Source of the DNA: Morinoia aosen
Taxonomy: Eukaryota; Arthropoda; Malacostraca; Amphipoda; Talitridae
Direction: 5' to 3'
Length of the DNA stretch: 64,000 nucleotides
Assembly: GCA_030386875.1 (NCBI GenBank)
Contig: CM059572.1
Location: 35,895,732 to 35,959,731 of the forward strand
Within the stretch, counting starts at the first letter, position 1; every line of letters starts with the position of its first letter. The translations under genes and the position numbers were made by a program. The notes below the pieces were generated by a model. It was not told the DNA's origin, made no database searches, and saw only the letters and a program-made list of their open reading frames with translations. Below, piece after piece: positions 1 to 64,000 of the stretch.

Positions 1-678
1 TCCTTGTGAGTTCATTGCACTTTGTTAGGTGTGGCCAGGTGGTCATGTCAGATTCTGTGTTGAGTGAACAGTTGTACAGGCCTAATCTGGCTCATACACT
101 CTTGACAATGGTTGGCACTTCTATTTTAAAATATAAGCATTCATATTTCTTGTTTAGAAGCTAATAAAACATTTGATCCTTATTTTTTCAGCATCCTAGA
201 TGGAGCGTATTAGCTTTGGAAATGTGAGGGCCCAAGCTGAGAGTTAGGTAGGCCTTCTTTTTGTTGAAATAAAATGTTTTTTTTTATGTTAAGGACCACC
301 TTTTTTCGGTTCACTACTGTCCTGTTTTTCAGTACCTCTGACTTTCTTCTTCAACTTTTATCTTATTTCATGAACTTCTTTCCCATCTTACTGTTTTTAT
401 GCCCTTTCTGCATAGATTCCTCATTTTCTTATCTCCATACTAAATGGTGCTTTCCTCCTTCCTCTCTTCGATACGCTCTATTTTTGCAGCGGTTAGGGAG
501 GGTTAAACTAACTTATAATCTAATCTAATCTAGCTTTGAAATTTGTTTAGTTATGCTTACCACTCTTCATTTGAGTGCTGAAGGTGGATGGCACTATACA
601 TTTTAGTTGTAATTTTTGCAATATCATTTTATGAATAAATTGCTATGCTTAGCTCATGCAGTCATGAATGTACCTCAG
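1..678 (+). other. TASP1 upstream intron
   Basis: No coding exon is seen here. The exon that should supply the residues before GAGDH (ending with one base of a Gly codon) is not recognisable and must lie upstream of the window. The stretch holds one SINE-like insertion (226-540). Confidence 0.6.
226..540 (+). mobile_element. SINE-like element (family A), forward copy
   Basis: This is a member of a family seen about 16 times in the window. It starts near CCCAAGCTGAGAG, contains CTGTCCTGTTTTTCAG and CTTTCCTCCTTCCTCTC, and ends in a TAATC-type tail (AATCTAATCTAATC). The flanks look like a diverged target-site duplication: TAGCTTTGGAAATGTG on the left and TAGCTTTGAAATTTG on the right. That supports insertion by retroposition, with the microsatellite tail marking the 3' end. 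Confidence 0.75.
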
Positions 679-746
679 GTGCTGGAGATCACAGCCTCTC
701 CAATCATCCAGTGTACAAGTTTTGGATGAAGGAAGCATGCAGGAAG
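679..746 (+). CDS. TASP1: TASP1 exon a (GAGDH block)
   Basis: The acceptor is CCTCAG and the donor AAG|GTGAGA. The exon is read in the frame that gives GAGDHSLSNHPVYKFWMKEA, ending ACRK. This aligns with the start of the mature alpha subunit of taspase 1 (GAGYH...ACQK in the human enzyme). The first Gly codon is split with the missing upstream exon; the exon ends in phase 0 and joins the next without a gap. Confidence 0.85.
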
Positions 747-3700
747 GTGAGACATGTTACCATAAAGGCAATGTAGTCCTGCTACTTAACTCTCGGCTCA
801 ACACTTTGATGCAGGTTGCTCTTTTCTATTTTGATTTATTAACTATAAGGAAGAAGTCATGCAAATGTGGCTCAGTTATGGCTCCAAAGATAGGCTTCTG
901 TGTGCTCTGCGTAGTGTCTTGATTAGTTTTTGTTTAAATTATGCATCTGTTCAGATCATCAACTCCGTGTGTTCCAGTTTAATAACCACGTATGCGATAC
1001 ATCGGATAATTTGAAGTTGGTTTTTCATGAGAAATGTCGATATTGATACCGGATTCTGAATGTAACTCTGAAACCGCTAATCTTCACTGTGAGTGCAGTA
1101 GAAGATAATACTTCTTGCTTTGGTTTATTGTCAGGACTGTTGCCTAATGATGCAAGGTGAAGCTAAGTAATTTATTTAATTATTTACTCATCAATTTATC
1201 ACACCTCGACACTATTAGGACTAATATGTTTTCTTGTGAACAAAATGTTATTTAAATTGTCACTCATAAAATCCCCTGAAGTGAATGCAATTATTGGATC
1301 TATGAAAATTAGCGCTCCTAGGGGGAACATGTGACATCCAGAGCTAAAGGTTTGGAATGGGTTTCATTGATTGAGATAAAAAGTTTTTTTGTTTTTTGTG
1401 ACCATCTGTTTTTGGTTCACTACTGTCCTGTTTTTCAATGCCTACTACTTTTTTCTCAACTTACTTTTCCTATGCACCTTGTGCATAGATTCTGCATTCC
1501 CTTAACTCCAAACTAAATGGTAACTTCCTCCTTCCTCTCTTTGGGGTGTCTTGTTGTGGTTAGCGAGGCTTAATCCAACTGTAATCTAATCTGTCACTTA
1601 CAAAAAACAAAGGTTGGAGGGGGGGGGCGATTTTTAGTGAAACATTCCTAGGATAACAATGACAAAATTATTTCTAAAGTCATTCAGAAATTATGATAGT
1701 TCTTGTAGAGTTAAAAATATCAACTCCTATATAGCTACTTTGTCAAAAGTTTAAAATGCTTTACTTGTTCCAAAGCAAAATTGACGAGTTGTTGGCCCAA
1801 GCTTTTTTGAATTTAGCAAGTTATTCATTTTACCACCACTGTCTGTTTCATTTTACATTATTTAATTGAATTTTTCCTTCCATGAATAGATTCTGTTTTT
1901 TGTGAGTAATATCGTTGTTTATTATCTATTCAAAACTAACTTCTCATAGTACTAGCTAATGAATTCGGCATTTGGTTTTTCTACTTTTTTAATGTTAATG
2001 TCTTAATTGTAAACAGTTGAAGGATGTTGAAAGTTTTGAAAATTTATAGTTTATAAACAACAATTCTCATTTCTGGATTGATTTTATTTTTTCCTTTCAT
2101 GTAATTGAATACCTTGTCAAATGTGAAACCATTAGCCTAAATATTACTGTTTCACAGGGGCAATTGATCTTAAAAGAAGGAGGCTCTGCTGTGGATGCTG
2201 TTGCAGCTGCCATTCAGGAGCTGGAGACGTGTGAGCTCACCAACACAGGCTATGGTTCAGCTCTCACTAACAAAGGTAGGTTCCTGTGCACTTTGTTTCT
2301 GCTCTCAAAAGTTGATCTAATTCATTTTTTGTGTTTGTTGCTCACCAAATTGACATTTCTGTGCGTATGTTGCTGACCAAATTGACATTTCTGTGTGTAT
2401 GTTGCTGACCAAATTGACATTTCTGTGTGTATGTTGCTGACCAAATTGACATTTCTGTGTGTATGTTGCTGACCAAATTGACATTTCTGTGTGTATGTTG
2501 CTGACCAAATTGACATTTCTGTGTGTATGTTGCTGACCAAATTGACATTTCTGTGTGTATGTTGCTGACCAAATTGACATTTCTGTGTGTATGTTGCTGA
2601 CCAAATTGACATTTCTGTGTGTATGTTGCTGACCAAATTGACATTTCTGTGTGTATGTTGCTGACCAAATTGACATTTCAGTGTGTATGTTGCTGACCAA
2701 ATTGACATTTGTGTGTATGTTGCTGACCAAATTGACATTTCTGTGTGTATGTTGCTGACCAAATTGACATTTCTGTGTGTATGTTGCTGACCAAATTGAC
2801 ATTTCTGTGTGTATGTTGCTGACCAAATTGACATTTCTGTGTGTATGTTGCTGACCAAATTGACATTTCAGTGTGTATGTTGCTGACCAAATTGACATTT
2901 CAGTGTGTATGTTGCTGACCAAATTGACATTTCTGTGTGTATGTTGCTGACCAAATTGACATTTCTGTGTGTATGTTGCTGACCAAATTGACATTTCTGT
3001 GTGTATGTTGCTGACCAAATTGACATTTCTGTGTGTATGTTGCTGACCAAATTGACATTTCTGTGTGTATGTTGCTGACCAAATTGACATTTCTGTGTGT
3101 AAGTTGCTGACCAAATTGACATTTCTGTGTGTATGTTGCTGACCAAATTGACATTTCTGTGTGTATGTTGCTGACCAAATTGACATTTCTGTGTGTATGT
3201 TGCTGACCAAATTGACATTTCTGTGTGTGTTGCTGTCCAAATTGACATTTCTGTGTGTATGTTGCTGACCAAATTGACATTTCTGTGTGTATGTTGCTGA
3301 CCAAATTCACATTTCTGTGTGTATGTTGCTGACCAAATTGACATTTTTATGTTGTAGCCCGTGGCAAATTTAACAAATGTAAAGAAATAATTTCAACTTG
3401 TTTACTTGAGAATGATTCCACAATCTAAACAAGTCTCCCTCTTAGGATAACATTAAATTTTGGATTGATGGTTAAACCCTTATTTAAAAATAATATTGAT
3501 ACATAGAATAATTATAATAATGATTAAAATAATGAACCTTGATTTATGACTTTCTTTACATTTTTCTTCATCTTTTTTACATTTAGCTAGTTCTTGTTGA
3601 TTTTTGTTGAGCAATGAATGAATGCTCAGAACCTAAAGGTTACTGAGGGAATTTCTTGTATTTATATAACTTTTTTCCTCTAAATACATTTCGATGAAAT

Positions 3701-6700
3701 GAGACATTGAGAAATTAATTTTGTAATCAAGGAGTAGGAGAAAGAAAACTTCTAAAATTGATATGTACAGTAACTGCTGATCTTTGCAAAATATTTATGG
3801 CTGGTTGTACTTTTCTATTTGTTAGTTTGTCGTAGCTTTTCTTATCTGTTACAGTTAGAGCAAAGCCATTTTAGTGCCAGAAGGTGCTCTATGCAAAAAG
3901 GCTTGTAAAGATTATCTTTTCAATGTAAAGCACTCAGATATTTTGAAGAATCCTGAGATTGGTCAGTGTGCTTCTGCTTCAAATTCTTATCACATTGTTT
4001 ATGACCTACAGTTGTTTGTGTTTTTGATTTATTCCTGAGATGTATCTATAATTCTTTATTCTTATAGCCGAATACTCTGGGTATATCTGAATTTTTAACA
4101 CGAATTCCTGTCAATATTTAGGAATTTTTAGTTAGGTTCAAACACATTTCTTGCCAATTTGTCCTGATCATCTGACCATGCGTAAAGAATATATTTATTT
4201 TTTGGTGATCATAGTGGTTCTAAAGTCAGTCTTGAATTTATTTCTAAATTTAACAGTTTTCTTTGACTTACAAGTCCTGCTGCTGTCTCTACATAACCTC
4301 AAATTTTCAGTTCATAGAACCATTTTTTCTCAGTGAAGTTAAATTCTTAATTGTACTTTTTTCTGTAAATTCTACCTAGCCACTCCACTGATGTTTCTTA
4401 TAAATACTTCAGAAAGTGGATATAATCAGTCTGCACTGCTTGTTACTGAAAGAGTTAGTGCTTTTCTCAGTTTTTTATAAATGTTTATTATTTAAACATT
4501 CAGCTTCAATTTCAATGGACTAAGGTAAGATGGTCCCATACTCAGTTCTGGGTGACTCCACTAGCCCATAGAGCCTTAAATGCATCTTTTTTCCATTCAA
4601 AATTCTTTATCCTGGTCAGATTTAAGAAAAATAACATTAATGCTCTTCATCATACTGATTCAAGTTATTAGATCGTGAGCGTTTTCCTTATATTTATAAA
4701 AACCTAGTTTTGTACCCAGTTTTCCGAAGTATTCCAATATAATACTGATTCAAAATTTTGCACAAGCTTACAGTATCACTCTTTGTTCACAAAATTCAAA
4801 GGGAGACTTTTTGCACAGGCTTGCAGTGTCACTCATCGTTCACAGAATCCAAGGAGGGAATCTTTTGTTCTGATATACTCGGGCTTGGATTGCTTATTTC
4901 CTGCCAGGGTTGCAGTGTCACTCTTGGTTCACAAAATTTCAAGAGGAGACTTTAGTTGTGATATAGTCTGACTTTATCTCCAATCTCCTGCTTTAATCAT
5001 GGAGAAATGGGTGCATGCATCATGAGTGTGCTGTTCACCAACAGGCACAGTGGAGTGTGACGCTGGCATCATGGACGGCGGGAGCCTGCTTCACGCAGGC
5101 GTGGGGGCTGTATCGGGCATAAAGCATCCCATCACAGTGGCACACAAGCTCTTGGCTCTCCAGAGCAAGCCGCTCCTGGGTAACCTCGTGCCGCCTGCGT
5201 GAGTTGTGCTTCCAAACTTCGTGTTTGGCTTAGAGTTGTGCTTCCAAACTTTGTGTTTGGCTTAGAGTTGTGCTTCCAAACTTTGTGTTTGGCTTAGAGT
5301 TGTGCTTCCAAACTTTGTGTTTGGCTTAGAGTTGTGCTTTCAAACTTTGTGTTTGGCTTAGAGTTGTGCTTCCAAACTTTGTGTTTGGCTTAGAGTTGTG
5401 CTTCCAAACTTTGTGTTTGGCTTAGAGTTGTGCTTCCAAACTTTGTGTTTGGCTTAGAGTTGTGCTTCCAAACTTTGTGTTTGGCTTAGAGTTGTGCTTC
5501 CAAACTTTGTGTTTGGCTTAGAGTTGTGCTTCCAAACTTTGTGTTTGGCTTAGAGTTGTGCTTCCAAACTTTGTGTTTGGCTTAGAGTTGTGCTTCCAAA
5601 CTTTGTGTTTGGCTTAGAGTTGTGCTTCCAAACTTTGTGTTTGGCTTAGAGTTGTGCTTCCAAACTTTGTGTTTGGCTTAGAGTTGTGCTTCCAAACTTT
5701 GTGTTTGGCTTAGAGTTGTGCTTCCAAACTTTGTGTTTGGCTTAGAGTTGTGCTTCCAAACTTTGTGTTTGGCTTAAAGTTGTGCTTCCAAACTTTGTGT
5801 TTAGCTTAGAGTTGTGCTTCCAAACTTCATGTTTGGCTTAGAGTTGTGCTTCCAAACTTCATGTTTGGCTTATAGTTGTGCTTATGAACTTCATGTTTGG
5901 CTTAGAGTTGTGCTTATGAACTTCATGTTTGGCTTAGAGTTGTGGTTATGAACTTCATGTTTGGCGTAGAGTTGTGCTCATGAACTTACTGTTTTGCCAA
6001 GAGGCTTGTCCTGATCTGCATTTGAAACGAGTGCTTTGATGTGCATTCAACTTTTAATTTAAATTGGTAGCGCTATCATTTCAAAAATTAACTGCTTAAG
6101 GTTTGTTAATGAGGCATCTCGATGTCTGAATTTGCTTTCAATAATTTTATTCACCTTGATGGAAACTTTTTAAATCAACGCTGTTGCTTTAGTTCAAAGA
6201 TTTGCGTGGTGTTATTGGTGCTTCAAGACTCAGGCGTAGTTTGTCATGTTTTGAATTCCCTGTTGCTTACTCTAATTTAAACACTAAGCTTTATTAACAT
6301 TTGCAAAGAGAAGAGACTAAGAGCGTTCAATTACATTTAGAAATGTGGATCTACCACTTTAATATCGCTTAACAAGTTAACTGTAATGGGTTAAACTGAA
6401 GTTCAATATTCAATCCAAATTTAAAGTCAATTGTGGTAGTCAAATTTGAAAATAGCAAACATTAACTGGATCGGGCATTTATTTAACTTTCATTAAGTAT
6501 CGATGAAAAATGAGTTAGTGACTCTAGGTAGGTCAGTAGCACTATGAAAGTCCCCCAAGTAACCACCGGTGGGTCACTTTGCTCGAAATGTGTTGATTAA
6601 TCTTTTGAAAATCTCCCTACTGCTTGAGAAGACATTAAAACATTAGTGCATAACTATATCACTGTTAGGGATAATTCCCAAACAAAATGCTAGTTTGTTT

Positions 6701-9700
6701 TGTCGAGTAACAGAATTTTTTTCAGCACAGTTTGCTGGTGGGAGAAGGAGCTGTGGAATGGGCTGCTGCCAATGGGCTGCAGGTGTGCGACGAGGCCAAG
6801 CTCGTGTCTGGTACGTGTGGTGAACGCAGGTCGTGACGCCACTTGTTTTCATGTTAACGCATTGACCACGTTTGCTCAAACATTGCAAACGATGCGTGAT
6901 GTCGTGGTGGCAGTGTTGATGGTCGTCATCATTGTCCTAGAACTACATCTTGTCACATATTTTTACATTTATTCACTATTGTCGAAAAATCTTGTTTCTT
7001 CTGCACCTTTGGCAGCTGGTAATGAATATTTTAGGCTATTCCAAAATATGTTTATTTCTACAGTGGTAGGTATGTAAAAAATAATTCATTTCCCATTTAA
7101 CAGCTTTAGTTGAAATATTATTACCATCTTTAAATTTGTAACAATAGTCAGGTAACACACACGTCTTTTTGATGTACAGCTTAGCATACCCTCGATGTAG
7201 TATTTTGATTGTCAGACTGCTACACACATTTTGTGGAATGAATTTCATTTTTGTTCCAGCAAAAAGTTTGGAGCGCCATCGTTATTACTTGCGCCAGCTT
7301 CGCAAGTTGAAGCACAAACAGAAGCGAGAAAAGCTTGCTTTAAACGAAGGGGCGGCTTGCAAAGATGGTTCAAGAAACTCAACCTGCAATGGTAATGCTC
7401 GAGAAACTGCTGTCAACAAACCATATGCTGGAGCTCACCCTTCAAACGCCAACGATAATGTCACTCATTCTCGTAACACCCGCCTCACGAATGAAGCTAG
7501 TAGTGTAAGTCTTTCTCACAACTGTAATGTGCCTGAAGCAGCCTGTAATGGTAAGAGTCAAGCTGCAAATACTGTCATATATACTCTTGCCAATGTAGAC
7601 AAAATGCAGGAGGAGTCCAGTAAAACTGGTGATAATTTTGCCTCAAACAACGCGGCAAGTAAAGATTCCGCTGGTGTTGAAGGCCTCTCCATCAAGTCTG
7701 CAAGCTGCGACAGTAACATGGATACTGGCGACGAGCCGGATCCTGTTGAGAGTCTGAGTGTGCATCAGGGCGACTCTTCAAGTCCCATGTTCAAGAAGAA
7801 CGTGAAACGTCGGAGTGAACTCACTCGTTGTGAAATTGAGAACGATCTTAACCAAGAAAAGTTGTCGTCTGTTAGCGAACAAAATTTGAAATGTCAGACT
7901 AATGTGGATAATCGCATGTTTGAAGAGAGTAAGAATGAACCAAGAAATTCTGACAGGGATGCCCTGCTATTAAAATCAACGCCAAAGAAAGGTTCTGAAA
8001 AACTACAACAAGAATTACTTCCTCTTGCCCATTCGTTGATGGCAGGACCACATCATACAAAAAAACCTGACAGCAACGAAAATATTGATAAAAAACGTAT
8101 GATTGACGATTCTCCATCACCCTCCAACAGACGTTCTAAGAGAATCAAAACTAAGCATTGCGCTGCAGCCTCACCATCTTTCGACTCTCAAACAAGCAAC
8201 TCGCCTGCAGTTCGGAAGTCGTTGCAGGTTTGTGGATGTGTTAGTGTGTAGCTTTGTGCAAATGTGCGACCCGAATGATTGCTGTATCAATTTGAACAGA
8301 CTTTTTTTCTATTGCTTGACATTTAGTACCGCATTCTTCATTTTAAGAATGCAACTACTGATAAGGGCATCTGTCAAGCTCGCTCAATCATACTGATTAG
8401 GGTTCACCAATATAACTTAATTTTTTGTGTTTTAGCTTAAGCACTAATTTATTGCAAATTATCAGCAGCTGTTTTTTTTGGTCAATATATCGTAGCTCAT
8501 GTAGGTAATAGTCCTTTTTCGATGCAGTCCAATTTCACCATCAATGCAGCTCAATGTGTTGTTTATTTCACGTTCAGTATTCCCACCCTGTCTTGAAATG
8601 AAATTCAACTGCTCTTGCACAAGCCGTTCTGCATAACTAAGTTCAAGCTTTTGAAGCCGTTGTGAGAAGTGGCCTCCTAGTGAATCGTATTAGACTAAAT
8701 GAGCTATAAATAGGTCTTCTGAACTTCTACCTTTAATGTCTACTTGCTTCTTTATGTTCTCATGCCTCCTTCATTACCTCTTTTTTATTTTTCCCTTTTC
8801 CGTCCTAACTTACTATTTTTTATGCTCAGGGTATCACTTCTAAAGAACACACTTCATGCATTACCTGTTTTAGTTCCCCATTTAATCCTTACTAAATGGT
8901 ACCCTGTCATTTGGAGATTGCCTTTGTTTTGATGAGGGAGATTTATACTGATAAAATGATGATTTTAATAACGGTTTTCAATGTCACTTCAAGTTTAAGG
9001 GCCTGTCTGCATCACTTCTTAATTGAAATGAACCAAAAGCTAACTTACTTATGCTAATTTGAACCTATCGTCTGTTTAACGTTGAAGAAATAGTAAAAGA
9101 TAATAGATTTCGTTACATGGCACACACGCGAATAGCGTAAATGCTGAATTTTAGAGTTGAATTTTGGATCACTCTACTTTAAGCTGCCAAGTGGGTGGCC
9201 TGTAACCTTCACACAATGAATCTTGGCATATCGGATATCTTACATGGCAGATGAGAAATTTAATAATCTTACCTAATAATACCCTTGGTCTGGTTATTTT
9301 TTTGTGTCCCCTTCTTAAAAAACAGTTTCTTCATTTGATTTGTAGGATGCTTAACGGCCGTATCTGTGATAAGAGAATATGTGCCAGTGCACATATTTTT
9401 ATCGCAGGTACTATAAGAATGGATATATTTGTTTTTCATCCACATCTGGGTGATTTATTTAAGAAAAATATTGAATCCCGTCATATTTGACGAGCCATGT
9501 ACAGTAGTTTAATAATAATATAAGAAATGTGTATCAGTCTGTGCTAGACACGGTGGGCTGCGTGGCCGTGGGGGCAGACGGCACCGTAGCGGCCGGTGCC
9601 TCTAGTGGCGGCATCCTGCTGAAGACGCCTGGCCGGGTGGGGCAGTCTGCTCTTATGGGCGCCGGCTACTGGGCTGAGAACAGCTGCAAAGGTGAGCTTT

Positions 9701-12700
9701 GGCGCTGTTCAAAACCGCTGCAAAGGGAAGCTTTGCTAGTGTTCAAAACCGCTGCAAAGGGAAGCTTTGCTAGTGTTCAAAACCGCTGCAAAGGGAAGCT
9801 TTGCTAGTGTTCAAAACTGCTGCAAAGGGAAGCTTTGCTAGTGTTCAAAACCGCTGCAAAGGGAAGCTTTGCTAGTGTTCAAAACTGCTGCAAAGGGAAG
9901 CTTTGCCAGTGTTCAAAACCGCTGCAAAGGGAAGCTTTGCTAGTGTTCAAAACTGCTGCAAAGGGAAGCTTTGCTAGTGTTCAAAACTGCTGCAAATGGG
10001 AGCTTTGCTAGTGTTCAAAACTGCTGCAAAGGGAAGCTTTGCTAGTGTTCAAAACCGCTGCAAAGGGAAGCTTTGCCAGGGTTCAAAACCGCTGCAAAGG
10101 GAAGCTTTGCCAGGGTTCAAAACCGCTGCAAAGGGAAGCTTTGCCAGGGTTCAAAACCGCTGCAAAGGAAAGCTTTACCAGGGTTCAAAACCGCTGCAAA
10201 GGGAAGCTTTGCCAGGGTTCAAAACCGCTGCAAAGGGAAGCTTTACCAGGGTTCAAAACCGCTGCAAAGGGAAGCTTTGCCAGGGTTCAAAACCGCTGCA
10301 AAGGGAAGCTTTACCAGGGTTCAAAACCGCTGCAAAGGGAAGCTTTGCTAGTGTTCAAAACCGCTGCAAAGGGAAGCTTTGCCAGGGTTCAAAACCGCTG
10401 CAAAGGGAAGCTTTACCAGGGTTCAAAACCGCTCCAAAGGGAAGCTTTACCGGTGTTAGAACCCATTGTTAAGGTGGGCTTTGCCGGTGTTCAAAACCGC
10501 TACTAAGGTGAGCATGTTATTCAGGGAAGCTTTGCCTGTGAAAGTAAATTGAATTCTTTAACTGGAAAACTATAGTTAATGTTGGTAGTAGTGTTCTTGA
10601 AGGGAATCTAAAGGTAGTGGGTTCTCATAGATTTAAAATGAGGTGTATGAATAATTGTGGGATAAGTTATCTAAATTTGTGAGTTCGGATTGTGGTGCGG
10701 TTTTATGTAATGAAAAATAGTTTTGTTAATATTGGTTGAAATTGTTGGAAGAATTTTTGTGAATTGGATTTAAGAGTCCCATTCATTTCTATAGTGGGGT
10801 TGACAATAGTAAATCTCTGAGTGTGAAATTTCAGAATGAGTTGATTGGTGTACGGCTATTCAAAAGATGACAATGGCCGATTCTTGTTACTACCCTTGTA
10901 TTTGGTATCAAGTTTATGGTTTTTATTTATCGTCAATTACTGCTAATAGAGCTGTATTGTTTACATCTTTAGTGCATTTTTTGGCAACCCTGATACAGGT
11001 ACGCAAAGAGACAGGTATTGGAAGCGTCGTCGTGTATTACGCGTTTATAGAATATTCATTGCAAGTTTACTTTTCTTGCGGTTCACCGCCGTTTGTAACG
11101 GGTAACCTCGAGGGCACCTTTATTTTATTTCAGAATAAAAGTAAATGAGAAAGTAAAAAGTAAATTGGTAACTATTTCCATCAGATTTTCAACGCCAGCT
11201 AAGGTATTGTAATGGTTTGCCATCTGAGTGAACCAGATTTCACATTATCAATTATTATTATTATACTAATGTACGCGGCCCGTCAAAAATGACGCTATTC
11301 AATATTTTCCTTGAATAAATTTTTCCAGATGTGGATGACAAACTAATATATCCATCCTATTAGTACCTACGATGAAATATTCTTGTACTTGTGCACTGAT
11401 GAAACTCGTATCACAGATACGGTCATTAAGCATCCTTACGAGCGTCACAGAGAAACGAAAGAAGCGAACACCAAACAAATAAACAAACCCACCAAGGGTA
11501 TTATTAGGTAAGATGTCTAGTATGGTATTAGGTAAGATATCTAATTTCCATGTTTGGCACATGCTGAACCCTGGTGCAGACAGCCGCCACAACGTTGCGG
11601 TGTGTACGAGTGGGTGCGGGGAGATGCTGGTGAGCTCGCACCTGGCCATGAACGCTGCCGCCGCCGTGGCCGAACTGGCCGAGACGGACTGGGAGGATCT
11701 GCCCGGCCCCCTCAGCGCCCTCATGCTTGGTAAGTTCCCTTACTTGAACTGCTCAGCGCTTGGTGAGCTCTATGCTCGAGTGTACCGCATTATCTTATCT
11801 CAATGAGCTGTATGCTTGAGTGTACGGCTTTAGCTAATGCCATAAAGCTAGTAAAAATTTGAAAGCAAAGAAAACGTTAATAAAATCAATCATTTTATTT
11901 AAAAAGTTTAAAATGTTGCGGAGACCAGCTCCGTTTCAGAGACTGTCTTCAATATTTGTAGTGAGTCTGCGATTTAAGCAAAGGTAACTTTGTTTCAATG
12001 AAATTAGTTTGTTGTTCAATCAACACGGTGCTCGATTCAGGTTTTGAAAAACTGCTTTTTTTAAATCAGTTTGAGTTAGGTTCGAATACACGCTGTGCAA
12101 CTCGGGGATCGACCGTCTCAAGACTTGGTGCCGTAATTACGTGAGCGTATAAGTTGTCTCGTTTTATTACGCGCTCTGTTCGTACGTTGTTGAAATTAAG
12201 ATATTTTTACGTGTTATGACTGCTCTGTTTTAAAAATGTTCATAGTATCGAGGTTAAAACATTTGCGGTTTGGCACTTTTCTAGGTAAATGTTTTGTAAG
12301 ATTTTTGAGTATCTGTTAATGTTTTCAACTAGCTGCGAAGTGTTGGCCGCATATGTTGGACATCTTTGCTTCAGAATGACTTCAGTCACTAAGCACGAGG
12401 TCTGCAATGCTACTTCTAGGAGTACCATACTGGCTTAGTCGTGGAGCATTTTGATTTGTTATCACTTTTACTGAGACGACTAAATATTAAGTTCAACACC
12501 AAACTCAAATTTAAAGTTAATTGTGGTAAACTATTTTGAAAATACGAAACATGAACGGGATCGTGCCTTCATTTAGTTTTGATTAAGTATTTAAGAAAAT
12601 TGAGTTTTGACAACTGACCGGTCAGCAGCGTTATGAAAATTACCTCCGTGTACCACCAGTGCCGCACGCCGCAGTCAGTGTTAATTCTCTGAACCCTGTC

Positions 12701-15245
12701 TTCATATTTCTATTTCCTCTTCTGCTTCGTATAAAAAAAGTTGACGTGCTGCAGTCTCACCTTCGTCTATGAATCTTTGTATTTAGTCAGGTTTCTCTGC
12801 TCTAGTGCTACAGAAATGTAAAAATGCTAATCTATTAATGTTGTATTCTATTTTCTGAATATATGTGGCAAAACACTTTGAAATTACACGTTGAGAAATT
12901 TAGTTATTTTGAATGATTTCATTTCAAGACATTTTGTTTCTACCAAGGTTCTTTTCTTTATTGAGCTGTTGAAATATTTACGTTCTTAAATCTTGTTCTC
13001 GCTTTATTTCAGTGAAAATGGTCATTCACTCATTATGTGTTTTCAAAAATTTTGTTTGTGTCCACAGGGGCTTAGATTGTTGGGACCGGACTTAGATAAA
13101 AATACTTTAATATATCATGGCAATATACAGGATGATCACAATTTTCTGCATGAGTGTGGAAAAAAGGGGGTTAGTTCTGAAACTAAAATTCATAATGGTT
13201 GCTAAACCTCTTGGACACTCCGACCTCACGGGGTCGAGCCCACGTATTCCGACGAACATAGTACACACACACACATATTTCTAACTAAGCGAAGAAGAAA
13301 GCATAGCATACCCATGGTAATTTTGTATCTAAAATTGAAATGGGAATCTATTTTATATATATTAACTTGAACGATCTTGCTATCAATTTGGATAAATGTT
13401 TTGACATTGAATCTCATTGGCAAATGGTCCCTTACCTTCTCCTGTAGAGATCGCGTTTGATGTAGCTAGAGAGTCCTAAATTAATACGTATAATATTAGC
13501 TTATAATGTTCTGTTATTCTACTGTAAAAAATTATAGTTTATAAGACAGTGCTTTTGCTTTGATTTTACGTTACGCCCGGTTTGTTCAACAGATTCCAAG
13601 TTTCTCAGGGCGTACAGTCGCCCAAAATCGAGTGGCTGCCTTATTCTGAAACACGACCCAGCAGAGGGCTCCACGGACCTCTACTGTTGCCACACGTCCA
13701 TCAGCTTCGGTTACGCTTACATGGGTGTCGAGGATAGGAAGCCAACGGTAAGTGGGACGCTTCATTGCATACATATTATTAGTTTGGCTTCATACGATCG
13801 TAAACTCAAGCAAGAACATTAATTAAATGCTCCATAATTAGAATATAGCTGTAGAAGTTTTTTTTCTCTGCATGGACGAAGTAAGTGATAGCTGCTCTGT
13901 GATTAGAAGAGCTTCCACTTTCCCCTGTTTCTACCTCTGTTCACTATTATCACCAGACACGTTGCTGCCTGTCGCGCATTGTATTACTGGGAGGCAATTA
14001 AGTATACAGGAATTAAAAGCGCCCTTAATTATATTTAATGCGCTTTAAAAAATTCCTACGTGGCGTCACTTGTGGTAAAATCGCTGTTATTGGAATACTG
14101 AACATAACAATTGCGGTTCCGCACTACCTCCACTTGCCTAATCCATGTCAATTGAAGGAAGCTTTTAACAAAATCAACCATTTGATGGTTATTATATGCT
14201 CCCTTTGTTATGAATGTGCTAATACATTCAAAAGTACAAGGGAAAATGTGAGCTTCTGAGCAAAAGATCAGGTAAGCCTTCCTGTACTTGAAATAGAATA
14301 GGCGTTAGTGCTATAGGCAATTTTTTTAATTCGCTGTATACAATTTCTCAGCACCTCTTACTTTGTTCAACTTTTATCTTGTTTCATAAGTTTCTTTCTG
14401 AGCGGAGGGTTCTACGCACACACTTTGTGCATAGATGTCCCGTGTCCTCAACTGCATAACTGGGGCCTTTCTCTTTCCTCTTTTTAGAACAACTTTACTG
14501 TGATAAGGGAAGCTTTAACTTGACTCATTTAAAAATTAATAACTACAACCTGGATCAAATTCAGAGGTTTAGGCTTAAGAACCGTGATGTCGCTACTTTC
14601 AATCTTGCCAAGTTCTTCTTCCAATATTGAAGATATGTTATCGAATATTGAAGATATGTATGTTATCGAGCCGTGGTGCAATTTGTAGTCCGTTAGGTTT
14701 ATTATGCTGTGTTTAACACTTTGAATGCGACGGGAGTCACTGGAGGCACACGGATGAATTTTCATAATGCTACTGATCGGCCAGTAGTCAAAAGCTCAAT
14801 TTTCATAGATACTTGATGAAAATTAAATGCAACCATGATTCAATTAATCTTTACTGTTTTCAAGATTATTTACAATTGACTTTTACATTCAAGTTGAATA
14901 TTAACCTTCAGTTTCACCTATCGCAGCCAAAGTGTTAAAAATTCGTTAAGTGACACAACTGTGTCAGGTATCACTCACCGGTGTAAGCTACAAGCCTAAT
15001 TCGTCGTTCGCTCACAGGCCGTGTTTTCGACCATGAGCCCAGAACAAGAAGGGCAGGACATTATCATGAACTGCGTCTCTTACTACCCTCGTGCTGCGGC
15101 TGAACCAAGCCTTGGCAAGTCGGAGAATTCTCAGTACAGTGCCATGATGCCCACCTGGAAAATACTGGACCCTGACTACCAGGCGGCAGAACCTTCCAAG
15201 ACCACTCCTTCTTTAGAGGAGGATTTGAGTTTAAATCGATCGTGA
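679..15245 (+). CDS. TASP1: Taspase 1 (threonine aspartase), 3' nine exons of a spliced gene
   Basis: This is a split gene with exons at 679-746, 2158-2275, 5045-5198, 6731-6810, 7260-8227, 9538-9691, 11580-11729, 13593-13747 and 15018-15245. All junctions are GT-AG and the phases join into one reading frame of about 690 residues. The order of conserved blocks matches vertebrate taspase 1: GAGDH, SAVDAVAAAIQELE, TVECDAGIMDG, LLVGEGAVEW, LDTVG, ASSGG, VCTSGCGE. Taspase 1 is an Ntn-hydrolase of the asparaginase-2 family. It cleaves itself before an active-site Thr and then processes nuclear proteins such as MLL and TFIIA after Asp. The N-terminal exon carrying the start codon is not in the window. 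The most unusual part is a roughly 300-residue low-complexity loop just before the catalytic Thr; the human enzyme has about 60 residues there, so this protein is much longer than the 420-residue human one. Family assignment is firm; exact splice use is inferred. Confidence 0.95.
747..2157 (+). other. TASP1 intron with a second SINE-like copy
   Basis: This is AT-rich intron sequence with no coding signal. It contains a family A SINE-like copy at about 1310-1595 and a G-run near 1619. Confidence 0.7.
1310..1595 (+). mobile_element. SINE-like element (family A), forward copy
   Basis: It shows the family head (GCGCTCCTAGGGGG), the GGTTCACTACTGTCCTG core, the TGCACCTTGTGCATAGATTC box and the CTCCTTCCTCTCTTTGG box, then a TAATC tail (GTAATCTAATCTG). 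It is diverged and has internal losses compared with better copies such as 53215-53525. Confidence 0.75.
2158..2275 (+). CDS. TASP1: TASP1 exon b (SAVDAV block)
   Basis: The acceptor is TTTCACAG and the donor AAAG|GTAGGT. It encodes GQLILKEGGSAVDAVAAAIQ followed by ELETCELTNTGYGSALTNK, the helix and TNxGxGSxL turn typical of Ntn asparaginase-2 enzymes. It starts in phase 0 and leaves one G, which makes the Gly of the next exon. A 32-bp minisatellite begins about 55 bases after the donor. Confidence 0.93.
2331..3346. repeat. 32-bp minisatellite, about 32 copies, TASP1 intron
   Basis: Nearly perfect tandem copies of a unit ATGTTGCTGACCAAATTGAC plus ATTTCTGTGTGT. A few units carry one-base changes (TTTCAG for TTTCTG) or small deletions (near 2710 and 3228). 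Because 32 is not a multiple of three and the unit lacks stops on the minus strand, it creates long meaningless open frames. It lies just inside the intron after exon b but does not include the donor. Confidence 0.97.
3347..5044 (+). other. Remainder of TASP1 intron
   Basis: No exon or recognisable transposon is seen from 3347 to about 4740. From 4745 to 4975 there are loose direct repeats around the phrases GCAGTGTCACTC and GTTCACAAAATTC, probably the remains of an old tandem array upstream of the next exon. Confidence 0.5.
5045..5198 (+). CDS. TASP1: TASP1 exon c (ECDAGIMDG block)
   Basis: The acceptor is CCAACAG and the donor GC|GTGAGT. It encodes TVECDAGIMDGGSLLHAGVG, AVSGIKHPITVAHKLL and LGNLVPPA. 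This matches the ECDASIMDG and GAVGALSGIKNP segment of taspase 1. The donor is the first unit of a 32-bp tandem array. Confidence 0.95.
5199..5990. repeat. 32-bp minisatellite starting at the exon c splice donor, about 24 copies
   Basis: The array begins at the donor itself. The junction reads GCGTGAGTTGTGCTTCCAAA and the repeat unit reads TTAGAGTTGTGCTTCCAAAC, then TTTGTGTTTGGC. The unit is a copy of donor plus downstream intron in which the GT has become TA, so later units lack the donor. Copies near 5810-5990 are more diverged (CTTATGAACTTCATG). Confidence 0.97.
5991..6730 (+). other. TASP1 intron with TTAA-flanked MITE
   Basis: AT-rich intron. A short TTAA-flanked element occupies 6369-6600; the rest shows no feature. 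Confidence 0.5.
6369..6600 (+). mobile_element. TTAA-flanked MITE (family M), about 230 bp
   Basis: Bounded by TTAA and related to the best copy at 40960-41187. Shared phrases are GGGTTAAACTGAAGTTCAAT, ATAGCAAACATTAACTGGAT and ACCACCGGTGGGTCAC. The terminal inverted repeats are decayed here. Confidence 0.7.
6731..6810 (+). CDS. TASP1: TASP1 exon d (LLVGEGAVEW block)
   Basis: Two AGs lie close together (6724-6725 and 6729-6730). Only the second, GCACAG|TTTGCTG, keeps the frame and gives PPALLVGEGAVEWAAANGLQ followed by VCDEAKLVS, like the PPCFLVGEGAYRWA segment of taspase 1. The donor is TCTG|GTACGT. Confidence 0.92.
6811..7259 (+). other. TASP1 intron
   Basis: Short intron between exons d and e; nothing beyond splice signals is seen. 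Confidence 0.6.
7260..8227 (+). CDS. TASP1: TASP1 exon e: expanded basic, disordered loop
   Basis: This is the largest exon, 968 bases and fully open. It starts AKSLERHRYYLRQLRKLKHK, matching the place where taspase 1 has its basic nuclear-localisation loop. It then runs about 300 residues rich in Ser, Asn, Lys and Asp with no recognisable fold. A second basic cluster, SNRRSKRIKTKH, lies near the end. In human taspase 1 the same loop is about 60 residues and carries the import signal; here the loop is expanded about fivefold while keeping basic clusters at both ends. It ends in phase 0 at TTGCAG|GTTTGT. Confidence 0.88.
8228..9537 (+). other. TASP1 intron with a weak SINE copy and a family C repeat
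   Basis: About 8715-8935 resembles a strongly diverged family A SINE (CTTACTAAATGGTACC, CTCCTTCATTACC). A family C repeat lies at about 9270-9500. The remainder has no feature. Confidence 0.5.
9270..9500 (-). mobile_element. Family C dispersed repeat, inverted copy
   Basis: Reverse-complement relative of the repeats at 11268-11520, 40363-40600 and 48065-48230. Shared pieces are CATCCACATCTGG, the TACTATAAGAATGGATATAT box and the end TTGACGAGCCATGTAC (GTACacGGCCCGTCAA in the other copies). No coding capacity; class unknown. Confidence 0.75.
9538..9691 (+). CDS. TASP1: TASP1 exon f: catalytic threonine
   Basis: The acceptor is TATCAG|TCT and the donor AAAG|GTGAGC. It encodes SVLDTVGCVAVGADGTVAAG, then ASSGGILLKTPGRVGQSALM. 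The Thr of LDTVG (codon ACG at 9550-9552) corresponds to the autoprocessing and active-site Thr of taspase 1 (human Thr234), and the Ser-Ser-Gly-Gly turn is kept. The beta subunit would start at this Thr, so the enzyme looks catalytically competent. The polypyrimidine tract before the acceptor is weak. Confidence 0.94.
9692..10510. repeat. 34-bp minisatellite copied from the exon f donor junction, about 24 copies
   Basis: The authentic junction reads AGCTGCAAAG|GTGAGCTTTG. The tandem unit reads CGCTGCAAAGGGAAGCTTTG, then CTAGTGTTCAAAAC. The array is therefore a copy of exon end plus donor in which GGTGAG has become GGGAAG, so the extra donors are destroyed. Variant units (CCAGGG for CTAGTG, TTACC for TTGCC) alternate in blocks, suggesting turnover by unequal exchange. 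Confidence 0.97.
10511..11579 (+). other. TASP1 intron
   Basis: Apart from the family C repeat at 11268-11520, no feature is seen. Confidence 0.5.
11268..11520 (+). mobile_element. Family C dispersed repeat
   Basis: Begins GTACGCGGCCCGTCAAAAAT, contains AGATGTGGATGACAAAC and ACGGTCATTAAGCATCC, and ends near TATTAGGTAAGAT. Three related copies lie in the window. No open frame; probably a non-autonomous element. Confidence 0.75.
11580..11729 (+). CDS. TASP1: TASP1 exon g (TSGCGE block)
   Basis: The acceptor is GGTGCAG and the donor CTTG|GTAAGT. It encodes DSRHNVAVCTSGCGEMLVSS, then HLAMNAAAAVAELAETDWED, matching the VSTSGCGEHL segment of taspase 1. A second in-frame donor (TTG|GTGAGC) lies exactly 33 bases downstream. 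Confidence 0.94.
11700..11830. repeat. Short degenerate duplication of the exon g donor
   Basis: CTCAGCGCCCTCATGCTTGG at the junction is echoed by CTCAGCGCTTGGTGAGCTC 33 bases later. GAGCTcTATGCTcGAGTGTAC and GAGCTgTATGCTtGAGTGTAC then form a second pair. It is an imperfect array around the donor. Confidence 0.7.
11830..13592 (+). other. TASP1 intron
   Basis: Contains a decayed family M TTAA element (12487-12684) and a short AC run near 13262. No exon is recognised. Confidence 0.5.
12487..12684 (+). mobile_element. TTAA-flanked MITE (family M), decayed copy
   Basis: Shares CTCAAATTTAAAGTTAATTG, CATGAACGGGATCGTGCC and CACCAGTGCCGCACGCCGCA with the copy at 40960-41187; both ends are TTAA. Confidence 0.65.
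13593..13747 (+). CDS. TASP1: TASP1 exon h
   Basis: The acceptor is TTCAACAG and the donor AACG|GTAAGT. It encodes DSKFLRAYSRPKSSGCLILK, then HTSISFGYAYMGVEDRKPT, the late beta-subunit strands (compare SHTTESMCVGYMS in human). It joins both neighbours in phase. Confidence 0.92.
14272..14525 (+). mobile_element. SINE-like element (family A), degenerate copy
   Basis: Recognised by CAGCACCTCTTACTTTGTTC, CTTTTATCTTGTTTCATAAG, CACTTTGTGCATAGATG and TCTCTTTCCTC in family order. Confidence 0.7.
14713..14938 (-). mobile_element. TTAA-flanked MITE (family M), reverse copy
   Basis: TTAACACTTTGAATGCGACG at one end and AAAGTGTTAA at the other, with internal GATCGGCCAGTAGTCA. Orientation is opposite to the copy at 40960-41187. 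Confidence 0.75.
15018..15245 (+). CDS. TASP1: TASP1 terminal exon with stop
   Basis: The acceptor is GCTCACAG. It encodes AVFSTMSPEQEGQDIIMNCV, then a Pro/Ser-rich tail ending DLSLNRS before TGA at 15243-15245. The tail is not clearly conserved with vertebrates. Confidence 0.85.
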   Translation, partial: AVFSTMSPEQEGQDIIMNCVSYYPRAAAEPSLGKSENSQYSAMMPTWKILDPDYQAAEPSKTTPSLEEDLSLNRS

Positions 15246-15722
15246 CGGAGAAACAATGAATATATATATTTCATTTGGCCAACTGGATAGCATGAATTTG
15301 TTTATGCTTCGTTGTCTGTTACTTTAGTTCGATGGGAAGAGATGGTCTAGTGAGCCCATCATTTGAAGTGGGATTTTATCATTCGACGCACTTTTTCTTA
15401 ACGGTACTTTATCAAAGTCTCGTACGTCTGATGTCAGATCCAAGTTCTGTGACATGGAAACTGCTTAACACTAGATTTGCGAGTGCTTCAGCAGATTGGC
15501 TGTGTTAGCAGTATACGTATGGGTAAGGGAACATTAAAAAATATCGGCATATCACAACATGCATGCTGAAGGTGAAAAACTTCACGTACCAAAAGGGAGC
15601 TTAAGTCATCTATTTAGCTGTTAAAATGCATTAAAATATCAGGTTGAAACATTATGTGTACAGTACACAACAATTATCCGTTCTGTTACAATTGAATATA
15701 TATATATATACTATGATGATAT
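15246..15722. other. Convergent intergenic spacer (TASP1 and GT31 3' ends)
   Basis: Only 477 bases separate the two stop codons, so the 3' UTRs probably meet or overlap here. No perfect AATAAA was found on the plus strand. An ATTAAA lies near 15532 and a TA microsatellite near 15695. Confidence 0.6.
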
Positions 15723-16586
15723 TTAAATTACATTTTTCGGCCACTCATGCTTTTTGTACTTTTGATCTTTGCTTATATTTGTTCTGCTTGTCGAGTTTGA
15801 GTTGCTCACGTATTCATGGCGGCCAACGGTCGGTGATTGTCCGAATATTGGGACGCTCCTCTTCATTTCGCTCCCGTGGCCTCTGACGCGGTTTTGTTGT
15901 GCCATGACTTCATTGAAGATGCTCTGGTGGCTGATCTTTGGTAAAGAGGTTTCATTTGGTATATGATTTGTGATGAAATTGCTGGCTTTGCTTGGTCTCT
16001 TCGCCATTTGTTCTTTCCTTTTTAGAAACTCTGTTTTCGATGGAATTCTTATCGAGTTTTCTTCTAGCGTTTCATTGGTGTGATGCTTCACCACAAGTCT
16101 CCATAGTTCCCGCCTTGGCGGCTGCATCAGCGTGGTCGTCCACCCGATGACAGATCCAACGTCTCGTTCATGGGCGCTATGATCTGACCGCCACCACTGA
16201 TTGAAGGACTCGGGAGACAAAACCAACCCAGCCGCGCGGGCCAAGAGTCCCGTGAGATAAAGCGATGACGGCGCTACGAGCGGGACCGCGCCTGACACTG
16301 TGAGCAGCCTGGCGACCGCCTGCGTGCGGCCAAACCAGGCACCGTCTTCCAGGTATTGGCCGTGAGCTGCGACAGCTGGCTCGGTTACTTCAGGTACCAT
16401 GTGACCCAAGTCACTCAAGGACCAGCTCCCTTCTGGGTCTTGCTTTTCTTGGCTGCGCTGAAGGTGCGATGACTTACCGAAGAGCATCTCTTGTTTTTCG
16501 GGTGCCTCGAGCACTTCCCACAGAAAACGCTCCAAGAGGAATACGTCCAGCAGCGCTCTGTCCGTCGCCAGTATTGTGAAGGGTAC
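15723..16586 (-). CDS. GT31-like terminal exon
   Basis: The acceptor is ATGCATCAG|GTACCC and the stop is at 15723. It carries the DxD region (TDRALLD in place of DDD), then VPLVAPSSLYLTGLLARAAG, SPESFNQWW and HERDVGSVIG, which corresponds to the EDV..G motif. The last 120 or so residues (after RRELWRLVVKHHTNET) are polar, Asn/Ser/Lys-rich and unlike the family core; this tail may be lineage-specific. Several NxT/S sequons are present. Confidence 0.8.
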   Translation of the reverse strand, partial: VPFTILATDRALLDVFLLERFLWEVLEAPEKQEMLFGKSSHLQRSQEKQDPEGSWSLSDLGHMVPEVTEPAVAAHGQYLEDGAWFGRTQAVARLLTVSGAVPLVAPSSLYLTGLLARAAGLVLSPESFNQWWRSDHSAHERDVGSVIGWTTTLMQPPRRELWRLVVKHHTNETLEENSIRIPSKTEFLKRKEQMAKRPSKASNFITNHIPNETSLPKISHQSIFNEVMAQQNRVRGHGSEMKRSVPIFGQSPTVGRHEYVSNSNSTSRTNISKDQKYKKHEWPKNVI

Positions 16587-19500
16587 CTGATGCATCATGT
16601 TGCCATTAAATTTATGGAATTAACTTCACTCATTCGTATGTGCTATAAAAATATTACTTAATAAACTTTCTCAATTGAATGCCTTTTTATCTTGATAGGT
16701 TACACTTTCGAAGCCTCGAGCACTAATACAGTACTTTGCTTTGATCCTTGAATGTGGATGGGTTCAAGTGTACATTTGATATGAAATAATGGAACAAAAA
16801 TAAAAATAATCTGGTTGTGACCTTCCTATAATGAATTTTAGTGCATCACCTGCACCGATCGGTGCATAATTAGAAGTTTAAAAGCAGTCAAGCGACTTCC
16901 GCTCGCTGATGATGGTCTTTGTGATAATTCAGAGGTACTATACCTGAGTTGCATTAATCTCCCGAGTATATTTTTTTCTTAGTGGACCGGCAGAAATTCT
17001 AAACCCGAAACGCTTCATGGGCTCGGACGAAGGAACAAAAGATGAAAAACAAGGCAACGTGTATAAATAATACGAAAAACACACAGGCTTGACGTCAATA
17101 ATTAGACCTACATTAAAAAGCATGGAATCGAAGAGATGCAAGATCCATTGCCTTCAACATTGACATCTAACATAATCAGCAAGGTAGCTGATCGCTTCAT
17201 TTTTAGATCTGGCTTTAGATCAATATTTGAGCGAGTATTGGCTAAGAACTATCATCGCTCGTTAACCTGCCAAGTTATCATGAAGTCTGTGTGCCCCCTT
17301 TCGGTAGGTTATCCGAAATTCCTGTTATATACACGTTCCCGAGAATCACGCTGCTGTTGCATAATTCGTGCAATAAGAGATTTGGCACATTATGTTGCTG
17401 CTACACCATCAATATGACTAAGATTTCCACTCTATACCCATCAAATGCGAATCAAAGTTTCTTTCTTATTTACATCATGATGCCATGCAATCAGAACGTA
17501 TTTCAAAATATCTTAGGATTTTTCACAAATAATTCATAAGATTTTCAACCTATACATCCTCATTCAAATATTACGGCAGCGTTGCTCTCACTTCGAGTCG
17601 ATAAAACTCAGTTTACCAAAATCATAGTCCCTCATTTCTATAGCCAAATACGCCCACATTGACACGTTACTTTAAAAAAAACAGCCAAGTCTACAGTAAG
17701 ATACTGAAAGTTCTTTTCTTGTGTAAATATTTTGAATAGAGAAAAAAATCAGGTTTTGACAGATAAAAGTTCACTGGAAGTATTCATCAAATTGAAACTA
17801 TTATCAAATACCGAGAACTGGAAAGAAAACAGGAGGGGCAGACGTACCATGGCGCAGTTCATGGCGAGCCAAAGGACGCCGTTCAAGGCTTTGATGCCGT
17901 CTTCGGTGTCGTCGTAATCGCCCTGGACGATGTCATGGTACTGGCGACTCTCCTGACGGATTCTGTCCCGTTCGTGCCTGTTCGCGAGACAAGCGTGTTA
18001 GCACGTCAGTCGCTGAAATCTTGGTTAAACTTAAAGCTAGGATGTGTTCAATGCAATCATGATAAAAACGGGCTATTCAAATGTTTTACCATTATAACAC
18101 CAGGACATGATGAGGAATATTTAAATATATCCGGTCCGCCAGTTGATTAGGTTTGACGTTAGTTTAAGCCTCCCTAACCGCAACAAAGGCGTTCCAAAGA
18201 GAGGAAGACACAATTTAGTAGGGAGATAAGGGAACGCGGAGAGTTGTTTGCGATGAAAATCAGGACAGCAGAGAATTCGAATCAAAAAAAAGATGGTCCT
18301 TAACGTAACAAAACACTTTATATCAACAAAAACAAGGCCTAAGTGTCAGCTCGGGAACTCATATTTTCCTCCTGGGAGTTCTAATTCCCATCCGGTCCGC
18401 CAGTAATTTATTACTCTTTTTTAGAAAACTAATTCAAGATGTAACTGAATGCCAGATGTTCAAGATAGTTTTAGGTACTGAAAAGGCAGTAACCGGATTC
18501 TTTGATACTTCTATATTATAGCATTTATGCGACGTACTTCGATATTGTAGAGCTCACAAAACAGAGGTGAAGATGATTGATAACGAGCTTGCAAACCACT
18601 GCCACACTTAGGCAAAGCCCAAAGAAAGCAGCGTCTGGCAAAAAACTTAGGAGTAACTATCCAATCACCTCCATGCGTTTTTCGATAACCAGCAAGTAAG
18701 CTACGAAAGATCAGTAACTAAGGAACCATAAATGATAACGTTATCGTCGATTCGGTACAAATAAGCCATCAGCTGTGGTCTACAGAAAAATATTGCGGTA
18801 AAATTATCATGGCTATGATAACCGGGGTGCGACACTAGCCTTTCATCTGGCAAATGCCCTCAAATTAATATTTTTTGGAGATAAAACAAGCAAAAAAAAA
18901 GCAATTAATATCTGGCAACCCAGTGAACTAGTAGTGCAATCGATGGTCAAATTCCATCTAAATGAAAACCTCAATTTAAAAATTAATTTAAATGAAAACT
19001 CCCAATTAGAAGACTCTCAGAAGAAAAGCCACTCAGGTATTTATCACAAATAAGTTAAAAGCTATAGACATAATTCCAAGTACCGCCTAAGCATTCATTT
19101 CTATAATTTGCCCAAAATGTAAAATTGAACAACGTTATACCTAAGCCAGGAAAGTTACTTTTCTTAAGGCGAATGATCATTAGGAATTTAAAAACGAAGA
19201 ATGCACCACGAATGACGATGGCTTCATTTGATGTGGAAAATTTATTCATTAATATTCCATTAGCAGAAACTATCAACATAATTATAAATGCCCTTTTTGT
19301 TACGTCAACAGACGCGGTTTTAGGTCTAGGAAAAAACTCATTTTAAAACCCTCCTTGAACTTTCCGTGTTGAATTCTGTGTTTATTTTTGCAGGAAAGTT
19401 GTATAAGCAAGTTGAGGGTCTCGGGTATGGGTCTTCCTCTGGGGCCTACGTTTGCCAATATTTTCATGTGCCATTGGGAAGAAAAATGGTAGCCAGATTG

Positions 19501-22500
19501 TCCTACAGAGTTTAAACCTGAATTCTATCGTAGATATATTGATGATACTTTTTAATTGTTTAGAGACCCTAGCCATGCACCTTCGTTCAGGGATTACTGA
19601 AACTCAAAGCACCCGTCTATAAAATTCACAATGGAAATTGAGACCAATAATTGTTTTTCTTTTTTGGATTATAAAATTACTAGAAGCGGTCATACGTTCA
19701 GTTCATGTCTTTCGAAAAACGACATTCACTGGTCTGGGTTTAAGCTTTTTTTTAGCTTCTGTAACTATAGATTCAAAATTAATACTGTAAAGACCTTATT
19801 AAATCGTGCTTTCAATATTTGTTCGAATTACGTCGATCTTCATATTGAGTTTTCTTTCTTGAAAAATTTTCTACGAAAAAATGGGTACTCTACTAAATAA
19901 TTGCCAAAATTCATCTAAAAAAAATTTTTGGCTAAGAAATATTCCGTAACCAACGCCGTGATAGAACCACTGCAACATCTCTATTGCGTTTTTCCCTATT
20001 TTGGAGATTAAACTGACAAAATGTCACGAGATTTAGAAATTATTTTTAAACTTCATTTTCCTGCTGTAAAACTGTGTATTGTGTCTGTTAATTCACTAAA
20101 AATTGGCTCCTTCTTTCGCTACAAGGACGTGATTCGTAAACGGATGCGGGCATTTATCGTGTATAAGTTTAGTTGTGTACAATTTACATCTGGCTATGTC
20201 GGCATGACGGCTCTGCCATTTTATATTAGGATTGCCCAACACCGTGGAGTCAGCTACCGTAGCGGAAGACCTCTGACCCAACCGCCTCATTCATCTATCC
20301 GCCTTCACATCGAGCAATGTTGTGACCAAATAGCAGAGGAAAATTTTTCTATTTTACGCACAGCATCGAATAATTTAGATTTGCGTATTTTAGAATCTCT
20401 TTTTATCTCTAAAGGAAAGCCAGAGCTCAATAGCGCCAATGGTTCTTATCCATTGCAAATTTACTTGTAGATTTTATATGCCCATGTATTTTGTATAGAA
20501 AGACTGATTTTGATCTTCACTTTTATCTTTGCAGACTGTTAACTGAAGATGGAGCTGGTCTCCGAAATGTTTAATAGAACTGACTTAGTTTTAAATTTAT
20601 ATTTTGTGTGAAATCTTAATTAAACATGATTTCAATTCGTGGTGCATTCTTCGTTTTTAAATTCCTAATACCTAAGCCGTCTCAACACGTCCTGATCACC
20701 TGTCCCGATGCCTGCCGAGGAGGAAGACTGCCCCAAGCGGCACGCCAAGGGTCTGCGCAGAGCCCCAGGTCTGGCGCGTCTCCTGACGAAGGGCGAAGTC
20801 TCCAGTAGTGGAGGGCACGAGAGCAATGGCCAGCAGCCCTTGCTGCCTGGCGCAGTAAGACCGCTCCTCCACCAGGAACCGAAGTGGCACCTGCGCCGTC
20901 AGCGGCTGCGTCACGTTAAAAACATTTTATTATGGCGTTCTGCTTATTTTCCGCACTTAGCAGGAATCATTTACAGAATAACACAAAAAGCGCCTTTTAA
21001 ATTCTCGAGTCAATTTCGGTTTGTACGTTTTGTAGAGCGATTGCTGCAAGATGATGTTAAGAATGGAAAAATTTAGAAACATTATTATAGCCCCTCACCT
21101 AAAAGATGTATTATAAATATAAAAATAGTGGATTTCTCATTTTAAAAGAATTTGGCGCACATTCTCTTCATGATTCTTTGAAACGGTAAACAAATATTAC
21201 AACGAAACGGATTAATTGACTGCTATTCTTAAACATCCGAATATTTATGCTTAGGTTCCGGAATATTTATGTTTAGGTTCCGTAACAATTTAAGCCCGTT
21301 TATGTACTCCTCTTTCAGTTATCGATTGTACGTTTAGTTTAACACTGCTTTACTAGATGAATCAAAATTTGTGCTGATAAGCGATTTCAAAAAAATTTTA
21401 AAATCGTTAATAACAATAGCCTACAATAAAAAATCTTTCATTTTCTCGCAGTAAACAAAAATGAACGAACTTCGGAAAAAAGTATACATTTATTTACCAT
21501 TACCACAGCGATTCCTACCACCAAGGCTAATCAGAGTACGATTCTTTCACGAGTTACACAAATCACTATTATAAAAGTAGCCGCGTCCGTCCCTCCGTCC
21601 GTCCGTGTGACCCCCTCTTGATTACGGTATCCACAATACGCAATCGGCTTATTTTCAGAATTATAAATTTTTTATGGAGCTTTCTCTGTTGAAATTCGTC
21701 TTGTCGCTTTGATATTTTTAATTGATAATGCAAAAAGAAATGTTTTAAATTCGTTCGACCAGTAACCTGGCTACCACTGGGTATAAGGCCCAAGATTTTG
21801 GAACTTGAGTTATTGTTTTCGAAATTGTGATTTTCTTGAAAAGCTTCGAAGAGATAATTGACGAAATTTCAGAATAAAATTCCGACAAAAGAGGCCACCA
21901 AGGATAGAAATGTGTCCAATAATAATGAAGGCATCTACGGATGCTTTATTTCCAATCAAGCTTGTTGTGAAGAAGTAGCAAGAGACCAACCACAAGAGAG
22001 AAGTAGCAAGACTTCGACAGCAAGAAAAACGCTGAAGACGATCGGATGAACAACGCGATACGGCAAGACGAGGCAATGTTGCTCGCCAACGAGAAGCTAG
22101 AGCTAAATTGACCCTTGACCGGCGTTCGGAAATTCTGCGGAATAATGCAGAGCCACACCGAGTAGCTAGAGAGCTTAAGGGGATCATCCGGGTTTGAGAC
22201 CTTTTTTCGTCCGATTCGTTTGAAAATTGGCCAGTATATGTCTTTTGTGAAAGTAAACCTTTTTTACTCCTGTCATTTTTTCGATTTAGGCATTTTTTTT
22301 TTTGGACGAAAAATGAGTTTTTTTGGTATATTTTATGTATATTTCAAAATGTATCTCCTCATTGAGTTTTGATGCTAGAACAAAAACAAAGACAGTTTTA
22401 GAATCCTTGAAACATTTCCAACAAACTCAGTAGGGCTTTTTTCAAATTCAAATTTTTTCGATTTTTTTGACATTTTTTGAAATTTCTGAAATGAACAACA

Positions 22501-24516
22501 ATTTTTTGGGTTTAGAGCTATATATTTTTTCGAAAAATTCGAATTTCAAAAAAAGCCCTACTGAGTTTGTTAGAAATGTTCCAAGGATTCTAAAACTGTC
22601 TTTGGTTTTGTTCTAGCATCAAAACTCAACGAGGAGATACATTTTGAATGTTGAAGTTTTTTCTTGGGGTATTAGCCATACCAAAATTTTTTGTTGAAGT
22701 GTTATATAATGAACAATATATGTAATTTAATGCAGTTTTAATTTTTATTTCGATAATTTCCATACATAACTTCATATTCACACTGTAAATTGTGATTTCC
22801 AAAAAAAAAGGAAATTAAAAAAAAAAGATTTTATTTTTAAAAATGAATTTTTTTTTTCAGTCTGATTCATAAGAAATTTGACCATGATATGTACCTTTGG
22901 AAAGGAAACACAATTAATTCAATTCGTTTTTTTGATTTAGGCCTTAGTTTTTGCAAAAATTTGACAAATTGGTTTTTACGTATTGATATTTCACTGATAT
23001 TGATATTTCAAGACGTATCTCCTCCTTCAGTTTTGATGCTTGAACAAAAACAAAAACATTTTTAGAATCCTTGGAACATTTCTAACAAACTCAGTAGGGC
23101 TTTTTTTCTATTTCCCATTTGTTCTCTTTTTATATGGGGTCAAAATCGGTCGAAAATTGGAAATTTTCGGTGCTTTTCACTGATATTGATATTTCAAGAC
23201 GTATCTCCTCCTTCAGTTTTGCTGCTAGAACAAAAAAAAGACAGTTTTAAAATCCTTGAAACATTTCTAACAAACTCAGTAGGGCTTTTTTTCCATTTCC
23301 TATTTGTTCTCTTTTTATATGGGGTCAAAATTGGTCGAAAATGAAAAACTTTGGTCCCCTCAACCCCACCTGGTGGGGGTAATTATTGTCCGTAGCGCCA
23401 AAAAATTTTAGGACCGAAGAGTCCACCAACTAAGGGTCCTTTTCCAACTAAAACATGAGAAATGACCCCCGGACCGACAGGGGCCTGGCAGAGGCCTGGG
23501 ATGATCTCCTTAACACATGAAAGAAGCGAGGAAATTCTTCGTTATAGCGCTGGACAACATCGAGTGGCATAAGAGAATTCAACTCAAGAAAGAAGGGGTG
23601 AAATTCTTCAGACTAATGCCGAACAGCATCGACTTGCACAAGCGAATTTAACTCAAGAAAGAAGGGATGAAATTCTTCAGATTAATTCCGACCAGCACGT
23701 GTGCACTAGTAAAATTAAAAGAAGCACGAGAAAAGACTTTTGCAATGCTGATTTCTTAATAACTATAAATCTTCAACGAGATTCTTCAACTGCTTAGTTA
23801 GGAATGAGATGTTTTCAACATAATTTTACTAAATTTAAATGAAGTATTATATTTAGACAGAATAACACACAACCCTGCGGTCCACTGGCTTTGCTTAAAA
23901 CAACGGCTTGCAATTGAAGATACGCTAAATTAAAAAAACGATGCATGGATGTCAATTCTCAATAGAAGAAACAATAAATTGAAACATAAAAGCTAAAACA
24001 TAAATGATTAAATCTGACTTAATTTATCACTTGAATAGAATAATAAACATGTACCAACTTTGCTGAAGCTGAACTCGATTTCAGCATCTACTCACTTCCG
24101 TGAATAATGAAGACCAATTTCAGCACACATGCACTCACTTTCCTGAAGCCAAGGCCAATTTTGCCTACGCTCACTTTCCTGATACTGAACTCAATTTCGG
24201 CCTCTCACTCACTTTCCTGAAGCTGAGAGCAATTTCGGCATATACCCACTTCCCTGAAGTTGACCCCTATGTTGACATATACTCACCTGAAGTTGAACAT
24301 CATTAAAGTGAGCGCTAACTTTCCTGAAACTGAGCGCAAGTTCCTCATCACTCACTTTCCTGAAGCTGAGGCTAATCTTAGGTATGGAGATGTTGAGGCC
24401 GTGCCTGGCGAGCGCGCCCCTGCTCTCGAGCAGGAGCAGCGTCCTGTAGAAGACGTTGGCGCACAGCACCAGCAGCACCGTCACCACGCACGGCCGAGCG
24501 CCACGGCACCACGCGC
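15723..24516 (-). CDS. Glycosyltransferase family 31-like protein (beta-1,3-Gal/GlcNAc transferase type), at least four exons
   Basis: Exons, 5' to 3' on the minus strand: 24356-24516, 20700-20905, 17848-17977 and 15723-16586. Phases match at every join. The first holds a hydrophobic anchor (VVTVLLVLCANVF) followed by a stem, as in Golgi type II proteins. The next gives the GT31 start (PLRFLVEERSYC, RQETRQTWGSAQTLGVPLGAVFLLGR), then ESRQYHDIVQGDYDD, then ATDRALLDVFLLERFLW and HERDVGSVIG. These fall in the order C...LL, RxxxRxTWG, Y.DI+Q.DF.D, DxD, EDV..G known for beta-1,3-galactosyl- and N-acetylglucosaminyltransferases. The metal-binding DDD is replaced by TDRALLD, so the enzyme may be inactive or metal-independent. 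The start codon is not in these exons. It is convergent with TASP1. Confidence 0.85.
16587..17847 (-). other. GT31 intron
   Basis: No transposon or extra exon is recognised in this 1.26-kb intron. Confidence 0.5.
17848..17977 (-). CDS. GT31-like exon (DIVQGDYDD block)
   Basis: The acceptor is CGCGAACAG and the donor CATG|GTACGT. It encodes HERDRIRQESRQYHDIVQGD, then YDDTEDGIKALNGVLWLAMN, ending CAM. This is the classic GT31 block ESxxYxDIIQGDFxDxYxNLTxKT...C, but the NLTLKT part is replaced by DGIKALNG. Confidence 0.88.
18144..18389 (-). mobile_element. SINE-like element (family A) with clear target-site duplication
   Basis: Flanked by a perfect 15-base direct repeat, ATCCGGTCCGCCAGT (18129-18143 and 18390-18404). 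This shows that family A moves as a discrete unit by retroposition. Compared with other copies it has an internal deletion of about 100 bases. Confidence 0.9.
19100..20690 (+). pseudogene. Penelope-like retroelement remnant (RT + GIY-YIG)
   Basis: Pieces in order on the plus strand are the reverse-transcriptase phrases MASFDVENLFINIPLAETIN (near 19220), GLGMGLPLGPTFANIFMCHW (near 19425) and FYRRYIDDTF (near 19530, holding the YIDD catalytic motif). Then come FSFLDYKITRSG, IKFTMEIETNN and a GIY-YIG-type endonuclease (YVGMTALPFYIRIAQHRG, ...LRILESLFISKGKPELN) ending at 20470. This domain order is characteristic of Penelope-like elements. Several stops and frameshifts interrupt it, so it is inactive. 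A 33-base piece of its RT region recurs inverted at 20635-20667. Confidence 0.88.
20021..20470 (+). pseudogene. GIY-YIG endonuclease part of the Penelope-like element
   Basis: About 149 residues remain open. Visible are the YVG core (equivalent to GIY-YIG second half), R in YIRIAQHRG, the conserved PPHSSIRLHIE and the terminal LRILESLFISKGKPELN. The reading frame upstream is broken, so it is a fossil domain. Confidence 0.85.
20700..20905 (-). CDS. GT31-like exon (RQTWG block)
   Basis: The acceptor is GTGACGCAG (an alternative AG five codons on is also in phase) and the donor GACAG|GTGATC. It encodes PLTAQVPLRFLVEERSYCAR, then QQGLLAIALVPSTTGDFALR, then QETRQTWGSAQTLGVPLGAV. This is the start of the GT31 catalytic domain. 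The donor is only about 32 bases from the end of the Penelope-like insertion. Confidence 0.88.
22179..23509 (+). mobile_element. TTAA-flanked non-autonomous element (family T), 1.33 kb
   Basis: Bounded by TTAA at 22175-22178 and 23510-23513. The ends are inverted: GGGGATCATCC on the left and GGGATGATCTCC on the right. Target TTAA and terminal inverted repeats suggest mobilisation by a piggyBac-type transposase. There is no coding capacity. Internally there is a long inverted repeat (about 22346-22455 against 22540-22650) and repeats around AACAAACTCAGTAGGGC. Confidence 0.85.
22346..22650. repeat. Long internal hairpin of the TTAA element
   Basis: The arms are about 105-110 bases and nearly complementary. 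The left arm has TGTATCTCCTCATTGAGTTT and ACAGTTTTAGAATCCTTG; the right arm has CAAGGATTCTAAAACTGT and AACTCAACGAGGAGATACA. The loop is roughly 85 bases. Transcription would give a long dsRNA stem. Confidence 0.85.
24060..24370 (-). repeat. Degenerate array of about 40-bp units repeating the GT31 exon donor
   Basis: The authentic minus-strand junction is AGCTTCAGGAAA|GTGAGTG. Reverse complements of at least six further units repeat it (near 24150, 24172, 24205, 24248, 24285, 24320). Most keep a GTGAGT or GTGAGC donor; the one near 24285 is CAG|GTGAGT, a better match to consensus than the real one. Units are diverged by roughly a fifth, so the array is old. Confidence 0.85.
24356..24516 (-). 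CDS. GT31-like exon with membrane anchor
   Basis: The acceptor is GCTGCGCAG and the donor GGAAA|GTGAGT. It encodes AWCRGARPCVVTVLLVLCAN, then VFYRTLLLLESRGALARHGL and ISLSFRK. The hydrophobic stretch after Arg/Pro residues fits a type II signal anchor; NIS is a possible glycosylation site. It starts in phase 1 and so needs an upstream exon for the ATG. Confidence 0.7.
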
Positions 24517-27500
24517 CTGCGCAGCAGACACCAAATGTAGGCAACCGCGTAATGGTGAGACATTTTCTCTCTATTCTCTGTGAGACATGCGTTCAATCAA
24601 TGAAGGCTGTAGAAATTCATGTCTGAGGAAAAATTTCACGAAACGTCGAATAAATGCAGAGTCCTTGCTACGCAAAGCGTTTTAACTTCGATAGATTAGA
24701 TGAGTTAGTTTGAGTCTCCTTAACCACAATAAAGGTGTTCCTAAGAGATCTGACTTCAGTAGTATCATGTGTCGCTATAGGTAAAACGGAATGATAGGAA
24801 TTCGGTGCTTGCTCTCAAGACAGCAATGCATTCAAGGTACCGATACTGGATATTCAATTTTAGGATCTAGGCCCTCATGATCAATGCAGATTAAATTACA
24901 ATTATCAGCTGACTCTACAAAATGTATGATGAAAACTTGAACTTAAGAATTCAGCTAAGAAACTTGGAAACTCTATGCTCTTGAAAAATTACGATTTCCA
25001 AGAATTTTGGGCGCGCTAACAGTATACGTCTGCAGCATTCATACCAACGTATTCTGCGCGTTATACACAAACTCATCGAAATTAGTTAAATAAAAAGCAT
25101 TTAGCAGATTAAATTAAATAAGTTTCTTTTAAGCCTTCCTAACTGCAAAAATGGCGTTCCAAAAGAAGGATGGATGAAGGCACCATTTGATATGGAGTTG
25201 GGACGCAGAATCTACGCGCGAAGTGTGTTGCCACACAAGATACCCAGCGCAAATAAACAGTACGTTAACCCTTTAACGTCTACATTTTGTACTCATATTA
25301 ACGTTATCACAACCACCAACATTAAACTGGCACCGGCATCATGTAGCCGCCGACTTCACAACGAGGAAGTGACTGCCACTCGACAATGAACTTAGAATAA
25401 CACATTAGGGCACAAATATCACAAGGAATAAAATATATTAAAGCTGTTGATGAGTGCATTTTGAAATCCACTTTGACAGTGAAGGGCTGTGAAGAAAGGC
25501 TATGCAATAAAATAAAAGTTAAAGAATAAAGTTAGAGGAGCTAAAAACAGGACAGCAGTAAACCGAAAATAAGACAACCTTGAATTAATAAACCAAAAAG
25601 CATATTTTATTTCAACAAAAAGAAGGCCTACATAATCATTAGTTCGGCACTTCACATATTCTCCTCGGGAGCGCTAATTCCCATAGATACAATTGTTGCA
25701 TCACCCTGAGAGGTAAGGGGTCTTGACGGATTAAAGGTTCATCCTGTAGTATGTACTCGTGTACCTTGATTAATCAGTCGTTATACAACTCTTGTGCGAT
25801 AGAGAAACATTGAAGAGTTTCGAAATGAACCGACACAATCGCTGACAGAACGAACGATTTTAAATAATTCAATACTCAAAGACTTCAACGAAAAAATGAA
25901 TTTACCCTCCAATGAATATTCCAGTGACAGATTTATTGTCACACCATAAATATAAAAATCAGCACCATATTTTGACCTTTGCAAATACATCTCCAACAGA
26001 CAGAAATCTGACAAGTAAGCGTGAAATATCGGCGATCGTGTTGGAGGTCGGTTATTCACTATAGCAAGCTCTCAAATGAAATATATCCTCCGATTTCAAA
26101 AAGATATGGTATTGACAACGTACAACAGTTCAATGCCAATATATTTCTTTAGCTTTGATCCTTTCTGCTCTTGTAATTCCTTTATCCCTGTGTGTATCAT
26201 ACATACATGATATTATTCAAATTTAGAATCAGAGGATGTGTTTATCGTGAACACCCGGTATAGAATATGGTTTCACAAATGAAAAGGCGAAACCGCAACA
26301 GACTACAAAAACATTTTACTGTTTCTGCCGTACGAACCTAGAATGCTACAGAGGAAAAACTAGTCACATACGTAGGATGATATACCTGTACGTTCTCCTA
26401 CATGGAAACCAGCACGTAGACCATCATGTCTTCTTTCGTCGAGGTTAATTTATAAATCCTGAGCAAACCCACGATCAAAGTTACTCCTTCGAAATACGCT
26501 ATAGGAAAATTACACCTTATACACTCTATGGAAGTCTAAGTTGTGGGTAAGAAATTGGAAAAAATAGAGAAAGAAGGCAGTATAAGAGTTTTCATTATGA
26601 AAACAGGCAGTTTTGTAGAAACGAGGCTCCAAATGAAAGGCATTGCCTTCAGTAAATAATTCGATAGTTTTTAATTAAACTAGCTGCAGAATATCAATTT
26701 ACGCTCGGAAGTACGATGCATTCAAAAACAATCTCAGTTAACATACTTGACGGCTGTACATAGAAAATTATAAAATATAGCACTCCGGTCGAAAAAGAAA
26801 ATCCATTTAAAGAGCAACTAATGACTGCTGAACATTCCAGTGGCCTGAAATTTCTACTCCCACACCAGTGAATGGAAGGCATCATTAACGCAGCATGTTT
26901 TTATCTTTTAAAGCATCTCACAGCTATAGAAATAGCAGTCAGATTTAAATATAAATTGCGCTATAAAGTTCACAGTCTTGAAAACAATTTCGTTCTGAAA
27001 ATGAACGTGGTAGCTATGTGACTCAGACAACAGAACATCCAACATCTCAAACTTACATTGGTGAATGATAATGAACAAAGGGGGTTTCAAATTAGAAGTT
27101 CAAGCATTAAAGCTTTACCTAACTAGAATAATAGCCACAGTCTTACACTTTAATTTGGTTAAAACATCAGTTAGGGGTTTTAAAATTCCTTTTACTGTTA
27201 CATGCTCAACAAGTACGTATGGAGTTTAATCAACGAAAAAGAAAATAAAATTTGTTAAGTGTTGAAATATATATTATACTTAATTTGAAAGAAGATGGAT
27301 CAAAATTCCACAAGCCCTAATGGCATTGTTCGAAGAAAACACATTATAGCTATGAATTATTCATTTCATTTCAAGACACCCAATCGATCTGTACTCCAAA
27401 GATGTACCTCAAAGCATGACCTCTTCGAATACACGGAACCTAGACCCCTATTTTTGAAAACAAAACTTCGCTACAAGCAGGACCACGACGCAAACAGATG

Positions 27501-28749
27501 GCCGATGCGGTCGTCTAGCAGTGCTACGCAGGGCGCCAATTTTGCGATGCTGCGCCCTTCCTCAGCTCCGAAGAAACGTTCACCCTGCAATTGTTGCGAG
27601 AATTTTCTGCCGGCAGATTCAATTACCGCAACGCACTTTCCCTTCTCTTAAAATGATGGCCGGATCGGTCAAGGTACGACCGAAGACCCTTCGTAATTTC
27701 GAGGAATGAAATTAATTCCTCGAGAATAATTAGGACCGTGAAACAATTCCATCGATTTGCAATAAATCATCACTAATGAAGTTAGAATGCAGTTAATGTC
27801 ATGCGGAACGACCACGACTAAAATGCGCTTTTTGTAGAGCCTTGGCGGTCTTTTGCGTAATTGGCTAGCTCGATGCATATCTGCCACAAAAACAAAATAT
27901 TTTGAACTTGACAGAATCAAAAGAATAGTTAGTGGTCGGCTTCGGCAACCTCGTCTCGACTTTTTAATTAATATACGACACGCTTGACTTGACCATAGTC
28001 CGCTGCTAAAAAAATACTTGTTACTGTACTTCATTTGAGCAAAATATAAATGAAAATAATTTTCTTCCATACATACGAATGGAAATTTTAAAAATCTAAT
28101 TGTGTGCTGCTTAGTGTGAGCTGAAGTTTCCATGAAAATTTCCGCGTTTCCTCGCTTGGCTGGAAGTAAAATATTTCCGAAGCGGGCGCAAAACCCGGAA
28201 AGCGCAGAAAAAGTGTGAAAGTCTGCGTCTGGTTGCGGAGAGGAAGAGCAGGAATATTAATGGCATTTTAGTCGACAAAAACAAGCCAAAGAGGCTGAAC
28301 TCAAACTGAGAAAACAGTAAAAAGTTACGCCGAGATCTTGACAATATTATACGAAATGGTTCTTTAAAAACTTTTTTATTGCACCAAAAAATGGTTCTTT
28401 AGTAACTATTTGATACACTGAAAAAATGTTTCCTTAGTTATATAAATGTAGTCTTAGCAACTTTTTAGTGGGCGTAGTGAAATAAATGTAGTCTTAGCAG
28501 CTTTCATAGATTGAAAGAAATAGGCCTTTAGAAGTGCTTTGATGTGTTGAAATAAATACTTTCTTACCAGTTCATTATCATATTGAAATAAGGTTAGTTA
28601 GAAGCTCTTTAACACATCGAAAGAAATTATTTCATAGCAGCAAGGATGCCAGAGTAAGCAAATCCTTATTTTTTGCTTTGTTGACAAAAGCGATCATTTC
28701 CTGATGCCTGTACATAAGACTAAAAAAGGTATTGAATGTAAGGAAACTA
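24517..28749. other. Long GT31 upstream intron or intergenic DNA, left part
   Basis: Contains a SINE fragment (about 24690-24780) and an interrupted SINE copy (25115-25255 plus 25530-25700). From 28350 to 28640 is a degenerate array with AAATAAATGTAGTCTTAGCA repeated. No convincing exon was seen; open frames near 27295 and 27669 look like chance. Confidence 0.45.
25115..25700 (-). mobile_element. SINE-like element (family A), interrupted
   Basis: The family sequence runs from CCTTCCTAACTGCAAAAATG to CCCAGCGCAAATAAACAGTA, breaks for about 275 bases, and resumes at GCTAAAAACAGGACAGCAGT through GCTAATTCCCATAGATACAA. The break (about 25256-25530) is a later insertion of unknown type beginning GTTAACCCTTTAACGTC. 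Confidence 0.7.
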
Positions 28750-29110
28750 TTCCAGGTTCGATTAGCTTAGATGTTTGTTTAAGCCTCCCTAACCGCAACA
28801 AAGGCGTATTGAAGAGAGGAAGGAGGAAAGCACCAATGAGTATGGATCGACGGACCGCGGACTTTATGCACAAGGTGCATAAAAACAGCAAGTTGAGAAA
28901 GGAGTCCATGAAACGAGATGAAAGTTGAAGAAGAAAGTTGTAGGTGCTGAAAAACAGGACAGCAGTGAACCGAAAAAGATTGTCCTCAACATAACAAAGA
29001 ACATTGTATTTCAACAAAAAGGAGGCCTACTTAACCGTTAGCTCGGGACCTCATATTCTCCCCCTGGGAGTGCAAATTCCCATAGATACAATAGTTGTAC
29101 CCCCCCCCTT
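28750..29110 (-). mobile_element. SINE-like element (family A), well-preserved
   Basis: All family blocks are present: GCCTCCCTAACCGCAACAAA, GGTGCATAAAAACAGCAAG, GAAAAACAGGACAGCAGTGA and CTGGGAGTGCAAATTCCC. The head contains the palindrome-like GATACAATAGTTGTAC. Confidence 0.85.
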
Positions 29111-29904
29111 CCTGAGGAGGAAAACCATTCTAGGACCATTTAAAATGAAAAGTGAACTACCCACCTCACAAAATATAAACATTCATATAAATCTCACATT
29201 TCTACAGCACAACCTGCTGAAAAATAATGCTGGTCGTAAGCAAGAAGACTGCAAGCAATGAAACAAGGATTACCAAGTATTTTATTAGAATTCATCACAC
29301 ACAACCCACCTTATCAGACATAACCAGTAGTACAAAAATGACGACAGGACAACGCACGATTGTGTTCATGAAAATGCACTTGCAAGATAATACCCAAGGT
29401 CCCAATATCGAGAAAATGTTTTCGCTCTGGAAGTTCAAGTCACCACGAGAAACGATAGAAAAAAAGTTTACCGCACCAGGATTGCAGAGACTACAAAAAA
29501 CTCGCCATACAAAAACCAGGTTCGTGGGAGACAAATCGCGCATACGTTTCTCTGAAACACCTGCCCGCCAGAACTCCCTCGTTGCCCGCTGAATAATGCT
29601 GGGAGCGAACTGAGCAGTACCAGCTGTGTTTTAACAAAGAGTTCAACATTTCCATGTTAGCTTTCGTCTTTTTAAAATCTTATCATTTGGTATTTTTCTT
29701 ATAAAATTAAGCTATAAAAATCACTCAGCATCTGGTAACCACCCTGTACACAGATGCTGAGTAACTTTGAAGGGAAAATTTCACTCGAAAAAACTAACTT
29801 TGAGAATACCTCATAACCACCGTCACAAAAATATTTTGACTGTAAACTAGCTGGAACAAATTGGTTATTTTAATCAACAATAATTGTGACACAGCGAGAT
29901 TGAA

Positions 29905-30290
29905 TTATATAAGCTCCTCGAACCACAGCTAAGGTGTTCCAAAAAGGAGGAAGCAACCATTTATATGGAGTTTAAGGGAACTCGCAATCTATGCACAAGG
30001 TCTGTTCCCACACAAGATCCGCTGAGCATAGAAACAGTAAGGAAGTAACTTTATGAAACAATATTAAAGTTGAAAAAGTTGAAGAAGGAGATGCTAACAA
30101 ACAGGTCAGCAGTGAACTGAAAAAAGATGAGTTGTAACGAAACAAAAAAAATTATTCCATTTCAATAAACAGAGGGCACACCAAACATTCAGCTCAGGAC
30201 CTCACATTTATCCCCTCGGAACGCCAATTCCCATAAATATAATACATAGTTACGAGTCTCCCCTCAAGGGGCGAGACACAGCGGAGTAGC
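29905..30290 (-). mobile_element. SINE-like element (family A)
   Basis: Recognised by CACAGCTAAGGTGTTCC, ATTTATATGGAGTTTAAGGG, CAGGTCAGCAGTGAACTG and GGAACGCCAATTCCCATAAA. More diverged than its neighbours. Confidence 0.75.
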
Positions 30291-30869
30291 TACCGAGATA
30301 TTCAGTGGTCGGAGACCTCGACATGAACTAAGAAGGCGGGAATGCGGCAGAAATATTTTAACACCATTGTTTAGATTCATTCTCTTTATAAGAGTTGAGT
30401 GAACGGAAGTGTTGCGATATTAAGTTTCAAATGCTAATGCCATTAACAAAACAAGTATAAAAAAAATGAATCGAACTCGCGCTAACAGGAAAGCCGACAG
30501 AGGTTATTTCAGCTGCAATCGTACACCCAAATTACCGTGAATGTTAGGTTGAAGTTATTTTGAATCATGCATAAAAAATCTGAACCAAAAGCTCACCATC
30601 TTTATACTCGAAAACCAAGTTTTAGAAACACATTCAAATTAAGGAAGGAATTTGTACTTTTGAATAAAGAAAATTTAAAAATATGTTTAGAAATCTAAAT
30701 TGGTTATTCATTGTTCAAAATGCTTCATTATTGGCTGACGAATATTAGAAATTGAATAAATTTATATTCAGCAAACGAAACAATTCACTGCCATGAATAC
30801 ACGCACGAAATATCATTCTTAATAGCATGCTACTTGAAAAAATGACCTAGATTAGTAATTTGACTAAGA

Positions 30870-31175
30870 ATTTAAGATTAGATTAGATTAGTCGTTAGTT
30901 TTAGCCTCCCTACCCGCAGCAACAAATGCGATACAAAGAGAGGAAGGAGGAAGGCACCATTTAGTGTGGAGTTAAGGAAACGCAGATTTTACGCAGAAAG
31001 GGCATAGAAACAGTAAGTTGTGAAAGAAGATTATGAAACGAGACCAAAGTTGAAGAAGAAAGTAGTAGGTGCTGAAAAGCAGGACAGCAGTGAACTGAAA
31101 AAAAGGTGGTTCTTAACATAACAAAACATTTCATTTCTACAAAAAGAAAGCCTACCTAACTCTCAGCTCGGGTAA
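30870..31175 (-). mobile_element. SINE-like element (family A)
   Basis: Starts with the microsatellite tail GATTAGATTAGATTAG and runs through GCAGGACAGCAGTGAACTG to TCAGCTCGGG, where it is truncated. Confidence 0.85.
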
Positions 31176-31234
31176 GAATTTAAGACTTAAAAATATAATA
31201 TACATATTAAATTAAATACACTATGCGAATGATT

Positions 31235-31550
31235 GTTTATATGAAAGTTATAGCCTACCTTTACCACAACAAAGATGTTCAAAGAGAGGTAGGTTGAAGG
31301 CACCAATTAATATGGAGTCAAGGATTTTTTTTAGTACGCACAAGGTGCATAAAAACAGTAAGTTAAGAAAAGTCACGAAACAAGATAAAAGTTGAAGAAG
31401 TATAGTAAATGCTGAAAAACAGGACAGCAATGAACCGAAAAAATATGGTCCGTAACAAAACAAAAAACCTATTTCATTCACACAAAAATAAAGTCTACAA
31501 AACCTTTAGCTCGGGACCTCACATAATCCCCCTGGGAGCGCTAATTATAT
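31235..31550 (-). mobile_element. SINE-like element (family A)
   Basis: Runs from GCCTACCTTTACCACAACAA through ACAGGACAGCAATGAACCG to CCCTGGGAGCGCTAATTA. It lies immediately after the previous copy, giving a tandem cluster. Confidence 0.85.
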
Positions 31551-32864
31551 ACTATGTTCAAAATCTGTACACATTACATTAAAAGTAATATAGTACTACT
31601 AATATGAAATCCTCTAAGCGCGAAACAAAAAATGGACGAGAAAATGAGCTTGTATTCACACAGCAGTTTGTGAGTTGCATCTGATGACACAAATTCTCCC
31701 AGCTTGTCCTGGGTCGAGAAGGAACGAGGGTAAGAATATCAGGAATAGTAACCCAGGTGTGTCACACAACTCTAAATATTGCGAGCGTCTTGGTACCAAC
31801 CACTTGAGCAAGCGTTGGTCAAACTTGAGCTATCCCAGCGAAAGGAAACACTGGTTCCGCGTTGCCCTCCGAGGTTTAACAATTAGTAAAGTGTATAAAC
31901 GTTCACTGACAATTTTGCAAATTTCAGATATTCAAAACTTCAAATACCTTAACATTAGTGAAGGCATTTACGCACATTTTCTTCCAGACAAAAAGTGGAT
32001 TAGCGAAATTCAAGTGAACAGAACCGGAGGGCAGGCTCTGCATAGCTCACACGACGGGTTATCTTTGTACAGCGGCTAAGAATGACTGGGGAATGTCTAA
32101 TTGGAAGTGCGACGCAACGATTAGCGAGACCGTGTTCAGTTCTCAATCACAAAATATTTGTGGTTATCTTACAAGTTCAGATATTATATTAAAATACTTA
32201 TACAACATATCCAAAGCTATTTGCACGTATAAACTACATATGCAAGTTTTCAACTATTCAAAAATGGAGATCCGTTACGAAATGAGAAGTACTGTATATA
32301 ACAGTTGCTGTCGATGGTTAAATATCGGCCACAGGATGCATGGAAAAGCTGGAGAAAAGTGAAGAAAACAGGCATTTCTGAACACAAAAGAAAACCTGAC
32401 ATACCTTAAATGAGAATCCAGGCATCCGGCTCCAAATTTGGAGCTCACAGCTGGCCACTCCGATTCAAGTAACCTCCACTAGACGTCAACTGCGTCTAAT
32501 GGTGAACTGATGAATGCAGCGTTCCTCATCAAAGCTACGAAGGATATACCCATTCTTCTCAGCGTACTTCACAAAATTAGGAATGCGAGGCAGCTGTTCG
32601 TAAGAGAAAACTCGGTAGTATTTAAAATAATAATATTGTTCTGAGTATCTTAATGAAGTCGCCGCGCATTTTCTACTATTCATAAGACAAAAAATTCAGG
32701 GCAGCCATACGCATTTGCAGAAGCAAGTAAAAAACTAATTGGTTATCGTGTTAGCAACACCGCCTTATTTTAAGTTACTTAGACGCGATAAAAAATAATG
32801 ATTACTTCTGCGTCGAGCTCACAAACTTAGACAAAAAGATCTTAATTCTCATCATTATTGTTAT
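31551..32864. other. Unassigned DNA
   Basis: Two open frames of 134 and 89 codons lie at 31675-32362, but codon use and splice signals give no support. No repeat is recognised. Confidence 0.4.
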
Positions 32865-33185
32865 TTTAGTTTACGTCTCCTTGGCCGCAACGAAGGTGAT
32901 CTAAGCCGTGTATTGAAGGGATTTAATGGTATGGACTGTAAAAAAGGGAGGATCTACGAACAAGGTGTGTTTTCCCCACAGAATACCATAGAAACATCCA
33001 GTTAGGAAGGAAGTAACAACAAAGAATAGATAGCAAAGAAGGCATAAAAACTAGCAGAAGCAAAAATGGGCCCAAAAAAAGGTCCCAAAGGCCTTATTCA
33101 TAGGTAAAGTGGCCCAACGAACGGGCACAAGTCCCTAAAGCATACGATACGCGAACTCTACAAGCCTAAGCCTATTGCATATCTT
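32865..33185 (-). mobile_element. SINE-like element (family A), degenerate
   Basis: Weak but ordered matches: TTACGTCTCCTTGGCCGCAA, GGTATGGACTGTAAAAAAGG, ACAAGGTGTGTTTTCCCCAC. Confidence 0.55.
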
Positions 33186-33375
33186 AAAACCTCTGAGGGG
33201 GGGCAAGGATAAGAAAGTTGGCCACGATTTCTCTCCCTACCCAGGTGTTAGAGACGAAAAATGGGTAATTGCATCGGTAATAGGTAAACGTCTTAGTGTT
33301 AGTTGAGAGGCATTTAAAAAACTTATACACCTGCAGACGACACGTATCAACTTGACTGGAATTTAAAAATCATCG
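33186..33375 (+). mobile_element. tRNA-like SINE (family B), 3' fragment
   Basis: TACCCAGGTGTTAGAGACGA, AATGGGTAATTGCATCGG and TTAGTTGAGAGGCATTTAAA match the body of the better copy at 42555-42810 in order. The tRNA-like head is missing. Confidence 0.55.
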
Positions 33376-34539
33376 TTCAAATGAAATACCAGTATCGAGC
33401 ACGAGATTGAGCCGGTCTACTGCATTGCTAAGCTCTCCAGCACGAACAACCACCAAAAAAGAACCGCAAGGAAGCAAGCTAACCAAACAAGGCAAAGACA
33501 AGCACTAGTTGCCTTTGCCCTCAGGGAACGACCGCAAGTTCAGACAGTCTCGCTCCATGCGCCAAAAAAAACGAGCGTTTTTTCCATTGATTTCTAAATG
33601 AGCAGCTTACGAGCTTGCGTACTCTTAATCATCTCTGAAGAATTTGAAGAAACAAAAATTACCATACAAACCAACAGGTGTTCATTTATTTCACAGCAGC
33701 TATCGAAACTCCGTCCCAAAGAGATAAACAGGAAAATAATGAAAAACGAGCACAACTGCAGTCAGGCTGGGCATCTCTACGGATGAATGGTTTCTCCTCG
33801 AGAGAGAACCGTTGTGGGTCAGTTGCTCCGTTTATTTGAGCACGTGTTGGGTGGCGCAACCCACAACACGCGAACGCGATCAGTGTAAATTATCTCAGTA
33901 TCTACTGCTCATGTATGGTGTTACTTCAGAGTTGTATCCGTTCTATTCTCAGTACAATGTCAAGCTCCAGCCCGCAAAATAAATTTGTTCTGATCTTGCA
34001 TTATTTTTTTAGGCCTCTCATCCATCCTTCGGATACGTTCATGCAAGGGTCATCTTGATTTACTGGGTGAATTTCGAGTTTAACAGCGACATCATTTTAA
34101 ATTTTTTCAAGACTTTGAACTGCACTCGCAGTGTAGCTTCTGTTATCCATATTCAAAGTCCAAATTTTGAATAAAGTAAGTAAAGCTTTGAGTAGTGTAG
34201 TGACATATGCCAGCTAGCACGCATTCAGTGGACGAACACATATTCAACTCGGACGAATGATCACGGGAATGAGACCTTAGACTCGGCACCTGCTCAAGAA
34301 AGTCGTGTTGTTATCAGCACCGCATGAGAGGTCACGTTGCAGCGGACGCAGAACACCATGTGCGGCTGCCAGGAAATGCGAGTGCAGCGGAATAAGATAA
34401 GAACATTCGCCCTCATTAACTCCAGTTGCAATACACTCGTACTCCAAGAACAGAAGGTGGCATTGTGGTTGCGCAAAACTAAAATTTGCCCTTCATACCG
34501 CTCAAAATTGAGGTGGTGGATTTTTGGAAGATTGTTAGA
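33376..34539. other. Unassigned DNA
   Basis: No gene, repeat family or array recognised. Confidence 0.4.
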
Positions 34540-34890
34540 GTACGTTACAACTAGTTTCAGCTTCCCTAACTTCATCAAAGGCGTTCCAAGGAGAGGAAAG
34601 ATGAAGGCACCATTTAGTATGGAGATAAGAGACGCGGAATCTATACACAGTGTGTTCACACAAAAGGTCCCTTGCGTATAGAAACAGGAAGTCAAGAAAT
34701 GAGGCTATGCTATGAAACAAGATAAAAGTTGAAGACGAGCCAAAGGTGTTGAAAAACAAGACTGCAGTGAACCGGAAAAAAACGATCCTGTAGAAAACAA
34801 AAATATTTTAGTTCAATAAAAAGAAAGCCTACCTAACTCAGCTCGGGACCTCATTTTCCATCTGCATGGGAGCGCTAATTCCCATAGATA
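34540..34890 (-). mobile_element. SINE-like element (family A)
   Basis: Complete set of blocks from CAGCTTCCCTAACTTCATCA to GGGAGCGCTAATTCCCATAG, including GTTCCAAGGAGAGGAAAG and CAAGACTGCAGTGAACCGG. Confidence 0.85.
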
Positions 34891-36339
34891 CAAGTTTTAT
34901 CTCCTTTTTGGAGCATTTTGGAAACTTGATGCTTTAAATTCGTTACAAAATTGTTGTATAGCATTTGTGTTACGATATCAGTGTTATACGAGTCCAATAT
35001 TTGGGATTTCAGAAATAAGTTCATTCCACCGTAATTAACAGCCGTCTCAAAATTCTCTACCTGTGCTGTCAACCACAACATAACAGGCTACCTTTCTTCA
35101 CTCAGTATAAAAACTTTCAAGAAGGTTTTGAACGCACTATGATAAGCTACCTTTGTTTATTCAGTTTAAAATCTTTTAAGGAGGTTATTCAGGCACGATA
35201 AGGTCGTATAATTTAACTTATTGGTTTATAGTTTCGGCACACACCAGATGTCTAAATAATATACCGGGTGTCTAAATAACATAATATAAAATAATTAAAA
35301 ATGATAAATAATTGAATCCCGGCGACGGACTCAAGAAATTCATCTGAATCTACCTTGGTTCGTTATATCAAACCGAGTAACACGGAAAGCATGCCAGTAT
35401 CGGTAGTCCTTCCAGTGGTCACCGTCGCGAGTAATTGTTTAAGAGCGCACGCCTTGTACGTGAAGAATATAACGTGCTCGGGACCTCCAAGTGCGAGTTT
35501 GGTGTCTTTAACTGCGGAGACAAATAAAACTTAACCAAAATTTCTTAGTTGACCCAATGATAAAAAAAATCTGCACCCCATGACCAGGAGTCTGATTCGA
35601 AAATGAAAAGACATTTTAAAAATAGACGAAATGACACTAAATTTGATTGAAATAAACCATTATTGCCGAAATTACTAAAAATACAGAGTGTACTCTGAGA
35701 TAAATAAGGCTTCAAAACTGGAAAATCAAGGTATTATCAGGGCGACCTGAAAACGCTGGTTTATTTTACGGAAGGACACCGTAAAATTAGCACACTTCCC
35801 GTCCGTTGAACAATTGAATTACGTTATGGGACTCGCACTGAACCTGATTAAACTGAGGCCCAATAAAACCCTCCGACCATGGCAACGCCGAACCCAAACT
35901 CAATGTGCTGTTGAGGAATCATACTTTCGTAATCGTGGGAAAGAAGCACACGGCTAAAGAACCAATAGCGAAGGAAGAACTTAGCCAAATCACATCGGAC
36001 GAGAACGACCCATTCAAATCGTATGCTGACGCAACTGGTGGTCGAGACCCACGCGTTTGAAACGCTAATTTTACGTCACCGAAATCGATAAGCGAGTTGT
36101 ATTATTCTCAGCCGCTAATTGCATTTTAGGTTGTACCCCTTATTGGCCAGTTGCATTCTCGAAGATCTCACCTACTACACAAATAGCTCAGTGCATGATA
36201 CGTGACACCATCAATTCTACGTTAATTATCAGTCGCATATTAGAAATCAATATGTCTTTCAATTCAGAAGCTATCCCCTCACTAAGGGATTTCAAATAAC
36301 AATAAAACTGTTAATTCAAGGTTTCATTTCCATAGCTAG

Positions 36340-36680
36340 CTAAGATATTTTCACAGAGGAAAAAGCGCGACCATTCAGCAAAGACTAAGGAAAACGTAGA
36401 ATCTACGCACAAGGTGTGTTCCTATACTACGCACTTAAAAACAGCAAGTTTAGGAAAGAAGAGAAAGAAAATACAAAAAAAAACTGCGAAAATGGTATGA
36501 AAACTGCAAAAAGCAAAGGGGCTATGAAAGGTAAAAGCTCTAGAATATCTCAAATATCGAGGTTATCAAGCAAAGCTGACATTGTATCGCAAATATGAAG
36601 GCCTATCTATAGCTGAGGTAACCTAACATCATCTCTACAGGGACGCTAATCCCCAAAGCCCAAACCTTACAGAGCTAAGC
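36340..36680 (-). mobile_element. SINE-like element (family A), strongly diverged
   Basis: GTAGAATCTACGCACAAGGT, GTTCCTATACTACGCAC and ACAGGGACGCTAATCCCC are in the right order and spacing; the centre is rearranged. Confidence 0.5.
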
Positions 36681-37290
36681 CTACAGCCTATCTCACGGTC
36701 ACCAAGGGAGGAAATATCTAAAGAAGGAAACATATATAGACACTGCAACAGATACGTCCCATAAGTCAGCTCTGCGAAATAAGGCAAATATATCATGAAA
36801 GGAAGAAGTTAGCCCAATTTGATTGTCGGGACTAAACATTTCAATGGTTTAATGCGGCAAGTGTCCCAAGCGAGCGATTCTGTAACAAGTGCGTATGATT
36901 TTGCATGAAGCATGAATGCTAAGGGGCTAGGAGTGCTACGGGCCCAGAGAGGTTGTACGAATTTCTAGCCTTAGTTCGGCGAGCTGCCTTGTTTATTGTA
37001 TTCTGCCAGCTCGCCTATTAGATTTAAGCTAGATTTAAGAACATCAGGTTAGTAAATTTATTTTCATGATTTAAAGGGCAGGATGTAGGAAACAATTTCT
37101 TGGCCCGGCAGTTTCCGTTCTTCTTAGCTACTGACGATCGATAAGAAGTATACTCAAGCGTGCGTTAGCACCGAATAATCGGAAATAATCCGAATAATAA
37201 TTCGCAGACCTCCAATCTGGCACCACCATCGGCGTAAACTGCTCATTTAAAGCCATATCCTACGTAATCTACGGGGAGCACCATAGGTGT

Positions 37291-37416
37291 TACTTACCTG
37301 CTGGAGGCGCTCGACTTCCACGCTGCTCCACTCTTACCGGCTGGAGGCGTTCGACTTCCACGCTGCTCCACTCTTACCGGCTGGAGGCGTTCGACTTCCA
37401 CGCTGCTCCACTTACC
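37291..37416 (-). repeat. 40-bp array carrying four splice donors
   Basis: On the minus strand, donors appear at 37415, 37377, 37337 and 37297: CTG|GTAAGT, CCG|GTAAGA, CCG|GTAAGA and CAG|GTAAGT. Between them is the repeated GGAGCAGCGTGGAAGTCGA. Every unit keeps an apparently usable donor. Spacings are 38, 40 and 40, so choosing different donors would change the frame. Confidence 0.85.
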
Positions 37417-37563
37417 AGACTGTGGACAGGCGGACGTAAATCCACTACCAGGGGATCTACACTTCGTGGCGTTATGCCCTGAGTGCTTGGAGACTCGAGG
37501 AAGGAGCGGCGAGCGGCGGGCCTGGGGTGGCTGCTCGTGTAGCTTGCCCCCAACTCGTACCAT
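37416..37563 (-). CDS. Possible 5' exon of the GT31-like gene (tentative)
   Basis: An ATG at 37561-37563 (minus) opens a frame of about 49 codons (MVRVGGKLHEQPPQARRSPL) that ends TCTG|GTAAGT in phase 1. That phase is the one the membrane-anchor exon at 24356-24516 needs. The region is GC-richer than its surroundings. It could instead be 5' UTR or belong to another gene; no homology is recognised and the intron would be 13 kb. Confidence 0.3.
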
Positions 37564-39238
37564 TTGCCGCCAAGCGCAAAGCTCCGCACAATTTGTAATT
37601 CTTGATAACTTGCTCGCAGAAGCAAATAGATTTCTGAAACGGTACTTTTTCTTGATCCTTTATACTGCGATCCCATTTTATTTGCTAGAGGTGAGGCCTA
37701 GCGATAAGTACTCAAGTACTTTGGGTCCTAAGCTAAATTAACGAGGAACTTGTTATGTATGATAGTTCAACGATTATTAATTTGCGACCACGAATATGCT
37801 GGACGACACACATGACAAAATTCGTGGAGATACTATGCGAGTGCACTATGACCACTCAATATCGAGTACATTTGGGTATTAGCGTAACGTAATGCAAAAA
37901 TTAAACAAATTTATGCCTGATTTTCCTACGAAAATGTTACGGCTCGAAAAATTTTTAAAGACTACCCGAGTATTTTTACGTTTATTCAATACCAGAAGGG
38001 AACAATGTTTTAGTGACAAAATCACAAAAGATAAACCTTCGAAATCCCGGAAAAGTGTCACTGCAACACGAGAATTCTATTTCGCATCAACGACCATCGC
38101 ATAAAATTCAAATCAGATACCAACGAAACGCGAGAGACGCAAGTAGCGAGACTTTGTTTCTCAAGGTTGGGAATCACGACCGAGCTTGGGGTGGTTGCCT
38201 ACGCACTCAACGCCCGCGCGACCTTGGGACACTCGTTCTCCTGCCTCTCTTCAGTGGGGCATCACTCAGCATGGAAATAGCCGGACTGTGAATAGGGCTC
38301 CCAATAGATAGGCTTAAATTAGAATGCTTCGTTTTCGTAACAAAGCATTTCGACCGTGAGCTGTATGGCTAATTCCCGCATGCTGAACGTTTAAGCCATG
38401 GTGTCCCGCAGTCGAGGTATAACCTTTTAAGCGCAAATTTACGCAAAATTGGATGGCAGGAAAATACACAGTCTTTGAACGTTAGCTCACGGGTCTCTGA
38501 GTGCAAATAAGGAAGTCTTGAGACACACCTAGCATCTTCGTTGGTCTGTAATTTTCTGTAGTTCTCATGCGCTTTGTGACTTGCATCCTGCTGGAGGATG
38601 TAATAAGCCTTGAGAATACATTTGCATGTGCACTGGAGATATCGCCTCAGTGAAGAAAAAATAATTTCAGTTGAAAGGCTTTATGAACGAAAAATTATCA
38701 GTTATCGCTGTCAATGTGTCTATACTTTGTGTTCCCCAGTTTAGAATTTTAAAAACATTCTTGGAAAATCTACCCAAACTGCGACGTACTTCAGGTAGCA
38801 TAACGCGGAACTTTTTACACGCACAGATGCAAAAAAAATGTATAAACATCGCGTACCTCGAACATCATTGCTATATCAAGGCTTATAGCACAACAAACCC
38901 GCAAACACAGCCCAATTTTACATTAAAACTTAACTTTATCGCTTGTACTATCAAACTTTTCACTCATCCCAAAACAATTTTATAGTTTAGGCAATGAAAT
39001 AGGAAAAATGGGCGTTCTTTCAACTCAAAATAAACTCAATCGACACAGAAATGAACCGAATTGGACGGTCGCATTTGGCGCAGGTAACAACAGCAGGCAG
39101 AAGACGCAAGCAGCGCTTGCGTCTTGGAGACATGAAAATAAAGGACGAAAAACACGAAGACACACGAGAGATCGGCATGTCGGCCACTCCTCTTTAAAAG
39201 AAATAAAAATTGTGAGAGGCAAATTGACGGTAATATGG
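37564..39238. other. Unassigned DNA
   Basis: No supported gene or repeat. An open frame at 37892-38291 has no recognisable domain. Confidence 0.4.
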
Positions 39239-39634
39239 CAGTGCGGCAAGTGGAGCGAGGAGACTGTGCGGCAAGTGGAGCGAGGAGACTGTGCGGCAAG
39301 TGGAGCGAGGAGACTGTGCGGCAAGTGGAGCGAGGAGACTGTGCGGCAAGTGGAGCGAGGAGACTGTGCGGCAAGTGGAGCGAGGAGACTGTGCGGCAAG
39401 TGGAGCGAGGAGACTGTGCGGCAAGTGGAGCGAGGAGACTGTGCGGCAAGTGGAGCGAGGAGACTGTGCGGCAAGTGAAGCGAGGAGACTGTGCGGCAAG
39501 TGGAGCGAGGAGACTGTGCGGCAAGTGGAGCGAGGAGACTGTGCGGCAAGTGGAGCGAGGAGACTGTGCGGCAAGTGGAGCGAGGAGACTGTGCGGCAAG
39601 TGGAGCGAGGAGACTGTGCGGCAAGTGGGGGTGA
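39239..39634. repeat. 25-bp minisatellite, about 16 copies
   Basis: Almost perfect units of GTGCGGCAAGTGGAGCGAGG plus AGACT; one unit has GAAGCG for GGAGCG near 39477. On the minus strand each unit reads CTCCTCGCTCCACTTGCCGC then ACAG, resembling a pyrimidine-rich 3' splice site. It creates long open frames in several frames that are not genes. Confidence 0.97.
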
Positions 39635-40265
39635 TTTGACAGCAGGTTAAGGTGATTTGACAGCAGGTTAAGGTGATTTGACAGCAGGTTAAGGTGATTT
39701 GACAGCAGGTTAAGGTGATTTGACAGCAGGTTAAGGTGATTTGACAGCAGGTTAAGGTGATTTGACAGCAGGTTAAGGTGATTTGACAGCAGGTTAAGGT
39801 GATTTGACAGCAGGTTAAGGTGATTTGACAGCAGGTTAAGGTGATTTGACAGCAGGTTAAGGTGATTTGACAGCAGGTTAAGGTGATTTGACAGCAGGTT
39901 AAGGTGATTTGACAGCAGGTTAAGGTGATTTGACAGCAGGTTAAGGTGATTTGACAGCAGGTTAAGGTGATTTGACAGCAGGTTAAGGTGATTTGACAGC
40001 AGGTTAAGGTGATTTGACAGCAGGTTAAGGTGATTTGACAGCAGGTTAAGGTGATTTGACAGCAGGTTAAGGTGATTTGACAGCAGGTTAAGGTGATTTG
40101 ACAGCAGGTTAAGGTGATTTGACAGCAGGTTAAGGTGATTTGACAGCAGGTTAAGGTGATTTGACAGCAGGTTAAGGTGATTTGACAGCAGGTTAAGGTG
40201 ATTTGACAGCAGGTTAAGGTGATTTGACAGCAGGTTAAGGTGATTTGACAGCAGGTTAAGGTGAT
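39631..40265. repeat. 21-bp minisatellite, about 30 copies
   Basis: Virtually identical units of AAGGTGATTTGACAGCAGGT plus T, joined directly to the 25-bp array at AAGTGGGGGTGATTTG. The lack of variation implies recent expansion or very active homogenisation. Confidence 0.97.
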
Positions 40266-40362
40266 GTTTTAAAATTAAATAAACATACTAGCATGACGAT
40301 TTTTCAGTGATTTTGTCTTACTTTCTCATTGGAGTGGATCAGTCTTATTTATTTACTAGTGT

Positions 40363-40600
40363 ACACGGCCCGTCAAAAATTACGGGATTCGATATTTTCC
40401 TTATATAAATCCTCCAGATGTGGATGACAATTATATCCATCCTAATAGTACCCGTGATTAAAATATTCTTGTATTTGTGCACTGATGATACTCGTGTCAC
40501 AGGTACGGTCGTTACGCATCCTTCAAATCAAAGTGTATGTTTCTCAAGAAGCGGGCACCAAACAAGTAAATAAACGCATCAAGGGTGTTTTTAGGTAAGA
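40363..40600 (+). mobile_element. Family C dispersed repeat
   Basis: GTACACGGCCCGTCAAAAAT, CCAGATGTGGATGACAA, ACAGGTACGGTCGTTACGCA and the end TTTTAGGTAAGAC. It is the most complete copy together with 11268-11520. Confidence 0.8.
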
Positions 40601-40959
40601 CTGGAAACTGACATATGCACAGGAATACAAGTCCCCAAAAAAAAATTATTTGTAATATACATCAAAATCATTCACTTCGAGATGCACACCTGTTACTTGG
40701 AAACACTGGTCTTGTGTGGCCGAGTATCTATCAGGATCCCACCATTCTTTTTCAGAAATAATCTACCCAAATGAATGTAATAATTCAAAAATTCGGCTAT
40801 CGGTTGCTATAACAGTTCAAGTTATCCATTACTTAGAAATAGTTCCGGATAAATTACCGCAATTCTTTATACGCAGTTCACAGTTATTATGCACGACTAT
40901 GATTAAACCAACGCATATTCTTACAAATTTTTTTTATAAAAATTAGCCTTTAAAGGCAT

Positions 40960-41187
40960 TTAACACGTTAAGTGCGGCGGGTTAAACTGAAGTTCAATAT
41001 CCATCTCAAATTTAGATTCAATTGTAGTAAGAAATTTTAAAAATAGCAAACACTGACTGGATCATGCCTTCATTTAACTTTCATTTAGTATTTATAAAAA
41101 TTGAGTGAGTGACTGCTGGTCGGCCAGCAGCATCATGAAAATCACCTAAATGACCACCGGTGGGTCACGCCGCACTTGACGTGTTAA
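40960..41187 (+). mobile_element. TTAA-flanked MITE (family M), best copy, 228 bp
   Basis: The ends are TTAACACGTTAAGTGCGGCG and, inverted at the other end, CGCCGCACTTGACGTGTTAA: 20-base terminal inverted repeats with one mismatch, bounded by TTAA. Non-coding. TTAA ends are the signature of piggyBac-type cut-and-paste elements. Confidence 0.9.
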
Positions 41188-41719
41188 AAAGGGCGTTTTA
41201 AGTACGAAGCTTATTCTCTACGAAAAGTCTGGAAATAGTGAAAGGCAAAATTAGGCCTTGACTCGAATTCAATTCATAAAAATAGCTGAGCTATGAATAA
41301 AATCAGGAAAACAAAGTAATACGAAGTGAAATAAATGTATGCAAAATTTAACAACTTACTTCAATATGATTAGCACTCTGCTATCTTCAAATGCTAGTTT
41401 TATCGTAAGAATTAGCATTTACCATATAATAGAAGGCTAAAATTAGCAGAGCAAGTAACAAGAATTTTTAAACTTATAATCGAAAGAAAACGACCTGATC
41501 ACTTTGCGAGGTGTCCCTCAGTACTAGCATCGGCCATAGAGAACACGAACACTGTGATTAGCATCTTCAGTTACCCTCACGTAAAGTGATCTGTGGGTAG
41601 AATCTACGTACTCTGATGCGCAAAGGGCACAACTGAAATTGTAGATGAGAAAGGATATTATATTCTTCCCTGTTTTAACAAATAGTCTTTTTTAAAACTT
41701 GACTACAACGTGAGCCATA

Positions 41720-41905
41720 TTTGGTCACTGAGGGAGTTTTCATTATGCTGCTGACCAACCAGTAGTCACAAACTCAATTTTTTTAACATACTTGATCAAA
41801 ACTCAATGAAAACACGATTCAGGTAATTTTTGTCAAGTTTACATGTCAAAGTCAAAGTTTTAAAACTTAACTATTGACCTATGAAGCATGAATGTCTATA
41901 ACTAA
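41720..41905 (-). mobile_element. TTAA-flanked MITE (family M), partial reverse copy
   Basis: Shares TTTTCATTATGCTGCTGACC and CCAGTAGTCACAAACTCAAT with the reverse copy at 14713-14938; the ends are lost. Confidence 0.6.
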
Positions 41906-41974
41906 TACCATGTTCATGTGTATTCAACTATTGGTACAAAGATGTACTCGTATAACTAACTTCTATCGCGTAGA

Positions 41975-42325
41975 TTAAGTTGAGTTTTAAGATAGTCTAA
42001 GCCTCCCAAATCACAGCAAAAGTGTTCCCATGAAAATAGGAGAACGGTCCGACTTTGAATGAAATCATCGGTACGAAAAATCTATACTTAAGGAGTGTCC
42101 CCACACCCTGCGCATGGAAACAAAAAGATTGAAAAAGTAAATGAAACAAGGTGAAAGTTAAAGAAGCGAGTTGCTAAAAGCTAAAAACCAGAAGCGGTGA
42201 ATCGAAAAATAGTGGTCAGGAATGTAATGGAAAATTATTCTATTCCAACAAGATAAAGGCTTATCTGACCGTCAGTTCGGGACCTATATGCCACCCCAAT
42301 GAGCACTAATTCCCACGAATACAAG
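41975..42325 (-). mobile_element. SINE-like element (family A)
   Basis: Blocks AAGCCTCCCAAATCACAGCA, GTGTTCCCATG, CAGAAGCGGTGAATCG and GAGCACTAATTCCCACGAAT are in family order. Confidence 0.7.
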
Positions 42326-42554
42326 GCCAACAGTCACGCAATACCATGTCAAGTTAACTAATCGCGAACTCCTTTTGTTGCCTATCAAACTAAATATGTC
42401 GCGAAAAAATCGATAGAAATCAACTTCAAAACACCTCAGATTGCTAAAGTTAAAGCCTTGCTCACATCAATGAATCCAAAAAACAGGCCAATTATTGAAA
42501 CTTTGAAAGACTGCATTTACCAATTGGTCAAATTGCCATTTTAGTTCCCTGATG

Positions 42555-42810
42555 CTCGCCATAGCCATGTGGCTAGAGGGTTCTGCCGCCGTGCGGGAGA
42601 CCCGGGATCAAATCTCGGCGCTGGCAGTGGCGATTTTCTTTGTTGGGTATAGGGGAAAAATTCCAAGCACAATACCCCACTCTACCCAGGTGTCTGAAAT
42701 GGGTACCGGTCTCGACCGGGGGAAAGCGTCATGGCGTCCTGGCGTTAGTTATAAGGCATTTGAAAATCCAATGTACAAGGTGATATGTATCAGGCTTGAT
42801 TGGAAATAAA
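42555..42810 (+). mobile_element. tRNA-derived SINE (family B)
   Basis: The head resembles a tRNA: CCATGTGGCTAGAGGGTTCT (A-box-like TGGCTAGAGGG) followed by GACCCGGGATCAAATCTCGG (B-box-like GGATCAAATCT). The spacing suits RNA polymerase III promoters. The body has CTACCCAGGTGTCTGAAATG, shared with the fragment at 33186-33375. It is not a functional tRNA gene, since the arms do not all pair. Confidence 0.7.
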
Positions 42811-45800
42811 GCATCCGTAAATGCCTTCATTGTTATGATGCGGCATCAAGATGGCGAGCCGAAATCTAAAATTGAGATTCGGTAAATATCCGTTTTAGGA
42901 CATGCGTTCCATTCCTAAAAGGGATATATACCGAGCCTATTTCTGTCAAAAAATATTATTTCGCGAAAAGACATTAGTTTAGCATATCCCACACCTACGT
43001 CGCACGCGTGTTTAAGGAATTGAGAATCATGACAATTAATTTTAGCATTGGTCCCATTATATCGGCATATTTAGTTGCGTTAGTCAAATGCAAATGAAAA
43101 TTTGAATTGGTCAATTCAATATGAATTATCTCTTCAAGTCCATGATTTCATTGAGGGTCGCTCTAAAGGTTAGTTGATCAAATATAAATTAAAGAACTAA
43201 TAAAGAATTCCTGAACTTCTGGTTCGTCTTCATTTGATGAGCTCAGGAGCGAACAACAATCCACCTTGGAATTCTCGGAAAAACAGAGCCGAGACACACC
43301 GGAAGTACAAACAGTAACCCTAATATTATACTAATCTCGTATATATAAGAGCAGTCATTAAATTGGTCAGCACTTACGGTACATGACTACAGCACGTATA
43401 GCCTGGAGGCGGTAGTACACACATTCAATACTGGTTGCATCCTCACTTCGCTGGAGCTTGATGTACACTGACTCCGAGTCTCCGACTCCGTCAGACCGTA
43501 GCACTGGCGGTGGTCCGGTTGTTGTGCTGAAGCCGAGTCTGGAAGATGGCAAGACTGGAAACTACACCTGGAGAATTGAGCACAGCTCATCGCAAACATG
43601 ACCTCATGTAGAGAGACCGATTCGTTCATCAAAATGTTGCTGCCGAATACGTGCAGCTGGCAACTCGACTTAGGCCTACTTCCCGTATGTATTTGAGGAC
43701 TTCTCGAAGAAGAAAGAGAAGTGTAAATCCTCTTTTCAAAATTGATCAGTTATTTTATGAAGCAATCTTACAAAATTTTCTTTCAATGATAAAGAAATAA
43801 CCTTTACGACTCCGCTGAACCTGTTCGAGTCGAATGATTAGACGCAAATGCCGCTTCTAGCGATAATGCAAGAAAACTGATCGCTTTCATGTTTGTAGAC
43901 ATTCATTTTCTATATTTTAAAACTTGTCTACTTGCTTGGTTCTGACATACGGGCTTATGATAAATTCGTGAGAAATTTTTTTATTATGGAATTGGAGGAA
44001 ACACGTATCAAATCAGCGAAAAGTTTATGCTTAGAAAAAATAATTACGCTCTTTGTAAAATATCTGGTAGTTACTATTTGAGGTAGACTACAGCACACTT
44101 GACACACAAGCAGCCGAATGCAAAGTTTCATAGATGTGGCATACCATTTCACCTCAACAACAATTTTACAAATATGTTTACTAAAATTTTGATATACGAG
44201 TGCATGAGTTGAATGTAAGCAAACAGCTTACCCATAATCTCAATGAAAACTCGAAAAATGTGTTCGAAAAATATGATAAGGAAAATAATGAGACCTGTGA
44301 CAGCGAAGCACAACACTAAAAATGACTTATATTTTGAATGCAAGGCTCAAATATTTCATTAATTATTAAAATATTTACCCGTTGGGCATCTCCTTACTAA
44401 ATAATTTTTCTAACACTTCAATAAACAGGTGGACGAAACATCAAAGTAATGCCGATAGAATACAGTCAATATCGACAAGAAACCTAACAGCAACAATCGA
44501 TCGATTGGTGTCATCCTCTTGTAAAAGTAGCCCTCGCGGGTAAGAAACGGTGCTCAGGATTGCCGCTAACCGGCCTCCGGCGAGTTTTCCATACAGAACG
44601 AACTGCTGCTTGCGAATCAACCGCAGTCAAGCGACCGTGTCGCAAGAAGTCAACCTCCCGGCGCTGCTCAGTGCATTGTTTCGGAGACGGAACGCGACTC
44701 GTGACATGATCAATCGTCGTTGCTTCACCAAGCAATCATAGGTGGGTTCAACCGCTTGGAGACTTACCACTGACGATCGAGCGTTTCGATCATCAGTGAA
44801 AGCACGTGAATGGGTGGCGGCATGGCCTGGTTTATCATAGGGGATTTTGATATACCAAGTAAATGAAATGTGGAATGATAACGATGCGTAATTATTTAAG
44901 TTATTTAACCAGCGTGCTTATAATTGGCTTAAAGGCATTTCTCGAAATGAAATTAACTTCGTCAGCATCAATGTGTACTTAGTCGGTTACGTGCAGATTA
45001 ACCGCAATCTTTGTTACAACAGCATGTTTTGCAAAAGTTAAAGGTGGGAAAAACTAACAAAGGTAGATATTTAACTGACATTGCAGGTATTTGCACTCTG
45101 CCCAGATACTTATCACTAGAGAACACCACTAATCCATGTTTTCAGGGAATAGACATGGACAGGGTATTCTGATAACCAATTGTTCTTCGTGACCGAGGTT
45201 GCGTAACCATAACCCTATCACATTTACGGCCACTGCGCCAATTGTTCAAGCTTCTGCATTAACCTTTTGCCATCTATAACATTTCGCTATGCAATCAAGT
45301 CAAGTCACAAGGTAAACAACTGTAAAAGCGTGGAAACTTCCACACCTCCAACATTATAATTGCATGCCCGGAAATCGACATTAGAATGCCAGGCAAAGAA
45401 ATTAACATCATAAGTTTCAACGTTGGTGTCATTTCGTGTGGTGCGCTTCGAAACCTAAACTTAATAGCGTTTTTTTTTTCTAAAATGCAAGTGAATATAC
45501 TTTGATCAGCTAAGTTTGAGCTTCTACTTTAGGCAAAAGATGTATATACTTAAGTTTTGGATAGTATCAGAATTCTTTTTATACAAAATTTACATTGATT
45601 TACTCATTTACTACTCAATGCAAGTCATATTTCACTTCCAAACGACATATCGTTCTAGCAGCGCTCTTATGTACACAGATATGTGTTAGTTTACGAGTCA
45701 CCCCGATTAACGAATAAAACTTTGCGTATTCATAGAATTCTACGACAACTCTGCCTCTTCTATAGCCTTGCAATGCAGTTCCTTGCACGTGATTTTAAAT

Positions 45801-48064
45801 GATCAAATTTTCCCTCGACCATTAAACAAAAAGCTGTTGTAGGCCCCATCTCATTTTCGGCGACACATTTTCAGGACTTTGTTTTTCTTCTTTTTTCCGC
45901 AATTTTTTAGTTGAACTTCAGCTTTTAATAGAAAAATAAATAAAATAAAAGCTGATACCAAATGTGAAGAATTTTTTGAATTCATGTATATATTGTGGAA
46001 GCAAATATGAGATAGAAATTCCGATAAAAATACCATAGAAAGACAGTAATATCTCACCGTTTGAAGATTGAACAAATAATACCAATCCTCTTTACAGAAC
46101 TTGAGCGAAAACTGTAGACAAACATTTTAGTCACACTCTGTCATTTTTGAAAAAAATTGCTGCTAACTTTCTTTACGTTTTAGCAGAAATCGGAAAAGAA
46201 GCCTGATTCTGAATAAAAATAAAATTAGAATATTTAAAAACTGATACGAAAATCAACATATTGATTTTCAAAATTTTCTAGCATGAACGTTCTTTTATTT
46301 AGAAATAAATCTCAATGCAGTAAACGCAAACTGAAGATGACGAGTCTGTAATTCGAAAACTGGAGCAACGTCTTTTTGAAGAAGAGCAACTTTGAAGGAA
46401 GCAGCAAAAATAGGACACCGATTGTCTGGCGCTAGACTCGTGCAACTTATCTGAGTACTTACCTAATATAACAAACATGCTACGGTGCATGTGATCGATA
46501 AATGGAAGCCACCAAGGGACAAGATTTTACTCACCTTATTTTATTTATCAAAATAATTTTTTTGTGTCAATCATAACTGATTTTCCATTCATACTAGCTG
46601 GTAACTGGTTTTAGCGCTATCTACAACTGGTTTTATTTAGCGGCTGTGACAAGTGTTAAAAATTCTACGGGTCTCTGTCGTAGGTTTTACACGATACGGT
46701 ATTAAATATAAAAGTATACTCAATAACGCCTATTCTCCAGTCACCAGAACCTGCATTACCTACTTTGGCGGTAGCAGCTGCTTGTTAGTCAGTCCAAAAA
46801 TATCAGCTTAGAACGTAAGATTGCACTTGAAAGTTCTGTCGGATGTTTACTTGAGTGACAGCAGTTGTAAAAGTTTTGATCTCACTATCAACACTCAAGT
46901 CCACCTATGATTATTCATTCATTCAAGGTTTTATTTTTGCTCCTGCTCTGATGAAAAATCGTCACGGAAAAATCCAGTTACTCTTGAAACCAAGTAGAAT
47001 ACCGAAAGACAAAATTTGGGTAACTCAGTTTACACAGCTCGCTCAGGGGGTAAAAAAATATCAGCATGTCATCAGACGATGTTCAACAAGTGAAAAGAAT
47101 GAGACGATAACCCTACTGCAAAAAGTTGGTTGTGCAACACGCCGGCCTTCCTCATGAAAAACAAAAGTAAAAATTTAAAGGTAAGGCCTGCCTAAATGAA
47201 AACTAACATTCAGAATAAACTCCAGCAACAAGTGTAAGTGGTATTTTGGTGGGTTGCTAATGTTACCGCATTTTACGGCTTTAGATGTGAATTCATCAAA
47301 CGAGCAACGAATCTATAATATGAGCTGCGTCCGTCGGTCGGTCTGTCCGAAGCCAGCCGAAAGTGTGTGATGAGCGTTCGTTTCTGTGATACAAGCTCCA
47401 GTCCTACATAATTTGACGGGCCTTGTTAACGCGGCCTCATCAACTCTCGTAAGATTTTATATTCTATTTCCTACGGCCTTTCCCTCACATAGCCCTCTTT
47501 TTCATTTCAAATAAAGAGGGGTGGACTAGAATAAAATAATAATTCAATGGTTGAAATAGTTTTTATTTTACGGTTCGATTATTTTTGCCTTCCATCATTC
47601 GAGCTCTTCGTAATGAAACCCTCAACTAAAACTCATAAGGCTACGAAAACGGTGTCATAAAAATGGAATCAAGTTAACCGGAATATCAGCTTCTTACCAA
47701 TCCTCTCACTGAGTCTACTTGAACTAAAGCCTAACGAGATGAAGCTACGTATAGTATTTACTCGTTCTAAACCATAATGATGTTCTTCATCGTGTATCAA
47801 TAAAGAAATTCCCAAAAAATACACTTCTTTTGTCCCAAAAAATATCGCATAAGACTCACGAATGTAGTTTCAGCGTAGGTTCAGAGAACTAAGTCCAATG
47901 AGTCAAATCTAAGAAAACATTAAATTCGTAGAAAATTAAACGCCATTCATTATACCCTCAACATACCGGCTATAATGAAGAACTTGAAAAGCGTATTTTT
48001 GATGTTGTGTTTCACCATCTCTCAGTTGAAATAATATTCTAATCAGAGGTATTATTTAGATAAG
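42811..48064. other. Large region without recognised genes
   Basis: Apart from the tentative exon at 43376-43560, I see no coding exon. A GC-rich stretch at 44520-44740 is open in several frames but shows no domain. Family-C-like TTTGACGGGCC and GTCCGTCGGTCGGTC runs occur at 47325-47430. Confidence 0.4.
43376..43560 (-). CDS. Possible exon of an unidentified gene (tentative)
   Basis: On the minus strand an open stretch reads DSESVYIKLQRSEDATSIEC, then VYYRLQAIRAVVMY, and ends TACC|GTAAGT, a strong donor. Candidate acceptors lie near 43555 (TTTCCAG, TTCCAG). Composition looks protein-like and richer in GC than the flanks. I do not recognise a family, and no partner exon was found. Confidence 0.3.
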
Positions 48065-48231
48065 AGTGTGCACGGCCCGTCGAAAATGACGTGATTCAAT
48101 AGTTTCCTTAAATAAATCTTCCCGATGTGGATGACAAACAAACATCCATCCTAATAGTACCTGCGATTCAAATATTCTTGTACTTGAGCACTGGTGAACC
48201 TCGTATCACAGATGCGGTCATTAAGCCCCCT
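48065..48231 (+). mobile_element. Family C repeat, split by the TTAA element
   Basis: GTGCACGGCCCGTCGAAAAT through AGATGCGGTCATTAAG matches the other family C copies up to the point of TTAA insertion. A short continuation (CAGCGTGAAAGAGAGACTGA) appears to lie after 49755. Confidence 0.75.
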
Positions 48232-48235
48232 TTAA

Positions 48236-49751
48236 GGGGATCATCCCAGTTTGAGACCTTTTTTCGTCCGATTCGTTTGAAAATTGGCCAGTATATGTCT
48301 TTTGTGAAAGTAAACTTTTTTTACTCCTGTCATTTTTTCGATTTAGGCCTTACTTTTTTTTGACGAAAAACGTGTTTTTTGGTATATTTTTATTGATATT
48401 TCAGATTGGAACTCCTCCTTCAGTTTTGATGCTAGAACAAAAACTAAGACAGTTTTAGAACCCTTGGAACATTTCTAACAAACTCAAGATCGGCTTTTTT
48501 CAAATTCGAATTTTTCTATTTTTTCAAAATTTTTTGAAATTTCATAAAACAGCAACAATTTTTTTGGGTTTAGAGCTATATATTTTTCAAAGAATTCGAA
48601 TTTGAAAATAAGCGATCTTGAGTTTGTTAGAAATGTTTCAAGGATTCTAAAACTGTCTTTGGATTCGTTCTAGCATCAAAACTCGAGGACAAGTTCCGTT
48701 TTGAATGGTAAAAAAGGAAAATTTTTCACTACAGCCCAAAATCGAACTATGTCTATTGAATTTGAATATAACGACAATTTTTTGTACATGAATGCAGTTT
48801 CCATGATCTATTTCGATGTACGAACAATGAGCATCATTTTCCTTGTAAATTTCAAGTAAAAATCTAAGAAATATCGTACTTATGAGTAAATGAAAATAAT
48901 ACATTTTATTTCAGTAATCACCATGATCAGACTTTATCAATTTTTTCTGCCCGATTTGTTTGAAAATTGGCCAGTATATGTATTTCGTGAAAGGAAACCT
49001 TTTTTATTCGTGTCACTTTTTCGATTTATGCCTTAGTTTTTATTTTTTTTGTCGGAAAAAGAGTATTTCGTTATATTTTTTTGGATATTTCAAAACAAGA
49101 CTCGTCATCGAGTTTTAATGCTAGAACAAAACCAAAACCAGTTTTAGAATCCTTGAAACATTTCTAACAAACTCAAGATCACTTTTTTTTCAAATTCTAA
49201 TTCTTTGAAGAAATATATAGCTCTAAACCCAAAAAAATTGTTGCTGATTTTTGAAATTTTAAATTTTTTTGAAAAAGTAGAAAAAATTTAAATTTTAAAA
49301 AAGCCGAACTTGAGTTTGTTAGAAATGTTCCAAGGATTCTAAAACTGTCTTTGGATTTGTTCTAGCATCAAAACTCGAAGACGAGTCCCGTTTTGAATGT
49401 AAAAAAGTCAACTTTTCACTAGAGCTCAAAAACAAACAAATTGGGCCTGAAAATCGTCATTTTCGGTCCCCTTTTCACTCCCCTGGGGGGTTCTAGTGTC
49501 CGTAGGGCCATAAAATTTCATGGCATAATAACCCATCCCCTAAGGATCATTTTTCAACAAAAAAAAATTGGGCCTCAAAATCAGCATTTTCGGTCCCCTT
49601 TTCACCCCCCTGGGGGGGGGGGGTTCTAGTCTCCGTAGGGCCATGAAATTTCATGGCACAATAACCCATCCCCTAAGGATCCTTTTTCAACAAAAAAAAA
49701 CTTTTCAGTGGGGGGAGCCGGTGGGGCCCAATTGGGCTCGGGATGATCTCC
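48236..49751 (+). mobile_element. TTAA-flanked non-autonomous element (family T), 1.52 kb
   Basis: A close relative of 22179-23509: TTAA then GGGGATCATCCCAGTTTGAG at the left, GGGATGATCTCC then TTAA at the right. It contains two long hairpins (arms near 48407-48515 / 48590-48695 and 49090-49205 / 49300-49395) and a tandem 127-bp duplication (49441-49690) with C/G runs. It has no coding capacity. Confidence 0.87.
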
Positions 49752-49755
49752 TTAA

Positions 49756-51435
49756 CAGCGTGAAAGAGAGACTGACCAACCAGTTAAATGTGTTCAATGA
49801 GATTCCTATGTAATTGCATGAGAGAAATTACGCTCAAATCATATATATTTATTTTTAAATTTAGGGAGACACCTGACGTTTTATTATATAGTAATTGATA
49901 AGCAAAGAAGTTTAAAAAAAAAAAGTTTCTTTTTTCAACGCGATACGGTGCATTTTCTTGAACAATAGATTCAATTTCCATTTCCGCAATATTTTTTGAC
50001 TTGCAAACGAAAGTAAGCGGATGCTAAATTTTTTATATATCATTTGAATGATATCTATACCATTCAAATATGTAGATATGAATTATTGAGAATGTTGCGG
50101 ACAGGAGATAAATAAATAAATTAAGCACATTCATGTAGTGGAGATATTTTCCTGGTGTGCAGGAGAGAAGGATTAATGTGAAGATGATTCAAGAGGCAGT
50201 GACGCTTGTGTTATACTCTCACCACACGCTTCCCGGTGTCCTAGGAACCCGAGAACAATTTCGTGCTACACCATTACTAGCCCTACCAAATGACCTAGAT
50301 ATTTTACCGAACATTTCACAGTCCCTGCATTTTTGACGAGACCAGTACGCTAGTGAACAAATAATTTGAATTCTTAACTCCAGTGATTTTAATAAAAAAA
50401 ATTCTATTTCTATTTCTCTCAATAAATTTTCCTCTCGAAGCAGTTTCATCATTCTAATGCAAAAAACTTTCACATTTAAGCACTAACCAGTTTTTCGCCA
50501 CAGCGAAAAGGATAAAAAAAAATGCAGTCACATTGTGTTCTTTCCCATTGAAGTCTCTGAAGATGTACTGTATGAGGCACTCAAAATCTCCCAGAAAAAG
50601 AAAAACACGGTACACATTAATTATAACTTGATAAACGATTCCCCATTCACCTGGCAGTAGGTGCCATTAGAATGGCAGGAACGAATATATCTATCAAAAA
50701 CTTTATTTCCGGTGAAAGAAAATAAATTCGTGAACTTGCGCAGTAATGCAGAAGAGGCAACTAAAATAAAACACTCATTTCAAGCCTGTAGAACGCTCGA
50801 ACCAAACCCGAGAAAATGGAAACTCCACAAAACCATTCGCAATACCTGAAAAAAAATGTCTGAGTAGATACATGTACTGTGTCGATAAAGTGGATACAGG
50901 CTCATCACAGTTAAGAATCAATGCATGCGTTCCGTAACACTTGAAAACACTGAATAAATAAGGTATAGATATTAATCAACACGTTTTCAATTAGATGATA
51001 CTTAAAAACCTTTCATCAAGTACCGAAGAGGAACAAAAAATTATTATTAGTACGCACGCTTCGAATATTAGCTTTATACCACGGCTAAAATGTCAGTGTA
51101 AGGATATTAGGAGGTTATAATTCCAAGTTGAGGTAAAAATATGGTCCTCATTCTTATTCTTGGAAGCTGAATATAAGTTCCCATAATAACGAAGAAATGC
51201 TTGGCTTTTTTGCTAAGATCTGTTACTACTGTTCCCTCTCTAGTACCCAAATGTGAACAAGCCACGCACACACCAAGTCCCCACGATCACTACTCCGTCA
51301 CTATAATGAAGTCACAAGTACTCGTCACGCAGGAATGTCGACTCAGATTCCGTGAGAAACCTACCCTCTTTGTGGGGATCAATTTAAACTCTTTGAATCG
51401 AAATAATCACTTTGCTGTAACATTCGTCAGCCAAG
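49756..51435. other. ZPR1 3' flank
   Basis: No gene or repeat family recognised. A possible minus-strand polyadenylation signal (AATAAA as TTTATT near 50702) lies about 0.7 kb after the ZPR1 stop. Confidence 0.4.
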
Positions 51436-51624
51436 TCAGTTATCTTGTTCGTAGCCTTCAGTTTTGATGTCATTAAGTCCAAGGTCTTCGTTTTGCTGGA
51501 AGGTGCGCTCATAGTCCGTGACTTCGAGACAAGGATCGGGGTCTGGCGCGTACACGTTCTGCAGGTAGCTGTTGCCTGTGGGGTCGTCCATGATGAACGT
51601 GGCCTTCAGCTCGCCTGAAATTAT
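51436..51624 (-). CDS. ZPR1: ZPR1 terminal exon
   Basis: The acceptor is ATGTTGCAG|ATAATT; the stop TGA is at 51436-51438. It encodes [40 protein letters not shown] and [18 protein letters not shown]. The acceptor is the first of five tandem acceptor copies. Confidence 0.96.
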
Positions 51625-54600
51625 CTGCAACATGGCCACAAATCAAAGTGTGAACAGCAACACTCAAGGCTCAAATTATCTGCAACATGGCCACAAATCA
51701 AAGTGTGAACAGTAACACTCAAGGCTCAAATTATCTGCAACATGGCCACAAATCAAAGTGTGAACAGCAACACTCAAGGCTCAAATTATCTGCAACATGG
51801 CCACAAATCAAAGTGAGAACAGTAACACTCAAGGCTCAAATTATCTGCAACATGGCCACAAATCAAAGTGGGAACAGTAACACTTTAGCCTCAGTCATGA
51901 ATATCACAGCCATGCTACCGTCAAATGTTGACTAGTTACAAAGAGAGACCGAGTACGTACCGACTCTTTCTGTCAGTGAAAGCATAAAGATATCTGTAGA
52001 GTAATGTGATTAATGTAACGCCCCTGGTGTATAACGTATGCAACACGTACTACTAATCCTGATCCACGAAATTGCGAGCCCCACGTAGGTATGAAATGTG
52101 TGAAATTTCAAACATTAACTAAAATTGGTACACGAACAGTACCTAGATAACCATGCACCTTACTTGGCGCGAGACGAGGAATTGAAACGAGGGAGTTTCG
52201 AACGTGGCACCCAGTATTCAAGAATCAAGACTACACGATCTCACGAAAATGCCCACTTCTATGTTAGTTGGAAGTGGCACTATTTTATAGAAGAGTGAAC
52301 TTTACCGATGGATGATTTACCACTGCACTGGTCGTGTAAGCAACATCGTCTGCCACAGTGGAAGCTCTACATTACACAAGAATCACTTACAAAATCGAAA
52401 CACAGGACAATGAAGTCAGAACGCAACCCTGACTCTTATAAAACTATTTTTACACAAGCCAAGTAAAAAATAACTGTCAACTAATATAGAATAGCTAGCT
52501 GGTACACCAATACTTAACATGCTCTCGAGGAGCTCAACTGAGGATTCCTAGAAACAGATCACACTAAAACTGCAGTGTGGAGGAACGAAAAGAGACGTTA
52601 ATACACAACCCACCTGATCAATTCCCTTGAAGATCTTATCAATGGTCGCTTTCTTCTCGGCCTCGACACTGTCTCCCACGAAGAACGGGTTGCTGCTCAT
52701 GTCTTCCTTGATGTTCACTAGCAGACCTTCCAGCGTCGTGAACCTGGCAACAGAGACAAAGATAGGAACTACTAGAATGAGGGAAATTATAAATATAAAA
52801 TTATATATTATAAAAGCAATAGTATCGTAGCTTGAGCTTACCACCTAAGGAACAACATGTAAAAATAAAAACACTACAATAATGATGGCCTTTAAAGTGT
52901 AACATTCTGAGTAGGTATTAGAAATATAATAACACAGCTTGTGCTTTTGTACTTAAGCATACAGTGGGTGTGAAAAAAGCACAATATAAGTACTAGAAAA
53001 TAGAAAAAAAGTGCTACAATGAGGAAGACAAAGAGTACATAATTTCGAGCCTATAACATTGGGAACAAGCAACTGATGTGAGAGCAGCAAGATGCTAGGC
53101 ATAAAGTTTTGAAAAATAGTAAATAAATAGTACAAACGGTAAATAAATAGCAAGTGTTCATACCACATAAGTATCGCTATATTCGACCTTCCCCAGCAGA
53201 TTATTATATTATTATATAAGAAAAGTTTTAGCTTCGCTTAATTGCACGACAAAGATGTTCTAAGAGAGGAAGGAGGAAGGCACCATTTAGTATGGAGTTG
53301 AGGGAACGCGGAATCTATGCGCAAGGTGCACAGAAACAGGAAGCTAAGAAAGAAGTTCATGAAACAAGAAAAAGTTGAAGAAGAAAGTAGTAGGTGCTGA
53401 AAAACAGGACAGCAGTGAACCGAAAAAAGATGATCCGTAACAAAACAAAAACCTATTCTATTTCAACAAAAGGAAGCCTACCTAGCCTTTAGCTCGGGCC
53501 CTCACATAGTCCCCCCTGGGAGCGTTCCCCAGCAGATATTAGCAGCAAAAAACAAAGGCAACCAAACAATTTAGAAAACAGAAAATATTCTCGGAGAAAC
53601 CCTTTTACTCATTTACTCTCCCCCCACTTTATTCCTTTTAGCTAAAAAGGCCCGGGAATACATAACAATAGTAAAAATAGTGCAATGTATATAAATTTTA
53701 CCCCTAAGCCCTTCCATACACAAATATAGCTCTCAATGAAGATGATTCCTCAGAACGCATGCCCTCTTCTCATTCCACTTCAATTTGAGAAACCTTGAGA
53801 ATACAACTGGACTATAAAAGTAAAGTAGTAGTAGTAGTAGTAGTAAAATCGGGTTTCTAGCGCTTCAGTAACAAAGACTATAACGCGCCGAAGGTCTCAA
53901 TGTTCACAGTGTCCAATCAAGTGGTTGGTTTCCAGAGAGTTCACGTATGAGAGACAAAAACTGTTTAAAAGGTCAATGAGTCAGGAAAGCTAATGTTGAG
54001 AAGTTCAGCTCAAAGAGCCACGAATTCATAAGGGATGTACAATATCATCAAGCATCCTATATCTCGTCTATAAGATGGGCATCAGAAAGAAAAGCAATTA
54101 ATGAATCGAAATTAAAAGCGCCCCGGGGAGGGTCTCCCAGCATACCTTCCAAGAAGGCATCATGGTTATCTCTAGGCAACGTAGGGTAATATTGCAAACG
54201 GAAGTCGGCAAGGCTCGGGCATTCCGCCAGCAGGTGGCGCACCGTGAGCGGCACCAAGCAGTCGCCGCAGAGGGGTTGAGGATTCCGCTCAATGAGGTAT
54301 TTATGCGTCAAGCGAGTGTGCCCGATCCTCAGGCGACACAACAAGACTTCAAGCCGTCGGTTACGATGGCTCGAGGAGGGCCAGGCTCGAACGGTATTCT
54401 TGCATTTTCGCAGCTTGTTCTCACCGATGTCGTTCCACTGCTGCTGCCAGATGTCACCAATCGCTGCTTTGATTAGAGGATAGAAATCTCGACATGGGAC
54501 TGCTGTATTTCGGGGAGGCATGGTAGAGCCCGCGGCTTGTCGCGCGGCTTCATCCGCTCTGTCGTTGCCGCGCACATCAACATGTCCAGGCACCCAACAC

Positions 54601-57600
54601 AGACATACGTGCTTCCGAGTGCGGGAGAGTCGCGCGAGGCTGCAGGCAATTTCAGCAACAATCGGATTCTTCGAGTTATAATTTCGGATGGCTAGGAGGG
54701 CTGCCTTAGAGTCTGAAAGTATTACGAATGGTCCCTGGATCTGGCGCTCCTCTACGATACGTAAGGCGGCGAGGATAGCGAGGAGTTCCGCTGAGTAGAT
54801 TGAGGTTTCGGGAAGCAACCTGTGCATCACCGTTTGCTCCTCAGTGACCGCGGCACAACCGACGGCACCGTCGGTCTTTGAGCCGTCCGTATATATCTTC
54901 ACAGCATCGTGATGATTTTGCAGTAGGTGATCAATGAACAGGTGCCGCAGTAGCACGCTTGTTTGATCATTTTTCTTGGGATAGTCAAGAGCTGGGCAAA
55001 AAGTTCCAATTGGGATCCGCCAAGTCGGCTCTCCTCCCTTTGGCGCCGGAGAAATCTCAAATGGTGGGAGTTGTGAAAGGCCTAGTAAAATCCCGTAGTC
55101 GGTGGTTGATGGAAGAAAGTAGGGGAAGGCATCATCAGCTTGAGCGTCTCCCACCACACTGTCCCAAGTAGGCGAGGCAGGGATCTGCTTAAGCCGCACG
55201 AGGTACTGCAGCGTTAATTGCGCTCGACGGTACTGCAGGGCTGGTTCGCCACTTTCTGCGAGCAAACTCAGAACCGGCGATGTCCTGAAGGCACCTGTGC
55301 ATAGCCTCAAAGCACTGTTGTGCACTGGATCTAATAATGATAAGGAGGAGACATTTGCAGTTTGGTAAATAATGCATCCGTAGTCGAGCTTTGCTCTGAT
55401 GGTAGCTCTGTAAATTCTCAGCAGGGTCACTCGATCTGCTCCCCAGGTCAGCTTAGAGAGGCATTTCAGAAGGTTCAGCTTTCGGGTACAGTTTCCTTTT
55501 AGAGCCTTTATATGAGGTTTCCATGAGAGTTTGTCATCAAAGATCATGCCCAGAAACGTCACAGTAGGGGAAGATCTTATTGGCCTACCCTGTAGGAGTA
55601 GCTCGGGAGTAGGTTCGTGAGTCCGGCTGGGCTGTATGTGCAACATCACGGTTTTTTCACTGGAGAGGGTGAATCCATGGTCCCGAGTCCAAGCATTTAT
55701 TCTATTAACTGCATCCTGCATACGACGGGTTAGAGCCGGCAGGTATCTCGAGGAGGCATAGATCATGAAGTCGTCTACGTACAACGAACATGAGATATTG
55801 GCTGGCAGGGCATTCGATATAGCGTCGATGGCTAACAAGAACAAGGTACAGCTTATAACGCTGCCCTGGGGAACGCCCTCAGTTTGGGTCATGAGTGGGG
55901 AAAGAGTAGAGCCAATCTTTACTCTGAAGCAGCGCCGCCTCAGGAACTCCTTAAGATAAAAAGCCAAGTTGCCTCTTATACCGAGCTCATGTACCCTCTT
56001 CAGAATTCCATATCGCCAAGTCGTGTCGTAAGCTTTCTGCATGTCAAAGAAGATACACATAGTGTGTTTACCTTGGATGCGGTGCCTGATAATATGGTTT
56101 TGAAGTCTAACAAGGGCGTCAGTAGTACCCCTCAGAGGTCGAAACCCAAATTGAACAGGGGAGAGGAGGTCTTGGGATTCCAAATGTCGCATCAGTCTAA
56201 TGTTGACAATTTTCTCTAAAAGCTTTCCCAAGCAGCTTGTCAAGGCTATTGGGCGGTAACTTGTCGCTTCTGTTGGGGGTTTGTTGGGCTTTGTAAAGGC
56301 CATTATTATGCTTAATTGCCAAGCAGAGGGGTAGGAGTGCGTTTCCCAGACTTTGTTGTAAAGAGAGAGGAGATATGTTATGGCTGTAGGGTGCATCTTT
56401 TTCAGCATTTTATAATATATTCCATCTGGTCCTGGTGCGGTGTTTCTGGATTGTTGAAGGGCATGAAATACTTCCAGATATGTAATTGGCTCATTGTAGG
56501 CATAATGTTCATCAGTAGTAAAATCAAGTTCCTCTGCCTCTTGTCGTTGCTTAAGTTGGATAAATGTAGGCGAAAAATGTCTCCCGCTGCTAATTTCCGC
56601 AAAGTGCTCAGCTAGATGGGTGGCTACGCGATCTAGGTCACATACCAGTTCTCCGTTTATTTCAAGTGATGGCAGTTTTTGTCGTCCTTTTCCCTTCATT
56701 TTCTGAATTCGTTGCCATATCTTGGAGGTTGGTGTGTCGGTGTTCAGCGAGGATACATATTGTTGCCAAGATTGCTTCCTGGCTGCCTTCTTAATGAATT
56801 GGGCTCTGGCTCTCGCTCTCTGGTAAAGAATTTTATCTGCAACCGTGCGACTGCGTTGGAAGCGTCGTAGAGCTCTTTTCCGTTCATAGTTGGCTCGCGC
56901 ACAGTTGTCGTTCCACCAGGGCACTCGATGTTGCACATAACCGCCTCTTGAGCGCGGGATGGATACGGATGCGGCGTCATTAATAGTTCTTCGGATTCTT
57001 TCTGCGGCATCATCCACGCTTTGGACTTCCTCTTCCTCGAGGGAAGTCAGCGCTTCGAAGGTACTCCAGTCAGCACGGTGGAGTTTGTAGCGCGGCTGCG
57101 TTAGAACGAGATGGCGAGTCAGTAAGGTCATTATGATGGGGAAGTGGTCACTCCCATGGGTATCTTCCAGTATGGCCCATTCAATATCTGGGGATATTTC
57201 AGGTGAGCAATGTGAGTCATGACATCTGAGTTTAGGAGACAGATGTCTGTGGTGGAGATCAATCGCTCAATGGTTTTTCCTCTCTGATCGCTAATGGAGT
57301 TGCCCCATGCAGCATGCTTAGCATTAAAATCTCCTGCCAGCAGAAACGGAGGAGGTAGCTGCGTGGTTAGATTGAGTAAGTCGTCAGGATTGAGAGCCAT
57401 ATTCGGGGGAATATATATGTTACACACGGTGAGATAGATCGCGAAAAGTTTGATTCGAACTGCCAATGTCTGAAAGGGTGAGTTTATATCTATCTTAAGT
57501 TGCGGCACGTCAGACCTGGTTAAAACTGCAAGTCCGGAGCCAGGAACAGGGTTAGGATTGGAGGAGGAGGTCTCCACATTGTACTGTTGGAGGTTGCCAG

Positions 57601-60600
57601 GCCTGATGTTACCAAGCATGGTCTCCTGTAGGCATATGCATGCGGGTTGGTGTTCTCGTAATATAGCTTGCAAGTCTTCATAATTTCGTCTAAAACCACG
57701 GCAATTCCATTGTATGATATTGTGCATTGAGCGACATTAAGGGAGATTTCTTGGTGGATCTTTTCTTGTTTCTAAATTCCGAATCTGTTGGCTTACAATG
57801 GTAGGAATAGGTCGTTCTCCGTCTGACTTTCTTCTGGTTTCTCCCCAAACCTGCATAGGGATAGCAGGCGGGGGCATTGACGGGAGGTTAGGAGGAGGAG
57901 GATATTTCTTGAGGAGGTCTGCACTGATGTCAGCTGGGACTTCAGTGACTCTGTCTAGAGAATGCATTCTCCGCGAGTGAGGCTGCGAGGGCTTTTTAAA
58001 ACTATCTCTGGAGAGGTGGGTCTGTGAGGTTGTGTTCCTTCTACTAATTGGGTATGCCTTTTCTTCATGCCTAGAATCCAATTGCCCTTTAGGGATTTTG
58101 TTGTGGCTAAGATCTTTTGGTGGTGTTCCGCTTTGAAGGCGCTTTCGAGGGATTCCTGTACTCACCTCCATTTCAACTGGCTTCCGATTTTGGGTTTGGC
58201 TCGTGGGATGAACTGCATCAGGGGCAGTAATATTTGGCTTTGCTGCGATTCGAGGCTTGTCTCGGTTGGAAATAGTCTTAGGTTTCTCAGTTTTTCGGCC
58301 TTCAACAGTAGTGTTCCTGGCATCCCTTGGATTTATTTCAGGTAGTATTAGAGGGGATTCTTCTCTGGTCGAAGTTGGGGTATTTTTGTAATGAGCATTT
58401 GGTGTAGGGATCTGCTCGGTATCTCGAGTGTCTTGGCTCTCTGTTGAGAGGCTCACTTCTGTACAGGCAGCGATGTTCTCTAGGGTACCAGCAGGCACAG
58501 TCTCCGAAGCAGGGTTCGGGGGTCTCCAACCGGAGGGAGCACTCATGGAGGTTACCGAGCGGCCTGCTTGGTGTGTCGCAGTCACATTTGTAGACCTGAG
58601 AACGTCTGCGAAGGAAGTGTTCTGTTTGACATAGCGGGCGGCTACTTTCCGCTTAGCTTCGACATATGATAGTCTATCTTTTACCTGCAGGGCCATAATC
58701 TCTTCTTCCCTCTTGTAGGTTGGGCAGCTCAAGGAGGAGGCCGGGTGAGGTCCTTCACAGTTAGAACAGCAAGCAGGTCGGGAGCAAGGTAGCTCATGTA
58801 ATTCCCCAGCACAGTGGTAACAGGTACTTAGGTCACTTCTGCACGTCCCAGCTCCATGTCCAAACTTTTGGCATTTAAAACACCGCCTGGGCTTGGGCAC
58901 ATATTGCCTGACAGAGCACTTTGTCCATCCTATTGAGACCTCAGCGGGCAGCTGACATGTATCGAAGGTTAATATATAAATTGGTTGGTCGATCAGGACT
59001 CCAGTGACTCTCTTTTTTGTTTGGTAGACCTCGAGAACTTTGTGTCTCTTGAGTCCCTCGAGGATTTCACTAGGTGAAAATTTGGGGTTATTTCTGTAAT
59101 AAATAGTGCCTTTTATTTGGTTAAGAGTTTTATGTGGTTCAACAGTCACCTCGTGTGAATCCAAAGATTTCAGGTTCATAATGGCTCGACTCTGGGCTTG
59201 GTTTGAGACCTCCACTATCAGTTGTCCCGATCTTGCTTCATTAATATTCTTGGGCGGGCCTCCGATAGTTCGTTCTATCTCGTCATTTGCCCTAATAACG
59301 TTGATGGTAGACAGGTTCACATCAGTAGGTGAGGAAATATGGAAGAATCGTTTGTATTCGGGTGCTTGCATCTGTTCCTCCAGCGGCGGGAAGAAGGAGA
59401 CGGAGCTGTTGACTCGTGGTCTCCGGGCTCGTCGCCCTCGTCCTCTATAAGCTGGTTGGTAGGGCTCTAGGGTTACATATTTCGGGCCATCTGGGTTTTC
59501 AGAAAGTTTCTCTGCAGTCAAGTGAGAATCGCTGTCTTTATTGAAGGGTGCAGCAGTCATCACCCTTGGAGTGGTCAGAGGAGAATCCATATGGGGGCTC
59601 AAGGTCATCAGAGGAGAAGTAGGGCTGGTTGTCCTTTTAGACATCCCAGCAGAGTCCGAGGGAAGCGCCGAGTCATTGCCGAGAAAAGGTTGGGGTTGAG
59701 AAGGGGGGCCCCATCCCCTGAGAGTTTTCAGAATTTTCATAATCGCCCATGGAGAGGCTGGTTCAAAAACGGCGGGTCTGTAGAGAGAATACAACTCCCA
59801 GTTGCCCGCCCCAGGGAGAGGGCTCTGCCAATCTGAAGACGGACAGAGCTTTAAAAACTGCTTATTGTCGCCTTTGAACCCCGGCGACCACTCAGCTCAT
59901 CAGCACAGTTAAACCTTGAGCTTGGGGTTTTGCCACCCCAGTTAGTCAGATCTCTCCAGCAGAGCCACTCCAACATGATTGAATCTGCCGGGGAGACCAA
60001 TTCTCCCCGAAGGCCCAGCCCCCGCCTTCCTCGAGACACGCAAGCCCCCTCCCCACGACAAGGGCAGGATGGCGCGAGGGGGTGTGAGTGAAAAAGCATA
60101 CAGTGGGTGTGAAAAAAGCACAATATAAGTACTAGAAAATAGAAAAAAAGTGCTACAATGAGGAAGACAAAGAGTACATAATTTCGAGCCTATAACATTG
60201 GGAACAAGCAACTGATGTGAGAGCAGCAAGATGCTAGGCATAAAGTTTTGAAAAATAGTAAATAAATAGTACAAACGGTAAATAAATAGCAAGTGTTCAT
60301 ACCACATAAGTATCGCTATATTCGACCTTCCCCAGCAGATTATTATATTATTATATAAGAAAAGTTTTAGCTTCGCTTAATTGCACGACAAAGATGTTCT
60401 AAGAGAGGAAGGAGGAAGGCACCATTTAGTATGGAGTTGAGGGAACGCGGAATCTATGCGCAAGGTGCACAGAAACAGGAAGCTAAGAAAGAAGTTCATG
60501 AAACAAGAAAAAGTTGAAGAAGAAAGTAGTAGGTGCTGAAAAACAGGACAGCAGTGAACCGAAAAAAGATGATCCGTAACAAAACAAAAACCTATTCTAT

Positions 60601-62684
60601 TTCAACAAAAGGAAGCCTACCTAGCCTTTAGCTCGGGCCCTCACATAGTCCCCCCTGGGAGCGTTCCCCAGCAGATATTAGCAGCAAAAAACAAAGGCAA
60701 CCAAACAATTTAGAAAACAGAAAATATTCTCGGAGAAACCCTTTTACTCATTTACTCTCCCCCCACTTTATTCCTTTTAGCTAAAAAGGCCCGGGAATAC
60801 ATAACAATAGTAAAAATAGTGCAATGTATATAAATTTTACCCCTAAGCCCTTCCATACACAAATATAGCTCTCAATGAAGATGATTCCTCAGAACGCATG
60901 CCCTCTTCTCATTCCACTTCAATTTGAGAAACCTTGAGAATACAACTCGACTATAAAAGTAAAGCCCTCAATGCAAACGATTCTCTTATAAATGCTACAG
61001 TGTACACTCATAACCTTGTGAATGTAACCCGCTTATAGAAATTAAGAATTTAATATGCACATTGGTGTATAAATGCTACACAGCAAATAAAAAACATTTC
61101 TCTATAAATGCAACACAGCTCGCACAAAACCCAACAACAAAGCTCTCTGTGTGCGTGTGAGTATGAATGCAATACATCCCGCACAAAACCTTTCAAACTT
61201 ACAATAAAGCTCTCATCAAAACAACAAGTATCAGTTAAACAGAACACGCACTTGCCGCCGAGAATACCAGCGCCGACATGGAGCTCAAGCTCCGGGATTT
61301 GGACATCGCAAGTCTCGCTCTTGAGCACGTCCCTGGCCATGTCCAGCTCGGGGTCGTCCAGCCTGAGCACGATGCGGCGCCCGCGCGGGGAGATGCCGCC
61401 GCCTGACTTCACCTCGGACGTCCTGTTGCCGCAGTGGTCGCACACCGTCGCCATGATCACCACCTCCTGCACACGTCGACATTCCCGTCAACAAACCATT
61501 GAATCTAAATTTCATGGCCTCCTGCACAGGTCGCCATTCCCGTCAACACACGCTCAGCAATCAGGTCTAAATTTCATAGGGCATTTATTTGGGTTGGTTA
61601 CATTGATGTTTATTTTAGGAGTATTACTGCTTGATTGCTTATGCCAAAAGGATTCATGAATAGGCTTTGAATGTGAGTTATGCGTATTTGTTTTGATGGA
61701 TTTGTGCCTGCTCTTGTACATGGCACAATGTTTTTGAATGGGATTCAACTCCACAGTGTAGGTTATTTTGGAATAATTGCGCCACCTCTTGTACTAATAC
61801 AGCCCAATTACATACAGAAACAAGCTTTAAAGCTGACATACATCTATATTTCCCATTGATGTTGTATGCTGTACACGCCACAACGTTCGTGAATAACTAT
61901 AAATTCATAATTTATGTACATTCATTTTATGAGGATGCAAGGAATTATTTGAAACTTAGTTTTTTAGTCGAGTGAAATCTAGATTCACACGATATATGGA
62001 CCTGACATCAATTTGGCATTGGCTCTCCTCATAATCCAGTTAGCTTAATACATTTTCCCACACATTGTTTTCAATACATAACACGACCATCCTAATTAAC
62101 ATGTGACACGTACATCACAATTAAATTCAACACATTCATCACGTTAAGAGCATTTACCACATAACGCGTAGATCTACTTAACACATATGTTTACCAAGTT
62201 TGAAATGTAACACATTGGCTTGCATTTGACGTGTAACACATATTGGCATTTGAAATATAGTGGGCTAAATTAAAAACATGCTCATCACATTTACTATGCA
62301 ACACATTCTTTGCGTGTAGCACGCTCATCATAACACATACGTAGAAACACACACCCCGCACTCCTGACTAATTACCACACATCATTGATGACTTCCACTG
62401 AACTTCACAAGCAGCAGTCGTACCTTGAAGTGCGGAATATTGGTGAGCTTCATGTTAGTTTTGGCAGGACGCTGGCACCGGTCGCACAGCTCGGAGAACT
62501 GCAATACCTCATTTGCTAAATTGTCTTCATCTTCATCCTCAGTTTTGTGCTCTTCACTGCCTTCTTTTGTAGGTTGACACTTGTCTGATTTGTTCCCTTG
62601 AGAATCGCCAGATTTTTCACCAGTTTTGTTCTGATGTTCCACTTCTTCTTCGTCCTCTTCTTTCACGTTGTCCAATTTTTCTTT
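51436..62684 (-). CDS. ZPR1: ZPR1 zinc-finger protein, last four exons
   Basis: Exons, 5' to 3' on the minus strand: 62424-62684, 61252-61466, 52614-52743 and 51436-51624. They join in phase into about 264 residues. The sequence follows the second half of eukaryotic ZPR1 almost block for block: [104 protein letters not shown]1 is an essential protein that binds eEF1A and assists its folding; it has two CX2C-CX2C zinc fingers, each followed by a beta-rich domain. The window holds finger 2 and its domain. The first half lies beyond the right edge. The intron at 52744-61251 has been enlarged by a LINE insertion. All key cysteines are present. Confidence 0.96.
51617..51892 (-). repeat. 55-bp array repeating the ZPR1 terminal-exon acceptor, five copies
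   Basis: Each unit contains, on the minus strand, GGCCATGTTGCAG|ATAATTT, i.e. the real 3' splice site plus the first exon bases. The acceptor AG is intact in all five (G at 51625, 51680, 51735, 51790, 51845). After an upstream copy the frame would read ATA ATT TGA, a stop in the third codon, whereas the true exon reads ATA ATT TCA. Confidence 0.93.
51893..52613 (-). other. ZPR1 intron
   Basis: No transposon or exon recognised beyond the acceptor array. Confidence 0.5.
52614..52743 (-). CDS. ZPR1: ZPR1 exon (FTTLEGLL block)
   Basis: The acceptor is GTTGCCAG|GTTCAC and the donor GATCAG|GTGGGT. It encodes [20 protein letters not shown], then [20 protein letters not shown] and IDQ, matching [13 protein letters not shown]...NPFTLGDS in ZPR1. 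Confidence 0.95.
52955..53825. repeat. 871-bp direct repeat, left copy (LINE flank)
   Basis: Identical to 60094-60964 apart from one difference seen by eye (G at 53809, C at 60948). It abuts the 3' tail of the LINE exactly. It contains a complete family A SINE. Confidence 0.95.
53215..53525 (-). mobile_element. SINE-like element (family A) inside the duplicated flank
   Basis: A good family copy ending GGGAGCGTTCCCC. It has its own target repeat TTCCCCAGCAGAT on both sides (near 53190 and 53525) and an ATT-type tail. The same insertion is present at 60355-60664, so it predates the duplication. Confidence 0.88.
53826..53850 (-). repeat. (TAC)n 3' tail of the LINE
   Basis: Six or seven copies of GTA on the plus strand (CTACTAC on the element strand) lie exactly between the 871-bp repeat and unique LINE 3' sequence. 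Short microsatellite tails instead of poly(A) are usual for I-type elements. Confidence 0.85.
54057..57131 (-). CDS. LINE ORF2, reverse transcriptase and RNase H part
   Basis: Open for 1,024 codons from an internal ATG. The true reading enters from the upstream endonuclease frame; residues just before the ATG still read as the end of the endonuclease (GSDHFPII). [15 protein letters not shown] near 232, FFDMQKAYD near 361, GVPQGSVIS near 419, YVDD at 451-454. RNase H: D749 (YTDGS), E782 (SAELLAI), D807 (SDSKA), D857 (GNDRAD). C-terminal CGDC...HLLAEC near 955-971. All catalytic residues are present. Confidence 0.95.
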   Translation of the reverse strand: MTLLTRHLVLTQPRYKLHRADWSTFEALTSLEEEEVQSVDDAAERIRRTINDAASVSIPRSRGGYVQHRVPWWNDNCARANYERKRALRRFQRSRTVADKILYQRARARAQFIKKAARKQSWQQYVSSLNTDTPTSKIWQRIQKMKGKGRQKLPSLEINGELVCDLDRVATHLAEHFAEISSGRHFSPTFIQLKQRQEAEELDFTTDEHYAYNEPITYLEVFHALQQSRNTAPGPDGIYYKMLKKMHPTAITYLLSLYNKVWETHSYPSAWQLSIIMAFTKPNKPPTEATSYRPIALTSCLGKLLEKIVNIRLMRHLESQDLLSPVQFGFRPLRGTTDALVRLQNHIIRHRIQGKHTMCIFFDMQKAYDTTWRYGILKRVHELGIRGNLAFYLKEFLRRRCFRVKIGSTLSPLMTQTEGVPQGSVISCTLFLLAIDAISNALPANISCSLYVDDFMIYASSRYLPALTRRMQDAVNRINAWTRDHGFTLSSEKTVMLHIQPSRTHEPTPELLLQGRPIRSSPTVTFLGMIFDDKLSWKPHIKALKGNCTRKLNLLKCLSKLTWGADRVTLLRIYRATIRAKLDYGCIIYQTANVSSLSLLDPVHNSALRLCTGAFRTSPVLSLLAESGEPALQYRRAQLTLQYLVRLKQIPASPTWDSVVGDAQADDAFPYFLPSTTDYGILLGLSQLPPFEISPAPKGGEPTWRIPIGTFCPALDYPKKNDQTSVLLRHLFIDHLLQNHHDAVKIYTDGSKTDGAVGCAAVTEEQTVMHRLLPETSIYSAELLAILAALRIVEERQIQGPFVILSDSKAALLAIRNYNSKNPIVAEIACSLARLSRTRKHVCLCWVPGHVDVRGNDRADEAARQAAGSTMPPRNTAVPCRDFYPLIKAAIGDIWQQQWNDIGENKLRKCKNTVRAWPSSSHRNRRLEVLLCRLRIGHTRLTHKYLIERNPQPLCGDCLVPLTVRHLLAECPSLADFRLQYYPTLPRDNHDAFLEGMLGDPPRGAFNFDSLIAFLSDAHLIDEI
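57131..57727 (-). pseudogene. LINE ORF2, apurinic endonuclease part (frameshifted)
   Basis: Starts 9 bases after the ORF1 stop with [20 protein letters not shown]. Endonuclease motifs are QWNCRG, CLQET, YIPP and [11 protein letters not shown]. After DVMTHIAH the frame is wrong: the following bases in another frame read [20 protein letters not shown], the normal end of the domain. A short segment that usually contains the IDLT motif appears deleted together with a frame change, so ORF2 cannot be made as one protein and the copy is probably not autonomous. Confidence 0.9.
57737..59794 (-). CDS. LINE ORF1, gag-like nucleic-acid-binding protein
   Basis: 685 codons, open from end to end. It has a Pro/Ser-rich N-terminal part, a central region (about 160-300) resembling the RRM-like part of I/Jockey ORF1 proteins, and three zinc knuckles: C305-C308-H313-C318, C325-C328-H333-C337 and C343-C346-H350-C357. 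A long charged, disordered tail follows. Translation may begin at a later Met (for example [10 protein letters not shown] near 51). It packages the element RNA. Confidence 0.93.
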   Translation of the reverse strand: MYSLYRPAVFEPASPWAIMKILKTLRGWGPPSQPQPFLGNDSALPSDSAGMSKRTTSPTSPLMTLSPHMDSPLTTPRVMTAAPFNKDSDSHLTAEKLSENPDGPKYVTLEPYQPAYRGRGRRARRPRVNSSVSFFPPLEEQMQAPEYKRFFHISSPTDVNLSTINVIRANDEIERTIGGPPKNINEARSGQLIVEVSNQAQSRAIMNLKSLDSHEVTVEPHKTLNQIKGTIYYRNNPKFSPSEILEGLKRHKVLEVYQTKKRVTGVLIDQPIYILTFDTCQLPAEVSIGWTKCSVRQYVPKPRRCFKCQKFGHGAGTCRSDLSTCYHCAGELHELPCSRPACCSNCEGPHPASSLSCPTYKREEEIMALQVKDRLSYVEAKRKVAARYVKQNTSFADVLRSTNVTATHQAGRSVTSMSAPSGWRPPNPASETVPAGTLENIAACTEVSLSTESQDTRDTEQIPTPNAHYKNTPTSTREESPLILPEINPRDARNTTVEGRKTEKPKTISNRDKPRIAAKPNITAPDAVHPTSQTQNRKPVEMEVSTGIPRKRLQSGTPPKDLSHNKIPKGQLDSRHEEKAYPISRRNTTSQTHLSRDSFKKPSQPHSRRMHSLDRVTEVPADISADLLKKYPPPPNLPSMPPPAIPMQVWGETRRKSDGERPIPTIVSQQIRNLETRKDPPRNLP
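60094..60964. repeat. 871-bp direct repeat, right copy (LINE flank)
   Basis: Partner of 52955-53825, abutting the 5' end of the LINE. It includes the duplicated SINE at 60355-60664. Confidence 0.95.
60965..61251 (-). other. ZPR1 intron with degenerate repeats
   Basis: ATAAATGCTACAC, ATAAATGCAACACAGC, AAGCTCTC and CGCACAAAACC recur at about 50-70 base spacing up to the exon donor, like a decayed tandem array. Confidence 0.55.
61252..61466 (-). CDS. ZPR1: ZPR1 exon (second zinc finger, DVLKSETC block)
   Basis: The acceptor is GTGTGCAG|GAGGTG and the donor GGCAA|GTGCGT. It encodes [40 protein letters not shown] and [24 protein letters not shown] is the second CX2C half of the zinc finger. It is GC-rich compared with its flanks. 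Confidence 0.96.
61463..61580 (-). repeat. Tandem duplication (55-bp period) of the ZPR1 exon acceptor
   Basis: On the minus strand, ACGGGAATGTCGACGTGTGC|AG at the exon is preceded 55 bases upstream by ACGGGAATGGCGACCTGTGC|AG, both followed by GAGG. The second acceptor is intact; 55 is not a multiple of three. Confidence 0.85.
61581..62423 (-). other. ZPR1 intron
   Basis: From 62050 to 62350 there is a degenerate array around AACACATTCATCAC and ACACATATG at about 25-30 base spacing; otherwise unremarkable. Confidence 0.5.
62424..62684 (-). CDS. ZPR1: ZPR1 exon (acidic linker and CX2C half-finger)
   Basis: The acceptor is AATTGCAG|AAAGAA and the donor TTCAAG|GTACGA. It encodes an acidic Glu/Lys-rich linker of about 55 residues, then [20 protein letters not shown] and [14 protein letters not shown] is the first CX2C of finger 2. 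The linker is longer than the roughly 20-residue vertebrate one. Confidence 0.93.
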
Positions 62685-62879
62685 CTGCAATTGTTAAAAT
62701 CAGAATCGGTATCAACAATCATACACACAAAATTAAAAGAGTGTAATCTACTCCACAGAACTACCTTGACGCCATCGCTGTTCAATCTACAGTAGATGCC
62801 TCAAAGGCTACCAAAAATAGTATGGGCCATATAAAAAAAATACTGAAGCAATCGCATGAAGTATACAATGTACTCAAGA

Positions 62880-62880
<1 letters not shown>

Positions 62881-62929
<49 letters not shown>

Positions 62930-63300
62930 TATTATTATTATTATTATTGTGTAAGAAGGTTTTAGCCTCCCTTTACCATGATAATGTTGTTCAAAGAGAG
63001 GAAGGATGAAGGCATCATTTAGTAAGGAGTTGAAGGAACGTGGAATCTATGCACAAGGGTGCATAGGAACAGTAAGCTAAGAAATAAGTTCATGAAACAA
63101 GAAAAAGTTCAAGAAGAAAGTAGTAGGTGCTGAAAAACAGAAGAGCAGAGAACCTGAAAAAGATGGTCCATAACAAAACAAAAACCTATTCTATTTTAAC
63201 AAAAAGAGAGTCTACCTAACCTTTAGCTCGGGCCCTCACATATTCCTCCTGGGAGAGCTAATTTCCATCGATACAATAGTTGTATCCACCTGAGGGGATA
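62881..63300 (-). mobile_element. SINE-like element (family A) with ATT tail and target repeats
   Basis: Flanked by a perfect 10-base repeat TACTCAAGAA (62871-62880 and 63301-63310). The (ATT)n run at 62881-62947 lies inside the repeats, so it is the element's 3' tail. The head ends with the palindrome GATACAATAGTTGTATC. Confidence 0.92.
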
Positions 63301-63729
63301 TACTCAAGAAGAACCAGACAAACCGCACGCAATACATAAGGAGATTGAGAAACTGCACTAACCACCTCTCAAACTACCTCTATTTTATCGCCATTGCCTA
63401 AAAGCTCTATGTTAAATCCAGCAAATTATTGTGACAAAAACAGTCAAGCAGGTTGGTGGATTATTTTCCTGGTTTTTATTATTAAGAAAGAAAAGAGCAC
63501 GAATAGAATGAATAAACAAGGCAACAAAAACGAGTCAAGTGCCTCATTCTTGGTTTGTTATTCTAATACTTGGTAACTAAATAGACACAGTAGATAAAGC
63601 CAAAAGCAACTAGCATTAGTAAAGAGATTATTAGTTAAGACGAAAATAGTTATGACTAACTAAATAATGGTTTCATCACAAAATGCTACTAACTTTTTAC
63701 GTGTCTGATTCGAATGTCACCATTAAATT

Positions 63730-64000
63730 CAGTAAGTTACTTCCCTAACCACAAAAAAAGATGACCCAAATGTGGAACGTGCCATTCAGTACAAAGCTGA
63801 AAGAATGAGTAATCTATGCACTAGGTGTTTTTCTCCACAAGATTCCCTGCACATAAAAATAGCAAGTCAAGAGAAAAGTTTATGAAAAAAGATAAAATTT
63901 GAAGAAGAAAGTAACAGGTGCTGAAAAAACCTGACAGTAGTGAACCAAAAAATGGTGTCTAGCATAGGAGAAAAACTATTCTATTTCAACAAAAAGAATA
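63730..64000 (-). mobile_element. SINE-like element (family A), runs off the window
   Basis: CTTCCCTAACCACAAAAAAA, TGCACTAGGTGTTTTTCTCC, AAAACCTGACAGTAGTGAAC and TCTATTTCAACAAAAAGAA match the family; the head is beyond the edge. Confidence 0.75.

What the first reader, a model, noticed from the sequence alone, without database searches (positions are those of the whole stretch)
1..64000. Tandem arrays repeatedly nucleate on exon-intron junctions
Of about 17 mapped splice junctions, at least six are embedded in tandem duplications: TASP1 at 5199, 9692 and 11730, GT31 at 24356, and ZPR1 at 51624 and 61466. The unidentified donors at 37.3 kb add a seventh case. Another array begins about 55 bp after the donor at 2276. 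Unit lengths cluster at 32-55 bp. Chance placement in introns this long is unlikely. A shared process, for example duplication by an intron-targeted mechanism, repair of R-loop or transcription-linked breaks, or intron-gain-like junction copying, would be novel. I know of no established system that does exactly this.
Basis: inference. Interest (0 to 1): 0.88.

Follow-up and report, generated by a model that had tools for sequence, protein, structure and literature searches.

The report
Repeat arrays seeded at splice donors
In this animal genome, short repeated DNA arrays start at or across the ends of exons (the splice donor sites) far more often than elsewhere in introns, as if the place where splicing begins were a hot spot for DNA duplication.

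Summary
I mapped 29 window junctions (TASP1, ZPR1, a GT31 gene) and found tandem arrays by an annotation-free scan. Array starts lie within 62 bp of 6 of 14 donors; two ZPR1 acceptors also carry spanning repeats. The 11730 case is weak; 37.3 kb has no identified exon.

I took stretches of the same genome (contig C1, 57 Mb). In 21 spaced 10-kb pieces arrays fill 16.5%. At 51 donors and 48 acceptors mapped there (beta-spectrin, an ankyrin/CAP-Gly gene, a TSP1 gene), array starts are 10.6 times denser from -35 to +70 of donors than further into introns (18 starts in 4.5 kb, 13 in 34 kb; p about 6e-10 if starts are independent); acceptors 2.3-fold (p 0.06). In several arrays the first unit copies 10-32 exon bases plus the donor into the intron. 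Donor-like motifs that are not splice sites are not hot. Arrays are mutually unrelated, so born locally.

Most likely, local duplication is triggered at working 5' splice sites, perhaps by transcription or splicing, then amplified. Selection for extra donors is the main rival. Mechanism not shown. Whole-genome and literature searches failed.

The parts
678..15245 (+). TASP1 (threonine aspartase 1) coding exons 678-746, 2158-2275, 5045-5198, 6731-6810, 7260-8227, 9538-9691, 11580-11729, 13593-13747, 15018-15245 (start of the first is not fixed)
   Evidence: one open frame through 8 introns; PDB phmmer E 1.2e-30 and 1.3e-21, no gap across the 5198 and 9691 junctions
2323..3346 (+). 32-bp array, ~32 copies, starting 48 bp after the donor at 2275
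   Evidence: TRF; scan gives 2330-3352
5201..5978 (+). 32-bp array, ~24 copies, starting at intron base +3 of the donor at 5198; later units hold no donor match of 7/9 or better
9679..10508 (+). 34-bp array, ~24 copies; first unit = last 13 exon bases + donor GTGAGC; 22 inner units lack the GT, the last two read GGTGGGC and GGTGAGC
   Evidence: alignment score 18 against the intron
11764..11838 (+). two-copy 40-bp repeat, 35 bp after the donor at 11729 (weak case)
   Evidence: not above control
16200..24560 (-). GT31 (galactosyltransferase) exons: about 24560-24356, 20905-20700, 17977-17848, 16586 to about 16200 (outer ends approximate)
   Evidence: PF01762 E 1.7e-9 on the last three joined; the 24356 end is not fixed by a homologue
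24057..24370 (-). degenerate ~37-bp array across the putative GT31 donor at 24356; 4 donor-like sites at 8/9, 6 at 7/9
37293..37412 (-). three 40-bp copies with four GGTAAG sites; host exon not identified
51618..51884 (-). five 55-bp units, each with the acceptor TTGCAG|ATAATTT of the ZPR1 last exon; use of an upstream copy would put a stop at the third codon of the exon
   Evidence: ZPR1 join without gap against 2qkd
61463..61551 (-). two-copy 55-bp duplication across the ZPR1 acceptor at 61466
51436..62684 (-). ZPR1 exons 62684-62424, 61466-61252, 52743-52614, 51624-51436
   Evidence: PDB phmmer 2qkd E 1.5e-107; positions

Best explanation
Working 5' splice sites are mutational hot spots for short local tandem duplication in this genome. 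Shown: array starts concentrate from -35 to +70 of donors; in a good share of cases the first unit holds exon tail + donor, so the seed was a duplication of the junction itself; the arrays share no sequence with each other; the donor motif alone, away from splice sites, is not hot. Inferred: a lesion tied to transcription or splicing at the exon-intron border (for example Pol II pausing, an R-loop or nicks near the U1-bound site) is repaired by fill-in and end joining, or by template switching, giving a tandem copy of about 25-90 bp at or across the donor. The copy is tolerated because the donor nearest the exon is still used. Ordinary unequal exchange or slippage then expands it to as many as ~50 units.
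For: Array-start density from -35 to +70 of donors against +71 to +1500: sampled loci 18 in 4.5 kb vs 13 in 34 kb, 10.6-fold, p 6e-10; window 6 in 1.2 kb vs 4 in 13.3 kb, 16.8-fold, p 5e-5. Each of five subsets gives 5- to 30-fold with p below 0.01, among them L028-29, whose junctions were written down before arrays were looked at (3 of 12 donors). Random placement outside exons: 12 of 51 sampled donors with an array start at -35..+35 vs 2.55 expected, p 1.7e-4 (the floor of that run); acceptors 4 of 48 vs 2.52, p 0.24. A copy of the exon end in the next 150 bp of intron at 11 of 52 donors vs 0.5 expected from swapped pairs; in 9 of the 11 the copy includes the donor. Against the first-unit rate inside introns: 11 of 51 vs 2.9 (p 1.3e-4). 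Non-splice donor motifs (8/9 or better): 12 of 246 start a duplication, the background rate. Among 124 clusters only 3 pairs are similar, each within one locus or neighbourhood, one of them a single array cut by a stretch end.
Against: No DNA-break, R-loop, expression or polymorphism data. In the blind set 0 of 12 donors had a junction-spanning copy; its 3 near arrays start 11-23 bp downstream. L025-27 alone showed no excess when any array edge was counted (5 of 44 junctions within 60 bp vs 4.7). Acceptors are also enriched in the window (5.8-fold, p 0.03) and in L016/L017/L019 (5.5-fold, p 0.008), and the direct donor-acceptor contrast in spanning copies is not significant (11 of 63 vs 5 of 62, p 0.095), so strict donor specificity is not settled. 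No growth polarity toward the donor (9 of 14). The -35..+70 zone was drawn after the profile, which included every locus; the -35..+35 test was fixed before the blind set was fetched. Six named genes of one genome only; p-values treat starts as independent.
Confidence: 0.5

Rival explanations
1. Selection: duplications arise evenly, but those that add 5' splice-site copies or U1-binding sites just inside the intron are favoured or kept longer (redundant donors, suppression of premature polyadenylation).
For: Donor motif kept in many units: 5 sites in L024 3902-4201, 45 sites in L022 7150-8562. Donors enriched more than acceptors.
Against: In TASP1 9679-10508 22 inner units lack the GT, and 5201-5978 has no donor match of 7/9 or better. 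Arrays starting 10-56 bp downstream, such as L022 1640, L016 8403 and window 2330, are not among the 8 of 97 arrays with a repeated donor motif.
Confidence: 0.2
2. No hot spot: introns are so full of arrays that many junctions are touched by chance, and only duplications that keep the coding sequence survive.
For: Arrays cover 16.5% of the spaced sample; about 26% of intronic positions in the mapped genes have a tandem copy within 150 bp. First units across acceptors are at the background rate (4 of 53 vs 3.3). L025-27 gave no excess with the any-edge count.
Against: Placement controls that keep array number and length and keep arrays out of exons give 4.7-fold at donors; near-to-far density ratio 11.9 over all loci.
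Confidence: 0.15
3. Sequence-driven: GC-rich exon ends, hairpins or the GGTRAGT string itself slip easily.
For: Arrays with a repeated donor motif: 8 of 97 vs 2.5 expected (p 0.01), which the other explanations also predict.
Against: Non-splice motifs are at background: 12 of 246 at 8/9, 61 of 1320 at 7/9, though genic antisense ones reach 17 of 194 (p 0.058). Hairpin z-scores of nine units lie between -1.84 and +1.12. Acceptors border the same exons yet show less.
Confidence: 0.1
4. A mobile element or introner carries arrays with splice sites into genes.
For: Introners are a known source of splice-site-bearing repeats (recalled).
Against: First units copy the host exon's own coding end; array units are unrelated between genes.
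Confidence: 0.03

Closest known systems
Minisatellites (VNTR arrays)
   Same: Head-to-tail units of about 20-80 bp, 2 to 50 copies, inner units often homogenised
   Different: Their starts are focused on 5' splice sites, often with the exon end inside the first unit
Intron gain by tandem genomic duplication (AGGT model; Yenerall and Zhou 2012, PMC3443670, passages seen)
   Same: A local tandem duplication that copies a splice-site-like sequence
   Different: There an exonic segment is duplicated and a new intron results; here one splice site of an existing intron is copied into that intron and no intron is gained
[quoted passage not shown] passages seen)
   Same: Gap filling makes short direct repeats
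   Different: No new intron; the repeats are tandem and lie at an existing donor
Introner elements (recalled)
   Same: Repeats associated with splice sites across many genes
   Different: No shared sequence between loci; copies come from the local exon-intron border

Membership tests
Minisatellite | tandem units of roughly 10-100 bp | tested here: met
Minisatellite | copy-number polymorphism | not testable with these tools
   one assembly only
Intron gain by tandem genomic duplication | the duplicated segment is exonic and a new intron is formed between the two copies | tested here: not met
   duplicated segments straddle the donor of an intron whose acceptor lies elsewhere
Introner / mobile satellite | similar sequence at many unrelated sites | tested here: not met
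   3 similar pairs among 124 clusters, each within one locus or neighbourhood
Transcription-coupled mutational hot spot | depends on transcription or splicing of the site | tested here: inconclusive
   non-splice donor motifs are at background; no expression or break data

The most novel reading that the evidence does not exclude
In this lineage the act of using a 5' splice site during transcription makes DNA duplicate locally, so that about a third of donors (24 of 65 examined have an array start from -35 to +70) seed an intronic array. Splicing would then write its own position into the genome, drive intron growth, and produce rows of near-identical donors among which the spliceosome must choose.
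Probability: 0.4. Interest if true: 0.92.

Novelty: new variant of a known kind. Interest (0 to 1): 0.76.

Why it matters
Where minisatellites are born, and why introns grow, are open questions. A tenfold concentration of array starts at donors would tie tandem duplication to RNA processing. It also gives a testable system: natural rows of 5 to 45 donor-like sites next to one exon, and five identical acceptors in ZPR1 of which only the last keeps the frame, are experiments on splice-site choice and a possible source of alternative splice sites.

Tried and rejected
Hairpin-prone units: no consistent signal (nine units, both strands, z -1.84 to +1.12). Donor motif at array edges without annotation, window only: 3 of 20 clusters at 8/9 matches vs 0.56 (p 0.017) and 6 of 20 at 7/9 vs 2.71 (p 0.048); the 9/9 test crashed. 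Motif alone as the cause: not supported. Growth polarity: 9 of 14 donor-start arrays more uniform near the donor, no better than a coin. Hidden old duplications at the other 24 window junctions: no shift of the mean score (7.4 vs 7.2 in swapped pairs). Rotation test on L025-27 counting any edge: no excess (5 of 44 vs 4.7); with exon-facing starts the same loci give 5 of 21 donors, 5.4-fold, p 0.01. Blind set: 0 of 12 donors and 1 of 9 acceptors with a spanning copy, though 3 of 12 donors have an array start at -35..+35.

Rows dropped: two L025-27 donor motifs I wrote down were not found in the sequence; for L028/L029 one acceptor was not found, and one donor of L028 whose sequence I saw (CTAGG|GTGGGT) and some acceptors were not listed. 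Likely exons left out of the junction lists: L026 1964-2020, L027 7245-7409, the L024 ORFs above 4600, and the acceptor of the unnamed L016 exon 281-470. L023 and L030 gave no mapped junction and entered no junction test. Array edges lying on a stretch end were left out of the edge tests. Some outer exon ends used in the placement tests are approximate.
Full report
WHAT WAS CLAIMED.

JUNCTIONS. I mapped 29 window junctions from reading frame and canonical splice sites. TASP1 gives one frame through nine exons and matches solved TASP1 structures without a gap across the 5198 and 9691 donors. ZPR1 matches 2qkd (E 1.5e-107), without a gap across both acceptors that carry repeats. Three GT31 exons match PF01762 (E 1.7e-9), but the end of its first mapped exon (24356) has no homologue to fix it, and a stronger donor string lies at 24287 inside the array.

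ARRAYS. TRF and a shift scan that knows nothing of genes agree on the main arrays. After merging there are 19 clusters in the window. Of the five multi-copy arrays in gene spans, four have an edge within 15 bp of a junction and the fifth at 55 bp; random placement outside exons gives 0.18 within 15 bp (p 1e-5; 0.27 and 3.5e-5 without the LINE). Leaving the two strongest cases out of the clusters in gene spans (12 of 14 left) still gives p 1.5e-4 on summed log distances. The case at 11730 is not a convincing spanning repeat. Counting exon-facing starts from -35 to +70, 6 of 14 window donors have one: 2275 (55 bp), 5198 (3), 9691 (spanning), 11729 (35, two copies), 24356 (spanning) and 61252 (62, two copies) (clusters).

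WHAT THE UNITS SHOW. In the 9679 array the first unit is the last 13 exon bases plus GTGAGC; the last two units read GGTGGGC and GGTGAGC, and the 22 units between lack the GT. The exon is conserved coding sequence, so the copying went from the exon end into the intron (inference). The ZPR1 array has five units with the same acceptor; splicing to any but the last would read ATA ATT TGA, a stop (unit sequences; frame).

THE SAME GENOME ELSEWHERE. The genome search did not complete, but stretches of the window's own assembly could be taken. Twenty-one 10-kb pieces, one at the start of contig C1 and twenty at 2.8-Mb steps, hold 69 clusters covering 16.5% of the bases; the window has 8.9%, so it is not unusually rich. 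A codon-usage scan found host genes that I could name in three of the 21 pieces: L016 (ankyrin + CAP-Gly), L017 (beta-spectrin) and L019 (TSP1 repeats); Pfam and PDB agree. The L016 exon 281-470 has no Pfam match and rests on codon usage. I then took neighbouring stretches of these genes, chosen for gene continuity and not for arrays.

REPLICATION. Clear cases: L016 281 (GGCAGCATTG|GTGAGTG; 53-bp units carry GGCGGCATTGGTGAGTG or close variants), L016 9010 (array edge at the donor), L022 6277 (31 exon bases inside the array, 82-bp unit), L022 7163 (14 exon bases, 28-bp unit, about 50 copies), L024 4170 (32 exon bases, 5 units with CAG|GTGAGG). Copies of exon tail + donor also lie at L027 559 and L026 1223. 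The acceptor at L019 1542 is spanned too.

TESTS. (a) Rotation of clusters within loci, 34 junctions of L016, L017, L019, L022, L024: 14 within 60 bp of an edge vs 4.4 (p 8e-5). The 44 junctions of L025-27 alone: 5 vs 4.7, no excess. (b) Placement outside exons, counting only the array end that faces the exon, at -35..+20: donors 8 of 39 vs 1.64 (p 3e-4, the floor), acceptors 2 of 39 vs 1.75. With L028 and L029, whose junctions were written down before arrays were looked at: blind donors 3 of 12 at -35..+35 vs 0.45 (p 0.003), blind acceptors 0 of 9; all sampled donors 12 of 51 vs 2.55; acceptors 4 of 48 vs 2.52. (c) Density of array starts per unoccupied base in the sampled loci: donors 4.03 per kb at -35..+70, 0.27 at +71..+600, 0.52 at +601..+1500; acceptors 1.45, 0.71 and 0.55. 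Near to far, donors are 5- to 30-fold in each of five subsets, p below 0.01 each; acceptors 5.8-fold in the window, 5.5-fold in L016/L017/L019, and 0, 1.4 and 0 in the other three subsets. (d) A copy of the exon end in the next 150 bp of intron: 11 of 52 donors above the 99% level of swapped pairs (0.5 expected), 9 of them with the donor; 4 of 54 acceptors. Against the rate of first units inside introns: donors 11 of 51 vs 2.9 (p 1.3e-4), sampled loci only 9 of 37 (p 3.6e-4), acceptors 4 of 53 vs 3.3. The blind donors added 0 of 12: pooled 11 of 63 vs 3.6, p 9e-4; donors against acceptors 11 of 63 vs 5 of 62, p 0.095. The p-values in (c) and (d) treat starts and junctions as independent, and the zone in (c) was drawn after the profile.

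CAUSES TESTED. Donor-like motifs that are not annotated junctions start a duplication in 12 of 246 cases, the background rate (true donors against them p 0.002). Units do not fold unusually. Array units are unrelated between genes. There is no growth polarity. So a local event at a working donor is indicated, not a motif and not an inserted element.

MECHANISM. Shown: focus on donors; junction segments copied into the intron; local birth. Inferred: the lesion is linked to transcription or splicing; the copy is near neutral because the donor nearest the exon is used; expansion by ordinary minisatellite turnover. Selection for extra donors is the main rival; the missing GT in 22 units of one array and in the later units of another speaks against it but does not exclude it.

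LITERATURE. No search could be completed. I saw passages of two papers by id: the Parhyale genome paper (PMC5111886; 12 of 16 places for tandem, repeat content, intron size and splice; none of those shown describes such arrays) and a review of intron gain (PMC3443670; 12 of 21 places), which describes duplication of exonic AGGT making new introns, a different outcome. I therefore make no claim that this is absent from print. The species is not known to me; the gene set suggests an invertebrate, probably an arthropod (inference).

Noticed in passing
window 52955-53825 and 60094-60964: An 871-bp direct repeat, 99.9% identical (one mismatch), flanks a minus-strand non-LTR retroelement (endonuclease, RT and RNase H matched in Pfam) in a ZPR1 intron: either an extraordinarily long target-site duplication or an assembly effect.
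   Followed up: partly
window 39241-40265: Two different arrays back to back (25 bp x 15.5 and 21 bp x 30.3, the latter 100% matching), outside any identified gene; the 21-bp unit holds the donor-like string AAGGTGATT.
   Followed up: partly
L001-L021: The genome is very rich in minisatellites: 69 clusters, 16.5% of 210 kb, a few 10-kb pieces about half array, two with none.
   Followed up: partly
L022 7150-8562: About 50 copies of a 28-bp unit put 45 donor-like sites (8/9 or better) directly after one beta-spectrin exon; how the first is chosen is unknown.
   Followed up: no
L016 3654-3815: A 31-bp array with TTAG|GTGAGT in its units, between exons of the CAP-Gly gene; no exon was identified in front of it.
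   Followed up: no
window 42550-42800: A stretch resembling a tRNA-derived SINE by eye (promoter-box-like strings, recalled); ARAGORN reports no tRNA.
   Followed up: no
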